In this document: positions 1 through 64,000 of the stretch, piece after piece
How positions within the stretch are numbered: position 1 is the stretch's first letter
Layout: each line of letters starts with the position of its first letter
Program-made: the position numbers and the translations under genes
Assembly: GCF_017068395.1 (NCBI RefSeq)
Contig: NZ_CP070619.1
Span: 5,270,001 to 5,334,000, forward strand
DNA length: 64,000 nt
From: Rhodococcus pseudokoreensis
Lineage (GTDB): Bacteria > Actinomycetota > Actinomycetes > Mycobacteriales > Mycobacteriaceae
Reading direction: 5' to 3'
Notes under the pieces: model-generated
Told to the model about the DNA's origin: nothing
The model's database searches: none
The model's input: the letters and a program-made list of their open reading frames with translations, nothing else

Positions 1-27
1 ATTCTCGTGGTGCCCGGCTGGCTCTGA
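1..27 (+). CDS. Possible 3' end of a gene cut by the window edge
   Basis: Reading from base 1, frame 1 gives eight hydrophobic residues (ending PGWL) and then a TGA stop at 25-27. This may be the C-terminus of an upstream gene. Eight residues are too few to name a family, and the other frames cannot be excluded. Confidence 0.2.
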   Translation: MLVVPGWL

Positions 28-73
28 TCGTCGGCGGGTAGGCGTCCGGCCCGCCACCTCGAAAACTCGGCTC

Positions 74-121
74 TTGACATCGGTCGGATCAGATGTTTCA
101 TTTAATTGGCTAGTCCACTAG
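74..121 (+). promoter_or_regulatory. Putative promoter and CTAGT-N2-ACTAG operator
   Basis: A perfect TTGACA (-35 type) sits at 74-79, with TTCATT at 97-102 (17-bp spacer) as a weak -10 candidate. Just downstream, 110-121 is the perfect inverted repeat CTAGTCCACTAG. Its GT-N2-AC core resembles operators of FadR-type GntR repressors. It lies about 60 bp before the first CoA-transferase gene. No GntR gene is visible, so the regulator would be outside the window. Promoter and operator roles are inference. Confidence 0.4.
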
Positions 122-180
122 GTCACTGCACCAACAGTCCAGCTCTCGCGGCTCTCGCCAGGAAGTAACGGTGGTTTCAC

Positions 181-1377
181 ATGTCCACGAAAACGATGGA
201 GCGCACGGGTCCGCTGCAAGGAGTGGTCGTCGTCGATCTGACGCGCGCACTGGCGGGTCCCCACGCGGCGATGATGCTCGGCGACCTCGGTGCGGACGTC
301 ATCAAGATCGAAACCCCGCACGGCGGCGACGACACCCGCGGGTGGGGGCCGCCGTTCGTCGAACCCGCCGACGCGCCGCGCGAATCGACGTACTTCCTGT
401 CCACGAACCGGAACAAGAAGTCGATCACCCTGGACCTCAAGGCCGAAGACGGACGCGACACCCTCGAGTCCCTCGTCCGGCGAGCCGACGTCCTCATGGA
501 GAACTTCCGCACCGGGGTCCTCGACCGGCTCGGGTTCACCACCGAGCGTCTCGCCGAACTGAACCCGCGCCTGGTCGTCCTGTCCATCAGCGGTTTCGGC
601 CACGACGGACCCGAAGGTGGACGCGCAGGCTACGACCAGATCGCACAGGGCGAGGCCGGACTGATGTCGCTGACCGGACCGAATCCGGACGACGTCCAGC
701 GTGTCGGCGTCCCCATCGCAGATCTGCTCGCCGGCATGTACGGGGCGTTCGGCGTCGTCGCCGCGTTGCAGGAACGCGAACGCACCGGACGGGGCCGGGT
801 CGTGCGAACGTCGTTGCTGGCCAGCGTCGTCGGCGTGCACGCCTTCCAGGGAACGAAGTGGACCGTCGCCGGCGAGGTCGGTGAGGCGCAGGGCAACCAC
901 CATCCCTCGATCTCCCCGTACGGACTGTTCCGCACCGCCGACGGCGCCGTGCAGATCTCGGTCGGCAGCGAAGGGCTGTGGAAGCGGTTCTGCGCGGGCT
1001 TCCACCTGGACCCCGACGCCCCCGGCATGGCCACCAATCCCGAACGCGTCGAGAACCACAAGCAGGTCCTCGAACTGGTCGAGGACGCGTTCGGCGCGTA
1101 CACGAGCGACGAACTCCTGATCGAACTCGACCGGATCGGGGTGCCTGCGGGACGCGTCCGAACCATCTCCGAGGTGTACGAATGGGAGCAGACGAAGTCG
1201 CAGGGGCTGCTCATCGACGTCGACCACCGCACACTCGGCAACATCACGCTGCCCGGCCCGCCACTGCGGTTCTTCGAACCGGACGGCACCGAGGTCACCG
1301 AGACCCGGCACACCGCACCGCCGGTCCTGGGCGCGGACAACGAGAGCGTGCTGTCGTGGCTGAAGGAATGCAGCTGA
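181..1377 (+). CDS. Family III CoA-transferase (CaiB/BaiF type)
   Basis: This 398-residue protein has the usual length of family III (CaiB/BaiF, formyl-CoA transferase) enzymes, which move CoA from a donor thioester to a free carboxylic acid in the cytoplasm. The N-terminal Rossmann-like block (VVVDLTRALAGP, about 16-27, then LGADVIKIE, about 36-44) and the GYDQIAQGEAG segment are visible; Asp152 in that segment is the expected covalent-intermediate aspartate. The ATG at 181 follows a GGTGG at 171-175; an in-frame ATG at 196 is an alternative. Its stop overlaps the start of the next gene (ATGA), so the two are translationally coupled and probably act on the same acyl-CoA. The substrate cannot be told from sequence. 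Confidence 0.85.
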   Translation: MSTKTMERTGPLQGVVVVDLTRALAGPHAAMMLGDLGADVIKIETPHGGDDTRGWGPPFVEPADAPRESTYFLSTNRNKKSITLDLKAEDGRDTLESLVRRADVLMENFRTGVLDRLGFTTERLAELNPRLVVLSISGFGHDGPEGGRAGYDQIAQGEAGLMSLTGPNPDDVQRVGVPIADLLAGMYGAFGVVAALQERERTGRGRVVRTSLLASVVGVHAFQGTKWTVAGEVGEAQGNHHPSISPYGLFRTADGAVQISVGSEGLWKRFCAGFHLDPDAPGMATNPERVENHKQVLELVEDAFGAYTSDELLIELDRIGVPAGRVRTISEVYEWEQTKSQGLLIDVDHRTLGNITLPGPPLRFFEPDGTEVTETRHTAPPVLGADNESVLSWLKECS

Positions 1378-2885
1378 TGGCGCGCCTGACCGCTCCCGAA
1401 CTGCTCGATCTGGTGGTCGACGCCGGCACATGGGAGTCGTGGGACACCCCGCCGATCCAGATCGCGGCGGACTCCGAGTACGCCGACGAGCTTCTCCGCG
1501 CGCAGGAGAAGACCGGCCTCGACGAGGCGGTGCTCACCGGAGTCGCCACCATCCGCGGCCGTCGAACCGCAATCCTCGTCTGCGAGTTCGGTTTTCTCGG
1601 CGGCTCCATCGGCGTGGCGGCGGGGGAGCGTCTGGTCGCCGCGATCCGCCGCGCCACCCACGAGCGGCTTCCGCTGCTCGCCCTCCCCACCTCGGGTGGG
1701 ACGCGTATGCAGGAGGGGACGACCGCGTTCCTGCAGATGGTCAAGATCACGGCGGCGGTGATCAAGCACAAGGAGGCGCACCTGCCGTATCTCGTCTACC
1801 TCCGGAGCCCCACGACCGGCGGGGTGTTCGCGTCCTGGGGGTCGCTGGGCCACGTCACCATCGCGGAACCGGGAGCGCTCGTCGGCTTCCTCGGACCGCG
1901 CGTGTACGAGGCGCTGTACGACGCGCCGTTCCCCACCGGTGTCCAGACCGCGGAGAACCTGCACGCGCACGGACTCATCGACGCGGTGCGGCCGCCGGAA
2001 CAGCTCGCCGAGATCGTCGACCGCGCGCTGCGCATCATCACGTCCAGCCGCGGTGGCCGGCCGGCGCCCGCCGACCCCGTCGTGCGCGAGAGTCTGCCGG
2101 ACGTCCCCGCGTGGGAGTCGGTGCTGGCTTCGCGACGTGAGGACCGGCCCGGGGTACGCGACGTGATGTTCCATTCCGCCTCGGATGTGCTTCCGCTCAA
2201 CGGAACCGGTCAGGGGGAGATCGATCCGGGTCTGATCCTCGCGCTCGTCCGATTCGGTGACATGCCCTGCGTCCTGCTCGGGCAGGACCGCCGCGGGCAG
2301 ACTACGCGGTCGCCGCTCGGCCCGGCCGCCCTGCGGGAAGCGCGCAGGGGAATGCGGCTGGCGGCGGAACTGAACCTGCCGCTGGTGACCGTCATCGACA
2401 CCGCGGGAGCGGCATTGTCGAAGGAGGCCGAGGAGGGCGGGCTCGCCGGCGAGATCGCGCGCTGCATCGCCGACATGGTCTCGCTCGACGTTCCCACGAT
2501 CTCCCTGCTGCTCGGGCAGGGCACCGGCGGCGGCGCGCTCGCGTTGATTCCGGCCGACCGGGTGCTCGCGGCCGAGCACGGCTGGCTGTCACCCCTGCCG
2601 CCCGAGGGTGCGAGCGCGATCCTGCACCACGACATCGCGCACGCGCCGGACATGGCCGCCCGGCAGGGCATCCGGTCCTCCGATCTCCTCGCGAGCGGCA
2701 TCGTGGACGAGGTGATCCCCGAATTCCCCGACGCTGCCGAGGAATCCACGGCATTCTGCACCCGGGTCGGTGCGGTGCTCCACCGCGAGCTGGCGCTCCT
2801 CGATGCGGCGGACACCACCCAGCGACTCTCCGAACGTGCGGCGCGATTCGACCGGATCGGTCTATTGCAACCCGCACCCGCATGA
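1377..2885 (+). CDS. Fused AccD-AccA type carboxyltransferase
   Basis: The 502-residue protein looks like the beta (AccD) and alpha (AccA) halves of acetyl-CoA carboxylase carboxyltransferase joined in one chain. The N-terminal half has the AccD motif SGGTRMQEG and the run TTGGVFASWGSLGHVTIAEPGALVGF split over about residues 140-170; the C-terminal half has the AccA-like TVIDTAGAALSKEAEEGG and GQGTGGGALALIPADRV. The four-cysteine zinc finger of typical AccD is absent. The ATG at 1377 overlaps the previous stop and has AAGGA nine bases upstream; an in-frame ATG at 1368 has no spacing. No biotin carboxylase or carrier protein is encoded nearby. It may carboxylate, decarboxylate or transcarboxylate the CoA ester made by its neighbour; which one is unknown. 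Confidence 0.8.
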   Translation: MARLTAPELLDLVVDAGTWESWDTPPIQIAADSEYADELLRAQEKTGLDEAVLTGVATIRGRRTAILVCEFGFLGGSIGVAAGERLVAAIRRATHERLPLLALPTSGGTRMQEGTTAFLQMVKITAAVIKHKEAHLPYLVYLRSPTTGGVFASWGSLGHVTIAEPGALVGFLGPRVYEALYDAPFPTGVQTAENLHAHGLIDAVRPPEQLAEIVDRALRIITSSRGGRPAPADPVVRESLPDVPAWESVLASRREDRPGVRDVMFHSASDVLPLNGTGQGEIDPGLILALVRFGDMPCVLLGQDRRGQTTRSPLGPAALREARRGMRLAAELNLPLVTVIDTAGAALSKEAEEGGLAGEIARCIADMVSLDVPTISLLLGQGTGGGALALIPADRVLAAEHGWLSPLPPEGASAILHHDIAHAPDMAARQGIRSSDLLASGIVDEVIPEFPDAAEESTAFCTRVGAVLHRELALLDAADTTQRLSERAARFDRIGLLQPAPA

Positions 2886-2891
2886 CCGCGG

Positions 2892-2920
2892 TGCCGGGGA
2901 TCCCGATCGGATCCCCGGCA
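2892..2920. terminator. Bidirectional hairpin terminator
   Basis: A perfect 12-bp stem (TGCCGGGGATCC with GGATCCCCGGCA) and 5-base loop lies between the convergent carboxyltransferase and sdaA genes. There is no T-tract, as is common in actinobacteria. Confidence 0.7.
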
Positions 2921-2944
2921 TCGCGTCCATGAGGTGGTCCCGCG

Positions 2945-4327
2945 TCAGCATTCGACGAGGTTCACCGACACGTTGACGGCCAGACCACCGGTGGACGTCT
3001 CCTTGTACTTCGAGCTCATGTCGGCGCCGGTGGCCCGCATCGTCTCGATCACCTGATCGAGGCTGACGCGGTGGGTGCCGTCGCCGCGCAGTGCCATCCG
3101 GGCGGCGTTGATCGCCTTGCCCGCCGAGATGGCGTTGCGCTCGATGCACGGAATCTGCACCAGCCCCCCGATGGGATCGCACGTCAGACCGAGACTGTGT
3201 TCCATCGCGATCTCCGCCGAGTTCTCCACCTGCGCGGGGGTGCCGCCGAGGATCTCGGCGAGACCGGCGGCGGCCATCGACGCCGCGGAGCCGACCTCGC
3301 CCTGGCAGCCCACCTCGGCCCCGGAGATCGAGGCCCGCTCCTTGTAGAGGGATCCGATTGCGCCTGCCGCCAACAGGAATCGCACCGACGTGTCGTCCGG
3401 ATCCGCCTTCCCCGCCGGGGTGTAGTGCAGCGCGAAGTGCAGTACCGCCGGGATGATGCCGGCTGCGCCGTTGGTGGGGGCGGTCACGATCCGCCCCCCG
3501 GACGCGTTCTCCTCGTTGACGGCGAGGGCCACCAGGTTCACCCAGTCCTCGGCGAACGCGGGATCGCGGTGCGGGTCTTCCGCGTTCAGTCGCTCGTACC
3601 AGCCGCGGGCGCGTCGGCGCACCTGCAGATTGCCGGGCAGATACCCGTCCCGGCTGATGCCGCGTTGCTGACACTCGACCATCACGTCCCGGATGTGCAG
3701 CAGTCGCTCCCGGACCTCCGACTCGGGCCGGAGGGTCCGTTCGTGCTCGAGCATCACCTCGCTGATGCCGAGCCCGTAGTGCTCACTGAGTTCGAGCAAT
3801 TCGCGAGCCGACCCGAACGACAGCGAGTTCGCGCCGGCGCCGAAGGACACCGCCGGTTCGGCGCCGGTGACGACGAATCCGCCGCCGATCGAGAAGTACG
3901 TCTGAGCGTGCAGTTCGCGACCGTCGACGGCGGTAGCGGTGAGGGTCATCCCGTTGGGGTGAAAATCCAGCACCGTCAACGGATGCAGCACCATCTCGTC
4001 CTCGGCGAGCGGGATCTCGACCGTGCCGGCGACGCGGATCCGCCGACTCGCCCGCACCGCCGCGAGCCGCGTCTCCATCTCCTCGGTGGCGATGGTCTCC
4101 GGCCGATACCCTTCGAGGCCGAGGAGGATCGCCGACATGGTTCCGTGCCCGGCGCCGGTGGCCGCGAGCGAACCGTACAGGTCGACACGGACATCGGCGA
4201 CGTCCCCGAGAACGCCGAGTGCGCCGAGGTCGTCGACGAACGTCCCCGCCGCCCGCATCGGCCCGACCGTGTGCGAACTGGAGGGGCCGATGCCGACGGA
4301 GAAGAGGTCGAAGACGCTGATGGTCAT
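2945..4327 (-). CDS. sdaA: L-serine ammonia-lyase (single-chain, iron-sulfur)
   Basis: This 460-residue enzyme deaminates L-serine to pyruvate and ammonia using a 4Fe-4S cluster. The N-terminal beta domain starts [21 protein letters not shown], the serine-dehydratase hallmark, and the alpha domain holds [20 protein letters not shown] and the cluster cysteines in [15 protein letters not shown] and IPCIERN. The last residue is Cys460; in the Legionella type 2 enzyme the C-terminal cysteine reaches into the active site as a cluster ligand, so the same tail-in-mouth control is plausible here. It is the last gene of the gcv operon, 2 bp after glyA, and so drains serine made from glycine into pyruvate. 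Confidence 0.95.
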
Positions 4328-4329
4328 CC

Positions 4330-5598
4330 CTACAGCTCCGGGTAGAGGGGGTATTTGTCGGCGAGAGCCCGGACCTGGGCCGCGAGTGCCGACGTGTCGG
4401 TACCTTCGGCAGCGACGAGGGCCTGCGCGATCAGGTCGGCGACCGTCACGAAGTCGTCCCGGCCGAAACCGCGCGCCGCGAGTGCCGGCGTGCCGATCCG
4501 CAGGCCGGACGTCACCATCGGCGGCCGCGGGTCGAACGGAACGGCGTTGCGATTAACGGTGATTCCGATCGCGTCGAGGCGATCTTCGGCCTGCTGCCCG
4601 TCGATATCGGCGTCCCGGAGATCGACGAGGACGAGGTGCACATCCGTGCCGCCGGTGAGGACGCTGATTCCGGCTTCCTTCACGTCGGGACGGCTGAGGC
4701 GCTCGGCGAGGACCTTCGCCCCGTCGAGGCAGCGTTCCTGGCGTTCGGCGAACTCGGGTTCGGCGGCCATCTTGAATGCCGTTGCCTTACCGGCGATCAC
4801 GTGTTCGAGGGGCCCGCCCTGCTGGCCGGGGAAGACTGCCGAGTTGATCTTCTTCGCGATCGCCGCGTCGCCCGTCAGGATGATCCCGCCGCGGGGGCCG
4901 CCGAGCGTCTTGTGGGTCGTCGACGTCACGACGTGCGCGTGCGGCACCGGGGACGGGTGGTACCCGGTGGCGACGAGGCCGGCGAAATGGGCCATGTCGA
5001 CCATCAGGTAGGCGCCGACCTCGTCCGCGATCTCCCGGAACCGGGCGAAGTCCAACTGGCGCGGGTAGGCCGACCAGCCGGCGATGATCAGTTGCGGCCG
5101 GTGTTCACGCGCCGCCTTCGCGACCTCGTCCATGTCGATGAGGTAGTCCTTCTCGGACACCCCGTACGCTGCCACGTTGTAGAGCTTGCCGGAGAAGTTC
5201 AGCCGCATGCCGTGGGTGAGGTGGCCGCCGTCGGCGAGGGACAGGCCGAGGATGGTGTCGCCGGGCTTGATCAGCGCGTGCATCACCGACGCGTTCGCGG
5301 TGGCGCCGGAATGGGGTTGCACGTTGGCGTATTCCGCGGCGAAGAGGGCCTTGACGCGGTCGATGGCGAGCTGCTCGATGGAGTCGACGTGCTCGCAGCC
5401 GCCGTAGTAGCGGCGCCCGGGGTAGCCCTCCGCGTACTTGTTGGTCAGCACCGAGCCCTGCGCCTGCATGACCGCGAGCGGCGCGTGGTTCTCCGACGCG
5501 ATCATCTCCAGGCCGGTGCGCTGACGCTCGAGTTCCTTGCCGATCAGAGCGGCGATGTCCGGGTCGAAGTCCGCGAGGTCGCGGTTCAGGACGCTCAT
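4330..5598 (-). CDS. glyA: Serine hydroxymethyltransferase
   Basis: The 422-residue PLP enzyme interconverts glycine plus 5,10-methylene-THF with serine plus THF. Visible features are the N-terminal substrate segment [22 protein letters not shown], and the PLP-binding lysine Lys230 in [13 protein letters not shown]. Length matches the family. The ATG at 5598 overlaps the gcvH stop (ATGA), giving translational coupling. In this operon it can consume the methylene-THF released by the glycine cleavage complex and pass serine to SdaA. A longer open frame upstream of 5598 is only the overlap with gcvH and is not part of the protein. Confidence 0.97.
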
Positions 5599-5999
5599 GC
5601 GTTCGCTCCGTTCTTCTCGGCGTACTCGGCGGCGGTGAGGAGCTCTCCGGCGGCGGACGGCTGGACGGCGAACAGCCAGCCCTCCCCGTACGGGTCGGAC
5701 GTCACCAGGCCGGGGTCGTCGACGGCGGCAGTGTTGATCAGGGTCACCCGGCCGCTCACCGGCGGGTACAGCTCGGAGACGGTCTTGGTGGACTCGACCT
5801 CGCCGCACGATTCGCCGGCGACGATGGTCGTCCCGACCTCCGGCAGATCGACGAAGACGAGTTCGCCGAGCGAGTTGACGGCGACGGACGTGATGCCCAC
5901 GCGGACGGGCTCGTCGGGCAGTTCGGCGCCCGGCGCGATCAGGACCCATTCGTGGTCGTCGGTGTAGCTGCGGTCGTCGGGAAAGGCTGCTGAAGACAT
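5595..5999 (-). CDS. gcvH: Glycine cleavage system H protein
   Basis: This 134-residue lipoyl carrier shuttles the aminomethyl group between P, T and L proteins. The lipoylation site is Lys72 in the motif [15 protein letters not shown], preceded by the typical SYTDDHEWV start and [20 protein letters not shown]. The ATG at 5999 has AAAGG seven bases upstream. It follows gcvT after 38 bp and its stop overlaps the glyA start. Its cofactor would be made by LipA, encoded divergently in this window; no lipB is present here. Confidence 0.97.
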
Positions 6000-6037
6000 G
6001 GTTGTACCTTTTTCGGGGCTGAAGGGAGGGGGAGGGT

Positions 6038-7153
6038 TCAGGAACGGCGGTAGAACGGCGACGGGGTGACCACGAACGGTTCCTTCTTGCCACGGATGTC
6101 GACGGTCAGCTCGGTGCCGGGCTCGCGGAACGCGATGTCCACGAATGCCAGCGCGATCGGATGTCCCAGTGTCGGAGACAGGGCGCCGGACGTGATCGTG
6201 CCGACGGGCGCTCCGCCGGTCGCGTCGTGGACGGTGTAGTCGGCGCGGGCGGCGCGGCGCCCGGTGCCTGCAAGGCCAACGAGCACCCGCTTTGGGGCCT
6301 GCTCCGACAACGCCTGCAGGGCGTCGCGGCCGACGAACTCCTTGTTCAGCCGGACCACCTTGCCGAGACCGGCCTCGTACGGGTTCGTGTCGAGCGTCAG
6401 TTCGTGCCCGTAGAGCGCCATCCCGGCCTCGAGCCGCAGCGTGTCGCGGCACGCGAGACCCGCGGGGACGCCGCCACGCGCCGCGGTGGCGGCCAGGAGC
6501 GCGCGCCACAACGCCACGGACTGCTCATTCGGCACGTACAGCTCGAAGCCGTCCTCGCCGGTGTAACCGGTGCGGGCCAGGAGGACGTCGATGCCGGCGA
6601 CGACCGCGCGAGTGACCGCGTAGTACTTCAGTTCCGCGACGGTCTCCACCTGCGAGGCGGGAACGAGGGACTGCACGATGTCCTGTGCTGCCGGTCCCTG
6701 CACCGCGATCAGCGCGGTCTCCGTGGACTGGTCGTCGACCTTCGCCGAGAAACCTTCGGCGCGCGCCGCCAGTTCGCGGTACACGGCCGGGGCGTTCGAC
6801 GCGTTCGCGACCACCAGGAAGTGCTCGTTGGCGAGCCGGTAGACAACGAGATCGTCGATCACGCCGCCGTCCGCGTTGCACAGGAGCGAGTACTTGGCCC
6901 GGCCGACGCCGATCTTCGACAGCTCGCCGGCCAGAGCGTAGTCCAGCAGTGCGCCGGATTCGGTTCCGGTGACGGCGATCTCACCCATGTGTGAGAGGTC
7001 GAACAGTCCGGCGGACGTGCGGACGGCGTGGTGCTCGGCGAGTTCGCTGTCGTACTTCAGCGGCATCTGCCAGCCGGCGAAGTCGGTGAAATGCGCTCCG
7101 AGAGAATTGTGCTCGCCGAGCAGCGGGGACGTGGGCGTCGTGGTGAGGGTCAT
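6038..7153 (-). CDS. gcvT: Glycine cleavage system T protein (aminomethyltransferase)
   Basis: The 371-residue T protein transfers the methylene group from the aminomethyl-lipoyl H protein to THF, releasing ammonia. Family landmarks are [14 protein letters not shown] near the N-terminus, FDLSHMGEI, the [17 protein letters not shown] segment, and the [18 protein letters not shown] segment. The ATG at 7153 overlaps the gcvP stop (ATGA), so GcvP and GcvT are translationally coupled. Longer readings upstream of this start lie entirely inside gcvP. Confidence 0.97.
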
Positions 7154-10062
7154 GCGAAGGCCTCCTCGGGGGTCTCGGCGAAGGCCGGGGAATTGATGTC
7201 GGTGGTGTTCTCGAAGGCCTCGGGCGCGGGGCACGAGCACACGAGGTTGCGGTCGCCGTGGACGCCGTCGATGCGGCGAACCGGCGGCCAGTACTTGCCG
7301 GCACGCAGCGACGCGACCGGGAAGGCGGCCAGGTGCCGCGGATAGGGCAGATCCCAGTTGTCGGCGGTGACCTGATCCGCGGTGTGCGGGGCCTGACGCA
7401 GCGGGCTGCGTTCGAGCGGCCACACACCCTCGCCGACCAGGTCGATTTCGCGGCGGATCGAGATCATTGCCTCGATGAAGCGGTCGAGTTCGGCCAGATC
7501 CTCGGATTCGGTGGGCTCCACCATCAGCGTGCCGCTGACGGGGAACGACAGGGTGGGAGCGTGGAAACCGTAGTCGATCAACCGCTTTGCCACGTCCTCG
7601 GCGGTCACGCCGGTCGCCTTCGTGACCGGACGCAGGTCCAGGATGCACTCGTGCGCCACCAGACCCGACGGTCCCGTGTACAGGACGGGGAAGTGCGCGT
7701 CGAGCGACTTCGCGACGTAGTTGGCGGCCAGCACGGCGGACTTGGTGGCCTCCGTCAGTCCGTCCGGGCCCATCAGCGCGATGTACGCCCACGTGATGGG
7801 CAGGATGCCGGCGGAGCCGTAGTTGGCCGCCGATACCGGAGTGCCGAGTTGGTCTCCGCCGAGCGGGTTGCCGGGCAGGAACGGCGCCAGATGCTTGCGC
7901 ACCGCGACCGGTCCGACGCCGGGGCCGCCGCCGCCGTGCGGGATGCAGAACGTCTTGTGCAGGTTCAGGTGCGACACGTCGCCGCCGAACTTCCCGGGCT
8001 GGGCCAGGCCGACGAGCGCGTTGAGGTTGGCGCCGTCGACGTACACCTGGCCGCCGGCCTCGTGCACGAGATCGCACACCGTCCGCACGTCGTTCTCGTA
8101 CACGCCGTGGGTGGACGGATAGGTGAGCATGATCGCGGCGATCTTGCCTTCGTGTGCCGCGATCTTCGCGCGCAGGTCGCCTAAGTCGATGTTGCCGTTG
8201 GACGCCGTCGCGACCACCACCACCCGCATGCCGGCGAGCACCGCGGACGCGGCGTTGGTGCCGTGTGCGGACTGCGGGATGAGGCAGATGTCGCGTCCGT
8301 GGTCACCGAGGCTCTCGTGGTAGCCGTTGATGGCCAGCAGTCCGGCCAGCTCGCCCTGCGATCCGGCGTTGGGCTGCAACGACACCCGGTCGTATCCGGT
8401 GATCTCACCGAGCCACCGCTCGAGGCCGCGGATGAGCTGCAGGTAGCCGCTGGTCTGTTCGACCGGGGCGTACGGGTGGATGGAGGCGAACCCGGGCCAG
8501 CTGATCGGCTCCATCTCCACGGCGGAGTTGAGCTTCATCGTGCACGAGCCGAGCGGGATCATGGTGCGGTCCAGTGCGAGGTCCTTGTCCGACAGCGCGC
8601 GCAGGAAGCGGAGCATCGCCGTCTCGGACCGGTGCTCGTGGAACACGTTGTGCTGCAGGTAGTTCGACGTGCGCAGCAGTGACTGCGGCAGCGCGGAGAC
8701 CGTTGCCTTCTCGACTCGCGCGCCGAACGCGGACAGGACGCGGTCGACGATCTCGTCGGTGGTGCACTCGTCGCAGGCGATCGCGACGTGGTCCGCGTCG
8801 ACCAGCCTCAGGTTGATGCCGGCGCGGTCGGCGCGGTCGACGACGTCGCGGGCCCCGGCCGGAACGTGCACCAGCACGGTGTCGAAGAAGCTGTCGTGGA
8901 CCACCGAGTGTCCCGCCGTGCGGAGGCCGCCCGCGACGGCCGTCGCATGTCCGTGGACTCGAGTCGCGATGGCGCGCAGCCCTTCCGGACCGTGATAGGC
9001 GGCGTACATGGCGGCGACGTTCGCGAGCAGTGCCTGCGCGGTGCAGATGTTGCTGGTCGCCTTGTCGCGCCGGATGTGCTGCTCGCGGGTCTGCAGTGCC
9101 AGCCGGTAGGCGGTCTTCCCGTCGACGTCGACGGACACGCCGACGAGCCGGCCGGGGAGCATGCGCTCGAGCCCGCCGCGCACGGCCATGTAACCGGCGT
9201 GCGGCCCACCGAAGAACAGCGGCACACCGAAACGCTGCGCGGATCCCACCGCGATGTCGGCACCCTGCTCACCGGGCGGCGTCAGCAGCGTCAGCGACAG
9301 CAGATCGGCGGCGACCGTGGTCAGGGCACCGCGCTCCTGGGCGGCGGCGATGAGCGGGGCCAGATCGCGCACGTGCCCGCTGGCGCCGGGCGCCTGGAAC
9401 ACGACGCCGAACAGGTCACCGTCCGGGAGTCCGCCGGTCAGGTCCGCCACCTCGACGTCGATGCCCACCGACTTGGCTCGGCCGCGCACCACCGCGAGGG
9501 TCTGCGGCAGACAGTCCGCGTCGACGACCACGCGGGGCGTCCCCGACTTCGCCTTGTTCGCGCGCCGCATCAGCAGCACCGCCTCCATCACCGCGGTGGC
9601 CTCGTCCAGCAGGGACGCACCGGCGAGGGGGAGGGCCGTGAGGTCTTCGATGACCGTCTGGAACGTCAGCAGCGCCTCGAGCCTGCCCTGGGAAATCTCC
9701 GGCTGGTACGGCGTGTACGCGGTGTACCAGGCCGGCGACTCGAGCATGTTGCGGCGCAGAACCGCGGGCGTGATGGTGTCGTAGTACCCGAGGCCGATCA
9801 TCTGGACGCGGGTCTCGTTGCGCTCCGACAGCGTCCGCAGGTCGGAGAGCACCTGCTGCTCGGACCGCGCCACCGGCAGGTCCATGGCCTCCGCGCTGCG
9901 GATCTGGTCAGGCACCGCGGCATCGATGAGCTGATCGAGCGTGTCGTAACCGAGAGCGCCGAGCATGCGCTGGCTGGCGGAAGCGTCGGGGCCGATGTGG
10001 CGTGACGGAAAATCGCTGGTGAGGGGCGCGCTGCGATGCGCGTGACGGGATTCGACTGACAC
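7150..10062 (-). CDS. gcvP: Glycine dehydrogenase (decarboxylating), P protein
   Basis: This 970-residue single-chain P protein decarboxylates glycine with PLP and loads the remaining aminomethyl group on GcvH. The N-terminal half begins with [21 protein letters not shown]; the PLP lysine is in [17 protein letters not shown] in the C-terminal half (about residue 700), followed by [21 protein letters not shown] chose the GTG at 10062 because GGAG lies seven bases upstream and everything further upstream, although open, is the glycine riboswitch. First gene of gcvP-gcvT-gcvH-glyA-sdaA, so the entire set is expected to be glycine-responsive. Confidence 0.95.
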
Positions 10063-10110
10063 GAGGTGACTCCGGTTTCGTTGAGTCCGGACCGCACCGG
10101 ACATCGACAG

Positions 10111-10310
10111 GGGGCACCTCCCCGCTCTGTCCTGAAACCTGAGAGTTTGGGCGTACCGCTTGCGCGGCGTGCTCTTCACCTTCGGTAAGTACCGGCCTTA
10201 CGGCCGATTCTGTTCTCCAGAGTTGCCTCTACGCTGCGGTACTGGGGCCTGAGAGATTCCCGGGGAGGAAGTTGCTCCTACGGCGCCTCCGAAAAGGAGG
10301 TTCTCCCGCT
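10111..10310 (-). promoter_or_regulatory. Tandem glycine riboswitch
   Basis: On the minus strand the 5' leader of gcvP holds two consecutive glycine aptamers. Aptamer 1 (about 10310 to 10212) starts GGGAGAACC, has the AGGAGCAA stretch, the conserved CUCUCAGG (complement at 10248-10255) and ends in CUCUGGAGA. Aptamer 2 (about 10200 to 10111) has CCGAAGGUGAAGAGC, a second CUCUCAGG (complement at 10138-10145) and GGACAGAGCGGGGAGG. Known gcv riboswitches of this type are cooperative ON switches. Here the second aptamer ends about 50 bases before the gcvP GTG, compatible with control of either termination or ribosome access; no clear terminator stem was seen. Confidence 0.93.
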
Positions 10311-10345
10311 GCGCGTCAACGGCGTCTTCAGTTGTGGTTGGCCAA

Positions 10346-10374
10346 ACAGTACACAGGCGTTGCGGGTTTGTCTC
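10346..10374 (-). promoter_or_regulatory. Putative gcv operon promoter; rest of the gcv-lipA gap
   Basis: On the minus strand GAGACA (10374-10369), a 17-bp spacer and TACTGT (10351-10346) form a plausible housekeeping promoter about 35 bases before the first aptamer. The remainder of the 300-base divergent gap to lipA (10375-10612) contains no gene that I can support; it must hold the lipA promoter, which I could not pin down. Confidence 0.5.
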
Positions 10375-10612
10375 CCCCGGATTCCTTCGCGGTCGCCAAG
10401 CGGCGACGATCTTGCCAAAACGCCTCGTCATTTGGCATCCTCGACTGATCCTCGCTCGGACGTGACCGCACACGCCGATCGATGAGAGCCCAGACAGCCT
10501 CGAGTGCAACGGTTGTCGTCGTGTGCTCGCCTTCCCCTTCACTTTCCCCCGTGCCGCGCTGCCGGGGGTCGTCGCATACCGATCGGTCTCGTCCGGTCGT
10601 AGGAGTTCCTCC

Positions 10613-11584
10613 ATGACTACAACCTCTGAAACATCTCCGGCCGCCCCGGCACCATCCCCCGTCGCTCCGCTCGCCCCGGCAGGCAGGCGCCTGCTCCGCC
10701 TCGAAGTCCGCAACGCCCAGACGCCGGTCGAACGCAAACCGTCGTGGATGAAGGTGCAGATGCGGACCGGTCCCGAATACCGGGACCTCGCCGCCCTCGT
10801 CGAGCGCGAGAACCTGAACACCGTGTGTCAGGAAGCCGGATGTCCCAACATCTTCGAATGCTGGGAGGACCGCGAGGCCACGTTCCTCATCGGCGGCAGC
10901 CAGTGCACCCGGCGGTGCGATTTCTGCCAGATCGACACCGGACGTCCCGCGGCCCTCGATCGGGGGGAACCCCGGCGGGTCGCGGAATCGGTGCAGACCA
11001 TGGGCCTCCGGTACGCCACTGTCACGGGTGTGGCACGTGACGATCTGCCCGACGGCGGCGCCTGGCTGTACGCCGAGACGGTCCGGCAGATTCACGAACT
11101 GTGCCCGGGCACCGGCGTCGAACTGCTGATCCCGGATTTCAATGCCGACGCCGCACAGTTGCGCGAAGTGTTCGACACCCGGCCGGAGGTACTGGCGCAC
11201 AATGTGGAGACCGTTCCCCGGATCTTCCGTCGCATCCGGCCGGCGTTCACCTACGAGCGTTCCCTCGACGTGATCACGCGCGCGCGGGAGGACGGTCTGA
11301 TCACCAAGTCGAACCTGATCCTCGGGATGGGGGAGACCACGGACGAGGTGATCCAGGCACTCCGGGACCTGCACGACGCCGGTTGCCAGTTGATCACGAT
11401 CACGCAGTACCTGCGGCCCTCGGCCCGGCATCATCCGGTGGAGCGGTGGGCGAAACCGGAGGAGTTCGTGATGCTCGACGGGGTGGCCCGCGAGATCGGA
11501 TTCCTCGGCGTCCTGTCCGGACCCCTCGTCCGGTCGTCCTACCGGGCGGGCCGCCTGCACGCACAAGCCGTCGCCGCTCTCTGA
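10613..11584 (+). CDS. lipA: Lipoyl synthase
   Basis: The 323-residue radical-SAM enzyme inserts two sulfurs into octanoyl chains bound to lipoyl domains such as GcvH. The auxiliary cluster cysteines are Cys72, Cys77 and Cys83 ([12 protein letters not shown]) and the radical-SAM cluster is held by Cys98, Cys102 and Cys105 (CTRRCDFC). The C-terminus has the family motif ending [11 protein letters not shown]. The ATG at 10613 has AGGAG seven bases upstream; the open frame extends a further 30 codons upstream but without a ribosome site. It is divergent from the gcv operon and followed after 34 bp by a lipoamide dehydrogenase gene. Confidence 0.96.
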
Positions 11585-11618
11585 TTTTCTTCCACTTCCG
11601 TTCCAGCAAGGAGTTCCC

Positions 11619-12989
11619 ATGTCCCGATCTGCAGATGTCGTCATCCTCGGTGGCGGTTCCGGCGGCTACGCGGCCGCGATCCGCTCGGCCGAACTGGGCC
11701 GTTCGGTCATTCTGATAGAAGAGAACGAACTCGGCGGCACCTGCCTGCACCAGGGGTGCATCCCGACCAAGGCGCTGCTGCATTCCGCCGAGGTCGCCGA
11801 CAATGCCCGCACGGCCGCACAGTTCGGGGTCGACGTCACGTTCGGCGGCGTCGACCTCGAGAAGGTGCTGAGCTACCAGAACACCATCGTCACCCGCCTG
11901 CACAAGGGCCTGCAGGGCCTCGTCGACTCCCACGGCATCACCGTCGTCAACGGCCGCGGGCGGCTGGTGGGGCCCAACGGTATCGAGGTCGACGGCGAGC
12001 TGATCACCGGTGCGGCCGTCGTTCTGGCGACGGGCTCGTCCCCGAAGACGTTGCCGGGCATCAGCATCGGCGGCAGGGTCGTCACCAGCGACCAGGCGCT
12101 GGTGCTGCCGACGGTGCCGAAGAAGGCGATCATCCTCGGCGGCGGCGTCATCGGCGTCGAATTCGCCAGTGTGTGGGCGTCGTTCGGTGCGTCGGTGACG
12201 ATCGTCGAGGCGATGCCGAGGCTGGTCCCGAACGAGGACGAGACGGTCTCCAAGTACCTCGAGCGGGCGTTCCGTCGCCGCAAGATCGCCGCGAAGACCG
12301 GGGTACGGGTCACCGAGGTGGCGCAGGACGAGGACGCGGTGACCGTCACCCTCGACTCCGGCGACGTGCTCGACGCCGACGTCGTGCTGGTCGCGGTGGG
12401 ACGCGGCCCGAACACCGCCTCGATGGGATACGAGGAGACCGGCGTGGTCCTCGACCGGGGATTCGTGGTCACCAGCGACCGGCTGCGTACCACCGTGCCG
12501 AACGTCTACGCGGTCGGCGACATCGTGCCCGGACTCCAGCTCGCGCACCGCGGCTTCCAGCAGGGCATCTTCGTGGCGGAGGAGATCGCCGGGCTCCGTC
12601 CGGACGTCATCGACGAGACCGGCATTCCCCGCGTCACGTACTCCCACCCCGAGGTCGCGTCGGTCGGGTTGACCGAGACCGCGGCGCGGGAGAAGTTCGG
12701 CGAAGACATCCGGACGGTCGTCTACGACCTAGCCGGCAACGGCAAGAGTCAGATCCTCAAGACGTCGGGGGCGGTCAAACTCGTCGTGGCGCCGGACGGC
12801 GTCGTGGTCGGCGTGCACATGGTCGGCGACCGCGTCGGCGAACTGATCGGCGAGGCACAGCTGCTGTACAACTTCGAGGTCGACGCCGCCCAGGCCGCGA
12901 AGTTCGTGCACGCCCACCCCACCCAGGGCGAGGCCCTCGGCGAGGCACTGCTGGCGGTGGCAGGCAAACCTCTCCACGTGCACGCCTAG
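11619..12989 (+). CDS. lpdA: Dihydrolipoyl dehydrogenase (E3 / L protein)
   Basis: This 456-residue FAD disulfide oxidoreductase reoxidises dihydrolipoyl groups with NAD+. It shows the FAD-binding GGGSGGYAAA (11-20), redox-active Cys42 and Cys47 in GGTCLHQGCIPTK, the NAD-binding GGGVIGVEFASVW, and the C-terminal catalytic His433 with Glu438 in HAHPTQGEALGE. AAGGAG precedes the ATG. Because it sits with lipA beside the gcv operon it is the likely L protein of the glycine cleavage system, though it could also serve 2-oxoacid dehydrogenases. Confidence 0.93.
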   Translation: MSRSADVVILGGGSGGYAAAIRSAELGRSVILIEENELGGTCLHQGCIPTKALLHSAEVADNARTAAQFGVDVTFGGVDLEKVLSYQNTIVTRLHKGLQGLVDSHGITVVNGRGRLVGPNGIEVDGELITGAAVVLATGSSPKTLPGISIGGRVVTSDQALVLPTVPKKAIILGGGVIGVEFASVWASFGASVTIVEAMPRLVPNEDETVSKYLERAFRRRKIAAKTGVRVTEVAQDEDAVTVTLDSGDVLDADVVLVAVGRGPNTASMGYEETGVVLDRGFVVTSDRLRTTVPNVYAVGDIVPGLQLAHRGFQQGIFVAEEIAGLRPDVIDETGIPRVTYSHPEVASVGLTETAAREKFGEDIRTVVYDLAGNGKSQILKTSGAVKLVVAPDGVVVGVHMVGDRVGELIGEAQLLYNFEVDAAQAAKFVHAHPTQGEALGEALLAVAGKPLHVHA

Positions 12990-12999
12990 GCCCTCCGGG

Positions 13000-13045
13000 C
13001 CCGTGAGTGGTTAACGAGTCTCTGCACTCGTCAACCGCTCACGGG
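13000..13045. terminator. Hairpin between lpdA and an MFS gene, containing a stop codon
   Basis: The arms 13000-13019 and 13025-13045 form a near-perfect inverted repeat (CCCGTGAGTGGTTAACGAG against CTCGTCAACCGCTCACGGG, two mismatches). The TAA stop of the minus-strand MFS gene (13013-13011) lies inside the left arm, in GTTAAC. It probably terminates both convergent genes. It resembles the hairpins at 14474-14523 and 17648-17699. Confidence 0.65.
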
Positions 13046-14363
13046 TGGCGGAGCCGCCGGTCTTCTCGAACCGTAGCCGCGACACGGCGATTCCGGCGAG
13101 GGCGAAGGATGCGGCGACGAGGATGTACAGCTGCGTGGGCGACCAGTCGCGGTCGAGGAGGGCGCCCGCGACGATCGGGGACGCGATGGCGCCGACGCGT
13201 CCGATGCCGATGCCCCAGCCGACTCCGGTGGCGCGGACGGCCGGCGAGTAGACCGACGGGGTGATCGCATACAGCCCGGCGATGCAGCCGTTGGCGAAGA
13301 CGCCGATGAGGGCGCCGAGTCCGAACGCGACGACGATGGATGCGGTGGCGGGGACGAAGACGACGAGGAGCACGCCCGCGATCGCCAGGTATGCGATGAG
13401 CACCCGCTTCAGGGCGAACCTGGCGGACAGTGCGCCGAGCAGGGTGGCGCCGAAGATGCCACCGAGGTTGAGGAGCACACCGCCGGTGACGCCCTGGTTC
13501 GCGGACATGCCCGCCTCGACCAGCAGTTTCGGGGTCCAGCTGGTGACGAAGTAGAAGCCGAACATCGCCATGAAGAACGCGAACCACACCAGCAGGGTGC
13601 TGCGGCGCCGCTCCGGGGAGAGGAGCACGCGCACCGCGAATCCGGCGTCCGCAGCGGCGGCGGCGCGCGGTGCGGGCAGTTCGTCGAGGGGCGGCTGTCC
13701 GGCCCGTCGCGCGAACGCGTTGATCCGGTCGAGGGCGTTGGCCGGGCGACGGACGAGCAGGAAGTCGATCGATTCGGGGAGCCGGGCGTAGACGACGGGG
13801 ATGATCACGGCCGTGCACAGACCGCCGAACAGGAACACCGAGCGCCAGCCGAGCGAGTTCTGCAGCACGACGGCGATGATGCCGCCGAGGGTGGCGCCGA
13901 CGGCGTACCCGGTGGAATTGAGACTCACGGCCAGCCCGCGCCAGCGGTTCGACGCGTACTCACTGGCAATGACGTTGCTGCTGGCGAGGATTCCGCCGAT
14001 ACCGACGCCGGTGAGCGCGCGGAGCAGACCGAGTTGCAGCGCGTTCTGGCTGACCGCCGACAACAGCATGCCGGACGACGCCAGCGCCAGGCACAGCAGG
14101 ATCATGGCGCGGCGACCGATGGTGTCTGCCCACGGCGCCAGGAACAGCGACCCCGCGGCCATGCCGAACAGTCCGGCGCTGAGCAGGAGGCCGACGACGG
14201 AGCCGGACAGATCCCACTCCTGCGACACCGACTGTGCGGTGAACGCCATGACGAGGACGTCGAAGCCGTCGAGCACGTTGAGTAGACCGCAGATGGCGAT
14301 GGCGCCCCATTGGTAGCGCGTCATCGGACTGCTGTCGATGCGTTCGCGTAGGTCGAATTGCAT
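13011..14363 (-). CDS. MFS transporter, aromatic acid:H+ symporter type
   Basis: The 450-residue membrane protein has twelve predicted hydrophobic segments and a cytoplasmic loop near the middle. The first membrane segment carries GLLNVLDGFDVLVMAF, whose D-G-[FY]-D signature is typical of the aromatic acid:H+ symporter (AAHS) family (PcaK, BenK, MhpT). Motif A-like WADTIGRRAM follows TM2 and a second copy near LSARFALKRV is degenerate. It is monocistronic, between two hairpins, with no catabolic gene beside it that reveals the substrate. Uptake of an aromatic or related carboxylate is family-based inference. Confidence 0.8.
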   Translation of the reverse strand: MQFDLRERIDSSPMTRYQWGAIAICGLLNVLDGFDVLVMAFTAQSVSQEWDLSGSVVGLLLSAGLFGMAAGSLFLAPWADTIGRRAMILLCLALASSGMLLSAVSQNALQLGLLRALTGVGIGGILASSNVIASEYASNRWRGLAVSLNSTGYAVGATLGGIIAVVLQNSLGWRSVFLFGGLCTAVIIPVVYARLPESIDFLLVRRPANALDRINAFARRAGQPPLDELPAPRAAAAADAGFAVRVLLSPERRRSTLLVWFAFFMAMFGFYFVTSWTPKLLVEAGMSANQGVTGGVLLNLGGIFGATLLGALSARFALKRVLIAYLAIAGVLLVVFVPATASIVVAFGLGALIGVFANGCIAGLYAITPSVYSPAVRATGVGWGIGIGRVGAIASPIVAGALLDRDWSPTQLYILVAASFALAGIAVSRLRFEKTGGSATRERLTSAETR

Positions 14364-14473
14364 GCGCGGGACCTGCTCTTCCTCGGAGATGGCCTGTGAT
14401 GTGGCTCACGACTCACCTACCGTGGCGGACAGGTCACCCGTTTCCAACTCCGATTCCGAATGTCGGAAGGCTC

Positions 14474-14523
14474 CGCCCGTGAGTACTTGTTAACCGCCGG
14501 CGGTTAACAAGTACTCACGGGCG
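14474..14523. terminator. Perfect 50-bp palindrome at the end of the ethA-like gene
   Basis: Bases 14474-14498 are exactly complementary to 14523-14499, giving 25-bp arms with no spacer (CGCCCGTGAGTACTTGTTAA..., centre GCC/GGC). The TAA stop of the minus-strand monooxygenase gene (14506-14504) is inside the right arm. It can form a very stable RNA hairpin and probably terminates that gene. It shares GTGAGT and GTTAAC with the hairpin at 13000-13045. Confidence 0.7.
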
Positions 14524-16009
14524 CGAAGCGCATAGCGTCGTCGACGATCTTGCCGTGCCGCAGTGTGACCAGGTCGCGGAAGTAGTTCATCCGCAGCCGC
14601 CACGGTGCCTTCGAGCCCTGCTTGGGGAACGACTCCACCGACCGCAGCACGTAGCCGGCGGCGAAGTCGAGGAACGGCTCCTCGTCGACCTCACTGTCCC
14701 GCTCCGGGGAGCATTGTGCGAATCCGTTCGCGTCCATGTGCGCGAGCAGTCGGCAGACGTATTCGCACACCAGGTCGGCCTTCAGCGTCCAGGACGCGTT
14801 GGTGTAGCCGATGACGAACGCGAAGTTGGGTACCCCGCTGAGCATCATCCCCTTGTACGCCATGGTCTCGGTGAGGTCGATGTCGTGGCCGTCGACGGCG
14901 AGTGTCATCCCGCCGAACGCGAGCAGGTTCAAACCCGTTGCGGTGACGACGACGTCGGCGCGCAGCTCGTCGCCGGACTTCAGCGTGATCCCGGTTTCGG
15001 TGAAGGTGTCGATGTGATCGGTCACGATCGACACTTCGTCGTTGCGGATGGAGCGGAACAGATCCCCGTTGGGCACGAGGCACAGTCGCTGATCCCACGG
15101 GTTGTACCGGGGCGTGAAGTGCTTGTCGATGTCGTAGCCCTTCGGCAGCCACTTCTCCTGTAGTTGCCGGATGCGGCCCTTCATGAATTCCGGGTACCGC
15201 TGGCACAGTTGGTAGATCGCCGTCGCCACCGACGCGTTCTTGAGTCGTGTCAGCGCGTAGGCGAGCCGCGTGGGCAGGTGGCGCCGCAACTTGTTGGCCA
15301 GCTTGTCCTTGGCAGGCATCGAGATGATGTACGTGGGTGAGCGCTGCAGCATGGTCACGTGCGCCGCCTCGGCGGCCATCGAGGGTGCCAGCGTCACCGC
15401 GGTGGCCCCGCTGCCGATGATGACCACCCGCTTACCCGCGTAGTCGAGGTCCTCGGGCCACGTCTGCGGGTGCACGACCTGCCCGGCGAAGCGGTCGATG
15501 CCCGGGAACTCGGGGGTGTAGCCCTCGTCATAGCGGTAGTACCCGCTGCAGGACATCAGGAAATCTGCGGTGAACCGGACCGTCTCACCGGTGTCGGTGC
15601 GCTCGGCGTCGATCGTCCAACAGGCGTCCGGGGTCGACCACTCGGCGCGAACGACCCTGTGCCGGAACCGGATGTTCCGGTCGATCCCGTGCTCGGCCGC
15701 CGTGTCCTTGACGTACTCGAGGATCGCGGGACCGTCGGCGATCGACTTGTCGTTCTCCCACGGCCGGAAGCGGTAGCCCAGCGTGTACATGTCGGAATCG
15801 GACCGAATGCCGGGGTAGCGGAACAGGTCCCACGTGCCGCCGATCGACTCGCGGCTCTCCAGGATCGCGTAGGTCCGGCCGGGGAAGCTGTCCTGCAGGT
15901 GGTACGCGGCACCGATCCCGGACAGTCCGGCCCCGATGATCAGCACGTCGAGATGTTCGACGGGAGCCTTCGCGCCGGTGGTGTCGGCGGCGGTATCGGT
16001 GTGTGACAT
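14504..16009 (-). CDS. ethA: EthA-like Baeyer-Villiger flavin monooxygenase
   Basis: The 501-residue protein reads like mycobacterial EthA along its length: FAD-binding GAGLSG (27-32), GGTWDLFRYPGIRSDSDMYT (58-77), the Baeyer-Villiger fingerprint variant FAGQVVHPQTWP (174-185), NADPH-binding GSGATA (199-204) and HFTPRYNPWDQRLCLVPNGD. Such enzymes insert oxygen next to a ketone, or oxidise thioamides and sulfides, with NADPH and O2. I chose ATG 16009 because GAGAG lies five to six bases upstream; a GTG at 16015 is possible. It is downstream of an SDR gene (30 bp gap), so an alcohol-to-ketone-to-ester sequence is plausible. The natural substrate is unknown. Confidence 0.9.
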   Translation of the reverse strand: MSHTDTAADTTGAKAPVEHLDVLIIGAGLSGIGAAYHLQDSFPGRTYAILESRESIGGTWDLFRYPGIRSDSDMYTLGYRFRPWENDKSIADGPAILEYVKDTAAEHGIDRNIRFRHRVVRAEWSTPDACWTIDAERTDTGETVRFTADFLMSCSGYYRYDEGYTPEFPGIDRFAGQVVHPQTWPEDLDYAGKRVVIIGSGATAVTLAPSMAAEAAHVTMLQRSPTYIISMPAKDKLANKLRRHLPTRLAYALTRLKNASVATAIYQLCQRYPEFMKGRIRQLQEKWLPKGYDIDKHFTPRYNPWDQRLCLVPNGDLFRSIRNDEVSIVTDHIDTFTETGITLKSGDELRADVVVTATGLNLLAFGGMTLAVDGHDIDLTETMAYKGMMLSGVPNFAFVIGYTNASWTLKADLVCEYVCRLLAHMDANGFAQCSPERDSEVDEEPFLDFAAGYVLRSVESFPKQGSKAPWRLRMNYFRDLVTLRHGKIVDDAMRFAPVSTC

Positions 16010-16039
16010 GGACACTCTCTCGCTGGGTGGGACGGGTGG

Positions 16040-16933
16040 CTATTTCGGGTCGACGGCGACGTCGTCGAGAGCGACATTACGTGCGCTGGTGGAGCGGCCG
16101 AGTTTCACGACCTCCTCGTCCATCAGCGGAAGGATCCGGGGGACCGGGGGGAGCAGGGTGCGATCCCCGATCCGCGACGTCACCACCGCCTTCAGCCAGG
16201 CGAAGATCCCGACCCACCGCGGCACGTAGACCCGGCGCTTGCGTCCCGTAAGGCCGTCGACGAACGCGGCGGCGCACGCGTCGACCGAGGTCGTCTTGCC
16301 GAGCGGTCCCGGCAGAGCGGCGAGGAATTGGTTGAACGAGGCGAGGTCGTCTTTCGCGTCCTGCACGAGCGGGGTGTCGATCCACGACATGTGGGCCGAA
16401 CCGACGGCCACGCCGCGGTGCGCGACCTCGAGACGGAGGGCGTTGGCGAAATGTTCGACCCCGGCCTTGCTGGCGTTGTAGGCGGTGAGACCGGCTGCGG
16501 GTGCGAACGCGGCGAGTGACGAGACGACCAGGATGTAGCCCTTCCGCTCGATCACGGACGGTAGCGCGGCCCGGACGGTGTGGAAGACGCCGAGGATGTT
16601 GATGTCGATGACCCGCTTGAACGTGGCGGGATCGACCTGCATCACCGAGCCGAAGCTGGCGATGCCGGCGTTCGCGAGAACGAAGTCGATGCCCCCGAAC
16701 TTCGCGACTCCGGAGTTGACGGCCTTCTGCATGGCGGGCAGATCGCAGACGTCCGCGGCCACGGCGAGCGCGACGTCGTCACCGAGTTCGGTCGCGAGGG
16801 CCTTCAGCGGTTCGGCGTCCAGATCGATCAGGATCAGTTTGACGCCCTTGCGGGCAAGGGCGCGGGACGTTTCGGCTCCGATACCCCGAGCGGCCCCGGT
16901 GACGAGCGCGACTTTGTTCCTGAGCGTGGGCAT
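16040..16933 (-). CDS. Short-chain dehydrogenase/reductase
   Basis: This 297-residue classical SDR has the cofactor motif TGAARGIG (12-19), the NAG motif (88-90), the catalytic Ser139 region and YNASK with Tyr152 and Lys156. The C-terminal tail is longer than in a minimal SDR and has hydrophobic stretches (PRWVGIFAWLKAVV), as in SDRs found beside Baeyer-Villiger monooxygenases. The ATG at 16933 has AGGAG five bases upstream. It heads a two-gene operon with the EthA-like monooxygenase and is divergent from a TetR regulator. Oxidation of a secondary alcohol to the ketone used by the monooxygenase is inferred. Confidence 0.85.
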   Translation of the reverse strand: MPTLRNKVALVTGAARGIGAETSRALARKGVKLILIDLDAEPLKALATELGDDVALAVAADVCDLPAMQKAVNSGVAKFGGIDFVLANAGIASFGSVMQVDPATFKRVIDINILGVFHTVRAALPSVIERKGYILVVSSLAAFAPAAGLTAYNASKAGVEHFANALRLEVAHRGVAVGSAHMSWIDTPLVQDAKDDLASFNQFLAALPGPLGKTTSVDACAAAFVDGLTGRKRRVYVPRWVGIFAWLKAVVTSRIGDRTLLPPVPRILPLMDEEVVKLGRSTSARNVALDDVAVDPK

Positions 16934-16955
16934 GCGATCTCCTGGCGTGTGATCT

Positions 16956-16999
16956 GGCACCGTTCAGTGTCAGTTTGTATCTGGAACTGTGCGGTGTCA
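16956..16999. promoter_or_regulatory. Candidate TetR operators and tetR promoter
   Basis: Two imperfect dyads occur between the divergent SDR and tetR genes: GGCACCGTTCAGTGTCA (16956-16972) and AACTGTGCGGTGTCA (16985-16999). Both fit CACYG-N2-CRGTGTC loosely. TTGTAT (16975-16980), a 17-bp spacer and CAATAT (16998-17003) could be the tetR promoter, overlapping the dyads, with transcription starting at or near the GTG at 17010 (leaderless). The role is inferred from position. Confidence 0.4.
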
Positions 17000-17009
17000 A
17001 TATTGGGGA

Positions 17010-17657
17010 GTGAGTTCGCCCAGGCTCGACGAGACGGGCCGCACCTACCGTGGTGCGGGCCCTCGCCAACGTCAGGAGGAGCGCCGCGCGCGCCTCGTCG
17101 ACGCCGCCGTCGAGGTGTTCGGGACCAGCGGATACCGGTCCGCGACCGTCGAGAAGATCTGCTCGACCGCCGGGCTCACCAAGCGCTACTTCTACGAGTC
17201 GTTCGACGACAGCGAGGCCTTGCTGCTGGCGGCGTACGCGAGCGTGACCGACCGTCTCCGGGACAGCGTCCTGCGCGGCGCGGGGGACGGGGGCGCCGAT
17301 CTGGACGCCAGGGTGCGCGGCGCGCTGACCGCGTTCTTCCGGTCCGTCGCCGACGACCCGCGGATCCCGCGGATCGCATTCCAGGAGGTCCTCGGCGTCG
17401 GCCCGGAGGTCGACAACGCCTACCGCCGCGTCACCCGGTCGTTCGTGGACGCGGTGCTCGTCGTCATCGGTCCGGCCGTCGACCGCGCCGCGTTCCCGGA
17501 GTTTCACCTCCGCACCCTCGCTACCGGCCTGGTCGGGGCGGTGCTGATGATCGCCCAGCAGTGGGTGCTGTCGGAGAACCGTCAGCCGATCGAGACCGTC
17601 ATCGCCAGCGCGCACACCATTCTCTCGGCCGTCCTGGGTGAACTCGACCCCACGTGA
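17010..17657 (+). CDS. TetR-family transcriptional regulator
   Basis: The 215-residue protein has a TetR N-terminal helix-turn-helix domain: RLVDAAVEVFGTSGYRSATV followed by EKICSTAGLTKRYFYESFDD (about residues 28-70), then a helical ligand domain of ordinary length. I chose GTG 17010 because it may be leaderless; an in-frame GTG at 16989 would add seven residues but would overlap the probable promoter. It is divergent from the SDR-monooxygenase operon and probably represses it and itself through the shared 76-bp gap. The inducer is unknown. Confidence 0.85.
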   Translation: MSSPRLDETGRTYRGAGPRQRQEERRARLVDAAVEVFGTSGYRSATVEKICSTAGLTKRYFYESFDDSEALLLAAYASVTDRLRDSVLRGAGDGGADLDARVRGALTAFFRSVADDPRIPRIAFQEVLGVGPEVDNAYRRVTRSFVDAVLVVIGPAVDRAAFPEFHLRTLATGLVGAVLMIAQQWVLSENRQPIETVIASAHTILSAVLGELDPT

Positions 17658-17699
17658 GTGGCGTCGTGTGCCGGGGCACGCTTTAGCACTCACGTGGGG
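17648..17699. terminator. Hairpin terminator overlapping the tetR stop
   Basis: Perfect 13-bp arms (CCCCACGTGAGTG at 17648-17660 and its complement at 17687-17699) enclose a 26-base loop with a small inner stem (GTGCC/GGCAC). The tetR TGA stop (17655-17657) is inside the left arm. The arms share GTGAGT/ACTCAC with the hairpins at 13.0 and 14.5 kb. Confidence 0.65.
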
Positions 17700-17751
17700 G
17701 AATCCAGGGAAAACCCTGACGCCATCACATATATGTTGTTAAATACCTGAC

Positions 17752-19023
17752 ATGCCCGGTGCTGTGCACTGCCAATCACCTCGGGTCCGCAACACGACGA
17801 TCCGTGGGGTGCTCGTCGCGTTGCTCGGGGTCCTCGCGTTGACCGGTCCGGCGCCGAACGTCGCGCACGCCGCCGGCTACGCGGGCCTCCTCGACATCAC
17901 GCCCGCGAACGCGGCGGCGGAGTCGATCGGCGGGCTCGACCCCCGGCTCCCCACCGACTCCGCCGTACTCGGTGCGGCGCTGGCCGCCGCCCGCGCCGAC
18001 GGTGTCGCGCCGACCAGGTATTCCGCTCTGCTGCAGCAATATTGGCTGGCGCGAGGATCCGAGGCGTCCGGCATCGACCTCGCCGGATGGGATCCGAACG
18101 CCGGGCTGATCGCCAACGCGGAGGTGGTCGACCGGGTCTACGAGAACTACGGCCGGTATCAACTCCAACGAGCCGAGCTCTACTGGTCCGGTATGGCCGG
18201 GCTTGCGGGAGGCTCGTTCGCCGCCGGCTTCTGGGACCTCGACCTCGGCCGGACCGTGCTCGGAGTCGACGCCGTCCACACGCTCGGCAACACCGTCGCG
18301 TCCACGATCCGCGGACTGCCCGGCGAGGCGACGACGCTCCTGCCCCCGGACCCGAGAACTCTCGCCACCGTCGGTCCGGCGATGACGGCGGGCGACCTGG
18401 ACTGGTATCAGAAGCGCCTGCTGATGATGCAGAAACACATCTACTTCGACATGGTGCCGATGCACGAGGCGTACCTGAACGACGGCAGGGGCGCCGTCGA
18501 GGAGATGGCCGCCGCGGGACTGCTCGACGAGAACGCCGAGATCGCCTGGGACGGCATCTTCTCCGGCACCCCGGCGGGATACGCGGACGCCTTGTTCCGG
18601 ATGGCGTCGCGTGAGCAGAATCAGATCATCGCCGACCAGTGGGACGTCACGGCGGCGGCACGCGACGGTGTCGGCCGGGCGCTCACCTACGCCACCACCC
18701 TCGCGGCGCAACCCTCGGTCCCGGGCGCGCGGGCACCGGGACAGGTCGCGCCGATGTCGGTGACGGGCGACGTCAACGGCTCGGACTACCGGCTGCGGAC
18801 ACCCCTGCCCGGTTTCAACTGGGCCGACCGCGAACCGCGCTGGCAGTACATCGTCAGCGACATCGCGTCGTCCTACCAGCGGCTCGCCGAGGGTCGTCCG
18901 GGCGAATTGCGGGCCCTGCTCGCCATCCCGTTCCGCGACTTCGTCGAAAGCCAGCGGGTGCTGCGACGACTGCCCGACCTCGCCCGCGACATGAGCACCG
19001 GCTGGGAGCTGTCCCCGGCGTAG
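17752..19023 (+). CDS. Secreted protein of unknown function
   Basis: I do not recognise this 423-residue protein. It starts with a signal peptide: basic N-region, hydrophobic core GVLVALLGVLALTG (about 19-32) and a likely signal peptidase site after Ala40 (AHA/AG). No lipobox is present, so it should be free extracellular or cell-wall associated. The mature part is rich in acidic and aromatic residues and has no transmembrane segment or repeat I can see. No good ribosome site precedes the ATG; TTAAAT ends seven to eight bases before it, so the transcript may be leaderless. ACATATATGT (17727-17736) upstream is a perfect 10-bp palindrome. It is 97 bp before an MHS transporter gene. Confidence 0.75.
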   Translation: MPGAVHCQSPRVRNTTIRGVLVALLGVLALTGPAPNVAHAAGYAGLLDITPANAAAESIGGLDPRLPTDSAVLGAALAAARADGVAPTRYSALLQQYWLARGSEASGIDLAGWDPNAGLIANAEVVDRVYENYGRYQLQRAELYWSGMAGLAGGSFAAGFWDLDLGRTVLGVDAVHTLGNTVASTIRGLPGEATTLLPPDPRTLATVGPAMTAGDLDWYQKRLLMMQKHIYFDMVPMHEAYLNDGRGAVEEMAAAGLLDENAEIAWDGIFSGTPAGYADALFRMASREQNQIIADQWDVTAAARDGVGRALTYATTLAAQPSVPGARAPGQVAPMSVTGDVNGSDYRLRTPLPGFNWADREPRWQYIVSDIASSYQRLAEGRPGELRALLAIPFRDFVESQRVLRRLPDLARDMSTGWELSPA

Positions 19024-19032
19024 CGCCGGCTT

Positions 19033-19045
19033 TCCAATGGATGGA
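19033..19045 (+). promoter_or_regulatory. Candidate IclR operator (copy 1)
   Basis: The 13-mer TCCAATGGATGGA lies 75 bp before the MHS transporter start. The same 13-mer occurs in inverted orientation at 21261-21273, just after the iclR gene and before the flavoprotein operon. Its ends form TCCA-N5-TGGA. An operator for the locally encoded IclR protein is inferred. Confidence 0.55.
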
Positions 19046-19119
19046 TGTGACGTTGCGCACGCGGGGTCGTGGTTGGCACGTTGAGTCACACCACGCCAGG
19101 CCCGATCGCAGGAGAGTCG

Positions 19120-20484
19120 ATGAACGTATCCGCCGTGACGCACGACAGCCCGACGTCCGAGATGCCCACAGTCACGAAGACGCCGAAGAAGGCGGCGCTT
19201 GCGTCGTTCCTCGGGAGCGCGCTCGAGTACTACGACTTCTTCATCTACGGGTCCGCCGCCGCCCTCGTCTTCGGGCACACGTTCTTCCCGGCCGGCAACG
19301 ACGCGATCGGCACGGTCGCCGCGCTCGCGACGTTCGGCGTCGGCTACGTGGCCCGCCCGGTCGGCGGAATCGTGCTGGGCCACTTCGGGGACAAGCTGGG
19401 CCGCAAGAAGATTCTGCTGCTGACGCTGCTCATCATGGGACTGTCGAGTCTCGCGATCGGGTTCCTGCCCACCTACGAGCAGATCGGCATCGCCGCCCCG
19501 ATCCTGCTCGTCCTGTGCCGCCTCGCGCAGGGGTTCTCCGCGGGCGGTGAGGCGGCCGGCGCCAGTACGCTCACGCTCGAACACTCACCCGAGGGGCGGC
19601 GGGCGTTCTTCACCAGTTTCACGATGACCGGCTACGCGGCCGGGATGGTGCTCGCGACCCTCGTCTTCATCCCGGTGGCCGCGCTGCCGAAGGAGCAACT
19701 CGACAGCTGGGGCTGGCGAATCCCGTTCTGGTGCAGCACCGTGATGCTCGTGGTCGCCTACTTCGTGCGCACCAAGCTCGACGAGACCCCGGTGTTCGAG
19801 GAGTCGCGCGAGCACGCGGAGGTGCAGAAACTGCCCGTCGTCACGGTCGTGACCACCCAGTGGCGGGACGTCCTGCGGATCGCCCTGTGCTCCCTGTTCG
19901 CGGTCGGGCAGACCGTGTTCACCGTCTTCGGGCTCGCCTACGCCACCGGACCCGACGTCGGCATCGACCGCACCACGATGCTGTGGGCGTCGTCGGCGTC
20001 GATCGCGGGTTCCATCGTCGCGATACCTCTGCTCGCCAAGCTGTCGGACCGCGTCGGACGCCGCCCCGTGTGGATCACCGGCACTCTCGGATGCGCCGTG
20101 ACGATCTTCGGCTACTTCTGGGCCATCTCGGTCGGCTCCGTTCCGCTGATCTTCGTCGCCGCTCTGCTCACGATGACGCTGTTCTACTCGATGGTGAACG
20201 GCCTGTGGCCGAGCTTCTTCACCGAGATGTTCGCTGCGCCCGTGCGCTATTCCGGTTTCGCCGTCGGCACGCAGATCGGTTTCCTCATCGCCGGTTTCGC
20301 CCCGGGCGATCGGCTGGGCGCTGCTGGGCACCGGGGTGAACGCGTGGGTCCCGGTCGCGGTGTTCACGGCGCTGTGCATGCTGGTCTCGTCCGTCGCCGC
20401 CTTCACCGCCCGCGAGACGTACCGGGTGCCGCTGGCCGAACTCGGGCTACCGTCGACCTCGCGGGAGTAGCCGGAGGACAATAG
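19120..20484 (+). CDS. MHS-family MFS transporter with C-terminal frameshift
   Basis: The protein is a metabolite:H+ symporter (MHS family; shikimate, citrate and betaine porters): it has ALEYYDFFIYGSAAA in TM1, the loop motif GHFGDKLGRKK after TM2, and LAKLSDRVGRRPVW in the middle loop. The ATG at 19120 has AGGAG six bases upstream. After residue 395 the frame yields an Arg/Gly-rich tail ending at 20484, unlike any transporter. One base too many in GGG at 20304-20306 explains this: the +1 frame from 20306 reads AIGWALLGTG...ARETYRVPL and ends at TAG 20468-20470, giving a normal 449-residue protein. So the last helices are lost, or the base is a sequencing error. Probably controlled by the neighbouring IclR protein. 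Confidence 0.8.
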   Translation: MNVSAVTHDSPTSEMPTVTKTPKKAALASFLGSALEYYDFFIYGSAAALVFGHTFFPAGNDAIGTVAALATFGVGYVARPVGGIVLGHFGDKLGRKKILLLTLLIMGLSSLAIGFLPTYEQIGIAAPILLVLCRLAQGFSAGGEAAGASTLTLEHSPEGRRAFFTSFTMTGYAAGMVLATLVFIPVAALPKEQLDSWGWRIPFWCSTVMLVVAYFVRTKLDETPVFEESREHAEVQKLPVVTVVTTQWRDVLRIALCSLFAVGQTVFTVFGLAYATGPDVGIDRTTMLWASSASIAGSIVAIPLLAKLSDRVGRRPVWITGTLGCAVTIFGYFWAISVGSVPLIFVAALLTMTLFYSMVNGLWPSFFTEMFAAPVRYSGFAVGTQIGFLIAGFAPGDRLGAAGHRGERVGPGRGVHGAVHAGLVRRRLHRPRDVPGAAGRTRATVDLAGVAGGQ

Positions 20485-20488
20485 GGCG

Positions 20489-21250
20489 ATGTCACGGACA
20501 CCGACAGGAGAATCGGTCACTGCCCGCGTCGTGAGGGTGTTGTCTTCCTTCGACGCGGACACACCGTCCCTGTCGGTGTCCGACATCGCGCGCCGATCCG
20601 ACCTCCCCGTCGCGACGGCGCACCGCATCGTCGGCGAACTCGTGAAATTCCGCCTCCTCGAACGCAACGACACCCGGATCAGCATCGGGGTCCGGATGTG
20701 GGAGCTGGGGTCCCGCGGTTCGCACACGCTCAGCCTGCGCGAGGCCGCGATGCCGTTCATGGAAGACGTGAACGCCGCGATCAAACAACACACTCAGCTG
20801 GGCGTCCTCGACGGCAACGAGGTGCTGTTCGTCGAACGGCTCTCCACCCGCGGGTCCGTCGTCAACGTCACCAAGATCGCCGGACGGCTGCCGGTGCACG
20901 CCTGCTCGTCCGGCCTGGTCCTGATGGCGAACGCCTCCCGGGACGTGCAGGACGACTTGCTGTCGCAGCCGCTCGAACGGTACACCGACGCCACCGTCAC
21001 CGATCCCGACCAGATGCGGCGTCTCCTCGCCGAGGTGCGGCACCAGCACTTCGCGGTGGCCGCCGGTCTCATCACCCCGGGCGCGACGGGAGTCGCTGTG
21101 CCCGTGCGGGACAGCGACGGTGGCAAGGTGATCGCCGCGCTGTCCGTCGTCATCCCGCACGATCAGGCGAACCCGCAGTCGGTGGTGGCGGCGCTGACGA
21201 CGGCGTCGCGCGGCATCACCCGGGCGATGACGCGCGGATCGCGGCACTGA
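20489..21250 (+). CDS. IclR-family transcriptional regulator
   Basis: The 253-residue protein has an IclR N-terminal winged helix-turn-helix (RVLSSFDADTPSLSVSDIARRS and LPVATAHRIVGEL, about 11-50) and a C-terminal effector domain with GRLPVHACSSGLVLMA and VAAGLITPGATGVAVPV. Length is typical. Its gene lies between the MHS transporter and a flavoprotein operon, and an identical 13-bp motif sits in front of both, suggesting that it controls both from inverted sites. GGAGG lies about 12 bases before the ATG. The effector is unknown. Confidence 0.88.
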   Translation: MSRTPTGESVTARVVRVLSSFDADTPSLSVSDIARRSDLPVATAHRIVGELVKFRLLERNDTRISIGVRMWELGSRGSHTLSLREAAMPFMEDVNAAIKQHTQLGVLDGNEVLFVERLSTRGSVVNVTKIAGRLPVHACSSGLVLMANASRDVQDDLLSQPLERYTDATVTDPDQMRRLLAEVRHQHFAVAAGLITPGATGVAVPVRDSDGGKVIAALSVVIPHDQANPQSVVAALTTASRGITRAMTRGSRH

Positions 21251-21260
21251 CAGAAACCTT

Positions 21261-21273
21261 TCCATCCATTGGA
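21261..21273 (-). promoter_or_regulatory. Candidate IclR operator (copy 2, inverted)
   Basis: TCCATCCATTGGA on the plus strand is the exact reverse complement of the 13-mer at 19033-19045. It lies 148 bp upstream of the flavoprotein start and 11 bp after the iclR stop. Promoter elements between it and the gene were not clear. Confidence 0.55.
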
Positions 21274-21420
21274 GTCGGGCTGTGACCCGAGTCTCGGCTC
21301 GACCAGAGTGGGTGACACGAACACACCGTCACCGATCGCGCACTGTGGCTCGAAACATGCTGCACAGCATCGTCTTCGCGCACCACCATCGAGTGCCGAC
21401 TCTCCAGGGAAGGTCCACAC

Positions 21421-23154
21421 ATGAGCTCGAAATCCGTCAAATGCGACCTGTTGGTCATCGGGTCCGGGGCCGCGGGCATGGCCGCCGCGCTCAAGGCCGC
21501 GAGCGAAGGCCACAGCGTCATTGTCGCCGAGAAGTCGCAGTGGCTGGGCGGCACCACCGCCATCTCGGGCGGCTGGGCGTGGGTGCCGGGCAACAAGCAG
21601 GGCGTCGCGCAGGGCGACACCCGTCACGAGATCGAAACCTACATCCGGGCACTCGCCAAGGACTGCTACAAGGCCGAGATGGTCGACACCTTCCTCGACG
21701 AGGTCCCCGAGGCGATCGACTGGCTCGAACGCGACACCGACGTCGAATTCGTCTATCCGGAAATGGCCCCGGACTACCAGATGGACGCCCCGGGCGCGAA
21801 GCCGTCGGGGCGCGCGATCTCCGGCAAGGTCGTCGACGCGCGCACCCTCGGCGAGAATCGGCTCCGGTTGCGCCCCTACCTCGACACGTACACCGTCTTC
21901 GGCTACATGCCCGAGGTCGGACCCGACATCGCGCAGTTCCTGCACGCCAACCAGTCGTTGAAATCGTTTGCCTACGTGTCGAAGAAGCTCCTCAAGACGT
22001 GGGTCGAGACGGTGCTCTGCCGCCGGTCGTTCGACCGAACCAACGGCAATTCGCTGATGGTGCGGATGGTGTCGTCCGCCGCGAAGCTCGGCATTCGGAT
22101 GTGGACCGAGACACCCGTCACGAAGATCCTGCAATCGGAGAGCGGGGTGGTCACCGGCGCCGTGCTCGGGGGCGTGCACGCGGGAACGGTGGAGGCGCGG
22201 CTCGGTGTCGTCATCGCGGCAGGCGGCTACTCCTCGGACGCGGCCCTGCGCGCCGAGTACTGGGGTCATGATCCGCACGGCGACAACCACTTCACGCCGA
22301 CGGTCGGGCACGACGGTGACAATGTGCGGCTGGCCGCACCGCTCGGCGGGCACGTCGACACCGACGTCCACGAGCCGGCCGCCTGGGCGCCGGTCACGGT
22401 GTTCACCGGTCTGCGCGGACAGCAGCGGATCTTCCCGCACCTGCGGGCGTTCGGGCTCCCGGGACTGATCGCCGTGAACCGCAAGGGTGAACGTTTCGCC
22501 AACGAGTCGAGTTCGTACCACGACTTCGGGATGGCGATGATTCAGGAGAACGCCGGTCAGGACGAGACGTTCGGCTACATCATCGCCGACTCGAAAGCCA
22601 TGAACAAGTACGGAATCGGCTACGCGAAGCCGTGGCCGATCCCGCAGGGTTATTTCAAGAAGACCGGATTCCTCCACAAGGCCGACACGGTCGAGGAACT
22701 CGCCCGCAAGATCGGTGTCGACGCCGCCGGGCTGAAGAAGACCCTGTCCGAGTTCAACTCGGGCGCCGCCAAGGGGGAGGACCCGAAGTTCAATCGCGGA
22801 TCCAACTGGTTCCACCACTTCAAGGGCGACATGGAGCACCAGCCCAACCCGAACCTCGAGCCGCTGGACAAGGGGCCGTACTACGCGGCGAAGATCGAGA
22901 TGGGCGACCTCGGCGCCTACTCCGGCCTCGCCGTCGACCGGCACAGCCAGGTCCTCGACGACGACAACCAGCCGATCCCCGGTCTGTTCGCGGCCGGTTC
23001 CGCGGCCGTCAGCATCTTCGGCGGCGGCTACCCGGGCTACGGCGCCAACATCGGGCCCGCGCTCGTCTTCGGATACACCATCGGCCGGGACGCCGAGATC
23101 CTCGCGTCGCTGCGCAGCGAATCCGCCACACCGACTGTCCTGGAAGAGGTCTGA
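21421..23154 (+). CDS. FAD-dependent dehydrogenase, KstD/fumarate reductase flavoprotein family
   Basis: This 577-residue flavoprotein begins with the FAD-binding GSGAAGMAAA (14-23) and has GGTTAISGGWAWVPGN, the family hallmark after the second strand, and the C-terminal FAD segment GLFAAGSAAVSIFGGGYPGYGANIGPALVFG. The family includes 3-ketosteroid Delta1-dehydrogenases and fumarate-reductase-like enzymes, which introduce or reduce a carbon-carbon double bond next to a carbonyl. GGGAAGG precedes the ATG. It heads an operon with a YciI-like protein and an SDR, so dehydrogenation of a cyclic ketone or steroid-like compound is a reasonable inference; the substrate is not shown by sequence. Confidence 0.82.
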   Translation: MSSKSVKCDLLVIGSGAAGMAAALKAASEGHSVIVAEKSQWLGGTTAISGGWAWVPGNKQGVAQGDTRHEIETYIRALAKDCYKAEMVDTFLDEVPEAIDWLERDTDVEFVYPEMAPDYQMDAPGAKPSGRAISGKVVDARTLGENRLRLRPYLDTYTVFGYMPEVGPDIAQFLHANQSLKSFAYVSKKLLKTWVETVLCRRSFDRTNGNSLMVRMVSSAAKLGIRMWTETPVTKILQSESGVVTGAVLGGVHAGTVEARLGVVIAAGGYSSDAALRAEYWGHDPHGDNHFTPTVGHDGDNVRLAAPLGGHVDTDVHEPAAWAPVTVFTGLRGQQRIFPHLRAFGLPGLIAVNRKGERFANESSSYHDFGMAMIQENAGQDETFGYIIADSKAMNKYGIGYAKPWPIPQGYFKKTGFLHKADTVEELARKIGVDAAGLKKTLSEFNSGAAKGEDPKFNRGSNWFHHFKGDMEHQPNPNLEPLDKGPYYAAKIEMGDLGAYSGLAVDRHSQVLDDDNQPIPGLFAAGSAAVSIFGGGYPGYGANIGPALVFGYTIGRDAEILASLRSESATPTVLEEV

Positions 23155-23155
23155 C

Positions 23156-23464
23156 GTGCCGTTCTACCTCGTCCGCTACACATACAGCGGCGACACCGCC
23201 GGCCGGGACACACACCGTCCCGAACACAAGAGTCACCTGCAGGCCGCCGCCGACCGCGGACTGATCCTCGGGTCCGGACCGTTCGCGGCGGGAGAAGATC
23301 CCGGTGCCGCGATGGTCTACGAGGCCGCGGACCGGCAGGACGTCGTCGACGTGGTCGAGGGCGACCCGTTCACAAAGCATGGGCACGTCGCGTCGTACGA
23401 CATCACCGAATGGATTCCGATGATCGGCCCGTGGGCCGTCGCAGCAGTGGGAGGCAGGTCATGA
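23156..23464 (+). CDS. YciI-like (YCII domain) small protein
   Basis: The 102-residue protein starts at GTG 23156, one base after the flavoprotein stop, and overlaps the next gene by ATGA. It has the ferredoxin-like YCII pattern: MPFYLVRYTYSGD, a conserved His (about residue 24) in RPEHKSHLQAAADRG, GPFAAGEDPGAAMVYEA, and DPFTKHGHVASYDITEW near the end. YCII proteins are small dimeric enzymes or accessory proteins of diverse catabolic pathways (muconolactone isomerase-like fold). The tight coupling implies a role with the flavoprotein and SDR; the reaction is unknown. Confidence 0.8.
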   Translation: MPFYLVRYTYSGDTAGRDTHRPEHKSHLQAAADRGLILGSGPFAAGEDPGAAMVYEAADRQDVVDVVEGDPFTKHGHVASYDITEWIPMIGPWAVAAVGGRS

Positions 23465-24213
23465 CAGGTCGAGTGGCAGGGAAGGTCGCCGTCGTCACCG
23501 GGGCGAACGGCGATCTGGGCGGCGCGACCGCCCGGAAGCTCGCCAAGGAGGGCGCGCGGGTCGCCGCGCTCGACCTGAAACTCCCCGATGCACCCTGGGA
23601 TTCGGAGGCGATCACGCCGTTCGCCGTCGACGTCACCGAAGAGACCAGCGTCGCCGACGCCGTCGCGGCGATCGTCGAGACCGTCGGCGTCCCCGACGTT
23701 CTCGTCAACTGCGCCGGCATCATCGGCAGGCCCGCACCGTCACACGAGGCGTCGGTCGCCGAGTTCGACCAGATCTTCGACGTCAACGTCAAGGGTGTCT
23801 GGATGATGACCAAACACGTGGTGCCCCACATGATCGGCCGGAAGAAGGGCAGCATCGTGAACTTCTCGTCGATCCACGGGCTGACCGGAGGCTCCAACGT
23901 CCCGCTGTATCACGCGTCGAAGGGCGCGGTGCGGCTGCTGAGCAAATCCGACGCCGTCACCTACGGGCCGGACGGGATTCGCGTCAACTCGATCCACCCC
24001 GGGTCGATGCGAACGGCGATGAGCCGGCGGTCGGCGGAGGGCAGCGCGCTCGGGCCGGAGGAGTACTACCGCCAACTCGTCTCGGGCAACCCCCTTCCGC
24101 GGCAGGGCGAACCGGACGAGATCGCGTACGGGGTGCTCTACCTCGCCTCGGACGAGTCCGGCTTCACCACCGGCACCGAACTCGTCGTCGACGGTGGTTA
24201 CACGGCGCACTGA
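23461..24213 (+). CDS. Short-chain dehydrogenase/reductase
   Basis: The 250-residue classical SDR has TGANGDLG (13-20), NCAG (83-86), catalytic Ser137, and YHASK with Tyr150 and Lys154. The acidic residue after beta-strand 2 (Asp38 in ALDLK) suggests NAD(H) rather than NADP(H). The C-terminus FTTGTELVVDGGYTAH is the usual SDR ending. The ATG at 23461 overlaps the YciI stop. It is the last gene of the flavoprotein operon and probably oxidises an alcohol or reduces a ketone in the same pathway. Confidence 0.87.
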   Translation: MTGRVAGKVAVVTGANGDLGGATARKLAKEGARVAALDLKLPDAPWDSEAITPFAVDVTEETSVADAVAAIVETVGVPDVLVNCAGIIGRPAPSHEASVAEFDQIFDVNVKGVWMMTKHVVPHMIGRKKGSIVNFSSIHGLTGGSNVPLYHASKGAVRLLSKSDAVTYGPDGIRVNSIHPGSMRTAMSRRSAEGSALGPEEYYRQLVSGNPLPRQGEPDEIAYGVLYLASDESGFTTGTELVVDGGYTAH

Positions 24214-24218
24214 CGCCG

Positions 24219-24677
24219 TCAGCCGAAGTGCCGCGCCAGACGCCGGTGCCGGTGCCCGAAGAACGCGCCCAGAACGCGGGCGAGCACCGGCGTCAGCGGC
24301 ACCAGCGGAAGCCTCGGCTCGAACGTGATCCGGTCGTGGACGCCGGTGCTGCCGTCGTCGAACGGCCGGAGCGTGCGTTCGTGCTCCCACCGGCGCATGC
24401 TGAGCATCGTCGACTTCTCGTGGAACCGCAGACCCGGTTCCAGCTCCGCGATGGTCAGATCGTCGTAATCGAACGGGACCAGCCCGAACAGTCGCAGCCA
24501 CGCCCGCCCGAGCGGTTCACCGACCGCGACCGAGTCGATGCTGATCGACTCCTGACCACGCGGGATGCTCATCGTCATCCACGGACGCATCTCGTCGTTG
24601 ATCCCCTCCGGGTCGACGACCCTCGCCCACACCTGCCCGATCGGCGCGCCGACGACCGAGCTGCGTTCGATGATCAC
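24219..24677 (-). CDS. SRPBCC-fold (START/polyketide cyclase-like) protein
   Basis: The 152-residue protein begins VIIERSSVVGAPIGQVWARVVDPEGIN, the typical first strand and helices of SRPBCC ligand-binding proteins, and has alternating strands after that (LEPGLRFHEKSTMLSMRRWEHERTL split by loops) and a C-terminal helix. The GTG at 24677 is the only well placed start, with GGGA just upstream. It is convergent with the SDR operon and 41 bp downstream of the gudP gene on the same strand, but has no obvious link to aldarate use. Binding of a hydrophobic ligand is family-based inference. Confidence 0.65.
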   Translation of the reverse strand: MIIERSSVVGAPIGQVWARVVDPEGINDEMRPWMTMSIPRGQESISIDSVAVGEPLGRAWLRLFGLVPFDYDDLTIAELEPGLRFHEKSTMLSMRRWEHERTLRPFDDGSTGVHDRITFEPRLPLVPLTPVLARVLGAFFGHRHRRLARHFG

Positions 24678-24718
24678 CGTCCCATCATCGTCGCGTCGCG
24701 CGACGGGGTGCAACGGGG

Positions 24719-26110
24719 TCAGTGCTGACGCTGGGCGCGCTTGCGGTCGGCGCGGGCCTGCATTTCGGCGAGGTCGAGGCGCTTGATCGGGCCGACGACG
24801 AAGATGTACGAGACGACGGTCAGCAGTGCGCACACACCCACGTAGACGAGGGCGAGTTCGAAGGAGCCGTAGCTGTCGACGATGTAGCCGATGACGATCG
24901 GTGTGGTGATGCTGGCGACCGATCCGAAGGTGTTGAAGACGCCGCCGCCGAGGCCGGAGATTTCCTTCGGCGAGATGTCGGCCATGACGGCCCAGCCGAG
25001 CGCGCCGAGACCCTTGCCGAAGAAGGACACGCACATCAGGACGACGACGAGCCAGGAGGCGTCGACGAAGTTGCAGCCGATGATCGCGGTGGCGAGTAGC
25101 AGACCGGTGATGATCGGGGTTTTGCGAGCCCTGGTCAGGGACCAGCCGAGGCGCAGCAGCGCATCGGAGATCAGGCCACCGCTGATGCCGCCGACGAAAC
25201 CGCAGATCGCGGGGAGGACGGCGATGAAGCCCGCCTCGAGGATGCTCATGCCTCGTTCCTGGACGAGGTAGACCGGGAACCAGGTGAGGAAGAACCAGGT
25301 GATGGTGGTGATGAAGAACTGGCCGACGAACACGCCGAGCGTCATCCGGTTGGTCAGCAGGAGTTTCATATAGCGAAGCTGATCGGATCCGGCCTGCTGC
25401 TTCTGGCCCGGCTGGTCCATGTCGACCAGCGCGCCACCGGCTTCGATGTACTCGAATTCGGGCTGCTTCAGGCGCGGGTGCCTGCGGGGGCTGTAGACGA
25501 CCTTCGTCCAGATCAATCCGAGGGCGATGCCGATGCCGCCGATGACGGTGAAGACGTGCTCCCAGCCCATGGCGGTGACGAGCCACCCCATGATCGGGGC
25601 GAAGACGACGGTCGAGAAGTACTGCGCGGAGTTGAAGATCGAGGCGGCGGTGCCGCGCTCCTTGGCCGGGAACCAGGCGGAGACGATCTTGGAATTGCCG
25701 GGGAAGGCAGGGGATTCGGTGAGTCCGACGAGGAAGCGGAGGCCGACCAGCAGACCCACCGCGGTGCCCATGCTGAAGCTGCCCAGGAATCCTTGCAGGA
25801 CGGTGAAGGTCGACCAGGTCACGATCGCCCAGCCGTACACCTTCTTCGCGCCGTAGCGGTCGAGAAGCCAGCCGCCCGGAATCTGCCCGATCAGGTACGC
25901 CCACCCGAAGGCGGAGAAGATGTACCCGAGGGTGACCGAGCTGATACCGAATTCGTCCTGGATCGAGTCGCCGGCAATCGAGATGGTCGCGCGGTCCGCG
26001 TAGTTGATCACGGTCACCGCGAAGATCATCGCCAGGATCGTGTATCGGACCTTGCCGATCTTCAAGGTCGAGGCGATGGTCGACTGTTCGACCGATCGAC
26101 TGAGAGTCAT
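24719..26110 (-). CDS. gudP: GudP-type aldarate (glucarate/galactarate) MFS importer
   Basis: The 463-residue ACS-family transporter closely follows E. coli GudP: TM1 NYADRATISIAG, FSAFGWAYLIGQIPGGWLLDRYG, SPAFPGNSKIVSAWFPAKERGTA, WFPVYLVQERGMSILEAGF and GKGLGALGWAVMADISPKEISGL. It should bring acid sugars in by H+ symport. The ATG at 26110 has GGAG eight bases upstream. It is transcribed away from the catabolic genes, downstream of the LysR gene, and a near-copy of the LysR operator (26243-26257) lies 133 bp upstream. Confidence 0.9.
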   Translation of the reverse strand: MTLSRSVEQSTIASTLKIGKVRYTILAMIFAVTVINYADRATISIAGDSIQDEFGISSVTLGYIFSAFGWAYLIGQIPGGWLLDRYGAKKVYGWAIVTWSTFTVLQGFLGSFSMGTAVGLLVGLRFLVGLTESPAFPGNSKIVSAWFPAKERGTAASIFNSAQYFSTVVFAPIMGWLVTAMGWEHVFTVIGGIGIALGLIWTKVVYSPRRHPRLKQPEFEYIEAGGALVDMDQPGQKQQAGSDQLRYMKLLLTNRMTLGVFVGQFFITTITWFFLTWFPVYLVQERGMSILEAGFIAVLPAICGFVGGISGGLISDALLRLGWSLTRARKTPIITGLLLATAIIGCNFVDASWLVVVLMCVSFFGKGLGALGWAVMADISPKEISGLGGGVFNTFGSVASITTPIVIGYIVDSYGSFELALVYVGVCALLTVVSYIFVVGPIKRLDLAEMQARADRKRAQRQH

Positions 26111-26242
26111 GACTGAGGGCTCCTTCGGAGGGGCGTGAAGAATGGTGCCGGCGAATCGACCGTGTCGTGAGTCACATCCGCGAATGAACCGAATGTACAG
26201 ACGCCGACGTATGCGCGTCCAAGCCCGAAATCGCATCAAGTC

Positions 26243-26257
26243 ATCCAAGTTAGGTAT
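26243..26257 (-). promoter_or_regulatory. Imperfect LysR box upstream of gudP
   Basis: On the minus strand this reads ATAC-N7-GGAT, one base from the ATAC-N7-GTAT pattern found in front of lysR. It overlaps the lysR stop codon. Control of gudP by the adjacent LysR protein is inferred from the match. Confidence 0.35.
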
Positions 26258-27176
26258 CAGACTCGGCGCCTCGTGGCGCCGGGTCCACGGGCGTCTCGGC
26301 AACCAACTTCGCGAGCAGGCGCGCCAGGGCCGGATTCTCGTTGTCGATCCGCCACACCAGGTCCAACTCCACCTGGGCCGGGCGTGGGGTGGTCAACGGC
26401 CGGTACGTGACACCGTCGAAGTGCATCTTGCTCGCCGATTCCGGCACGAGGGCGAGACCCCAGCCGAGGTTGACCAGGGCGAGCATGCTGTGGAACTGGT
26501 GCATGTACTGGACGACGACGGGGGCAACCGAGGCCTCGTGGAACACCGAGGACAGCAGTTCGAAGAAGTACCGCGACTCGATGGGCGTGTACATCACGAC
26601 GTCGACCCCGTGCAGGTCGGTGACGTCGACGGGCCTGGTCAGGGCGGCCAACTCGTGCTCGATGGGAATGGCGACGACGAGCGGTTCACGCAGCAGCGGG
26701 TGTGAGGCCAGGTCGGGCCGCGTCACCGGTGGACGGACCAGGCCGAGGTCCAGCGAGCCCTCCGACAGCGCCTCGAGCTGATCCATGGTCACCAACTCCC
26801 GCAGTTCGACCTCGACGTCCTCGATGGTCGCCTGGGCGGAAGTCAGCACGGTCTCGAGGCCCGAGTAGACGCTGCCGCCCGTGAATCCGACCCGCAGAAT
26901 GCCCGTCCGGCCCTGGGACGTCTTGCGCACCGACAGCGCGACGCGCTCGGACTGCTGCAGCAGCCTGCGAGCATCGGCCAGGAACGCCTTGCCCGCCGGA
27001 GTGAGTTTGACCGCCCGGCTCGAGCGGTCGAAGAGCAGGACGTCGAGGTCCTTCTCGAGGAGCTGGATCTGCCGGCTCAGCGGTGGCTGTGTCATGCGCA
27101 GCCGATTCGCGGCCCGCCCGAAGTGCATTTCCTCGGCGACGGCCACGAATTGCGTCAGCTGATTGAGAGAAAACAT
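26250..27176 (-). CDS. LysR-type regulator of the aldarate genes
   Basis: The 308-residue protein has a LysR DNA-binding domain (FVAVAEEMHFGRAANRLRMTQPPLSRQIQLLEKDL split by turns, about residues 8-45) and a periplasmic-binding-like effector domain (GILRVGFTGGS onward). I used ATG 27176, with AAAGG six bases upstream; an in-frame TTG at 27197 is less likely. It lies between gudP and the divergent kdgD operon and probably activates both in response to an aldarate or a pathway intermediate. Confidence 0.88.
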   Translation of the reverse strand: MFSLNQLTQFVAVAEEMHFGRAANRLRMTQPPLSRQIQLLEKDLDVLLFDRSSRAVKLTPAGKAFLADARRLLQQSERVALSVRKTSQGRTGILRVGFTGGSVYSGLETVLTSAQATIEDVEVELRELVTMDQLEALSEGSLDLGLVRPPVTRPDLASHPLLREPLVVAIPIEHELAALTRPVDVTDLHGVDVVMYTPIESRYFFELLSSVFHEASVAPVVVQYMHQFHSMLALVNLGWGLALVPESASKMHFDGVTYRPLTTPRPAQVELDLVWRIDNENPALARLLAKLVAETPVDPAPRGAESDT

Positions 27177-27179
27177 CCG

Positions 27180-27194
27180 ATACCTTTCCTGTAT
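27180..27194. promoter_or_regulatory. LysR operator ATAC-N7-GTAT
   Basis: ATACCTTTCCTGTAT is a perfect ATAC-N7-GTAT dyad (GATAC-N7-GTATC with one more base each side). This is the consensus described for BenM/CatM-type LysR activators. It is immediately upstream of the lysR start and about 105 bp before kdgD, a position suited to autoregulation and activation of the operon. Confidence 0.6.
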
Positions 27195-27298
27195 CAAATG
27201 ATTCTAAAGAAGTGTTGGACTTGAATAGTACCTAGTTCCTAGCCTTGTGGATCAGTGCACACGAAGCGCACGATTGTCGATGAGGAGACCCACACGCC

Positions 27299-28213
27299 AT
27301 GACCACCGCCTCGCCCCAGGAGATCGCACGCAAGCTCGGCTCCGGTCTGTTGTCGTTCCCGGTCACGCACCTACACGAGGACGGATCGTTCGACGAGGCG
27401 GCCTACCGCGAGAACATCGGCTGGCTCAGCCAGTTCGACGCGTCGGGACTGTTCGCGGCCGGCGGCACCGGCGAGTTCTTCTCCCTCACCCCGGCCGAGG
27501 TCGAGCAGGTCGTCACCGCCGCGGTCCGGGAGGCTCCCGAAGGTCTGCCGGTGATCGCCCCCGCCGGCTACGGCACCGCGACCGCGGTCGAGATGGCCCG
27601 GTCCGCCGAACGTGCAGGCGCGCACGGAATCCTGTTGCTTCCGCCCTACCTGACCGAGGCCAGCCAGGACGGTTTGGTCGCGCACGTCAAGCAGGTCTGC
27701 GCCGCCACCGATCTCGGTGTCACCATCTACTCCCGCGCCAACGCCGTCTACACCGAGGCGGCCGTCGCCGAACTCGTCGACAGCTGCCCGAACCTGGTGG
27801 GATTCAAGGACGGGGTCGGCAACATCGAGCAGATGACCCGCATCTACGCCGGCATCGGCGACCGCCTCACCTACGTCGGCGGGTTGCCGACCGCGGAGAT
27901 GTTCGCTCTGCCGTATCTGGCACTCGGTGTGACGACGTATTCGTCGGCGATCTACAACTTCGTCCCGCAATTCGCACTCGACTTCTACAACGCCCTCCGC
28001 AGCGGGGACAACGCGTTCGTCATCAACGCCCTCAACGAGTTCGTGATCCCGTACTGCAACCTGCGCAACAAGAAGCAGGGATACGCCGTCAGCATCATCA
28101 AGGCAGGCATGAAGGTCATCGGTCGGCCTGCCGGCCCCGTCCGCAGCCCGCTCACCGACCTCGATGACGTCGAACTCGCCGAACTCGCCGACCTGATCAA
28201 GAAGGTGAGCTGA
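27299..28213 (+). CDS. kdgD: 5-dehydro-4-deoxyglucarate dehydratase
   Basis: This 304-residue DapA/NAL-superfamily enzyme dehydrates and decarboxylates 5-keto-4-deoxyglucarate to 2,5-dioxovalerate (2-oxoglutarate semialdehyde). The Schiff-base residue is Lys170 in [10 protein letters not shown], with Tyr144 in TIYSRAN and the GGTGEF motif (55-60) as expected. The N-terminal [17 protein letters not shown] and the C-terminal tail match KdgD rather than DapA. It heads the operon kdgD, dioxovalerate dehydrogenase, aldarate dehydratase, and is divergent from lysR. Confidence 0.93.
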
Positions 28214-28215
28214 TC

Positions 28216-29820
28216 GTGACCGCCTCGCACACAATCGAACTCACCGGTACCTCGCTCATCGGTGCGGACGACATTCCCGGCACCCGGTCCCCGTTCCAGG
28301 CCACCGACCCGGCCACGGGCGCCGCACTCGGGCCGATCTACCACGAGGCCGACGAGGCGGCTGTCGCGAGGGCGGCCGAACTCGCCTGGGAGGCCTTCGG
28401 CAGCTACCGGCACACCAGCTTCGAGCAGCGGGCCGCGTTCCTCGACACGATCGCAGCCGAACTCGACGACCTGGGTTCGGCGCTGATCGACCGGGTTCAC
28501 GCCGAAACCGGTATCCCCACCGCGCGGGTGCAAGGTGAACTCGCCCGCACCACCGGCCAGCTTCGACTGTTCGCCGCGGTGGTCCGGGAGGGCAGCTGGA
28601 CCGGCGCCCGCCTCGACACCCCGAACCCCGACCGCACGCCGTTGCCGAAGCCGGACCTGCGTCAGCGCAAGGTGCCGCTCGGCCCGGTCGCCGTGTTCGC
28701 CGCCAGCAACTTCCCGCTCGCATTCTCGGTCGCCGGCGGCGACACCGCCTCCGCGCTCGCCGCCGGGGCACCGGTGATCGTGAAGGCGCATTCGGCGCAC
28801 CCCGGCACGTCGGAACTGGTCGGCCGGGCGATCCGCAACGCGGTTCGCGCTCACAACCTGCCCGAGGGCACCTTCTCCCTCGTGTTCGGCTCGGGTCAGA
28901 CCGTCGGCATCGCACTCGTCACCGACCCGCGCATCCGCGCAGTCGGATTCACCGGGTCCCAGCAGGCCGGGATCGCCCTCACCGCAGCCGCGGCGGCGCG
29001 TCCGGTGCCCATCCCGGTGTACGCCGAGATGTCCAGCATCAACCCGGTCTTCGTCCTGCCCGGTGCCCTCGCCGACCGGGCCGAAGAACTCGGCTCGGAG
29101 TTCATCGCGTCGATGACGACCGGCGTCGGTCAGCTCTGCACCAGCCCCGGCCTCGTCTTCCTCGTCGATGCTCCCGGCGCTGACCAGTTCGTCCGGGCGG
29201 CCGCCGACGCCGTGCGCGCTGCCAGCCCGGCACCGATGCTCTACCCCGGAATCGCGACGTCGTTCGCCGACGGCGCCCGCCGACTGACGGCGAACGAGAA
29301 CATCGACACAGTCGCTGTCGCCGACACCGCTCCCGCTCAGGCCGGGTGCTCCGGGGTGCCGCACCTGTTCGTCACCACCGGCGAGCAATTCCTCGACGAC
29401 CATCAGCTCCAGGACGAGGTCTTCGGCCCGGCTTCGGTGATCGTCCGAGTCGCCGACGTGGCACAACTGACCGCGATCATCGACCGCCTGGAGGGGCAGC
29501 TGACCGCCACGATCCAGGCCGCCCCGACCGATCACGCGCACGCGCGCGCCCTCGTCGACCGGCTCGAACTCATCGCAGGCCGGGTGCTGTTCAACGGGTG
29601 GCCCACCGGGGTCGAGGTCGGCCACGCCATCGTGCACGGCGGGCCGTTCCCCGCCACCACCGCGCCGTCGACGACGTCCGTCGGTAGCCGTGCCATCGAA
29701 CGCTTCCTGCGCCCGGTCGCCTACCAGAACGTTCCCGAGGAACTCCTCGCCGACGAACTGCGCACCGACAACCCACTCGGCATCTGGCGGCGCATCGACG
29801 GCGCCGTGACGCAGAGCTGA
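28216..29820 (+). CDS. 2,5-dioxovalerate (2-oxoglutarate semialdehyde) dehydrogenase
   Basis: The 534-residue aldehyde dehydrogenase oxidises 2,5-dioxovalerate to 2-oxoglutarate with NAD(P)+. Catalytic Cys308 lies in TTGVGQLCTSPG, general base Glu271 in YAEMSSINP, and the cofactor segment FTGSQQAG at 245-252; Asn165 is in AASNFPLAF. The longer C-terminal part and the NFPLAFSVAGGDTASALAAG segment are typical of KGSADH-III enzymes of aldarate operons. It starts at GTG 28216, 2 bp after kdgD. It completes conversion of an acid sugar to a TCA-cycle intermediate. Confidence 0.9.
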   Translation: MTASHTIELTGTSLIGADDIPGTRSPFQATDPATGAALGPIYHEADEAAVARAAELAWEAFGSYRHTSFEQRAAFLDTIAAELDDLGSALIDRVHAETGIPTARVQGELARTTGQLRLFAAVVREGSWTGARLDTPNPDRTPLPKPDLRQRKVPLGPVAVFAASNFPLAFSVAGGDTASALAAGAPVIVKAHSAHPGTSELVGRAIRNAVRAHNLPEGTFSLVFGSGQTVGIALVTDPRIRAVGFTGSQQAGIALTAAAAARPVPIPVYAEMSSINPVFVLPGALADRAEELGSEFIASMTTGVGQLCTSPGLVFLVDAPGADQFVRAAADAVRAASPAPMLYPGIATSFADGARRLTANENIDTVAVADTAPAQAGCSGVPHLFVTTGEQFLDDHQLQDEVFGPASVIVRVADVAQLTAIIDRLEGQLTATIQAAPTDHAHARALVDRLELIAGRVLFNGWPTGVEVGHAIVHGGPFPATTAPSTTSVGSRAIERFLRPVAYQNVPEELLADELRTDNPLGIWRRIDGAVTQS

Positions 29821-29873
29821 CCGAACGCTCCCCAACCCCGGCAACGACGCCACCCCTTGAAGGAGAATCACCG

Positions 29874-31082
29874 ATGTCCACCAATTCCCTCGCGAGCCGC
29901 CCGACCAGCGCGCTGGCAGCACCCGACGCCGCGATCAAGGCACTGGCGGCCGGTGCGGCCACGCTCGACCGCATCGAGTCGGTGAAGCTGTCCTCGATCA
30001 CCCTGCCGTTGAAGAACCCCATCAGCGACGCCAAGGTGCTCACCGGCCGGCAGAAGCCGATGACCGAGGTCGCGTTCCTGTTTGCCGAGATCCGCACCGA
30101 GCAGGGCCACGAGGGCATCGGATTCAGCTACTCCAAACGAGCAGGCGGCCCCGCCCAGTTCGCCCACGCGCAGGAGATCGCGCCGGTCCTGATCGGTGAG
30201 GACCCCAACGACATCGCCAAGATCTGGACCAAACTGGTCTGGGCCGGAGCGTCCGTCGGTCGCAGCGGCGTCGCCACCCAGGCCATCGCCGCCGTCGACA
30301 TCGCACTGTGGGACCTCAAGGCCAAGCGCGCCGGTCTGCCGATCGCCAAACTGCTCGGCTCCCATCGTGATTCGGTGCAGACCTACAACACGTCCGGTGG
30401 TTTCCTCCACACCCCGATCGAGCAGGTCCTCGAGAACGCCTCGGCGTCGCTGGCCAGCGGCATCGGCGGCATCAAGATCAAGGTCGGCCAGCCCGACTGG
30501 AAGCAGGACATCGCCCGGCTGGAGAAGGTCCGCGAGCACCTCGGCGACGAGGTCCCGCTGATGGTGGACGCGAACCAGCAGTGGGACCGCCCCACCGCGA
30601 TGCGGATGGGTCGAATCTTCGACAAGTTCAACCTGATCTGGATCGAGGAACCCCTCGACGCCTACGACGCCGAAGGCCATGCGCACCTCGCACGCAGCCT
30701 CGACACGTCCATCGCCACCGGTGAGATGCTCGCCAGCGTCGGCGAGCACGTGCGCCTGATCGAGGCCGGTGCGGTCGACATCATCCAGCCCGACGCACCG
30801 CGCATCGGTGGCATCACCCAGTTCCTGAAGTTGGCCACCCTCGCCGAGCAGAAGCATTTGCAGCTCGCGCCGCACTTCGCGATGGAGATCCACCTGCACC
30901 TCGCCGCGGTCTACCCCTACGAGCCGTGGGTCGAGCACTTCGACTGGCTCGATCCGCTGTTCAACGAACACCTCGAGATCCGTGACGGCCGCATGCACCT
31001 GTCCGACCGTCCCGGCCTCGGCTTCACCCTCAGCGACCAGGCCCGCGCCTGGACCGTGGGAACCGCCGAATTCGGCAAGTAA
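29874..31082 (+). CDS. Galactarate/L-talarate-type dehydratase (enolase superfamily)
   Basis: The 402-residue enzyme is a mandelate-racemase-subgroup member that dehydrates an acid sugar to 5-keto-4-deoxyglucarate. Visible active-site residues are the K-x-K pair Lys201/Lys203 (GIKIKVG), metal ligands Asp232 (DANQQW), Glu258 (IEEP) and Glu284 (TGE), Asp307 and His334 (LAPHFAME). The whole set keeps the spacing I recall for Salmonella L-talarate/galactarate dehydratase, shifted by six residues. It carries a K-x-K rather than the K-x-N of GudD-type glucarate dehydratases, so meso-galactarate or L-talarate is more likely than D-glucarate as substrate. AAGGAG precedes the ATG. Confidence 0.87.
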   Translation: MSTNSLASRPTSALAAPDAAIKALAAGAATLDRIESVKLSSITLPLKNPISDAKVLTGRQKPMTEVAFLFAEIRTEQGHEGIGFSYSKRAGGPAQFAHAQEIAPVLIGEDPNDIAKIWTKLVWAGASVGRSGVATQAIAAVDIALWDLKAKRAGLPIAKLLGSHRDSVQTYNTSGGFLHTPIEQVLENASASLASGIGGIKIKVGQPDWKQDIARLEKVREHLGDEVPLMVDANQQWDRPTAMRMGRIFDKFNLIWIEEPLDAYDAEGHAHLARSLDTSIATGEMLASVGEHVRLIEAGAVDIIQPDAPRIGGITQFLKLATLAEQKHLQLAPHFAMEIHLHLAAVYPYEPWVEHFDWLDPLFNEHLEIRDGRMHLSDRPGLGFTLSDQARAWTVGTAEFGK

Positions 31083-31092
31083 GCCCGAACCC

Positions 31093-31133
31093 GCCGGGCG
31101 GCGAAGTGAACCATCTTTCCTTCGCCGTCCGGC
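31093..31133 (+). terminator. Hairpin terminator after the aldarate operon
   Basis: Arms GCCGGGCGGCGAAG (31093-31106) and CTTCGCCGTCCGGC (31120-31133) pair over 14 bp with one G-T, and a 13-base loop. It starts 11 bp after the dehydratase stop. Confidence 0.7.
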
Positions 31134-31271
31134 GTCGCAACGGGGGTGACGTGCGACGAGATCGGTAGCGCCCGCATCCGATCAGCCGATCTCGCGCACG
31201 TCACCTCTTCCATAGACCGACGCTGCGCGTACTGCCTCGATGTCGAATCGCCGGACGTTCAGGAGCTGGAC

Positions 31272-31751
31272 ATGCTCGACAGCACAGTGCCCGAAAACCT
31301 CACCCAGGCAATCCCTGCACACGACATCGCCGACCACCTGGATTTCGTCGGCGTCGGCCGAGACGCGGGCGTCCTCGTGCTCGTTTCGGACCGCCACACC
31401 CGCGAAATCACCATCGACTCCGTCAACGCCGCCGGCTACACGGTCTTCGTCCCTGCCGCCACAGCGGCCCCGGTCGGCTTCGCTGCTCTGGTCGCGGCGG
31501 TCCGCACTGCCGCGATCGTCACCGACACCGCCCTCGATTCGCCCGTCCGGTCAACGCTGCTCGTCGCGACGTCGGTTGCGGCAGAAACGGATCCCCATGC
31601 CGCCTCCGCCGACAGCGGGTGGGGAATCGATACGCACCGGCGCTGGATCCTGCACCCGATCCCTGATCACAACTCGTTCGTGTGGTCTCGCTCTCCCGCT
31701 CAGCGGCACCTCGACCCCGGCATCGAGTTCCGTAACCTGCGGTGGATGTGA
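31272..31751 (+). CDS. Hypothetical protein (159 aa)
   Basis: I do not recognise this protein. The ATG at 31272 follows AGGAG by six bases, and codon use (G/C third positions) is like real genes here. It contains a hydrophobic Ala/Val-rich stretch (PAATAAPVGFAALVAAVRTAAIV, split around residues 60-80) that may be an amphipathic helix rather than a membrane span, and a Trp/His-rich C-terminus. No signal peptide is seen. It is separated from the aldarate operon by a terminator and convergent with the DUF389 gene. The frame is open further upstream to 31146 but without a ribosome site. Confidence 0.55.
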   Translation: MLDSTVPENLTQAIPAHDIADHLDFVGVGRDAGVLVLVSDRHTREITIDSVNAAGYTVFVPAATAAPVGFAALVAAVRTAAIVTDTALDSPVRSTLLVATSVAAETDPHAASADSGWGIDTHRRWILHPIPDHNSFVWSRSPAQRHLDPGIEFRNLRWM

Positions 31752-31776
31752 CCCTCCAGCCGCGGAGGCGAGGTCG

Positions 31777-32742
31777 CTATTCGGCGGAGATCCGCGCACC
31801 CACGGTGTGGACGACGAGCAGGCGGGGGTGCCAGGGCACGAGGGCGTCGACGGAGTTCTCGAGTGCGCTGATCGGGGGCAGTTCGGCCGGGCCGAGGACG
31901 GAGACGGACGCGGTATGACCCTGCCAGGACACGTCGGTCACCTGGGCGCCGGGTACGTCCTCGAGCCATTGCTGCGCCGCTGTCGTGATCTGCCCGGCCC
32001 ACACCGACGCCAGTGAGTTGACGACCATCGGGATGGCCACGGCCACCAAGGCCGCCGCGAGTACCGTGTACGCCCTGACCCGACTGCTGCCGGCCGTCGA
32101 CTCGGCCTCGGCCGCGTACCCCGCGGCGACGAACACGACGCTGGCGGTGATGATCATCGCCAGGACGTTCGACGCGAACAGCACCGCAGCGCCTGCCGCG
32201 AGGGCCGGTGCACCGGAGCCCAGACAGACCCCGACCACCGCCAGCGGCGGGACCAGGGAGATCGCAATGGCGACGCCGGGCAGTACGTCGCCGACGTCCC
32301 GGCGTGCCGCAGCGATGGCGCCGACGAGTCCCGTGGCGAGTGCGGCCGTCAGGTCCATCAGTGTCGGTGACGTCCGCCCGAGCACCTGCGAGTTCGTGAG
32401 CACGTCGGTGGTGTTGGGCACCAGCTGGACGATCCCGGCCCCGAGGACGACGACGAGTACCGCGCCGAGCGCCACCACGAGGAGACTTTTCCCGATCAGC
32501 GAGGCCCGCCCGGTGGTGATGCCCAGCCCGACACCGAGGATCGGTGTCGACAGCGGCGCGACGATCATGGCACCGATGACCGTGGCGGTCGAGTCCGCGA
32601 CGACGCCGGACACCGCGATGAGCGCAGACAGGGTCAACATCACCCAGAACGCGGACCGCTTCGCCTCGCGGTCACCCGTGAACATGTTGAAACGCTCATC
32701 GAGCTCAGCCGACGTTCGCCGTTGCGTATCCGGAACCAACAT
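31777..32742 (-). CDS. DUF389 membrane protein
   Basis: This 321-residue protein belongs to the DUF389 family (TIGR00341-like): a short cytoplasmic N-terminus, then several membrane segments containing GAMIVAPLSTPILGVGLG, TGLVGAIAAARRDVGDVLPGVAIAISLVPPLAVVG with its conserved SLVPP, and GAAVLFASNVLAMI. A soluble C-terminal domain of about 75 residues follows. ATG 32742 has AGGAG ten bases upstream. Family members have no firm biochemical function. It stands alone between the hypothetical gene and catabolic block A. Confidence 0.82.
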   Translation of the reverse strand: MLVPDTQRRTSAELDERFNMFTGDREAKRSAFWVMLTLSALIAVSGVVADSTATVIGAMIVAPLSTPILGVGLGITTGRASLIGKSLLVVALGAVLVVVLGAGIVQLVPNTTDVLTNSQVLGRTSPTLMDLTAALATGLVGAIAAARRDVGDVLPGVAIAISLVPPLAVVGVCLGSGAPALAAGAAVLFASNVLAMIITASVVFVAAGYAAEAESTAGSSRVRAYTVLAAALVAVAIPMVVNSLASVWAGQITTAAQQWLEDVPGAQVTDVSWQGHTASVSVLGPAELPPISALENSVDALVPWHPRLLVVHTVGARISAE

Positions 32743-32897
32743 CGCGAATCCACTCCTGTCCGGAGCCGCCGTGCGACGGCAGGCACGTGTGTTCGCCCGT
32801 CTTCGATACTGCCGGTTACCGACCGTCCGTGGCCTCACCCGGCGCGGATGAACCGGCCGACGGCGAGAAGCCCGGTGATGGTGGCACCGGCGGGACT

Positions 32898-33881
32898 TCA
32901 CATGCGGCGCAGGCGTTGGTGCGCGTCGGTGTATTCGCGATCGAGGCGTTCGACGATCTGCGCTGCGGGGACGATTGCGTCGACGGCGCCGATGCCCTGT
33001 CCGGCGCCCCAGATGTCGCGCCAGGGCTTGGCTTCCGTTTTCGTGCTCGTGTCGGCGTCTTCGCCGACGCCGAAGTCCATGGCGGTCGGGTCGGAGACGG
33101 CGAGGTTGTTGGGGTCGAGTCCGGCGGCTTCGATGCTGCCGCGCAGGTAGTTGCCGTGTACTCCGGTGAAGAGGTTGGAGTACACGATGTCGGATGCGGT
33201 GGAGTCGACGGTCATCTGCTTGTAGCGCTGGTCGGCGGTGGCTTCTTCGGTGGCGATGAACGCGGAGCCGATGTAGGCGAGGTCGGCGCCTGCGGCCTGG
33301 GCGGCGAGGACGGAGCGGCCGTGGGCGATGGAGCCGGACAGCAGGACCGGTCCGTCGAACCATTCGCGGATTTCCTGGAGGAGGGCGAAGGGGGAGAGGG
33401 TGCCTGCGTGTCCGCCGGCGCCTGCGGCGACGGCGATGAGTCCGTCGGCGCCCTTCTCGACGGCCTTTTTGGCGAACTTGTTGTTGATGACGTCGTGGAG
33501 GACGATGCCGCCGTAGCTGTGGACGGCGTCGTTGACGTCGCTGCGGGCGCCGAGGGAGGTGATGACGATGGGGACCTGGAATTCGACGATGGTGGCGAGG
33601 TCTTCGTCGAGGCGGTCGTTGCTCTTGTGGACGATGAGGTTGACGGCGTAGGGGGCGGAGGGTGTTTCGGGGTTGTTGGCGTCGTGTTTGGCGAGTTCTT
33701 CGGTGATGCGGGTGAGCCATTCGCGCAGCACGGGTTGGGGGCGGGCGTTGAGGGAGGGGAAGGATCCGACGACGCCGGAGGTGGATTGGGCGATGACCAG
33801 GTCGGGGCCGGAGACGATGAACATCGGCGATGCCACGACGGGCAGGCGGAGCCGGTCTTGCAGGATCGGGGGCAAGGTCAC
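32898..33881 (-). CDS. Nitronate monooxygenase-like flavoprotein (block A)
   Basis: The 327-residue protein has the TIM-barrel FMN fold of the 2-nitropropane dioxygenase family: LRLPVVASPMFIVSGPDL at the start, VNLIVHKSN, GADGLIAVAAGAGGHAGTLSP with the family's GGH-type motif, and GSGIAHG-like GSIAHGRSVLAAQAAGADLAYIGSAFIAT near the FMN phosphate. It starts at GTG 33881 with GGAG eight bases upstream. It is the last gene of block A. In mycobacterial steroid degradation a relative (IpdC) acts on CoA thioesters, so a redox step on an acyl-CoA is as likely here as true nitronate oxidation. Confidence 0.83.
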   Translation of the reverse strand: MTLPPILQDRLRLPVVASPMFIVSGPDLVIAQSTSGVVGSFPSLNARPQPVLREWLTRITEELAKHDANNPETPSAPYAVNLIVHKSNDRLDEDLATIVEFQVPIVITSLGARSDVNDAVHSYGGIVLHDVINNKFAKKAVEKGADGLIAVAAGAGGHAGTLSPFALLQEIREWFDGPVLLSGSIAHGRSVLAAQAAGADLAYIGSAFIATEEATADQRYKQMTVDSTASDIVYSNLFTGVHGNYLRGSIEAAGLDPNNLAVSDPTAMDFGVGEDADTSTKTEAKPWRDIWGAGQGIGAVDAIVPAAQIVERLDREYTDAHQRLRRM

Positions 33882-33966
33882 AGGGAATTCTCCTCGAGTG
33901 TCGGGAAACGCGGGGCGACGCCGTGCCATCGAGGACGGCGCCGCCCCGGATGCGGTGCGTTGCCGG

Positions 33967-35124
33967 TTACGCCGGGAGAGATTCGAAGATGGTGGCATTG
34001 GCCATGCCACCGGCCTCGCACATGGTTTGCAACCCGTATCGCAGGCCCTCGGTGTGCAGGTGGTGCACGAGAGTGGTGGCAAGCCGGGCACCGGAACCGC
34101 CGAGGGGATGCCCGAGGGCGATGGCGCCGCCGAGGGGGTTGACCCGTTCGCGGCGGGCGCCGGTCGCGGCGAGCCAGGCCTCGACCACGCTGGCGAAGGC
34201 CTCGTTGACCTCGAACGCGTCGATGTCGTCGAGATCCAGTCCGGCCATCTCCAGCACCTTCCGCGTTGCCGGGATGGGTCCGGCCAGCATGGCGATCGGG
34301 TCGTCGCCGACGGCGGTGGCGGTGTGTACGCGGGCCAGGGGAGTCAAGCCGAGTTGTCGTGCTCGCTCACTGGTGGTGACCAGCAGTGCCGCGGCGCCGT
34401 CGGAGATCTGGGAAGCGTTGCCTGCGGTGATGCGGCCGTCGGCGGCGAAGGCGGGTGAGAGGGAGCCGAGTGCGTCGAGGGTGGAGTCCCGCCGGATGCC
34501 CTCGTCGACCGTGAGGGTGGTGCCGTCGGGCAGCCCGACCGGGGTGATCTGTTTGACGAATCGGCCGTCGTCGACGGCCTGTCCTGCGCGACGGTGTGAT
34601 TCGAGGCTGTACTCGTCGAGTCGCGCGCGGCTGAGGTCGTACCGTTTCGCCAGGATTTCGGCGCCCGTGCCCTGATTGAAATCGACGTTGTCGTAGCGAC
34701 GGGACACCGCGGGGCCGAACGGGACGCCCGGTCCGGCCTTCCGGGCCGAGCCCATCGGCACCCGGGACATCGATTCGACGCCGCCTGCGACGACCACGTC
34801 GGCGTGGCCCGCGATGACCGAGGCGGCCGCGAAGTGGATCGCCTGCTGGCTCGAGCCGCACTGACGGTCGACGGTGGTGCCAGGAACCTGTTCCGGCCAG
34901 CCGGCGGCGAGGACCGCGCTGCGGGCGATGTTCGCCGATTGTTCCCCGACCTGGCCCACACATCCCCACACGACGTCGTCGACGGCAGCGACGTCGAGTC
35001 CGGTGCGTTCGGCCAGCGCGGTGAGCACCATCGCGGACAGGTCCACGGGATGGATGTCCTTCAAGGCGCCGTTGCGGCGTCCGACGGGTGTGCGTACGGC
35101 TTCGACGATGACTGCGTCACGCAT
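33967..35124 (-). CDS. Acetyl-CoA C-acyltransferase (thiolase), block A
   Basis: The 385-residue thiolase has nucleophile Cys89 (TTVDRQCGSSQQ), His339 in GGAIALGHPLGGSG and the second catalytic Cys369 in LQTMCEAGGMANA. All three catalytic residues of degradative thiolases are present, so it should cleave a 3-ketoacyl-CoA with CoA. It is clearly paralogous to the block C thiolase at 55670-56803: both start MRDAVIV and have VDDVVWGCVGQVG and EVNEAFASV. It lies between SDR and nitronate-monooxygenase-like genes, consistent with the last step of a beta-oxidation-like route. Confidence 0.92.
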   Translation of the reverse strand: MRDAVIVEAVRTPVGRRNGALKDIHPVDLSAMVLTALAERTGLDVAAVDDVVWGCVGQVGEQSANIARSAVLAAGWPEQVPGTTVDRQCGSSQQAIHFAAASVIAGHADVVVAGGVESMSRVPMGSARKAGPGVPFGPAVSRRYDNVDFNQGTGAEILAKRYDLSRARLDEYSLESHRRAGQAVDDGRFVKQITPVGLPDGTTLTVDEGIRRDSTLDALGSLSPAFAADGRITAGNASQISDGAAALLVTTSERARQLGLTPLARVHTATAVGDDPIAMLAGPIPATRKVLEMAGLDLDDIDAFEVNEAFASVVEAWLAATGARRERVNPLGGAIALGHPLGGSGARLATTLVHHLHTEGLRYGLQTMCEAGGMANATIFESLPA

Positions 35125-35178
35125 GACAGTTGCCCTTACTGGATGGTCGGTGGGTGGTCGGGCTCGCCGGACCGGTGT

Positions 35179-35949
35179 TCATCGCGGAGCCATTCGGATG
35201 GCGCCGTCGAGGCGAATGGTTTCTCCGTTGAGCATGCCGTTTTCGACGATGTGCGCGGCCAGGGCGGCGAACTCGGAGGGGTCGCCCAGCCTGCGCGGAT
35301 GCGGCACCGAGGCCGCGAGCGACGCCCGGACATCGTCGCGTGCCCTCGCCAGCAGGGGAGTGTCGAACGTGCCGGGGGCGATGGTGCAGACCCGAATTCC
35401 CACGCCGGCGAGGTCCCGTGCCGCGGGCAACGTCATCCCCACGACGGCGGCCTTGGCTGCGGCGTAGTTGATCTGGCCGATCTGTCCCTCGAACGCGGCG
35501 ACGGATGCGGTGAGTACGCACACGCCGCGGTCACCGTCGAGAGGCTCGTTGCCTGCCATGGCCTGGGCGGCGAACCGCAGTACGTTGAAACTGCCGATCA
35601 CGTTCAGCCGGATCACCGATTCGAACGGCTCGAGCTCGGCGGCCGTGCCCGACTTGTCCAGCACCCGCATGGGACGGCCACGTCCGGCGCAGTGGACGAC
35701 GGCCCGCAACGGTCCCTGCTCGGTGGCGGCGGCGAAGGCCGCGGACACGTTGTCGGCGTCTGCGACATCTGCCGCGACGAATCGGGCACCGGGGCCGAGT
35801 TCTTCGGCGCGGGCCGCACCGTCCGAGGTGGGCAGATCGACCAGTGTGACGGTGGCGCCGCCGTCGATCAGGCGGGTGGCGGTGGCCAGTCCGAGACCGG
35901 AGGCTCCGCCGGTGACGACGGCATTGATTCCCTTGATGTCCACGGTCAC
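35179..35949 (-). CDS. SDR, 3-hydroxyacyl-CoA dehydrogenase (HSD10) type
   Basis: The 256-residue SDR has TGGASGLG (13-20), Asp38 (VDLP) for NAD+ preference, catalytic Ser149, Tyr162 and Lys166 (NYAAAK). The stretch AAFEGQIGQINYAAAKAAVVGMTLPAARDLAG and the C-terminal HPRRLGDPSEFAALAAHIVEN match type 2 3-hydroxyacyl-CoA dehydrogenases. It starts at GTG 35949, overlapping the acyl-CoA dehydrogenase stop by GTGA; a second GTG at 35943 is possible. It fits the hydroxyacyl-CoA oxidation step between the crotonase and the thiolase of block A. Confidence 0.86.
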   Translation of the reverse strand: MTVDIKGINAVVTGGASGLGLATATRLIDGGATVTLVDLPTSDGAARAEELGPGARFVAADVADADNVSAAFAAATEQGPLRAVVHCAGRGRPMRVLDKSGTAAELEPFESVIRLNVIGSFNVLRFAAQAMAGNEPLDGDRGVCVLTASVAAFEGQIGQINYAAAKAAVVGMTLPAARDLAGVGIRVCTIAPGTFDTPLLARARDDVRASLAASVPHPRRLGDPSEFAALAAHIVENGMLNGETIRLDGAIRMAPR

Positions 35950-37094
35950 AGGCCCAGGGATCGGGAGATGACGCTCTTCATCACTTCGCTGGTACCACCG
36001 AAGATTCGGGTGACCCGGGCGTCGGCGTAGAGCCGGGTGATCGGGTACTCGCGCATGTAGCCGTATCCGCCGTGCAGTTGCAGGCATCGATCGATCACCC
36101 GGGACTGCATCTCCGTGCAGAACAGCTTCACCTTCGCGGCGTCGGCCACCGACAGGGTGCCGTCGTCGAGGGCGACGAGCGCTCGGTCGACGAGGGCCTG
36201 CCCGGCTTCGAGTTCGGTCGCGCAGTCGGCGAGGACGAATTTGGTGTTCTGGAAGTCGGCGACCCGTTGCCCGAAGACCTTGCGGTCCTTGACGTAGTCG
36301 GAGCCGAGGTTCAGCGCGGCCGTCGCCGTGGCCTGTGCGTTCACGGCGATCGTCAGCCGCTCCTGGGGCAGGTTGCGGGCGAGCATCGAGAAGGCGGCGC
36401 CTTCCTCGCCCAGCAGGTTGCGGGCAGGGACCCGGACGTTGTCGAACAGCAGTTCGGCCGTGTCCTGGGCTTTGAGGCCGAGCTTGTCGAGGTTGCGGCC
36501 GCGGGTGAAACCGTGCATACCGGCCTCGACCACGAGCAGCGACAGCCCGTCACGCCGGTTGGCGACGTCGCGGTTCGTGCGGGCCACGACGATGATCAGG
36601 TCGGCGTTGATGCCGCCGGTGATGAACGTCTTGGCTCCGTTGAGGATCCAGTCGTCACCGTCTCGCACGGCGCTGGTTGCCATGCCGGCCAGATCCGATC
36701 CGGTGCCGGGTTCAGTCATCGCGATCGACGACACCAGGGTGCCGTCCGCGAATCCCGGGAACCACCTCGACTTCTGATCGGCGTCGGCGTATTCGAAGAA
36801 GTACGGAAGCACGGTGCTGAGGTGGACCTGCAGGCCGCCGAGTGTGGCTGCGGCGTATCCGATTTCCTCGATGACGATCGCGTTGAACAGGAAACTGTCG
36901 ATTCCGCCGCCGCCGAACTCCTCGGGTACCTGGAGGCCGTTGATCCCGATCTCGGCGGTCTTGGTGAACAGCTCGCGGGGGACGAGCCCGGCGGCCTCCC
37001 ACTCCCCGATGTGGGGCACGACCTCCTTGCCGATGAACTGCCTCACCGTATCCCGGAAGGCGTCGTGGTCGGAGTCGAAGATGTTGCGTTGCAT
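35946..37094 (-). CDS. Acyl-CoA dehydrogenase, block A
   Basis: The 382-residue flavoenzyme shows the family segments SIAMTEPGTGSDLAG (123-137), NGAKTFITGGINADLIIVVA and [28 protein letters not shown]. At the usual catalytic position, just before GT, it has Gly instead of Glu; instead Glu245 in NLPQERL sits where isovaleryl-CoA and long-chain dehydrogenases keep their base. This suggests a branched or otherwise substituted acyl-CoA. It is paralogous to the block C enzyme at 56833-57978. It is upstream of and coupled to the SDR gene and 63 bp downstream of a CoA-transferase gene. Confidence 0.92.
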   Translation of the reverse strand: MQRNIFDSDHDAFRDTVRQFIGKEVVPHIGEWEAAGLVPRELFTKTAEIGINGLQVPEEFGGGGIDSFLFNAIVIEEIGYAAATLGGLQVHLSTVLPYFFEYADADQKSRWFPGFADGTLVSSIAMTEPGTGSDLAGMATSAVRDGDDWILNGAKTFITGGINADLIIVVARTNRDVANRRDGLSLLVVEAGMHGFTRGRNLDKLGLKAQDTAELLFDNVRVPARNLLGEEGAAFSMLARNLPQERLTIAVNAQATATAALNLGSDYVKDRKVFGQRVADFQNTKFVLADCATELEAGQALVDRALVALDDGTLSVADAAKVKLFCTEMQSRVIDRCLQLHGGYGYMREYPITRLYADARVTRIFGGTSEVMKSVISRSLGL

Positions 37095-37157
37095 GGTTGT
37101 ACCAATCCTTTGCAGTGATCGAGCGGGCGCGCATCCAGGCGCCGCGAGTGCCGTGTT

Positions 37158-38342
37158 CTATCGGCAGTGGACGACGCCCGCGTCGGTGAGGGCGTCGATG
37201 GTGGAGGTGGCGTAGCCGAATTCGGTGAGCACTTCGGTGGTGTGCTGGCCCAGCGCGGGAGCGCCGGCGGACGAGAATCGGGGGACGCTGCCGAGGTGCC
37301 AGGGCGAGCCGAGCGTGGTGTGCTCGACGCCGTCCGGGTCGATGACGTCGATGAAGATGCCGGTTGCCTCGACATCGGGGTTCTTGCGGACCTCGCCGTA
37401 GGAGCTGATCCGGCCCGCGACCACGCCGTTCGGGGTCAGCAGTGCCATCGCGTCGTCGCTGGTCATCTCGGCGAACTCGGCTCGCAATGCGGTCAGGAGC
37501 GCCGGGCGGTGGTGGACCCGGCTTTCGTTGGTGGCGAATCGTGGGTCGGAGGCGAGTTCGGGTCGGCCGAGCAGGGTGCAGAGCCGGGCGAAATGTACCA
37601 CCGAATAGGCGGATACGACGATGGCGCCGTCCCGGGTGGGCATCACGTCCGCGGCGGGCGCCACGGTGGGCTGTCCGTTGCCCTTGCGCATCGGTTCGTT
37701 GCCGGTGAGCAGGTACTCGCCCCAGTTCGGTCCCTGCAGGTGCACGGCGACCTCGAGGAGGGAGGTCTCCACGGTGTCGCCGTCACCCGTGCGGAGGCGT
37801 CGGATGTACGCGCCGAGGATGGCCTGGGCGAACACGTGCCCGGCAGCGGCGTCGACGGCGGGGAAGCCGACACGCTGCGGCTCTCCGTCCGCCTCGCCGG
37901 TGACCCACATGATGCCGCTCTCGGCCTGCGCCGCGATGTCGAGTCCTGGACGGTACTTCGATGGTCCCTGCAAGCCGAATCCGCTCACGGTGGCGTAGAT
38001 GATGCTCGGATGCGCGGTGCGGACGTCCTCGGCTCCGAGTCCGAACGATTCCATCACTCCGGGGCGCAGGTTCTGCACGACGATGTCGGCCGACGCGATC
38101 AGATCCCGGGCGATCTGCTGTCCGCGCTCGTCTTTCAGGTCGAGTGCGATGCAGCGTTTGTTGCGGTTGTAGTTCCGCAGGATCGCTTCGCCGTAGGTGC
38201 CGATCAGTCGCGACGATTCGCCGTGCACCGGTTCGACTTTGATCACGTCGGCGCCGAGGTCCACCAGAATCTGGGTGGCCGCCGGGGCGGCGATGAACTG
38301 TCCGAAATCGACGACGCGAACGCCGTTCAACGGTCCGGTCAT
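37158..38342 (-). CDS. Family III CoA-transferase, block A
   Basis: This 394-residue CaiB/BaiF protein has RVVDFGQFIAAPAATQILVDLGADVIKVE at its start (split over 9-37), NKRCIALDLKDERG, and Asp135 in RPGLDIAAQAESG as the expected catalytic aspartate. It should activate the imported acid by taking CoA from a donor such as succinyl-CoA or acetyl-CoA. Its ATG overlaps the stop of the upstream MFS gene (ATGA), tying activation to import. It is clearly related to the enzymes at 44467-45684 and 54297-55523, less to the one at 181-1377. Confidence 0.9.
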   Translation of the reverse strand: MTGPLNGVRVVDFGQFIAAPAATQILVDLGADVIKVEPVHGESSRLIGTYGEAILRNYNRNKRCIALDLKDERGQQIARDLIASADIVVQNLRPGVMESFGLGAEDVRTAHPSIIYATVSGFGLQGPSKYRPGLDIAAQAESGIMWVTGEADGEPQRVGFPAVDAAAGHVFAQAILGAYIRRLRTGDGDTVETSLLEVAVHLQGPNWGEYLLTGNEPMRKGNGQPTVAPAADVMPTRDGAIVVSAYSVVHFARLCTLLGRPELASDPRFATNESRVHHRPALLTALRAEFAEMTSDDAMALLTPNGVVAGRISSYGEVRKNPDVEATGIFIDVIDPDGVEHTTLGSPWHLGSVPRFSSAGAPALGQHTTEVLTEFGYATSTIDALTDAGVVHCR

Positions 38343-39640
38343 GCTGCATTCTCCTTCGTTCGAGCGCTGAGCTTGGCGGCGTCGTGTTCGGGACGCACCA
38401 GGAAGGTGGCGGCGGCGCCGCCGAGGGTCATGAGGATTCCGGTCAGTGCGAAGCCGTGGCCGTAGCCGGTGATCTTGTCGGAGGCGTTGCCGACGAAATA
38501 GCCGAGTACGAGGGGCGCGAGCACCCCGGCCATGCTGTAGAACGCCACCAGGAATCCGAGGATCGGTCCGCGCTTGCTCGGGTGCACGATGTCGGCGATC
38601 GCGGTGAACGCAACCGCGTAGGCAGCGGTGTTGAGGGAGAACGCCAGCGTGATGAACACCATCTGCGGCAGGCCGGCGGACAACAGCGTGAATGCGACCA
38701 TCGAGACGCCGGCCGCGACGATCAGCCCGCCCGCCAGAAATCCCCGGGAGACCCTCCGGGACACGCCCCGGACGGTGAGCCAGTTCGACAGAAACCCGGC
38801 GCCGATCGCGCCTGCAGCGGCAAAAGCGTACGGCAGCATGATCAGCCGGCCTGCCGTGATCGTGTCGTACCCCAATCCGTCGGAGAGATAGACAGGGAGC
38901 CAGGCCACTTTCAACGTCGTCGACCAGTACGAGAAGAAGGTCAGGAGGGCGATGCCGACGACGGTTCCGGTGGTCAGCAGCGTTCGATACGACGCGTCGG
39001 CCAGTTCCACGGCGCCGTCGGCTGCGGCGGTGTGCGCGGGTGCATTCTTACCGAAGATCAACCAGACCACGGCCCAGGCCCCGCCCAGGACGATGAGAAC
39101 GCCGAACGCGGCGTGCCACGACCAGGTGACGATCACCCAGGTGAGGACCGGCGCTGCGAGGAGCGGCCCCACCGAGGCGCCCGCGGTCACGATCCCGCCC
39201 GGCAGGGCCCGCTTCTCCGGCGGGAACCAGGAGTGCACCGAGTGCGTGGCCAGCGCGTACGCCGGGCCCTCGGCGAAGCCGAGGACGATCCGGCAGGCGA
39301 GCAGGACGCCGAAGCTGACCGGTCCGAGCAGGGGCACCATCGTCACGATCCAGATCAGCATCAGCACTGCCAGCAGCCAGCGCACCCCGATACGTGAGGA
39401 GAGGGCGCCGAGCACGATCGCGCCGACGGCGAACAGCCAGAAGAAGGCGCTCTGGACGAGTCCGAACTGCTGCGGGGTGATGCCCAGATCCTTCTGGATG
39501 TGGAGGCCCGCGAAGCCGAGCACGGCCTTGTCGGCGAAGTTGAGTACCAGGAACGCAAACAGCAGTGTGGTGACGAGCCAGGCGCGCGACCGTGACGGCG
39601 GTGCGACGGCCGCGGTGTTCCGCGTGAGTGTTTCAGACAT
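38339..39640 (-). CDS. ACS-type MFS organic acid importer, block A
   Basis: The 433-residue, twelve-helix transporter begins TM1 with LNFADKAVLGFAG and has FFWLFAVGAIVLGALSSRIGVRWLLA, GFAEGPAYALATHSVHSWFPPEKRALPGGIV and VIVTWSWHAAFGVL. This pattern is shared with the importers at 43115 and 52746 and belongs to the anion:cation symporter (ACS) family, which includes aromatic and aliphatic carboxylate porters. It is cotranscribed with and overlaps the CoA-transferase gene. Substrate unknown. Confidence 0.86.
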   Translation of the reverse strand: MSETLTRNTAAVAPPSRSRAWLVTTLLFAFLVLNFADKAVLGFAGLHIQKDLGITPQQFGLVQSAFFWLFAVGAIVLGALSSRIGVRWLLAVLMLIWIVTMVPLLGPVSFGVLLACRIVLGFAEGPAYALATHSVHSWFPPEKRALPGGIVTAGASVGPLLAAPVLTWVIVTWSWHAAFGVLIVLGGAWAVVWLIFGKNAPAHTAAADGAVELADASYRTLLTTGTVVGIALLTFFSYWSTTLKVAWLPVYLSDGLGYDTITAGRLIMLPYAFAAAGAIGAGFLSNWLTVRGVSRRVSRGFLAGGLIVAAGVSMVAFTLLSAGLPQMVFITLAFSLNTAAYAVAFTAIADIVHPSKRGPILGFLVAFYSMAGVLAPLVLGYFVGNASDKITGYGHGFALTGILMTLGGAAATFLVRPEHDAAKLSARTKENAA

Positions 39641-39682
39641 GGGCGGGCTCCGAACGGGCGAGGTGGACAGGGTGGCGTCGGG

Positions 39683-40477
39683 TCAGCGGCCGGTGAACGA
39701 CGGCACGCGTTTGTTCAGAAATGCGTCGGCGGCCTCGCGCGCGTCGCCGGAGTGGAAGCACTGCACCATTCGGTCCACCTCGGCGAGCAGATAATCGCTC
39801 AGCGATGTGGTGGACGCCTGGAGCAGGTTCTGCTTCATCGCCCGCAGAGCGAGGGGAGCCGACGACGCGAGCCGGTGGGCCAGGTCCCGGGCTTCCGCGT
39901 GCAGCGACTCCGTGCCGGTCACCGTGGTGACCAACCCGAGATCCAGTGCGTCCTGTGCCGTGAGTTTGCCTGGCGTCAAGAACAATTCGCGGGCCTTGGC
40001 CCCACCGAGCAGCTTGGTGATCAGCCAGATACCGCCGAGATCACCGGAGAGGGCGGCGTTCACGAAGGCCGTGTTGAACACGGCACGATCGGAGGCGATC
40101 CGGAAGTCGGCGGCGGCCGCAAGCGACAACCCTGCTCCGGCGCAGGCGCCGTCGATCGCCGCGATGGTCACCTGCGGTAGATGGTGGAACCGGTGCAGGG
40201 TGGAGCTGACCTGCCGCAGTCGCGCGGTGTCGGCAGCGATCGAGTCGCCGCGCAAGGTGCGGGCACCGGCGGGCGCGGCCAGATCGGCGCCGACGCTGAA
40301 GTCCGTGCCCTGCCCCGCCAGGATCACCACGCGTACGTCGGGTGCGCAGGACAGGTCGGTGATCGCGGAGCCGAGTTCGTCGAAGACGTTGTGGGACACA
40401 GCGTTGCGCCGACCGGGGTTGTCGATCACCACGTGTGCGACGGCATCGTCGACGGTGACGTGGACACAACCGGTCAT
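39683..40477 (-). CDS. Enoyl-CoA hydratase/isomerase, block A
   Basis: The 264-residue crotonase has the first oxyanion-hole segment GQGTDFSVGADLA, the second in IAAIDGACAGAGLSLAAAADFRIAS and the typical C-terminal LALRAMKQNL helix. In the catalytic glutamate region it reads FVNAALSGDLGGIWLITKLLGG, so the canonical glutamates are replaced by Ser/Asp; the precise reaction (hydration, isomerisation or other) is therefore uncertain. It is the first gene of the block A operon downstream of the promoter at 40524-40552. Confidence 0.88.
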   Translation of the reverse strand: MTGCVHVTVDDAVAHVVIDNPGRRNAVSHNVFDELGSAITDLSCAPDVRVVILAGQGTDFSVGADLAAPAGARTLRGDSIAADTARLRQVSSTLHRFHHLPQVTIAAIDGACAGAGLSLAAAADFRIASDRAVFNTAFVNAALSGDLGGIWLITKLLGGAKARELFLTPGKLTAQDALDLGLVTTVTGTESLHAEARDLAHRLASSAPLALRAMKQNLLQASTTSLSDYLLAEVDRMVQCFHSGDAREAADAFLNKRVPSFTGR

Positions 40478-40523
40478 GAAGTCCTCCTCGAATGGGTTGC
40501 GCCTGTGAGGTGGCGCACTTCCA

Positions 40524-40552
40524 TTGAAGGTGTGAGGAATGACTACGTCAAA
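40524..40552 (-). promoter_or_regulatory. Putative promoter of the block A operon
   Basis: On the minus strand TTGACG (40552-40547), a 17-bp spacer and TTCAAT (40529-40524) lie about 47 bp before the crotonase start. Just upstream, CACTC-N5-GGGTG (around 40561-40575) is an imperfect dyad suited to a LysR protein. Confidence 0.5.
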
Positions 40553-40584
40553 GTCCAGAAATCACCCGAATTGAGTGTAATTGC

Positions 40585-41598
40585 CTATAGGTTGGGGCGG
40601 ACCTCGGTGTCGACGCGGCTGCGATCGCGGATTCGGTGATCGGCCGCCAGCGCCGCCATCGCGGCCGCCTCCACCAACGAGTGACCCTCGCTCCGGTGGC
40701 CGGCAATGGCACGGACCCAGGCACGGAGGGACCGCTTGGAGTAATTCAGGAACTCGGTGGTCGCCGGGGTGATTCGGCCCTCCCGATACACCACTTCGAG
40801 GGGGCGGGCGAGCCCCGGCACCAGTTCGCGCACGACCCCGCCGCGGTGTCGCGCGTCGAGGCCGATTCGCAGCGGGACGATGGCCGCTCCGCCCCCGGCC
40901 AGCACGATCGGCAGGACGGCCCCGCGCTGGGGTACTTCCACCACGATGCGCGGTTCGACTCCGTGTGCACGCAGTGACTTCTCGATGTAATCGCGGGTCG
41001 CGGTGCCGTGTTCACCCATCACGAATGGAACCTGGGACAGGGACTCGATCGGAACGAGGTCCGGCCAGTACGCCTCCGTTCCGGGTGGGCAGACCAGGAC
41101 GAACTTCTGCTCGACCAGATGCTCGCTGATCAGATCCTCGCCCGGCGGTGGCGACGCGAGGAACCCGACCTCGCAGGAGCCGGATCGGACGAGGGTGACC
41201 ACGTCCGAAGCGTCGTCGCGCTCCTCGATGTGGAACCGGACGTCGGGGAAACGCGTGCGAAACCTCGCCACCCACACCGACAGCGGGTCCATCGACATGT
41301 CCGACAGGGTGGCGATGTCGACCCGTCCGCCGCGCACCTGCCCGACGCTTCGGACGGCGTTCTCCGCGGCCTCCGTCTCCCGCAGGATCATGCGAGCCGG
41401 TCCGATCAGCGCCTCCCCGGCGGGAGCGAGGACGAGGCCGCGACCCACTCGGTGGAACAGTTCGGTGCCCAGATCCTTCTCGAGTTTGCGCACCGCCTGA
41501 GACAGCGACGGCTGTGCAACCCGCAGTGCCGCCGCTGCACGGTTGACGCCGCCGTGATCGACCACGGCGAGGAAATACTCCATCTGACGCAGGTCCAT
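40585..41598 (-). CDS. LysR-type regulator, block A
   Basis: The 337-residue regulator opens with DLRQMEYFLAVVDHGGVNRAAAALRVAQPSLSQAVRKLEKDLG (split over 2-43), a LysR winged HTH, followed by an effector-binding domain (VDIATLSDMSMDPL). It is a clear paralogue of the block B regulator at 46927-47916, whose start is nearly the same. It is encoded upstream of the block A operon on the same strand, separated by a 107-bp gap with its own promoter. It likely controls the block A genes. Confidence 0.88.
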   Translation of the reverse strand: MDLRQMEYFLAVVDHGGVNRAAAALRVAQPSLSQAVRKLEKDLGTELFHRVGRGLVLAPAGEALIGPARMILRETEAAENAVRSVGQVRGGRVDIATLSDMSMDPLSVWVARFRTRFPDVRFHIEERDDASDVVTLVRSGSCEVGFLASPPPGEDLISEHLVEQKFVLVCPPGTEAYWPDLVPIESLSQVPFVMGEHGTATRDYIEKSLRAHGVEPRIVVEVPQRGAVLPIVLAGGGAAIVPLRIGLDARHRGGVVRELVPGLARPLEVVYREGRITPATTEFLNYSKRSLRAWVRAIAGHRSEGHSLVEAAAMAALAADHRIRDRSRVDTEVRPNL

Positions 41599-41662
41599 GA
41601 AGCAAAGCTAGCGGCCTGCCGCGGACGAGGAGGCCGGACCTGGGTTGGAACCCCGCGGGTTG

Positions 41663-41974
41663 CTACGCGTGCAGCATCCCGGCGACGGAGACTCCGGCCG
41701 CGAGGAGGGCGGTGAACGCCACGACGGCCGCGGTGCGCAGCAGCGTGGGCCAGGTGTCGTTCGTCGAGGTCTCCCGTGCGGTGCCCTTCGGGAAATGGCG
41801 GATGCCGAGATAGCCGACGATCGTGCTGTTGACGACGGCGCCGAGCGCGAGCATCGGTGCGCCCAGGCGGTACGCCGCGAACCCGATCGCCGCGGACGCC
41901 GCGAGCGCCGACAGGCCGGTGCGCTGCCAGGCCAGTGCGGTGCGCTGTGGTTGGAGACCGGGGTCGTGCGTCAT
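41663..41974 (-). CDS. DUF202 small membrane protein
   Basis: The 103-residue protein has the DUF202 signature QRTALAWQRTGLSALAASAAIGFAAYRLG near its start and two further hydrophobic segments (about 48-65 and 80-100). It begins at ATG 41974, overlapping the stop of the upstream DUF202 gene (ATGA). Family members are inner-membrane proteins of unknown function. The pair is divergent from a marR gene. Confidence 0.78.
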   Translation of the reverse strand: MTHDPGLQPQRTALAWQRTGLSALAASAAIGFAAYRLGAPMLALGAVVNSTIVGYLGIRHFPKGTARETSTNDTWPTLLRTAAVVAFTALLAAGVSVAGMLHA

Positions 41975-42366
41975 CGCGAGTTGACGGTGGTGACGACGGC
42001 GAACACTGCCAATCCGATCGAGAGGACGACAAGTCCTCCCGCCAGCCAGGCGAGGGGGATCGGTGCGGGGAGGGGCTGCTGTAGTCGCAGGGCTCGCTCG
42101 TTGCGCTTCCACGACCACAGGGCGACGGCCGCGAGAACCCCGCCGGTGCCGCACGCGAGGATCGCGACCAGATGGACGACCAGGTCGGCGCCGGTCACGC
42201 TGGCCAAGGTGGTGAGGGTGACGCCGCCGGCGACCAGTGCCAGGGCAGTGCGCACCCAGGCCAGTGCGGTGCGTTCGTTGGCCAGCGAGAATCGGACATC
42301 CGGTTCTTCGCCCACGGAGTAGACGGCGACCGGACGGCGCTGGGGAAGGTCTACGTCACTGTTCAT
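41971..42366 (-). CDS. DUF202 membrane protein (YidH-like)
   Basis: The 131-residue protein has a cytoplasmic N-terminus, the family motif NERTALAWVRTALALVAGGV (about 31-50), and three hydrophobic segments. The ATG at 42366 has AGGGA six bases upstream; the frame is open to 42417 but that would overlap the probable MarR operator region. It is translationally coupled to a second, shorter DUF202 protein. Function unknown; regulation by the divergent MarR protein is likely. Confidence 0.78.
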   Translation of the reverse strand: MNSDVDLPQRRPVAVYSVGEEPDVRFSLANERTALAWVRTALALVAGGVTLTTLASVTGADLVVHLVAILACGTGGVLAAVALWSWKRNERALRLQQPLPAPIPLAWLAGGLVVLSIGLAVFAVVTTVNSR

Positions 42367-42424
42367 GAGTGTTCCCTGCAGGTTGGGGTCGGTGTCGATG
42401 AGATAATGATCTGACACCAGATAG

Positions 42425-42437
42425 TTCTGTAACAGAA
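42425..42437. promoter_or_regulatory. Candidate MarR operator
   Basis: TTCTGTAACAGAA is a perfect 13-bp palindrome located 12 bp before the marR start and 58 bp before the DUF202 start. Its position between divergent genes suggests MarR autoregulation and control of the DUF202 pair. Confidence 0.55.
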
Positions 42438-42449
42438 GTAGGTTAACGG

Positions 42450-42977
42450 ATGGACGACAGTCGAGCGATTCCGCTCTCCGCCGGAGCGGCCGGGAGCGGG
42501 GAGGGATGGGCCCTCACCGAGGTCATCACCCGCTTGCGGAGGGCCTTGCGGTCGAGCGTCCGGGAGGAGTTCGCCTGGGAGTCGTTGCCGATGGCGCAGG
42601 TCGAGTTCCTCCAGCGACTCTCCTCCGAATCAGGTTTGCGGATCGTCGAATTGGCACGCAAGCACCGAATGGCCACCAACACCGTCAGCACCCTCGTGCA
42701 GCAGATGGTCGAGACCGGTCTCGTTGTTCGCTCACCCGATCCCCGGGATCGCCGGGCCGTGCAGGTGGAACTGACCGACGCAGGCCGCGAACGCCTCGAC
42801 GCGTGGATGCGGGCGAACGAGCGCCGCATCTCTTCTGCGTTCGGGCGCCTCGATGCGGACCACCGTACTGCGATCGGCGCCGCATTACCGGCTCTCGCGG
42901 CGCTGGCGGAACTCCTCGACACCGAAGAAACACAGGCGCCGGACCCGAAGGGACGCGACCGTGACCTGCGGATATAG
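42450..42977 (+). CDS. MarR-family regulator
   Basis: The 175-residue protein has a MarR winged-helix domain: PMAQVEFLQRLSSESGLRIVELARKHRMATNTVSTLVQQMVETGLVVRSPDPRDRRAVQVELTDAG, with the beta-wing motif DPRDRRAVQVELT at about residues 97-109. The gene is divergent from two DUF202 genes and 137 bp ahead of the block B importer gene. A 13-bp palindrome just before the start is its probable binding site. Effector unknown. Confidence 0.87.
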   Translation: MDDSRAIPLSAGAAGSGEGWALTEVITRLRRALRSSVREEFAWESLPMAQVEFLQRLSSESGLRIVELARKHRMATNTVSTLVQQMVETGLVVRSPDPRDRRAVQVELTDAGRERLDAWMRANERRISSAFGRLDADHRTAIGAALPALAALAELLDTEETQAPDPKGRDRDLRI

Positions 42978-43114
42978 GTAAATCCGTACGGTCCGACCGC
43001 GTTCTGCTGGTTGATCGGCACCGGGCGAACCGGTCTGATGAGGGCATGCACCCTGTGGTTCCAGTCACTACCGGTGGTGCCCCTCAATCAGCCGAGACAT
43101 TCCCGGAGGTCGTC

Positions 43115-44461
43115 ATGGTGACTACGCAGTCCCGAGAACGCGGCATCGGGCAGCGCCCCAAGGGGGCCGTCGATCGGCGCGCCTGGGGCATCGTCCTCTT
43201 CCTGTTCCTCTTCTTCACTCTGAATTTCGCCGACAAGGCGGCAGTGGGATTGGCCAGCAAGCCGATTCGTGCCGATCTAGGTCTCACGGCCAGTCAGTAC
43301 GGGTTGCTCAGCAGTGCCTTCTTCTGGCTCTTCGCGATCGGCGCGGTCACGCTCTCCGCCGTTCTGCGGAAGATCTCGTACACGTGGGGCGCCGCCCTGT
43401 TGATGGTGACGTGGATCGTGAGCATGGCCCCGCTGACGATTCCGACCTCGTTCGGAGTTCTCATCGCCTGCCGAATTGCGCTGGGGTTCTTCGAAGGACC
43501 CGCGCATGCGCTGTGCCAGTCGATCGTCGCCGATCGATTCGCCCCGGACAAGCGCGCGACGGCCGGCGCCGTCGTCAACGCCGGTTCCTCGGTCGGCCCG
43601 CTGATCGCCGCACCCACGTTGACATGGGTGATCCTCACGTGGTCGTGGCACGCCGCCTTCGCCGTCCTCGTGGTGACCGGTGTGTTGTGGCTGATCGGCT
43701 GGCTCTGGTACTCGGACCGGTTGCCGTTCCGCAAGCCCGAGCCGAAGACCGGCGACGGCACGAAGGTCGACGACCCGAACGGTGACATCGTGGTGCCCTT
43801 CCACCGCCTGCTGATGCTGCGAAGCTTCTGGGGACTGGTGTTGCTGTCGTTCGCCGGGTACCTGATCTCCTCGCTGAAGGTGTCCTGGTTGCCCGCCTAC
43901 ATGAACGAAGGGCTCGGATACTCCGCGAGCACCGTAGGAACGCTGGTGACGATTCCGTACGTCGTCGCGGTCGTGTTCCTGCTGAGCGCGGGCATGCTGT
44001 CGGGCCGGTTGCTGCGGGCAGGCCGCTCGTCGCGGGTGGCCCGCGGCTACCTCACTGGCGCGTTCCTGTTGTTCGGCGGTCTCTCCATGATCATCTTCAG
44101 TCAACTCGAGCCCGGACCGGTGCAGTTGGTGTTCGTGGTCTGCGCGTTCGCGGTCAACAGTGTGGCCTTCTCGGTGGCCTTCGCCGGCGCGTCGGACTTT
44201 CTCCCCGCACACCAGCGGGTGGCGTTCTTCGGGTGCATCATCGCTGCGTACAGCGTCGCGGGGATCGTCGCGCCCTATGCGCTGGGGCTCATCGTCGAAC
44301 ACGCGGCCACCGCCGCGGCCGGATATTCGACCGGCTTCATGTTCGTCGGCGCCGTGGTGTGCGTCCTCGGCGTCATCGGTGGCGTGATGCTGAATCCGGA
44401 GAAGGCCCGCACCCAACTCGAGCGCATGACGGCCGAGTACGCGAGCAAGGAAGGACGGTGA
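43115..44461 (+). CDS. ACS-type MFS organic acid importer, block B
   Basis: The 448-residue transporter has TM1 LNFADKAAVGLAS, FFWLFAIGAVTLSAVLRKI, GFFEGPAHALCQSIVADRFAPDKRATAG and VILTWSWHAAFAVL, the same pattern as the block A importer. The ATG at 43115 has GGAGG five bases upstream; an in-frame ATG at 43046 would add 23 residues without a good ribosome site. Its stop overlaps or abuts the next start (GTGA), coupling import to CoA transfer as in block A. Confidence 0.86.
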   Translation: MVTTQSRERGIGQRPKGAVDRRAWGIVLFLFLFFTLNFADKAAVGLASKPIRADLGLTASQYGLLSSAFFWLFAIGAVTLSAVLRKISYTWGAALLMVTWIVSMAPLTIPTSFGVLIACRIALGFFEGPAHALCQSIVADRFAPDKRATAGAVVNAGSSVGPLIAAPTLTWVILTWSWHAAFAVLVVTGVLWLIGWLWYSDRLPFRKPEPKTGDGTKVDDPNGDIVVPFHRLLMLRSFWGLVLLSFAGYLISSLKVSWLPAYMNEGLGYSASTVGTLVTIPYVVAVVFLLSAGMLSGRLLRAGRSSRVARGYLTGAFLLFGGLSMIIFSQLEPGPVQLVFVVCAFAVNSVAFSVAFAGASDFLPAHQRVAFFGCIIAAYSVAGIVAPYALGLIVEHAATAAAGYSTGFMFVGAVVCVLGVIGGVMLNPEKARTQLERMTAEYASKEGR

Positions 44462-44466
44462 GTGTG

Positions 44467-45684
44467 ATGGGTGGACCGCTTTCGGGCATCCGGGTTCTCG
44501 ACTTCGGCCAGTACATCGCCGGTCCGAGCGCGGCCCAGACCCTCGCGGATCTCGGTGCGGACGTGATCAAGGTCGAGAGCCTGCGCGGTGATCAGGCCCG
44601 CGGCATCGGAACGTTCGGCGAGGCCATGGTCCGCGCCTACAACCGCGACAAGCGCAGCATCGGACTCGATCTCGCCCGGCCCGAGGCGAAGACGATTCTG
44701 CATCGGTTGCTGGCACAGACCGACGTCCTGGTGCAGAACTTCCGGACCGGCTCCGCCGACCGGATCGGCCTCGGACCCGACGACCTACGCAGCCGGTATC
44801 CGCGCCTGATCTACGCCAACGTGACCGGATTCGGATCCCGCGGACCGTCCCGGCACCGGCCCGGCCTCGACATCGCGGCCCAAGCGGAGTTCGGGTTGAT
44901 GCACGCCACCGGCGAGACCGACGGCGAGCCACAGCGTCTCGGGCTTGCCGCCGCGGACGTCACCGCGGCCAATGCCCTCGCGACCGGGATTCTCGCGGCG
45001 CTCTACGAGCGGGAGTCGACCGGCCGGGGCGCGCACGTGGAGACCTCGCTGATGGAAGCGGTGCTGTCGATGCAGGCCGCGTCGTGGGGCGAGTACACGC
45101 TCACCGGTCGTGCGCCGCGGCGCAAGGGAAACGGCCAGGCGCTCGCCGCTCCGGCGGCGGACGTCATCCGGGTAACCGACGGAATGATCGTGCTCTCCGC
45201 GTACACGGCCGAAAAGTGGTCCGCGCTCTGCAATCTCGTCGGCAGACCCGACATGATCGATGACCCGCGGTTCGTCGACAATCCTGCGCGGGTAGCGCAC
45301 CGGACCGAGATGCTGGCCGCCCTCGACGAGGCGCTGGGGAATATGACCCGGGACGAGGCGGTCGCCCTGTTGCAGTCCGCGCACATCGTGTGCGGCGCGA
45401 TCCGCTCTTTCGACGAGATCGCCGAGGACAAGGACGTCCTCGCCTCCGAGATCCTCGTCGACGTCGCCGGCCCCGGCGGGGCGTCGTTCACCAGTCCTGG
45501 CCTGGCCTTCACCCTCGACGGCCACCGCCGCACCGTGTCCACGTCCGCGCCCGCGGTCGGACAGGACACCGTCTCGATACTTCGCGACCTCGACTTCCCG
45601 GAAGACGACATCACCGCGCTGATCGACAGCGGCGTCGTCACCGCCTCCCACCCCGCACTCACCCCGGAAAGGGCTTCCTCATGA
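44467..45684 (+). CDS. Family III CoA-transferase, block B
   Basis: The 405-residue protein aligns from its first residues with the block A enzyme (MGGPLSGIRVLDFGQYIAGP) and has Asp135 in RPGLDIAAQAEFG as the expected catalytic aspartate. I used ATG 44467; in-frame GTGs at 44458 and 44464 are also possible, and the first overlaps the importer stop. Its own stop overlaps the acyl-CoA dehydrogenase start (ATGA). Importer, CoA-transferase and dehydrogenase therefore form one compact unit. Confidence 0.9.
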   Translation: MGGPLSGIRVLDFGQYIAGPSAAQTLADLGADVIKVESLRGDQARGIGTFGEAMVRAYNRDKRSIGLDLARPEAKTILHRLLAQTDVLVQNFRTGSADRIGLGPDDLRSRYPRLIYANVTGFGSRGPSRHRPGLDIAAQAEFGLMHATGETDGEPQRLGLAAADVTAANALATGILAALYERESTGRGAHVETSLMEAVLSMQAASWGEYTLTGRAPRRKGNGQALAAPAADVIRVTDGMIVLSAYTAEKWSALCNLVGRPDMIDDPRFVDNPARVAHRTEMLAALDEALGNMTRDEAVALLQSAHIVCGAIRSFDEIAEDKDVLASEILVDVAGPGGASFTSPGLAFTLDGHRRTVSTSAPAVGQDTVSILRDLDFPEDDITALIDSGVVTASHPALTPERASS

Positions 45685-46874
45685 TCGACCCGGACATCCT
45701 CGGCTACGACTTCCCGACCTACCTGAAGACGATCGCCGAGTTCACCGAGAACGAACTCGTCCCCGCCGAGAACGAGATGGTCGAGGCCGGTGAGGTCCCA
45801 GCCCGCGTCCTCGAACGAATGGCATCTCTCGGACTGTTCGGCATCTCGATCCCGCGCGCCTTCGGCGGCCTGGAGTGGTCGATGGAGCAGCAGGTCCAGC
45901 TCACGTTCGAGTTCACGCGCGCCTCCTGCGTCTACCGGTCACGCTTCTCGACGGTGATCGGCCTGTGCTCCCAGGCAATCCTCGACCACGGCACCGACGA
46001 GCAGCGCCGGCGGATGCTGCCGGCCATGGCGGCGGGCGAACTGGTCACCGCATTCGCGCTCACCGAGGACCAGGCCGGGTCGGACGCGGCGCACCTGCAG
46101 ACCACGGCCGAGCGCCGCGGCGACGTCTACGTGCTGAACGGGAGCAAGCGGTACATCACCAACGCGGCATGGGCCGACGCGTTCATCGTCTTCGCCCGCA
46201 CCGACCCATCCGACCCCGGCGCGGGCGGGGTGTCGGCGCTCATCGTGGACGCGGCCTCGCCGGGCGTGCGGACGGCGTTGCCGACCATCATGAACGGGCA
46301 CGCGGAAGCGCCGGTGGGCGAGATCTACTTCGACGGTGTGGAGGTGCCCGCGGAGAATCTGCTCGGCGGGGTCGAGGGTCAGGGCCTGACGATGGCGTTG
46401 CGCGGCATCAACCACGCGCGCCTGCACGTCGCCGCGACCTGCGTCGGGCAGACGACCCGCATGCTCGAGGAGACGGTGGCACATGTCAACGGCCGCAGGC
46501 AGTTCGGTGCTCCTCTCGCCGAACTCGGCGCGGTGCAGGCCACGCTGGGCGAAAGCTTCGCGGAACTCGAGGCGGGGCGCGCCCTCACCGTCGACAGCGC
46601 ACGGACCTTCGACAGCGGCGAGATCCCGCGCCACCGCATCGCCGCAGCCAAGCTGTACAACTCCGAGATGGCGAGCCGAGTCGCCGACCGCTGCGTCCAG
46701 CTGCTGGGCGGCGAGGGCATCGTCGGACCACACCCTGTCCCGCGGATGTGGCGTGACGTGCGAGCCCTGCGCATCTACGAGGGCTCGTCACCGGTGCACC
46801 AGCGAAACCTGGCCAAGGCGATGATCCGTCAGGTGTCGGCCGACGGCACGCTGCCGAACTCGTACCGAGTCTGA
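45681..46874 (+). CDS. Acyl-CoA dehydrogenase, block B
   Basis: This 397-residue flavoenzyme has FALTEDQAGSDAAHLQT (usually TEP.AGSD), NGSKRYITNAAWADAFIVFART and WRDVRALRIYEGSSPVHQRNLA. The likely base is Glu367 in IYEGSS, the position used by medium- and short-chain dehydrogenases, so it differs in type from the enzymes of blocks A and C. Ribosome site GGAAAGG lies upstream of ATG 45681. No hydratase or thiolase follows in this block, so the product may be handled by enzymes of the other blocks. Confidence 0.9.
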   Translation: MIDPDILGYDFPTYLKTIAEFTENELVPAENEMVEAGEVPARVLERMASLGLFGISIPRAFGGLEWSMEQQVQLTFEFTRASCVYRSRFSTVIGLCSQAILDHGTDEQRRRMLPAMAAGELVTAFALTEDQAGSDAAHLQTTAERRGDVYVLNGSKRYITNAAWADAFIVFARTDPSDPGAGGVSALIVDAASPGVRTALPTIMNGHAEAPVGEIYFDGVEVPAENLLGGVEGQGLTMALRGINHARLHVAATCVGQTTRMLEETVAHVNGRRQFGAPLAELGAVQATLGESFAELEAGRALTVDSARTFDSGEIPRHRIAAAKLYNSEMASRVADRCVQLLGGEGIVGPHPVPRMWRDVRALRIYEGSSPVHQRNLAKAMIRQVSADGTLPNSYRV

Positions 46875-46926
46875 CTCGAGGAGGGAGATCCTCCTACCGG
46901 CCGCCCGCCGGGGGAATGATGGGGAC

Positions 46927-47916
46927 ATGGACATCCGCCAACTCGAGTATTTCCTCGCCGTGGTCGAGCACGGCGGCGTCAACCGTGCGGCCGGACACCT
47001 CCATGTGGCGCAGGCGTCGTTGTCGCAAGGCATTCGTCAGCTCGAACGGGAGCTGAAGCTGACCTTGTTTCATCGCACGGGCCGCAATCTCGTCCTCAAC
47101 CCGGCCGGGCAGCTGCTGGTCGAGCCCGCGCGCAAGGTGCTCGACGACCTTCTCGCGGCCCAGGACATCATGCGGGGTGCTCGCGAACTCCACGTCGGGT
47201 CGATCACCATCGGAACGATGCCCGAGATGTCGAGCGAGGCGGTGGCGGCGTGGAGCGGGACCTTCACCCGTCTCCATCCCGACATCCGTATCGATCTGTC
47301 GGAGTACGCGAGTGCCGCGGACCTGTGCGACGAGGTGCTCACCGGTCAGTGCGAGTTGGGATTCACGACGTTCCCCGTGCCGACCGACAATCTCGAAACC
47401 GTCCAGCTCGGTGTCCAGCGGCTGCTCCTGGTGAGGCCGCCGGGAACGCAGGCCGACGGCGAGGCGGCGCCGTTCGATCTCGCACGCCTCGAGCAGATCC
47501 CACTCGTGACGAGCAGCGCGGCACTGCGGGAAAACGACATCGTCGCAACGATATTGCGCCGCGAATCGGTGGTGCCCCGGATCAGCGCCCGGGTGCCCAA
47601 CCGGCACGCCCAGCTGACGCTGGTCCTCAACGGTTCGGCCAGCGCGTTCCTTCCCTTGAGAATGGCCACGGCAGCACACCGGTTGGGCGCCCACGTATCG
47701 GAGACGCGGCCGGCGATCCGCACCCCGTTCGGTATCGTTCACCGCCCTGGAGCGCTGAATCCGGCAGCGAAGAGCTTCGTGATCCAGAGTCACGCAGACC
47801 TGGCGCAGTGGAACAGACTGATCACCGAGCATCAAGAATCCGGCGCTTCGCTACTCGAGGCGGCGCTGCTCGCCGACGACGAAATCCACGCCCGAAGGGG
47901 CAATCGAGAGGTCTGA
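46927..47916 (+). CDS. LysR-type regulator, block B
   Basis: The 329-residue protein starts DIRQLEYFLAVVEHGGVNRAAGHLHVAQASLSQGIRQLEREL (split over 2-43) and has the usual effector domain. It is a close paralogue of the block A regulator at 40585-41598. It follows the acyl-CoA dehydrogenase gene by 52 bp; a short 6-bp hairpin (AGGAGG/CCTCCT, 46879-46895) lies between. It probably regulates block B, though no operator was identified. Confidence 0.88.
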   Translation: MDIRQLEYFLAVVEHGGVNRAAGHLHVAQASLSQGIRQLERELKLTLFHRTGRNLVLNPAGQLLVEPARKVLDDLLAAQDIMRGARELHVGSITIGTMPEMSSEAVAAWSGTFTRLHPDIRIDLSEYASAADLCDEVLTGQCELGFTTFPVPTDNLETVQLGVQRLLLVRPPGTQADGEAAPFDLARLEQIPLVTSSAALRENDIVATILRRESVVPRISARVPNRHAQLTLVLNGSASAFLPLRMATAAHRLGAHVSETRPAIRTPFGIVHRPGALNPAAKSFVIQSHADLAQWNRLITEHQESGASLLEAALLADDEIHARRGNREV

Positions 47917-47934
47917 CCGTCTGCGTAATGCGTT

Positions 47935-49311
47935 TCAGCCCTGTGCACTCGACCGTGTGACGGCAGGGGGCTCCCACGTCCCGTCGAGGATTGCCTGATC
48001 CGGCCAGTACCCGCGCAGGTAGATCGTGAACTCGTCGTCCGGTGCCGGCAGCCAGTTCGCCAGCCGTGCCGGGTCGGTGGGTGCCGCGCCGCCCACGGTC
48101 AGGGTCAGCGAACCGTCGTCTCCGTAGGTGAGGTTCTGGTTCTTGGTGCCGAGTGAGAAACGGTCGAGGTCGTTCGGGTGGAAGAAGTGGTGCTTGTTGT
48201 AGACCGTCAATGACCAGAACCCGCGCACCGGCGGCAGCTGACCCGCCGGGAACGCCACGGTGTAGGTGCGCGAACCGTGGAGGCGGTCACCCGTGTCGTC
48301 GAGATCCTGGTAGTAGTAGACGGTTTCGTTCGGTGTGTTGACGAAGATGTTCGACTTGCCGATCGCGGTGCGCGACAGATAGTCGGTGCCGAACGCGGCG
48401 CCGTTGCGTTGCGTGGTCCAGTTGTGCGCGACCGGAATACCGATGTTGCGGAACTCGAACAGTTCCCCGACGACGGCATCCGTGTCCACGGCCGACTGTC
48501 GCAGTGCTTCGGCGATACTCGGGTTGTCGCCGGCGGCGGCGAGCACCGAACGGAACCACCCGTACATCGCCTCCTCGCCGGGCAACGCAGGCACCTCGTC
48601 GAGCACGTCGCCGAACACCTCGAAGTACTTCTCGGGGTCGACCCATTGGGTTTCGGCCTGATCGCCGGTGGCATCACCACCGCCGAAGGACGGGACTTCC
48701 GCCCAGTCCTTCACCTTGACCGTGCCGTCGAACTCCGACAACGGATACACGCTGATGCGGTCGACGAGCGGTGCGATCGCTTCCCGGTCCTCCGCGGTGT
48801 CGTCCATGAACACCCGGGGGATCACGACGCCGACGCGGGTGTCGTACCGGAACACGTCGGCGATGCCGTCGGGCACGTCACCGTCCCACGAGGTGGGTGC
48901 GAGCAGGTAGAAGCCGGGCGTCGTTCCATACATCTGGCCGAGCCGCACGAACGAGTCGGTGCGCTGGTCGACGACCTGGTACACCCAGAAGCGGTCACCG
49001 AAATCGGGAACCTGGACCACCGACGGCCCGCGAACGGAATCGAGAACACCGAATCCGTATGCGACGTCCTGGTTGGGGCACGCAACCACCCGCTCCTCCG
49101 GCCGGATGTAGTCGCGCAGCATCCCGATCGTCCCCGGCGGTCCCGCCGGAACGATGCCCGCCAGCAGACCGGGCTCCGGCAGTTGCGCCATCAGGTTTCG
49201 CCGGTTGTGCAGGTTCACCAGCGGCCAACCCCATAAATACGCGGCTCTGCCGACCGACCGGGCGTACTCGGCAGTCATCTTCGAACGGCTGAACTGATCC
49301 ATCCCAGACAT
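47935..49311 (-). CDS. DUF1254/DUF1214 protein
   Basis: The 458-residue protein has a DUF1254 N-terminal part (AAYLWGWPLVNLHNRRNLM, then VACPNQDVAYGFGVLDSVRGPSVVQVPD and RFWVYQVVDQRTDSFVRLG) and a DUF1214 C-terminal part (NETVYYYQDLDDTGDRLHG, PPVRGFWSLTVYNKHHFF). No signal peptide is seen, unlike many relatives. The ATG at 49311 has GGAG six bases upstream; an in-frame ATG at 49332 is possible. It is convergent with the block B lysR gene. Family function is not established. Confidence 0.82.
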   Translation of the reverse strand: MSGMDQFSRSKMTAEYARSVGRAAYLWGWPLVNLHNRRNLMAQLPEPGLLAGIVPAGPPGTIGMLRDYIRPEERVVACPNQDVAYGFGVLDSVRGPSVVQVPDFGDRFWVYQVVDQRTDSFVRLGQMYGTTPGFYLLAPTSWDGDVPDGIADVFRYDTRVGVVIPRVFMDDTAEDREAIAPLVDRISVYPLSEFDGTVKVKDWAEVPSFGGGDATGDQAETQWVDPEKYFEVFGDVLDEVPALPGEEAMYGWFRSVLAAAGDNPSIAEALRQSAVDTDAVVGELFEFRNIGIPVAHNWTTQRNGAAFGTDYLSRTAIGKSNIFVNTPNETVYYYQDLDDTGDRLHGSRTYTVAFPAGQLPPVRGFWSLTVYNKHHFFHPNDLDRFSLGTKNQNLTYGDDGSLTLTVGGAAPTDPARLANWLPAPDDEFTIYLRGYWPDQAILDGTWEPPAVTRSSAQG

Positions 49312-49467
49312 ACATCGCTCCGTCTCGCGCATCGACTACAGGCGAACAGTCACGACGCTACGGACGACCGCGGTCGGTCGATTCACCCAGAGGAGATGAA
49401 ACTCGACCGAGCAGCACGGCACACGTACGGCCCTCCGTACTCATCGGGGGTATTCGGGGGGCGGTGA

Positions 49468-49692
49468 AATTCACACGAGACGCGCGGGAGTGCGGGCTTC
49501 GCGCGGGCGTTGCTCTGGCTCGCTGCACTGTGTGGTGCAAGCATGGTGCTCACCGGGCTCGGCCTGGCGATCGGCGGGCCGAGTTTCCTCGACGGTCCGG
49601 ACGACGGCGCCCAGCAGATATTCGCCACCCTCATCTGAATCGTGGTGGCGGCGGGTTGGTCCGAGCGAAGCGGTAATCCGCAGTCGAGCCGG
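49468..49692 (+). pseudogene. Possible membrane-protein remnant with an in-frame stop
   Basis: In the 400-base gap between the DUF1254 and lysR genes one frame reads GFARALLWLAALCGASMVLTG, GLAIGGPSFLDGPDDGAQQIFATLI, a TGA at 49636-49638, and then IVVAAGWSERSG. The hydrophobic stretch would continue across the stop (ATLI-stop-IVVAAG), where TGA could derive from TGG. There is no good start codon or ribosome site. It looks like the decayed remains of a small two-helix membrane protein; a chance frame is possible. Nothing else was seen in the gap. Confidence 0.3.
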
Positions 49693-49708
49693 CGAGTGAA
49701 ATTCGACG

Positions 49709-50614
49709 TCAGTGACTGTGGGCGGCGTGCCTTCTGCATATCCGCAGAAAGGCGCGCACGCTGGGCGAGAGGCGGTTCGACTGACTGATCACTACTGCTT
49801 GCCGCACGATGGGTGGGCCGAACTGGGCAATGCGGCAACCGAGTTGAGCTGCGATTCGGGCCCGATCCGGTAGGACGATGGCCGCCCCGAGCCCCTGCGC
49901 GGCGAGGTATATGAATGTTTCGCGGTGTTCGGTTCGCACGGTGATGGCGTCGTCGATGCGCTGATCGAGCTTACGTAACTGGCGATACACCGTGGATTCC
50001 TCCCAATAAGGCCCGACGATCAGTCCGTATTCGAGCAGATCTTCGATGCGGACGGTGGATGTGTGGACCTCGGCATCAGGGGGGAACACCGCAAAGAACG
50101 TTTGCTCCTCCAGGTGCAGCGACGCGAGGCCACCAAAACTTGAGGGGAGTTCGGTGATGCCGATGTCTACGCGCCCCTCCCGAACGGAGTCAGCGACGCC
50201 TCTGATCGAGCGTGTTCGTGGTTGATCCACTGTAACCACGACTCCAGGGTGTGCTGTGCGGAACTCGGCGACCAAGCCGGCAAGCGGCTCGACGGCCAGG
50301 GTGGGAAGTGCTGCAATGGTCAGTTCGCCGGCGAGCACTCCGCGCAGGTCCGCTGCGGTCGCGTGAACGAGTGCCACAGAATTCAGAGCCGCTCGGATCA
50401 CCGGTTCCATCGTCTCGCCCGTTTCTGTCAAACGAAGGGGCCTCGAGTGCCGTTGATACAGTTCGACGCCCAGGCTTTCCTCCAGCCTGCGCAGCGCCTG
50501 GGACACCGCGGACGGGCTCAACCCGAGTCGTGTGGCCGCCGCACCGACACCGCCACTGTCGAGGACCTCGAGGAATACCTCGAAGAGGCGGGTGTGGCTC
50601 GCGGCGCTATCCAT
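49709..50614 (-). CDS. LysR-type regulator (block C, first of a pair)
   Basis: The 301-residue protein has the LysR HTH (LFEVFLEVLDSGGVGAAATRLGLSPSAVSQALRRLEESLG, split over 10-49) and an effector domain (GELTIAALPTLAVEPLAGL). Its start overlaps the end of the upstream lysR gene by 8 bp, so the two regulators are cotranscribed. The HTH has PSAVSQALRRLE where most have P-[PS]-LS-x-x-I-x-x-LE. Which genes it controls is unknown; block C is the nearest. Confidence 0.88.
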   Translation of the reverse strand: MDSAASHTRLFEVFLEVLDSGGVGAAATRLGLSPSAVSQALRRLEESLGVELYQRHSRPLRLTETGETMEPVIRAALNSVALVHATAADLRGVLAGELTIAALPTLAVEPLAGLVAEFRTAHPGVVVTVDQPRTRSIRGVADSVREGRVDIGITELPSSFGGLASLHLEEQTFFAVFPPDAEVHTSTVRIEDLLEYGLIVGPYWEESTVYRQLRKLDQRIDDAITVRTEHRETFIYLAAQGLGAAIVLPDRARIAAQLGCRIAQFGPPIVRQAVVISQSNRLSPSVRAFLRICRRHAAHSH

Positions 50615-51518
50615 GCCCGAACCCTGTCGCAGTCCGTTCGGTCATTGCATCCCGGGCGATCTCGACGAACGCGAGCGCCGATGCGTATTCGGCATCCGGC
50701 GGCCGCAGCAGCACCAACGGCTGGGTGATCGGTGGGTCCAAACGAACAACCCTCAACCCCAGCGTGTCTCGTGCGAGGAGTGCCTGACGATCCGGAAGTA
50801 CGGCGGCGCCGGCGCCACCCAGTACGAGCGGCAACACGGACTCCTCGTGTTCGGTCTCGACGGCGATGGACCGGGCGACTATGTCTGCGCCGGAGATGGT
50901 TTCGAGGGCTTGGCGAATGGAACCGCCGCGCAGGGATGTCACGAGTCCGCGTTCGAGCAAGTTCGGAATCGAGATCACCCCGGTGTCTTCGTTCCTTTCC
51001 GTGTCCGGTAGCACCGCCAAGAGCCCCCGGTCGCCCAGCGGAGTAACGGACATGTCCTGGGTTGACGGTGAGCCGAGGTCGAGCGCGATATCCGCAGAAC
51101 CGTCCCGGATCAGGTCCGCGCCGTCGATTCCCGCCGCAACCGACCGCATCTCGAGCCAGATCCGGGGATGCCGTCGTCGGAACGCCCCGAAGAGATACGT
51201 CAGTGGGTCTACGGCGAGCGTGGACGGACACGCCACCCGCAAGGTGCCTGCCTCATTGCGAGTTACCCGCATCAACATCGAGCGACTGTGCGCGAGTTCG
51301 TGCACTACTCGGCGCGCAGTGTTCATGAATTCGCGTCCCGCCGGGGTCAGCGCGGTGTGCCGGGCGGACCGCCGAAACAATTCGACACCCAGGTCACGTT
51401 CCAACGCCGAGATCGACTGTGACAGCCCGGGCTGGGTCAGACCGAGGTGGATGGCGGCGCCCGAGATGGATCCGGCGTCCACAATCGCCAGGAAGTGCTC
51501 CAGGTGGCGTTCCTGCAT
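50607..51518 (-). CDS. LysR-type regulator (block C, second of a pair)
   Basis: The 303-residue protein starts MQERHLEHFLAIVDAGSISG and AAIHLGLTQPGLSQSISALERDLG, a typical LysR HTH, and has an effector domain beginning GTLRVACPSTLAVDPLTYL. ATG 51518 was chosen; an in-frame TTG at 51554 would cross the likely operator. It is divergent from the nitronate-monooxygenase-like gene that heads block C, with a LysR-type dyad in the 107-bp gap, so it is the best candidate regulator of block C. Confidence 0.88.
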   Translation of the reverse strand: MQERHLEHFLAIVDAGSISGAAIHLGLTQPGLSQSISALERDLGVELFRRSARHTALTPAGREFMNTARRVVHELAHSRSMLMRVTRNEAGTLRVACPSTLAVDPLTYLFGAFRRRHPRIWLEMRSVAAGIDGADLIRDGSADIALDLGSPSTQDMSVTPLGDRGLLAVLPDTERNEDTGVISIPNLLERGLVTSLRGGSIRQALETISGADIVARSIAVETEHEESVLPLVLGGAGAAVLPDRQALLARDTLGLRVVRLDPPITQPLVLLRPPDAEYASALAFVEIARDAMTERTATGFGHG

Positions 51519-51527
51519 CCGGTAAAC

Positions 51528-51542
51528 ATAAGAGTTCCGTAT
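51528..51542. promoter_or_regulatory. Candidate LysR box ATAA-N7-GTAT
   Basis: ATAAGAGTTCCGTAT (within CATA-N9-TATG) lies 10 bp upstream of the divergent lysR start and 84 bp before the block C flavoprotein gene. It differs by one base from the ATAC-N7-GTAT pattern of LysR activators. Confidence 0.45.
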
Positions 51543-51625
51543 GGAGTTTTGCAAGGACAGCCTCTAGAACACGAAGCTGCGGTCGGGCCATGCTGTGACC
51601 AGCGTCTCGTCGACTGGAGGAACTT

Positions 51626-52729
51626 GTGAATCTCGCTCTGCACACCACAATCTGTGACCGTTTCCGCGCCGAAGTGCCCATCTTCGGGTTCGCGCACTCG
51701 CTCGAAGTCGTGGCCGCGGTCACGGAGGCAGGCGGAATCGGGATCTGGGGCGCCACCCGTAACACCCCGGAGGAGATAATCGACGGTCTCGCTTGGCTGC
51801 GGGATCGGCTGGGCGACGCCCCCTTCGGGATCGATCTCGTCCTTCCCTCGGGCATGCCCGAGCGGGACGACCGGGCGGCGTTGGAGGCGCAGATCCCGAA
51901 CCACCACACATCGTTCGTCGCTTCTCTGCGAGCCAAGTACGGCGTTCCGGACGACGGTCTGCCCGGCACGCGGTCCCGCTTCGTACGTTCCCAGCAGATG
52001 GCAGACAGGCAGTTGCGGGCGGTTCTCGATTCGGAGGTGCCCATTCTGGCTATGGGCGTCGGAAGTCCCGCAGCGGCGGTGCAGGGCGCGAAGGACCGTG
52101 GAAAATGCGTCGTCGCCCTTGTCGGCGCCCCGAAGCACGCACGAAGCGCTGTGGAGTCGGGGGCAGACATCCTGGTGGCGCAGGGCTATGACGCGGGCGC
52201 ACATACCGGCGAGATCGGCACCTTCAGCCTCGCGCCCCAGATCATCGCCCAGGCGGGCGACGTGCCGGTGGTCGTGGCAGGCGGTGTCGGCTGTGGGTCG
52301 CAAGTGGCGGCCGCTCTCGCTCTCGGAGCCGTGGGAGTCTGGTTGGGGACGGCGTGGCTGTTCACGAAAGAACATGCCACGCATCCCGTCGTGCTCGACA
52401 AACTCATCCGGGCCTCGTCGAGCGATACGACCCGGTTGCGCGCGGACAGCGGGAAAACGCTGCGTCAGATCAAGACGGCATGGAGTGACGAGTGGGAACG
52501 CCCGACCGCGCCGACTCCACTGAAGATGCCGTATCAGGACATCCTCGTCGGAGACTTCCTGGGGGCCGTGGAACGACACGAGATCGAACCGCTGCTCAAG
52601 TCCGAGGCCGGTCAGAGCGTCGGATTCTTCAACGAGTTGACCACGGTCGCGGACGTGATCGCTCGCCTGACCGGGGAAGCCGATGACGCACTCGCCGCAT
52701 TGACCCGTCGTTCGTCGGTTCAGGTCTGA
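51626..52729 (+). CDS. Nitronate monooxygenase-like flavoprotein (block C, first)
   Basis: This 367-residue TIM-barrel FMN protein has VPIFGFAHSLEVVAAVTEAGGIGIWGATRNTPEE at its start (split over 17-50), GADILVAQGYDAGAHTGEIGTFSLAPQI and [35 protein letters not shown]. The GTG at 51626 follows GGAGG closely. It belongs to the longer NMO-like subgroup with a C-terminal helical extension often annotated as 2-nitropropane dioxygenase. It is cotranscribed with an importer and a CoA-transferase; a redox role on an acyl-CoA is inferred from context. Confidence 0.83.
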   Translation: MNLALHTTICDRFRAEVPIFGFAHSLEVVAAVTEAGGIGIWGATRNTPEEIIDGLAWLRDRLGDAPFGIDLVLPSGMPERDDRAALEAQIPNHHTSFVASLRAKYGVPDDGLPGTRSRFVRSQQMADRQLRAVLDSEVPILAMGVGSPAAAVQGAKDRGKCVVALVGAPKHARSAVESGADILVAQGYDAGAHTGEIGTFSLAPQIIAQAGDVPVVVAGGVGCGSQVAAALALGAVGVWLGTAWLFTKEHATHPVVLDKLIRASSSDTTRLRADSGKTLRQIKTAWSDEWERPTAPTPLKMPYQDILVGDFLGAVERHEIEPLLKSEAGQSVGFFNELTTVADVIARLTGEADDALAALTRRSSVQV

Positions 52730-52745
52730 GAAGGAGACGCCGGAC

Positions 52746-54140
52746 ATGAGCACAGCGGAGACCAAGGCTGCGGTAGTCGGGGCCGCAGGGAGCGGATCCG
52801 GGGCCGGTGCCCGCCGGGTGGCGCGCACCGCCTGGGGCATCACGTTCATGGTGATGCTGTTCCAGATGATCAATTACGCAGACAAAGCCGTATTGGGCAT
52901 CGTCGCGCGGCCCCTGTCAGAGGATCTCGGCCTCTCACACGCCGATATCGGACTTCTCGGCAGCGCCTTCTTCATCCTGTTCTCGGTGACGGGACTGATC
53001 GGGGGCTTCGTCGCCGACCGCATCAAGATCGTGTGGATGCTGCTGGGCATGGTGGTGTTGTGGTCGGTGCTGCAGGTTCCGATCGTGTTGATGGGCACCT
53101 TCGGGGCGCTGTTGGTCTGCCGCATTCTGCTCGGCGCCGCCGAGGGTCCGGCGGCCTCACTCAACAACGTCGCGGTCTTCGGATGGTTCCCGAAGGACAA
53201 GCGCGCACTGCCTGCTGCGATCGTCACCACCGGTGGCTCGCTGGCGAAGGTCATGCTGGCCCCTGCCCTGGCGATCGTCGTCGCGGCATGCGGGTGGAAG
53301 GCAGCCTTTCTCGCTCTGGGTGCGCTAGGTCTGGCGTGGTCGGTGGTGTGGCTGGTCGTCGGCAAGGACGGGCCGTATTCGGTCAGCCGGGCCCGCGAGC
53401 GCGCGCAGGCGTCGAGTGGGACCGGTAAGGTCGCGCGGGTCGCATTCTGGCGCATCGCTATTCGACCGACGTTCTGGGGCGGTTCGCTCGGTATGCTCGC
53501 CATTTATGGCTTCGTGGCGGTGGTTCTCACCTGGTTGCCCTCGTACTTCGAGCAGGGTCTGGGATTCAGCCGACTGAACTCCGGGTTCCTGTTCGCACTC
53601 CCCAGTATCACCGGAGTCGGTGCTCTGCTCTTTTCCTCCATTGTCTCGGACCGGCTGATCCGCCGCGGTCGCTCGGTTCGGGCCGCCCGCGGGGGCGTCG
53701 CAGTCGTCGCGTTCGTACTCTGCGGTGTCATGCTGTTGGTCCTGCCCTACGTGACCAATAGCTGGACCGCGGTGTTTCTCGTGGTCACCGCCTACGGTGT
53801 CGGTCTGGCCACCTTCCCGCTGATGCAGATCGCCGTCAGCCACATCTGCCCGGAGCGACAGGTGGCCTCGACCGTCGGCGTGTCCGTAGCCATCTACCAG
53901 GCATCGGGATTGCTCGCTCCGTGGCTGGCCGGCCGCATCATCGACGCCGCTCCCACCCTCGCCGAGGGGTACGCGACCGCATTCCAGACAGTCGGAATCA
54001 CCGCGATCGTCGGTGCCGTGCTCATCGCACTGACCGTCGACCCCGAGCGGGACCGGGCTCGGATCGCCGCCCTCGACGCACTGACCCATGCAGACGGATC
54101 CGTCGACGACGAGGTGCTTCTGTCCGGTGGGGAACGGTAG
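52746..54140 (+). CDS. ACS-type MFS organic acid importer, block C
   Basis: The 464-residue transporter has INYADKAVLGIVARPL in TM1, LLGSAFFILFSVTGLIGGFVADRIKIVWML, LGAAEGPAASLNNVAVFGWFPKDKRALPAAIV and an alternating helix pattern for twelve spans. AAGGAG precedes the ATG. It is the third ACS-type importer in the region. It probably brings in the acid that the next gene product converts to a CoA ester. Confidence 0.86.
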   Translation: MSTAETKAAVVGAAGSGSGAGARRVARTAWGITFMVMLFQMINYADKAVLGIVARPLSEDLGLSHADIGLLGSAFFILFSVTGLIGGFVADRIKIVWMLLGMVVLWSVLQVPIVLMGTFGALLVCRILLGAAEGPAASLNNVAVFGWFPKDKRALPAAIVTTGGSLAKVMLAPALAIVVAACGWKAAFLALGALGLAWSVVWLVVGKDGPYSVSRARERAQASSGTGKVARVAFWRIAIRPTFWGGSLGMLAIYGFVAVVLTWLPSYFEQGLGFSRLNSGFLFALPSITGVGALLFSSIVSDRLIRRGRSVRAARGGVAVVAFVLCGVMLLVLPYVTNSWTAVFLVVTAYGVGLATFPLMQIAVSHICPERQVASTVGVSVAIYQASGLLAPWLAGRIIDAAPTLAEGYATAFQTVGITAIVGAVLIALTVDPERDRARIAALDALTHADGSVDDEVLLSGGER

Positions 54141-54296
54141 TCGATGTCGGGGCCGCCGGAACGTGAGTCAACTGATCGGCCGAACCTATTGCTGCCATCG
54201 CAAATGGGACCTTCCACCGTGAGCATCCGCGCACAACGATCGGGGGAGCGGATTCCACGAGGGACCGCGGCAGTCCGTAGTGAGGAGAAACGCAGC

Positions 54297-55523
54297 ATGG
54301 AGATCCGCCCGACGCGGCCCGCGACCCAGGGAGGGCACCCCCTCCAGGGCATCAAGGTGATCGACTTCGGTCAGTACATCGCCGCACCGGCTGCGACGGC
54401 CGTGCTCGCCGAACTGGGCGCCGAGGTCGTCAAGGTCGAACCGCTGCAGGGCGACCAGGCCCGCCGGGTCGGGGCGTTCGGGGACGCGATGATCCGCGCG
54501 TACAACCGAGGCAAGAGGTCGCTCGCCATCGACCTGCGCGACGCACGCGGACGGACACTTGCTCTGCAGTTGGTGGCCGATGCGGATGTGGTGGTGCAGA
54601 ACATGAGACCCGGTGCTATGGAGCGGCTGGGTCTGGGGCCGGAGGCCGTGCGAGAGGTGAACCCGCGGGCGATCTACGCGTCGGTCACCGGGTTCGGCAT
54701 GCACGGTCCGTCCCGTAATCGGGCGGGACTCGACATCGCGGCACAGGCGGAAGGCGGGATCATGTCGGTGACCGGCGAAGCGGACGGCGATCCCCTTCGG
54801 GTGGGGCTTCCGGTCGTGGATGCCTCGACGGCAAGCTCGCTCGCTCAGGCCATCCTGGCCGCACTGTTTCGTCGAGAACGCACCGGGGAAGGCGCCGAGA
54901 TCGAAATCTCGCTGCTGGAGGTGGCGATTCATCTTCAGGCAGCCAACTGGGAGGAATACCTCGGCACCGGTCGCGAACCGATGCGGATGGGCAACGGGCA
55001 GCCGACGGTGGCGCCCGCGGCCGATGTGATCCGGACGGTCGACGGGCACATCGTGCTGTCCGCGTACACGGATGAGCACTGGAGCACCCTCTGCCGCCTC
55101 ATCGATCGCACCGATCTGCTCACCGATCCACGCTTCGACTCGAATCCGTCTCGGGTCCGAAATCGTTCGACGCTGTTGCAGATTCTCTCCGACGCGCTGT
55201 CCGCCATGAGCACCGAGAGTTGTGTGAAGTGGCTGTCGGACAACGGCATCGTCGTGGGTGCGGTTCGCGGGTACGCGCAGGTTCTCGAATCCGGCGACGT
55301 GCACGCGAGTGGCATCTTCCGCACGGACGGCACCGGGAAATACGTCGGACTGCCGTACAGCATCGGCGGGTTGCCGCGTTCGGTCTCGGATCCCGCGCCC
55401 GAATTGGGCGAGCATTCCGGTGCCGTGCTGAGGGACGCCGGCGTGGATAGTGCCGAGATCGATGCGCTGATCGAGGCCGGGATCGTCGCACAACCGGATG
55501 CCGTCCGGGAAGCCACAGTCTGA
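54297..55523 (+). CDS. Family III CoA-transferase, block C
   Basis: The 408-residue protein has IKVIDFGQYIAAPAATAVLAELGAEVVKVE (split over 19-48), YNRGKRSLAIDL and Asp146 in RAGLDIAAQAEGG as the expected catalytic aspartate. I used ATG 54297, with GAGGAG upstream; the frame is open to 54144 but the region has no ribosome site. It closely resembles the block A and B enzymes. A 156-bp gap separates it from the importer gene; no gene or clear terminator was seen in it. Confidence 0.9.
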   Translation: MEIRPTRPATQGGHPLQGIKVIDFGQYIAAPAATAVLAELGAEVVKVEPLQGDQARRVGAFGDAMIRAYNRGKRSLAIDLRDARGRTLALQLVADADVVVQNMRPGAMERLGLGPEAVREVNPRAIYASVTGFGMHGPSRNRAGLDIAAQAEGGIMSVTGEADGDPLRVGLPVVDASTASSLAQAILAALFRRERTGEGAEIEISLLEVAIHLQAANWEEYLGTGREPMRMGNGQPTVAPAADVIRTVDGHIVLSAYTDEHWSTLCRLIDRTDLLTDPRFDSNPSRVRNRSTLLQILSDALSAMSTESCVKWLSDNGIVVGAVRGYAQVLESGDVHASGIFRTDGTGKYVGLPYSIGGLPRSVSDPAPELGEHSGAVLRDAGVDSAEIDALIEAGIVAQPDAVREATV

Positions 55524-55669
55524 CGGGTCGGTCCGCGGCCCCTTGCGACGGGCCGTCCGAGTACCCATAGCCCCATCCGATCGCACCGTTCGTATTCGCG
55601 TCTTTGTGCGCGACGCCGCGCGCTGATTGATTTGAGTGTGAATTGAACCGAGGCGCGAAGGAGCCACAA

Positions 55670-56803
55670 ATGCGGGATGCAGTCATCGTCGATGCGGTAC
55701 GAACTCCGGTCGGCCGACGCAACGGATCCTTGGCGGACATTCATCCGGCGGACCTGTCGGCGCACGTGCTGAAGGCGCTGGCCGAGCGGACCGGCATCGA
55801 TCCGGCAGTGGTCGACGACGTCGTGTGGGGCTGTGTGGGACAGGTCGGGGATCAGGCGAACAACATCGGCCGAAGCGGGGTGCTGGCCGCGGGCTGGCCC
55901 ACGTCCGTGCCGGCGACGACCGTGGATCGGCAATGCGGTTCGAGTCAGCAGGCGTTGCACTTCGCGGCCGCCGGGGTCATTGCCGGTCAGTACGACGTGG
56001 CGGTCGCAGGCGGTGTGGAGTCGATGTCGCGCGTACCGATGGGATCGAGTCGCCAATCCGGGCAACCGTTCGGCCGCACCGTGCTGGACCGGTTCGGTGT
56101 CGAGACGTTCAATCAGGGCGTCGGGGCGGAGATGATCGCCGAGAAGTGGGCCTTCTCCCGCCGCCAACTCGACGAATTTGCCGTTGGCTCCCACGAGAAG
56201 GCCGCCGCCGCCGTCGATTCGGGCGCGTTGACAGCCCAGATTGCGTCGCTGCCCGGTGTGCTGGACACGGACGAGGGAATTCGGCGCGGGACCACCGTCG
56301 ACACATTGGCCGGGCTGAAGACGTCCTTCAAGGAGGACGGCGTCATTCACGCCGGAAACGCCTCGCAGATCTCCGACGGCTCCGGCGCGCTGCTGGTGAC
56401 CACGAGTGAGAAGGCCCGCCAACTCGGTCTGACCCCGATCGCCCGAATCCACACCGCAGTGATGGCCGGCGACGATCCGGTGATCATGCTGACCGGGCCC
56501 ATCCCGGCGACCGCGAAGGCGCTCGAACGATCCGGCCTGTCCATCTCCGACATCGGCGCGTTCGAGGTCAACGAGGCGTTCGCTTCGGTTCCACTGGCCT
56601 GGCTCGCGGAGACGGGAGCCGATCCGGCTCTCGTGAATCCCCTGGGCGGCGCGATCGCGGTCGGCCATCCGCTCGGCGGTTCCGGCGCGGTGCTCATGAC
56701 ACGGCTCGTGCACCACATGCGGGACAACGGCATTCGATACGGCCTGCAGACGATGTGCGAGGGCGGCGGCATGGCCAACGCCACGATCCTCGAACTGCTC
56801 TGA
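55670..56803 (+). CDS. Acetyl-CoA C-acyltransferase (thiolase), block C
   Basis: The 377-residue thiolase has Cys89 (TTVDRQCGSSQQ), His333 (GGAIAVGHPLGGSG) and Cys363 (LQTMCEGGGMANA). It is strikingly similar to the block A thiolase throughout, with the main difference an eight-residue shortening in the middle loop region (about 140-230). ATG 55670 has AAGGAG eight bases upstream; an ATG 27 bases earlier is less likely. It is followed after 29 bp by the acyl-CoA dehydrogenase gene. Thiolytic cleavage of a 3-ketoacyl-CoA is expected. Confidence 0.92.
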   Translation: MRDAVIVDAVRTPVGRRNGSLADIHPADLSAHVLKALAERTGIDPAVVDDVVWGCVGQVGDQANNIGRSGVLAAGWPTSVPATTVDRQCGSSQQALHFAAAGVIAGQYDVAVAGGVESMSRVPMGSSRQSGQPFGRTVLDRFGVETFNQGVGAEMIAEKWAFSRRQLDEFAVGSHEKAAAAVDSGALTAQIASLPGVLDTDEGIRRGTTVDTLAGLKTSFKEDGVIHAGNASQISDGSGALLVTTSEKARQLGLTPIARIHTAVMAGDDPVIMLTGPIPATAKALERSGLSISDIGAFEVNEAFASVPLAWLAETGADPALVNPLGGAIAVGHPLGGSGAVLMTRLVHHMRDNGIRYGLQTMCEGGGMANATILELL

Positions 56804-56832
56804 ACGACCACTGAACAGAAGGATATTTCGAC

Positions 56833-58985
<2,153 letters not shown>

Positions 58986-59006
58986 TCGAGGACCGCTTCG
59001 TGCGAC

Positions 59007-59041
59007 GGCGCCGGGAGGAGCCAGGCCCCTCCCGGCGCCGG
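59007..59041 (+). terminator. Strong hairpin inside block C
   Basis: A perfect 13-bp stem (CGGCGCCGGGAGG at 59007-59019 with its complement at 59029-59041) and 9-base loop follow the second flavoprotein gene and precede the crotonase genes in the same direction. It may terminate or attenuate transcription at this point. Confidence 0.65.
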
Positions 59042-59064
59042 TTACCGATTCTGAAAGGAACGCG

Positions 59065-59739
59065 ATGAGCGCATCATCTCAACCCGAGGGCACAGACGTC
59101 GTGCGCGTCCGCCGCCACGGGAGTGGCCGTATAGAAATCGAATTGAACCGTCCCGGCCGCAAGAACGCCCTGACGATCCCGATGGTGACCCAACTCGCGA
59201 ACGCTCTCGGTGACGCCCAGGACGACGACGCCGTGACTGCGGTGCTGCTGCACGGCGCAGGCGGATGCTTCAGCTCCGGACTGGATCTCGCCGAGGTCCG
59301 CCCGGGTGAGCCTGCGATCTCGGCGGCGATTGCCGAACTGCATGCGCGTCTGGCGGCACTCGAGAAGCCCTTGGTCGGGGCGCTGGAACGAGCCGCGGTC
59401 AACGGCGCTGCGGCGATCGCGCTGGCGTGTGACCTGCTGGTGGTGGGCGAGAAGTCATTCCTCCTGGTCGGCGAGGCGGAGATGGGTGTCGCGGCTCCGA
59501 ACAACCTGCGATGGTTGCTCGCGAAATATGGCGTGAATCAGGCCCTGCAACTCACGTTGGCGTGTGAACGTCAATACGGCCCGGACCTCCTGCGCCGCGG
59601 AATCGCGTACGCGATGGAGCCGGACGAGCACGTCCTTTCCAGGGCGACGGAACTCGCCGAGAAGATGGCGGCCTACCCCGACGGCGGTGGAACCGCCATG
59701 AAGCACGCGATTCTGGCGCACGACACCCAGCACGCCTGA
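59065..59739 (+). CDS. Short crotonase-family protein (block C)
   Basis: The 224-residue protein has crotonase features: [22 protein letters not shown], the oxyanion segment [15 protein letters not shown], and [20 protein letters not shown]. It is some 30 residues shorter than typical enoyl-CoA hydratases, and where the catalytic glutamates normally lie it has [20 protein letters not shown], so hydratase activity is uncertain. ATG 59065 has AAAGGA upstream. It is followed by a second, more typical crotonase gene. Confidence 0.82.
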
Positions 59740-59801
59740 GGTCGGGCACCAGCGCACTCCAACACACAGCCGGCCCCGTGCCGCACGACACGAAGGTACA
59801 C

Positions 59802-60539
59802 ATGACCATTCGGACCGAAACCGTATCCGAGGGCGTCCGCCTGCTGACGATGGACCGCCCGCACCGCCGCAATGCTCTCGATTCCACCGACTATCAGGCT
59901 CTCGCGGCGGCAATCGAAGACGCAGACAGCGATCCCGATGTGCGCGCAGTGGTCGTCACCGGCGCCGGCGGTGTCTTCACCAGCGGGAACGACATCGAGA
60001 ACTTCCAGGAGTCGCGGACCGAGGGCGGCGCCGCAGGGATGGTTCTCCTCCGTGCACTGGTGTGTGCGCGCAAGCCGATCATCGCCGCGGTCGAGGGATT
60101 CGCGATCGGCATCGGAACGACGATGCTGCTGCACTGCGATTTCGCCTTCGCCGGCAAGGCCACCCGATTCCGGCTCCCCTTCGTTCCGTTGGGGCTGTGT
60201 CCCGAGGGCGGGTCGAGTTACCTGCTTCCACAGGTCGCGGGTCTGAAGCGGGCCACCGAGTTGCTGATGCTGGGCGATCAGTTCGATGCCGATGACGCGG
60301 CGGAAGCCGGTGTGATCAACCGTGTCGTCCCCGATGGCGACGCCCTCGAGGTCGCGCTCGAGCGGGCTGCCGGACTCGCCGCGGCGCCCGCCGAATCCGT
60401 GGAACTGACGAAGATGCTGCTGCGGCGGCCGATCCGAGATGCGGTGCTCGAGACGCTGGACGTCGAGGCCGTACACTTCGGGAGGCGGCGGCAATCCGAG
60501 GAAGCGCAAGCGGCTTTCGCCGGATTCATGCGAAGGTGA
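59802..60539 (+). CDS. Enoyl-CoA hydratase/isomerase (block C)
   Basis: The 245-residue crotonase has [35 protein letters not shown] (first oxyanion hole) and [23 protein letters not shown] (second), then [25 protein letters not shown] with a Glu-Gly pair in the catalytic region, as in enoyl-CoA isomerases and some hydratases. ATG 59802 has AAGG about six bases upstream; an in-frame GTG at 59778 is possible. It would supply the hydration or double-bond shift that the block C dehydrogenase-thiolase pair needs. Confidence 0.87.
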
Positions 60540-60582
60540 ATGCCGGTGAGGGTGGTCCGCATCGACGAAAGGTGGCCCGCAC

Positions 60583-62136
60583 ATGAACGGTGCGCAGTCC
60601 GTGATCCGCACGCTCGTCGACTCGGGGGTGGAGGTGTGTTTCGGTAACCCGGGAACATCCGAGATGCATTTCGTGGCCGCACTCGATTCGGTACCCGCGA
60701 TGCGGGGCATCCTGGGGCTTTTCGAAGGCGCCGTGACCGGTGCGGCGGACGGTTATGCGCGAATCGCGGGTAAGCCCGCAGCGACGCTGCTGCACCTCGG
60801 GCCGGGGATGGCCAACGGGTTGGCGAACCTGCACAACGCACGTCGCGCACACACGCCGATCGTGAACGTCGTCGGTGACCATGCCACGTACCATCATCGG
60901 CTCGACGCTCCCCTCGAATCGGACATCGATGCACTCGCGGGCTGGCTCGAGGGGTGGTCGCGCCGGGCGGTCGACACGGAATCGGCGGGCAAGGATGCGG
61001 CAGATGCCGTTGCTGCGGCGATGGATTCACCGGGGCGTTGTGCGACGCTGATCCTCCCCGCGGACGTGTCGTGGGGCGAGGGTGGTGTCTCCTCCCCGCC
61101 GGCAGCGCGCTCTGCGCGTCCGAGTGTCGCGTCCGGGACGGTGCGTGCGGTCGCGGCGGATGTCGTCGCGGACGGGCGCACCACGATACTGCTCGGTGGC
61201 GAGGCGTGCCGCGAGCGCGGGCTCCGGGCCGCCGCCAGGATCGCGGACGCAACGGGCGCAGAGGTTTTGGTCGAGACCTTCCCGGCCCGGCTCGAGCGAG
61301 GGGCCGGCCTGCCGGCGTTCGACAGATTGGGATATCTTGCCGAACAGGCCACCCGGCAACTCCAGAGCGCTGCCCGCCTGATCCTGGCGGGCGCAGTATC
61401 GCCGGTCTCGTTCTTCGCATATCCGGGCAGGCCCGGTGACCTGGTGCCCGCGGGTGTCACCGTCACGACCCTCGCGGAGGTCGGGGATGACGTGACGGGT
61501 GCCCTCGAGGCGGTTGCCGACGCGGTTGCGCCGGGAGCGGAGCCGACGGTGCGGGCGCCGCTTCGCCCACCGCTGCCGAGTGGTCCACTGAACGTCCGGA
61601 ACTGGGCGGACGTCATCGGCGCGCTGCTCCCCGACAACGCGATCATCTCGGATGAATCGAATACGTCCGGTGGTGGCCTCGCGGCGGCACTGTCCGGGGC
61701 ACCACGACACGACGTGCTGATGCTGACCGGCGGCGCGATCGGGCAGGGAATCCCCGTGGCCACCGGTGCCGCTGTCGCGGCGCCGCACCGCCCGGTCGTG
61801 AACCTGCAGGCCGACGGAAGCGCGATGTACACGATCAGCGCGTTGTGGACGCAGGCACGCGAGCAGCTCGACGTCACCACGGTCCTGTTGAACAATCGCG
61901 CGTACGCCATCCTGCGCATGGAACTGCAACGGGTCGGGGCGGAAGGCGCAGGCGCCGCCGCCAATTCGATGCTCGACCTGTCTGCGCCGAACATGGACTA
62001 CGTCAAGATCGCCGAAGGACTCGGCGTCCCGGCCTCGCGTGCTACCACCGCAGAGGAGTTGGCGGAGCAGTTCTCCGCCGCGCTCGCCGAGCCCGGCCCA
62101 CACCTCATCGAGGCCGTGATTCCGCCGCTGCTCTGA
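60583..62136 (+). CDS. ilvX: IlvX-like thiamine-diphosphate enzyme
   Basis: The 517-residue protein has the three-domain fold of acetolactate synthase/benzoylformate decarboxylase enzymes: an N-terminal pyrimidine-binding domain with the activating Glu48 (LFEGAVTGAADGYAR), a central domain, and a C-terminal domain with the ThDP motif at 410-438, which reads ADGSAMYT...NN instead of the usual GDGS. It begins NGAQSVIRTLVDSGVEVCFGNPGTSE, like mycobacterial IlvX, which lies in the cholesterol regulon and is not a proven acetohydroxyacid synthase. Decarboxylation or ligation of a 2-oxo acid is inferred; the substrate is unknown. GGTGG lies upstream of the ATG. Confidence 0.82.
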   Translation: MNGAQSVIRTLVDSGVEVCFGNPGTSEMHFVAALDSVPAMRGILGLFEGAVTGAADGYARIAGKPAATLLHLGPGMANGLANLHNARRAHTPIVNVVGDHATYHHRLDAPLESDIDALAGWLEGWSRRAVDTESAGKDAADAVAAAMDSPGRCATLILPADVSWGEGGVSSPPAARSARPSVASGTVRAVAADVVADGRTTILLGGEACRERGLRAAARIADATGAEVLVETFPARLERGAGLPAFDRLGYLAEQATRQLQSAARLILAGAVSPVSFFAYPGRPGDLVPAGVTVTTLAEVGDDVTGALEAVADAVAPGAEPTVRAPLRPPLPSGPLNVRNWADVIGALLPDNAIISDESNTSGGGLAAALSGAPRHDVLMLTGGAIGQGIPVATGAAVAAPHRPVVNLQADGSAMYTISALWTQAREQLDVTTVLLNNRAYAILRMELQRVGAEGAGAAANSMLDLSAPNMDYVKIAEGLGVPASRATTAEELAEQFSAALAEPGPHLIEAVIPPLL

Positions 62137-62167
62137 TCGAGCGGCTCTTCGGGCGGAGTCGGCGACG

Positions 62168-62192
62168 GCCGTCACGGGCGTCGGGTGACGGC
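62168..62192 (+). terminator. Hairpin after the IlvX-like gene
   Basis: GCCGTCAC (62168-62175) and GTGACGGC (62185-62192) form a perfect 8-bp stem with a 9-base loop, 32 bp after the stop. It probably ends the block C transcript. Confidence 0.55.
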
Positions 62193-62296
62193 GGAATCCG
62201 CTGTGCGGAACCGGCTGGAAGGTGCGGCCCATAGTCGCGACCTATTCCAACGTACGACAAGGCGTCTTGGACAGTACTCGGCTGCCGCTCTTGAAT

Positions 62297-62314
62297 TGGT
62301 GTACTACCTCACCA
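62297..62314. promoter_or_regulatory. Inverted repeat TGGTG-N8-CACCA before the MDR gene
   Basis: TGGTG and CACCA are separated by eight bases, 23 bp upstream of the oxidoreductase start. TTGGAC (about 62268-62273) upstream could be a -35 element. An operator or promoter function is inferred from position only. Confidence 0.35.
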
Positions 62315-62337
62315 TTTCCGTCGTCGAAGGAGCGCAG

Positions 62338-63327
62338 ATGCGTGCATGGCAGATCACCCGGCTGGGGCAACCCGAGGATGCCCTCGAACTTGTCGAGTCC
62401 CCCGACAGGGCGCCTGCGGCCGGTGAGGTCGCCGTCCGGGTGGCTGCTGCCGCGTTGGGGTTTCCCGATCTGCTGCTGTGCCGTGGCGAGTACCACGACA
62501 AGCCGGAGCTGCCCTTCACCATCGGCGGGGAGGCGGCGGGCACCGTCGTCGAGGTCGGCCCGGATGTAGACGGTGTCGACGTGGGCGACCGGGTGATCGT
62601 CACTGCCGGGGAGACTGTCGGCGGCGCGCTGGCCGATCGGCTCGTGGTACCGGTGGATCGGATACTCCCGGCGCCGGACGGGATGCCGCTCGAGCAGGCG
62701 GCGGCTTTCTTCGTCGCCTACCAGACGTCGTACATGGCGCTGCTCCGTCGAGCCGGGTTGCGTAGCGGCGAGACGGTACTGGTCCACGGGGCTTCGGGTG
62801 GGATCGGGAGCGCCGCCGTGCAGTTGGGCAAGGCGGTCGGGGCGCGGGTGATCGCCGTCGCGGGCGGCCGCGCGAAGACCGAGGTGTGCCGCGGGCTCGG
62901 CGCGGACGAGGTCGTCGACCACCGGGAGGAAGATTTCGTCGCGGCCGTGAAGAACCTGACTGACGGGCGTGGCGCCGACGTGATCTACGACTCGGTGGGT
63001 GGGGATGTGTTCGACCGATCCCGGCGGTGCATCGCCGTCGAGGGTCGACTGCTCGTGGTCGGTTTCGCGGGCGGAACCATTCCGCAGTTCGCAGTCAATC
63101 ATGCTTTGCTGAAGAACTATTCGGTGGTCGGGTTCCGTACACGTCCCTTCCGGGACGATCCGGTGTACGTCCGTGAGGTGCATGACGCGCTGTGCGAGTT
63201 TCATTCTCGGGGGCTGGTGTCTCCGCTGGTGGACACGGTCGACTTCGACGGTGTCCCGAAGGCGGTTCGCCGGCTCGGTGAACGAACGGTCGTCGGGCGT
63301 GTGGTGGTACAGATTCCAGATTCGTGA
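62338..63327 (+). CDS. Quinone-oxidoreductase-like MDR protein
   Basis: The 329-residue medium-chain dehydrogenase/reductase lacks the zinc-binding Cys residues of alcohol dehydrogenases and has the quinone-oxidoreductase pattern: PFTIGGEAAGTVVEVG, AAAFFVAYQTSYMAL, and the NADPH-binding VLVHGASGGIGSAAVQLGKA with GARVIAVAG. ATG 62338 has AAGGAG six to seven bases upstream. It should be an NADPH-dependent enone or quinone reductase, or act on enoyl-CoA esters. It is separated from block C by a hairpin and precedes an acyl-CoA dehydrogenase gene by 40 bp. Confidence 0.87.
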   Translation: MRAWQITRLGQPEDALELVESPDRAPAAGEVAVRVAAAALGFPDLLLCRGEYHDKPELPFTIGGEAAGTVVEVGPDVDGVDVGDRVIVTAGETVGGALADRLVVPVDRILPAPDGMPLEQAAAFFVAYQTSYMALLRRAGLRSGETVLVHGASGGIGSAAVQLGKAVGARVIAVAGGRAKTEVCRGLGADEVVDHREEDFVAAVKNLTDGRGADVIYDSVGGDVFDRSRRCIAVEGRLLVVGFAGGTIPQFAVNHALLKNYSVVGFRTRPFRDDPVYVREVHDALCEFHSRGLVSPLVDTVDFDGVPKAVRRLGERTVVGRVVVQIPDS

Positions 63328-63367
63328 ATGATGCTGCGCTACAGCTGATACTACAAGGAGAAGATCT

Positions 63368-64000
63368 ATGAGCTTGACGACGACGGCGGAACATCGTGCG
63401 CTCCGCGACGCGGTTCGGCAGTTCCTCGCCGAGACCAGTGAACCCGCCGAGGTGCTGGCCGTCCAGGAAACCGAACTCGGTTACCGGACCGGGATGTGGG
63501 CCACGATGGCGGAGCAACTCGAACTGCAAGGGATGCTCGTCGACGAGAAGCACGGCGGTTCGGGCGCCGGCATCGGCGATCTCGTCGTGGTGGCCGAGGA
63601 ATTCGGCCGTTTCGCGGCGTGCAGTCCCTTCTTCTCCAGTTCGGTGCTGACCACGCTGGCGATCGCGGACTGTGCCCAGGAGCAGTGGCGCACGGAGCTT
63701 CTGCCCGGCCTCGCGTCGGGCGCTCGCATCGGTTGCCTGGCGTTCGCGGACGCCGACGGGTGGTGGACCGAGGGCTCGGAGCCGGTGCGCGCTCACCGGG
63801 ACAGTTCAAGCTGGCGGCTGGACGGTCGCGCCCACCATGTGATCTTCGGTCACTGCGCCGACTTCGTCGTGGTCGCGGCCCGCGCCGCCGACGGTATCGG
63901 CGTGTTTCTGGTGGATCCAGCGGACCGGGGTGTTCGTCGGACCAGGCAGCCGGTGCTGGATCTGACGCGCCCGCTCACGACCATCACGTTCGACGGCGCC
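63368..64000 (+). CDS. Acyl-CoA dehydrogenase, 5' part (cut by window end)
   Basis: The frame is open from ATG 63368 (AAGGAGAAGATCT upstream) to the window end, 211 residues. It has the N-terminal helical domain of acyl-CoA dehydrogenases (EHRALRDAVRQFLAET, then LELQGMLVDEKHGGSGAGIGDLVVVAEEFGR) and the start of the beta domain (IGCLAFADADGWW, where typical enzymes have TEP; WRLDGRAHHVIFGHCADFVVVAAR). The divergent beta segment is like the FadE subunits that lack a complete active site and pair with a partner. A second subunit may follow outside the window. The catalytic region cannot be seen. Confidence 0.82.
   Translation, partial: MSLTTTAEHRALRDAVRQFLAETSEPAEVLAVQETELGYRTGMWATMAEQLELQGMLVDEKHGGSGAGIGDLVVVAEEFGRFAACSPFFSSSVLTTLAIADCAQEQWRTELLPGLASGARIGCLAFADADGWWTEGSEPVRAHRDSSSWRLDGRAHHVIFGHCADFVVVAARAADGIGVFLVDPADRGVRRTRQPVLDLTRPLTTITFDGA

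Follow-up and report, generated by a model that had tools for sequence, protein, structure and literature searches.

Gene blocks with family III CoA-transferases as probable separable modules for organic acid catabolism in an actinobacterium

Benzylsuccinate is degraded anaerobically by the bbs pathway, a beta-oxidation that comprises the CoA-transferase BbsEF, BbsG, BbsH, the SDR BbsCD and the thiolase BbsAB, as outlined in part of PMC10818641. In the isoprene catabolism of Variovorax and Rhodococcus, IsoG is a predicted CoA-transferase that feeds a branched unsaturated acid to beta-oxidation, and the Gram-negative isoprene clusters include a LysR gene (both from sections of PMC9804861). Actinobacterial steroid ring catabolism (IpdAB, IpdC, FadE32, EchA20) likewise places a CoA-transferase and a FabK-like flavoenzyme inside beta-oxidation, according to passages of PMC5380842. 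The PaaG isomerase is described, in parts of PMC9493321 and PMC4498308, as having a single catalytic Asp (D136) without the Glu pair of hydratases.

We analyzed a 64,000-nucleotide stretch of DNA (the window) from a soil Rhodococcus, an actinobacterium whose nearest named locus is in Rhodococcus koreensis, scanning the genes at 31777-64000 with Pfam and NCBIfam profiles. Large Rhodococcus genomes are rich in family III CoA-transferases (all 28 genus-sampled genomes have matches, from 1 to at least 48 each), and the curated models matched here all stayed far under their cut-offs. A subfamily with a sequence gap around it, conserved operons in several genera and a recurrent partner module offers a tractable route to substrate assignment and would help to show which acids soil bacteria of this sort clear without the ATP cost of a ligase. 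We judge it rather probable that the region consists of separable mobile catabolic modules for MFS import, activation by CoA transfer and beta-oxidation, started by an acyl-CoA dehydrogenase, of an organic acid. In the open-licence PMC literature, searched in part with narrow exact phrases, no listed title named this operon.

Gene content of the three blocks

Block A occupies the minus strand at 32898-41598. It comprises a LysR regulator (40585..41598; PF00126, PF03466), a crotonase (39683..40477; PF00378), an MFS importer (38339..39640; PF07690), a family III CoA-transferase (37158..38342; PF02515), an acyl-CoA dehydrogenase (35946..37094; PF00441, PF02770, PF02771), an HSD10-type short-chain 3-hydroxyacyl-CoA dehydrogenase (35179..35949; PF00106), a thiolase (33967..35124; PF00108, PF02803) and an NMO/FabK-like FMN enzyme of uncertain start (32898..33881; PF03060, with TIGR03151 at 88 bits, under cut-off). 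Block B, on the plus strand at 43115-47916, runs from an MFS importer (43115..44461; PF07690) through a family III CoA-transferase (44467..45684; PF02515) and an acyl-CoA dehydrogenase (45681..46874; PF00441 and partner domains) to a LysR regulator (46927..47916; PF00126, PF03466). Block C, also on the plus strand, covers 51626-62136 and extends further: an NMO-like FMN enzyme (51626..52729; PF03060), an MFS importer (52746..54140; PF07690), a family III CoA-transferase (54297..55523 in the frame used, with a longer frame from 54144; PF02515), a thiolase (55670..56803; PF00108, PF02803), an acyl-CoA dehydrogenase (56833..57978; PF00441 and partner domains), a second NMO-like FMN enzyme (57987..58985; PF03060), a short crotonase (59101..59739; PF00378), a further crotonase (59802..60539; PF00378) and a TPP enzyme (60583..62136; NF005760 at 769 bits versus a cut-off of 363) that is separable from the remaining block. 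Two LysR genes (49709..50614 and 50607..51518, minus strand; each PF00126, PF03466) adjoin block C at 49709-51518. The original prediction that LysR genes accompany the blocks and that importer, family III CoA-transferase and acyl-CoA dehydrogenase recur in all three holds in gene content and coordinates; the order it gave, CoA-transferase then dehydrogenase, applies to A and B but not to C, where the thiolase lies between the two.

The three CoA-transferases (PF02515 scores of 392-396 bits against a Pfam gathering score of 23.3) are mutually 50-55% identical. When the block A protein is compared with the whole genome, a copy at 73% identity comes next, followed by C (55%) and B (50%), and none of the other 29 of the 33 matches at E<=1e-40 exceeds 40%. 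By this comparison A, B, C and one more member in the 9.9 Mb genome form one subfamily, and three of the four sit inside 18.4 kb. Given this genome-wide identity gap and the similarity of the A and C thiolases (68% identical) and dehydrogenases (66%), the reuse of parts across blocks exceeds chance. All three transferases keep the Asp aligned with SUGCT (Asp164 in A, Asp164 in B and Asp175 in C), which we take to be the nucleophile. The equivalog cut-off of NF052585 (succinate-glutarate CoA-transferase), 750 bits, is not reached (A 272, B 241, C 249), and each transferase matched 7 NCBIfam models, all of them with scores under cut-off.

The dehydrogenases are of two kinds. Those of A and C carry Glu245 and Glu244 at the LCAD position, with Gly and Ala, respectively, at the canonical place, and are LCAD-type by their catalytic Glu; the block B enzyme, merely 31-32% identical to them, has the canonical Glu367 and is not LCAD-type, so that the predicted reuse of one dehydrogenase part is correct for A and C and does not extend to B. 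Among the relatives of the A dehydrogenase listed, 103/120 have the PQER motif and 0/120 the canonical Glu. LCAD-type dehydrogenases are linked with branched-chain acids. Each dehydrogenase matched 22 NCBIfam models, none above its own cut-off, and a candidate assignment of the B enzyme as a glutaryl-CoA dehydrogenase was rejected, the model scoring 224 versus a cut-off of 470.

In alignments of the block A crotonase, Ser118 and Phe138 replace both hydratase Glu residues and Asp146 is retained; by these active-site residues the enzyme is predicted to be a PaaG-type isomerase, not a hydratase. It reaches 139.6 of the 345.15 bits of TIGR02280 and, its PaaG-like active site aside, is not classed as PaaG. 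The first crotonase of block C retains one of the two hydratase Glu positions, and the second has a PEGG motif that we take to be isomerase-like.

As for the remaining parts, TIGR00893, presumably the ACS family, is the top NCBIfam match of each importer (138-181 bits versus a cut-off of 395). The A and C thiolases both exceed the TIGR01930 cut-off, and the Pfam scans of the blocks contain no partner gene for them; these paralogous thiolases and the NMO-like flavoproteins are present in A and C as predicted. Sequence comparison also bears out the HSD10 type of the SDR, which is found once in A and not in B or C; among its best 25 of 207 NCBIfam models none is above its own cut-off. Because no CoA-transferase, dehydrogenase or SDR model passes its cut-off, families alone cannot name the substrate. 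A role of the second NMO-like enzyme of block C mainly in nitronate detoxification was considered and set aside, since it groups instead with PA1024 (470 bits to 6e2a and 2gjl), a protein termed an NADH:quinone oxidoreductase in the title of a reference within PMC11193025.

Neighbourhoods and modularity

Blocks A and B lie divergently side by side in 4/8 genomes examined, Nocardioides included. In R. koreensis DSM 44498 both are present and C is not beside them; one relative (G195) has B and C next to each other and lacks A. B occurs without the A operon in G195 and two other genomes (G201, G175), and in a further one (G204) it is accompanied by only a fragment of one A gene. The neighbourhood check on the conservation of the gene sets thus shows A and B as neighbours in several lineages but C as separable from A. 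Conserved operons among 15 loci are core-type in 6 and A-type in 6, and the A-type operons are shortened in 3/6 loci.

Block A has its nearest relative in an operon at 5.83 Mb, some 524 kb distant (CoA-transferase 73%, dehydrogenase 77%). A local triplication of one block was rejected, as the closest paralogues of A are at 5.83 Mb and are not B or C. A plasmid of Rhodococcus sp. DMU1 carries an A-type dehydrogenase at 87%, preceded by LysR and crotonase genes; only 641 bases separate the crotonase from the dehydrogenase, so there is no importer or CoA-transferase at that locus. In the plasmid searches, relatives of the B CoA-transferase were all under 60% identity. Genomes of Nocardioides, Nocardia and Saccharopolyspora also carry proteins related to this transferase. 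The A crotonase and the B dehydrogenase were confined to the source genome in class-wide and order-wide samples (1/394; 1/298; strict thresholds, best 4-6 candidates per genome).

Proposed route and competing explanations

From the observed gene content, families, active-site letters and neighbourhoods we infer a reaction order, CoA donor, substrate and regulation. In each block the MFS carrier would bring in an organic acid, which a distinct family III CoA-transferase would activate by CoA transfer; the likely donor, guessed from family resemblance, is an acyl-CoA, for instance succinyl-CoA. The acyl-CoA dehydrogenase would then begin beta-oxidation. The family assignments support the uptake, CoA transfer and beta-oxidation originally proposed. 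Block A would contribute further enzymes: a PaaG-type isomerase acting on double bonds, a 3-hydroxyacyl-CoA dehydrogenase of the HSD10 type, a thiolase and an FMN enzyme. The hydratase carried by its relatives is missing from it, and hydration would therefore depend on a gene at another site in the genome, predicted to be the hydratase of the paralogous operon (C6:5834282-5835061). A and B probably share a substrate or act on two related ones, and C would stand as a module of its own. The types of dehydrogenase and isomerase suggest acids that are branched and/or unsaturated, and we tentatively favour unsaturated and/or methyl-branched acids as the substrate class. It is more doubtful that A and B jointly form a single pathway, so far undescribed and spreading horizontally. 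Its two CoA-transferases would represent a new subfamily, each served by a dedicated importer and dehydrogenase, and both would work on the same unsaturated acid with methyl branching, either isoprenoid or aryl-alkenoic; the PaaG-type isomerase would shift the double bond of this acid to let beta-oxidation run without a ligase.

The strongest competitor, although unlikely, holds that A, B and C are unrelated operons with unrelated substrates, incidentally close within a catabolic island where CoA-transferases are dense. Of the 61 PF02515 matches in the genome, 58 lie on contig C6, and 26 of these 58 fall within 5.0-5.9 Mb versus 6 expected; the absence of an intact A operon beside B in 4/8 genomes and the position of A's nearest relative at 5.83 Mb fit as well. 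However, this explanation has to contend with the recurrence of A and B as divergent neighbours, as far as Nocardioides, and with the clustering of subfamily members inside 18.4 kb.

Quite unlikely is the original proposal of a single three-block, 30-kb system for benzylsuccinate-like (aryl-/alkyl-succinate) or substituted dicarboxylic acids. It draws on the broad enzyme classes shared with bbs as described in part of PMC10818641, on the similarity of the CoA-transferases to the two BbsEF chains, which the A protein matches at 119 and 97 bits, and on the presence among the top chains of SUGCT, whose name refers to dicarboxylic acids. The separability of C from A and the distance of A's closest operon do not sustain one system, however, and the crotonase of A, by residues not a hydratase, its LCAD-type dehydrogenase, the single CoA-transferase gene per block and the one SDR gene, in A, also speak against it. 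The genome has 0 matches to PF02901 (PFL-like/glycyl radical; the control was positive in 3/14 genomes), so a benzylsuccinate synthase of the described type is absent, as had been predicted for this actinobacterium; nothing in the evidence gathered points to aryl-/alkyl-succinate-like substrates. Dicarboxylic substrates by themselves are compatible with these observations.

We find it very improbable that the family III proteins act as racemases or isomerases and that a ligase activates the acids: racemases also match (107 bits for A) and a PF00501 acyl-CoA ligase lies at C6:5335789-5337426, 1.8 kb beyond the window edge, but the A transferase scores 212-220 bits to the SUGCT and 4ed9 chains, the SUGCT-aligned Asp is retained, the A and B genes include no ligase, and the PF00501 ligase has no match in the corresponding stretch of G195. 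The claim of no ligase in the cluster is accurate up to the window edge and fails just past it.

Comparison with described systems

Separable modules of import, CoA transfer and beta-oxidation share features with each of the systems described above. Like bbs, as presented in part of PMC10818641, block A unites CoA-transferase, acyl-CoA dehydrogenase, crotonase, SDR and thiolase genes and follows the same general logic. The predicted correspondence stands at the level of broad enzyme classes and breaks down in detail: A, B and C each have one PF02515 gene in place of the two subunits BbsE and BbsF, A has one HSD10-type SDR gene in place of the heterotetrameric BbsC and BbsD, its crotonase has Ser and Phe at the Glu positions of a hydratase such as BbsH and would be isomerase-type, and the blocks contain an apparently classical thiolase and MFS importers.

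With phenylacetate catabolism, block A has in common the PaaG-type isomerase active site of the PaaF-PaaG step (PMC9493321, in part), but it has no ligase or epoxidase genes and does not reach TIGR02280. By its description in sections of PMC9804861, isoprene catabolism through IsoG resembles the blocks in the entry into beta-oxidation by a CoA-transferase, with LysR. Unlike the isoprene clusters, the genes at 31777-64000 include no monooxygenase, glutathione transferase or aldehyde dehydrogenase family. IpdAB of steroid ring catabolism is presumably a family I CoA-transferase, whereas the transferases here belong to family III and are accompanied by LysR genes and MFS importers. What the steroid pathway, as covered in part by PMC5380842, and these blocks share is a CoA-transferase and a FabK-like flavoenzyme within beta-oxidation.

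Gene content and setting of the blocks

The genome comprises 9.87 Mb in 6 contigs, and the window lies on contig C6 at 5270001-5334000; the closest named locus is that of Rhodococcus koreensis DSM 44498 (98% for the block A CoA-transferase). The gene caller learned codon usage from the window itself, so that start positions are approximate, and families were assigned with Pfam and NCBIfam. These assignments bear out, with corrections, the gene content originally claimed for three candidate acid-degradation blocks. Block A (32898-41598, minus strand) reads LysR, crotonase, MFS importer, family III CoA-transferase, acyl-CoA dehydrogenase (ACAD), SDR, thiolase and an NMO-like FMN enzyme. Two DUF202 genes and one MarR gene separate it from block B (43115-47916, plus strand), which consists of MFS, CoA-transferase, ACAD and LysR. 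Block C (51626-62136 and beyond, plus strand) holds an NMO-like gene (NMO1), MFS, CoA-transferase, thiolase, ACAD, a second NMO-like gene (NMO2), two crotonases (ECH1 and ECH2), a TPP enzyme and a quinone-oxidoreductase-like gene (QOR). It continues past the window end: a double ACAD of 769 aa is followed by an AMP-binding ligase, MFS, a FadB-like gene, a 246-aa protein without a Pfam match, and LysR. The double ACAD, made of two fused ACAD halves, spans the window end (L041:3368-5677, that is C6:5333368-5335677) and precedes the ligase.

Elsewhere in the window, a glycine/serine breakdown cluster (2945-12989) encodes serine dehydratase, SHMT and the glycine cleavage H, T and P proteins on the minus strand, continued on the plus strand by a radical SAM protein and a lipoamide-dehydrogenase-like gene. 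A 404-aa protein (17809-19023) has no Pfam match at E ≤ 0.001, and a small separate catabolic operon (20576-24213) carries an IclR regulator, a 577-aa FAD_binding_2 flavoprotein and an SDR.

CoA-transferases and active sites

A search of its own genome with the block A CoA-transferase gives 33 matches at E ≤ 1e-40, the query included. After the query come a copy at 5.83 Mb (73%), the block C enzyme (55%) and the block B enzyme (50%), with the other 29 at 40% or less, so that three of the four subfamily members lie within 18.4 kb. The family (PF02515) has 61 matches in the whole genome, in fewer genes, since several matches sit in one long open frame. On C6, 26 of 58 matches fall within 5.0-5.9 Mb, where 6 would be expected (Poisson P about 1e-9); none of 2000 uniform simulations reached the 0.8-Mb maximum of 26. 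The window itself holds 4 against 0.43 expected, the densest 64 kb of C6 being elsewhere, with 9. That cluster, at about 102-163 kb, has several of its 9 matches in one 770-860-aa frame, and such frames suggest fused double CoA-transferases. A further family III CoA-transferase, only 35-36% identical to those of A, B and C, comes before a carboxyl-transferase-domain gene at window 181-2885.

Among solved chains, the block A enzyme scores 212-220 bits to succinate-glutarate CoA-transferase (SUGCT) and 4ed9, 119 and 97 to BbsEF, and at most 107 to racemases. The residue aligned with the SUGCT Asp is Asp164 in A, Asp164 in B and Asp175 in C. The block B enzyme has 744 relatives at E ≤ 1e-90 among 8000 candidates scored; the 120 listed bear generic names only, 99 of them keep the R.G....D pattern between residues 130 and 190, and 41 have the exact GNGQ....PAADV string.

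The block A ACAD aligns best with 2pg0, which we take to be a Geobacillus-type enzyme, and with mitochondrial long-chain-type ACAD (LCAD). At its Glu245, LCAD 8w0t also has Glu and LCAD 8w0z has Gln; a Glu here is presumably the catalytic base of LCAD, an enzyme that accepts branched substrates. The canonical ACAD Glu is replaced by Gly in A and Ala in C, and is present in B (Glu367). Among 120 listed relatives of the block A enzyme, 103 keep PQER and none has the canonical Glu. The block A SDR is, judged from its sequence, of the HSD10 kind: its 16 best chains, mostly named type II 3-hydroxyacyl-CoA dehydrogenase, score 217-268 bits, and the next 106.

In the block A crotonase, Ser118 and Phe138 stand in place of the two Glu of four aligned operon hydratases (L073, L011, L005, L013) and the FadB-like protein. 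Its active-site letters match all three aligned A-type relatives (L011, L008, L003; L002 and L012 were not included). ECH2 of block C has at the place of the replaced Glu a PEGG motif, which we assume to be typical of enoyl-CoA isomerases, and ECH1 has retained Glu at one of the two positions. The block A crotonase reaches 128 bits with 2ej5 and 116 with 6slb, whose Asp it retains. A passage of PMC9493321 identifies 6SLB as the PaaG of Thermus and assigns the proton-relay role to D136 of a PaaG. One of PMC4498308 credits PaaF with two catalytic glutamates but PaaG with just one ("glutamate" being the paper's word), as in isomerases. NMO2 of block C scores 470 bits to PA1024, named NADH:quinone oxidoreductase in a reference title within PMC11193025. 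FabK-like flavoenzymes work in actinobacterial beta-oxidation, according to a passage of PMC5380842, where IpdC, 30% identical to FabK, is required for steroid ring breakdown.

Conservation of the blocks

Under strict thresholds, the block A crotonase and the block B ACAD each occur in 1 of 394 class-sampled genomes, and the latter in 1 of 298 order-sampled genomes, in every case only in this genome; of 28 genomes sampled within the genus, 9 have the block B ACAD, 7 of these at 83% or above. With the block A CoA-transferase as query, we collected 15 loci. Six, from Rhodococcus, Gordonia and Antrihabitans (L005, L006, L007, L010, L013, L014), share a core operon of LysR-MFS-CoA-transferase-ACAD-SDR-hydratase-thiolase, which the window's own genome also carries at about 5.829-5.836 Mb (L073). 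Another six have the A-type order with an isomerase-like crotonase (L001, L002, L003, L008, L011, L012), ending early in L002 (after the CoA-transferase) and in L003 and L008 (after the ACAD); L004, L009 and L015 show neither order. All 6 core loci carry the hydratase gene of the core operon, against 2 of 6 A-type loci, both from Nocardioides; the window's block A lacks it. A Rhodococcus sp. DMU1 plasmid (L063:11437-15149) carries LysR, a crotonase and an A-type ACAD (87%), with only 641 bases from crotonase to ACAD.

Block A with block B is one recurrent pairing among orphan catabolic modules. We compared eight genomes with the block B ACAD at at least 82% (G000, the window's own; G203, R. 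koreensis; G195, G023, G204, G201, G175; and Nocardioides albus, L011), and a divergent A-type operon adjoins B in four (G000, G203, G023, L011). In G204, a 58-aa fragment of an A-type isomerase gene adjoins B (L079:11008-11208), a sign of a former A operon there; the stretches fetched around B in G195, G201 and G175 contain no A operon. The B importer and the A LysR gene point in opposite directions, with 246 bp (L008) or 192 bp (L011) between matches, a layout that would allow joint regulation.

Block C is a separate, composite module, as seen from G203, G195 and the neighbourhoods of the TPP enzyme. In G203, the genes immediately after block B and a DUF1254 gene are ones that lie, colinear, beyond C in the window genome, starting at 5.350 Mb. 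G195 has no block A: a DUF202 gene is followed by DUF389, and directly after B come the C CoA-transferase, thiolase, ACAD, NMO2, both crotonases, TPP enzyme and QOR, continued by the double ACAD (92%), MFS, FadB-like gene, small protein and LysR; NMO1, the first C importer and the ligase are unmatched in this stretch. Of 201 genomes sampled within the family, 25 have a match to the TPP enzyme. Its surroundings, retrieved for 18 of the 24 positive genomes other than G000, include the C CoA-transferase in one and a crotonase-TPP pair in five. Four other same-genus genomes have the pair without a nearby block C CoA-transferase. The TPP enzyme (60583-62136) exceeds the cut-off of the acetolactate synthase model NF005760, yet among solved structures it is closest to benzoylformate decarboxylases.

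Proposed working and comparison with benzylsuccinate degradation

The blocks are a real set of orphan catabolic modules whose CoA-transferases form a distinct subfamily. From enzyme families and residues we infer a reaction order, CoA donor and substrate. The acid would be taken up as an anion, receive CoA by transfer, probably from succinyl-CoA, and then be dehydrogenated. In block A, the crotonase would shift the double bond, an enzyme from elsewhere would hydrate it, and SDR oxidation and thiolysis would follow; the FMN enzyme may reduce unsaturated intermediates or balance redox. The co-occurrence of isomerase, LCAD-type dehydrogenase, HSD10-type SDR and FMN enzyme tentatively suggests unsaturated and/or methyl-branched acids, a possibility that we would put short of even.

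The original prediction of one three-block system for aryl-succinates is not supported. The benzylsuccinate (bbs) pathway, as a passage of PMC10818641 gives it, uses BbsEF, BbsG, BbsH, BbsCD and BbsAB. No PFL-like protein was found in the genome. Unlike that pathway, blocks A, B and C have one CoA-transferase gene each, there is a single SDR gene, the thiolases appear classical, and the block A crotonase is a predicted non-hydratase by its active-site residues. The general logic is alike, but the blocks are not members of the bbs pathway.
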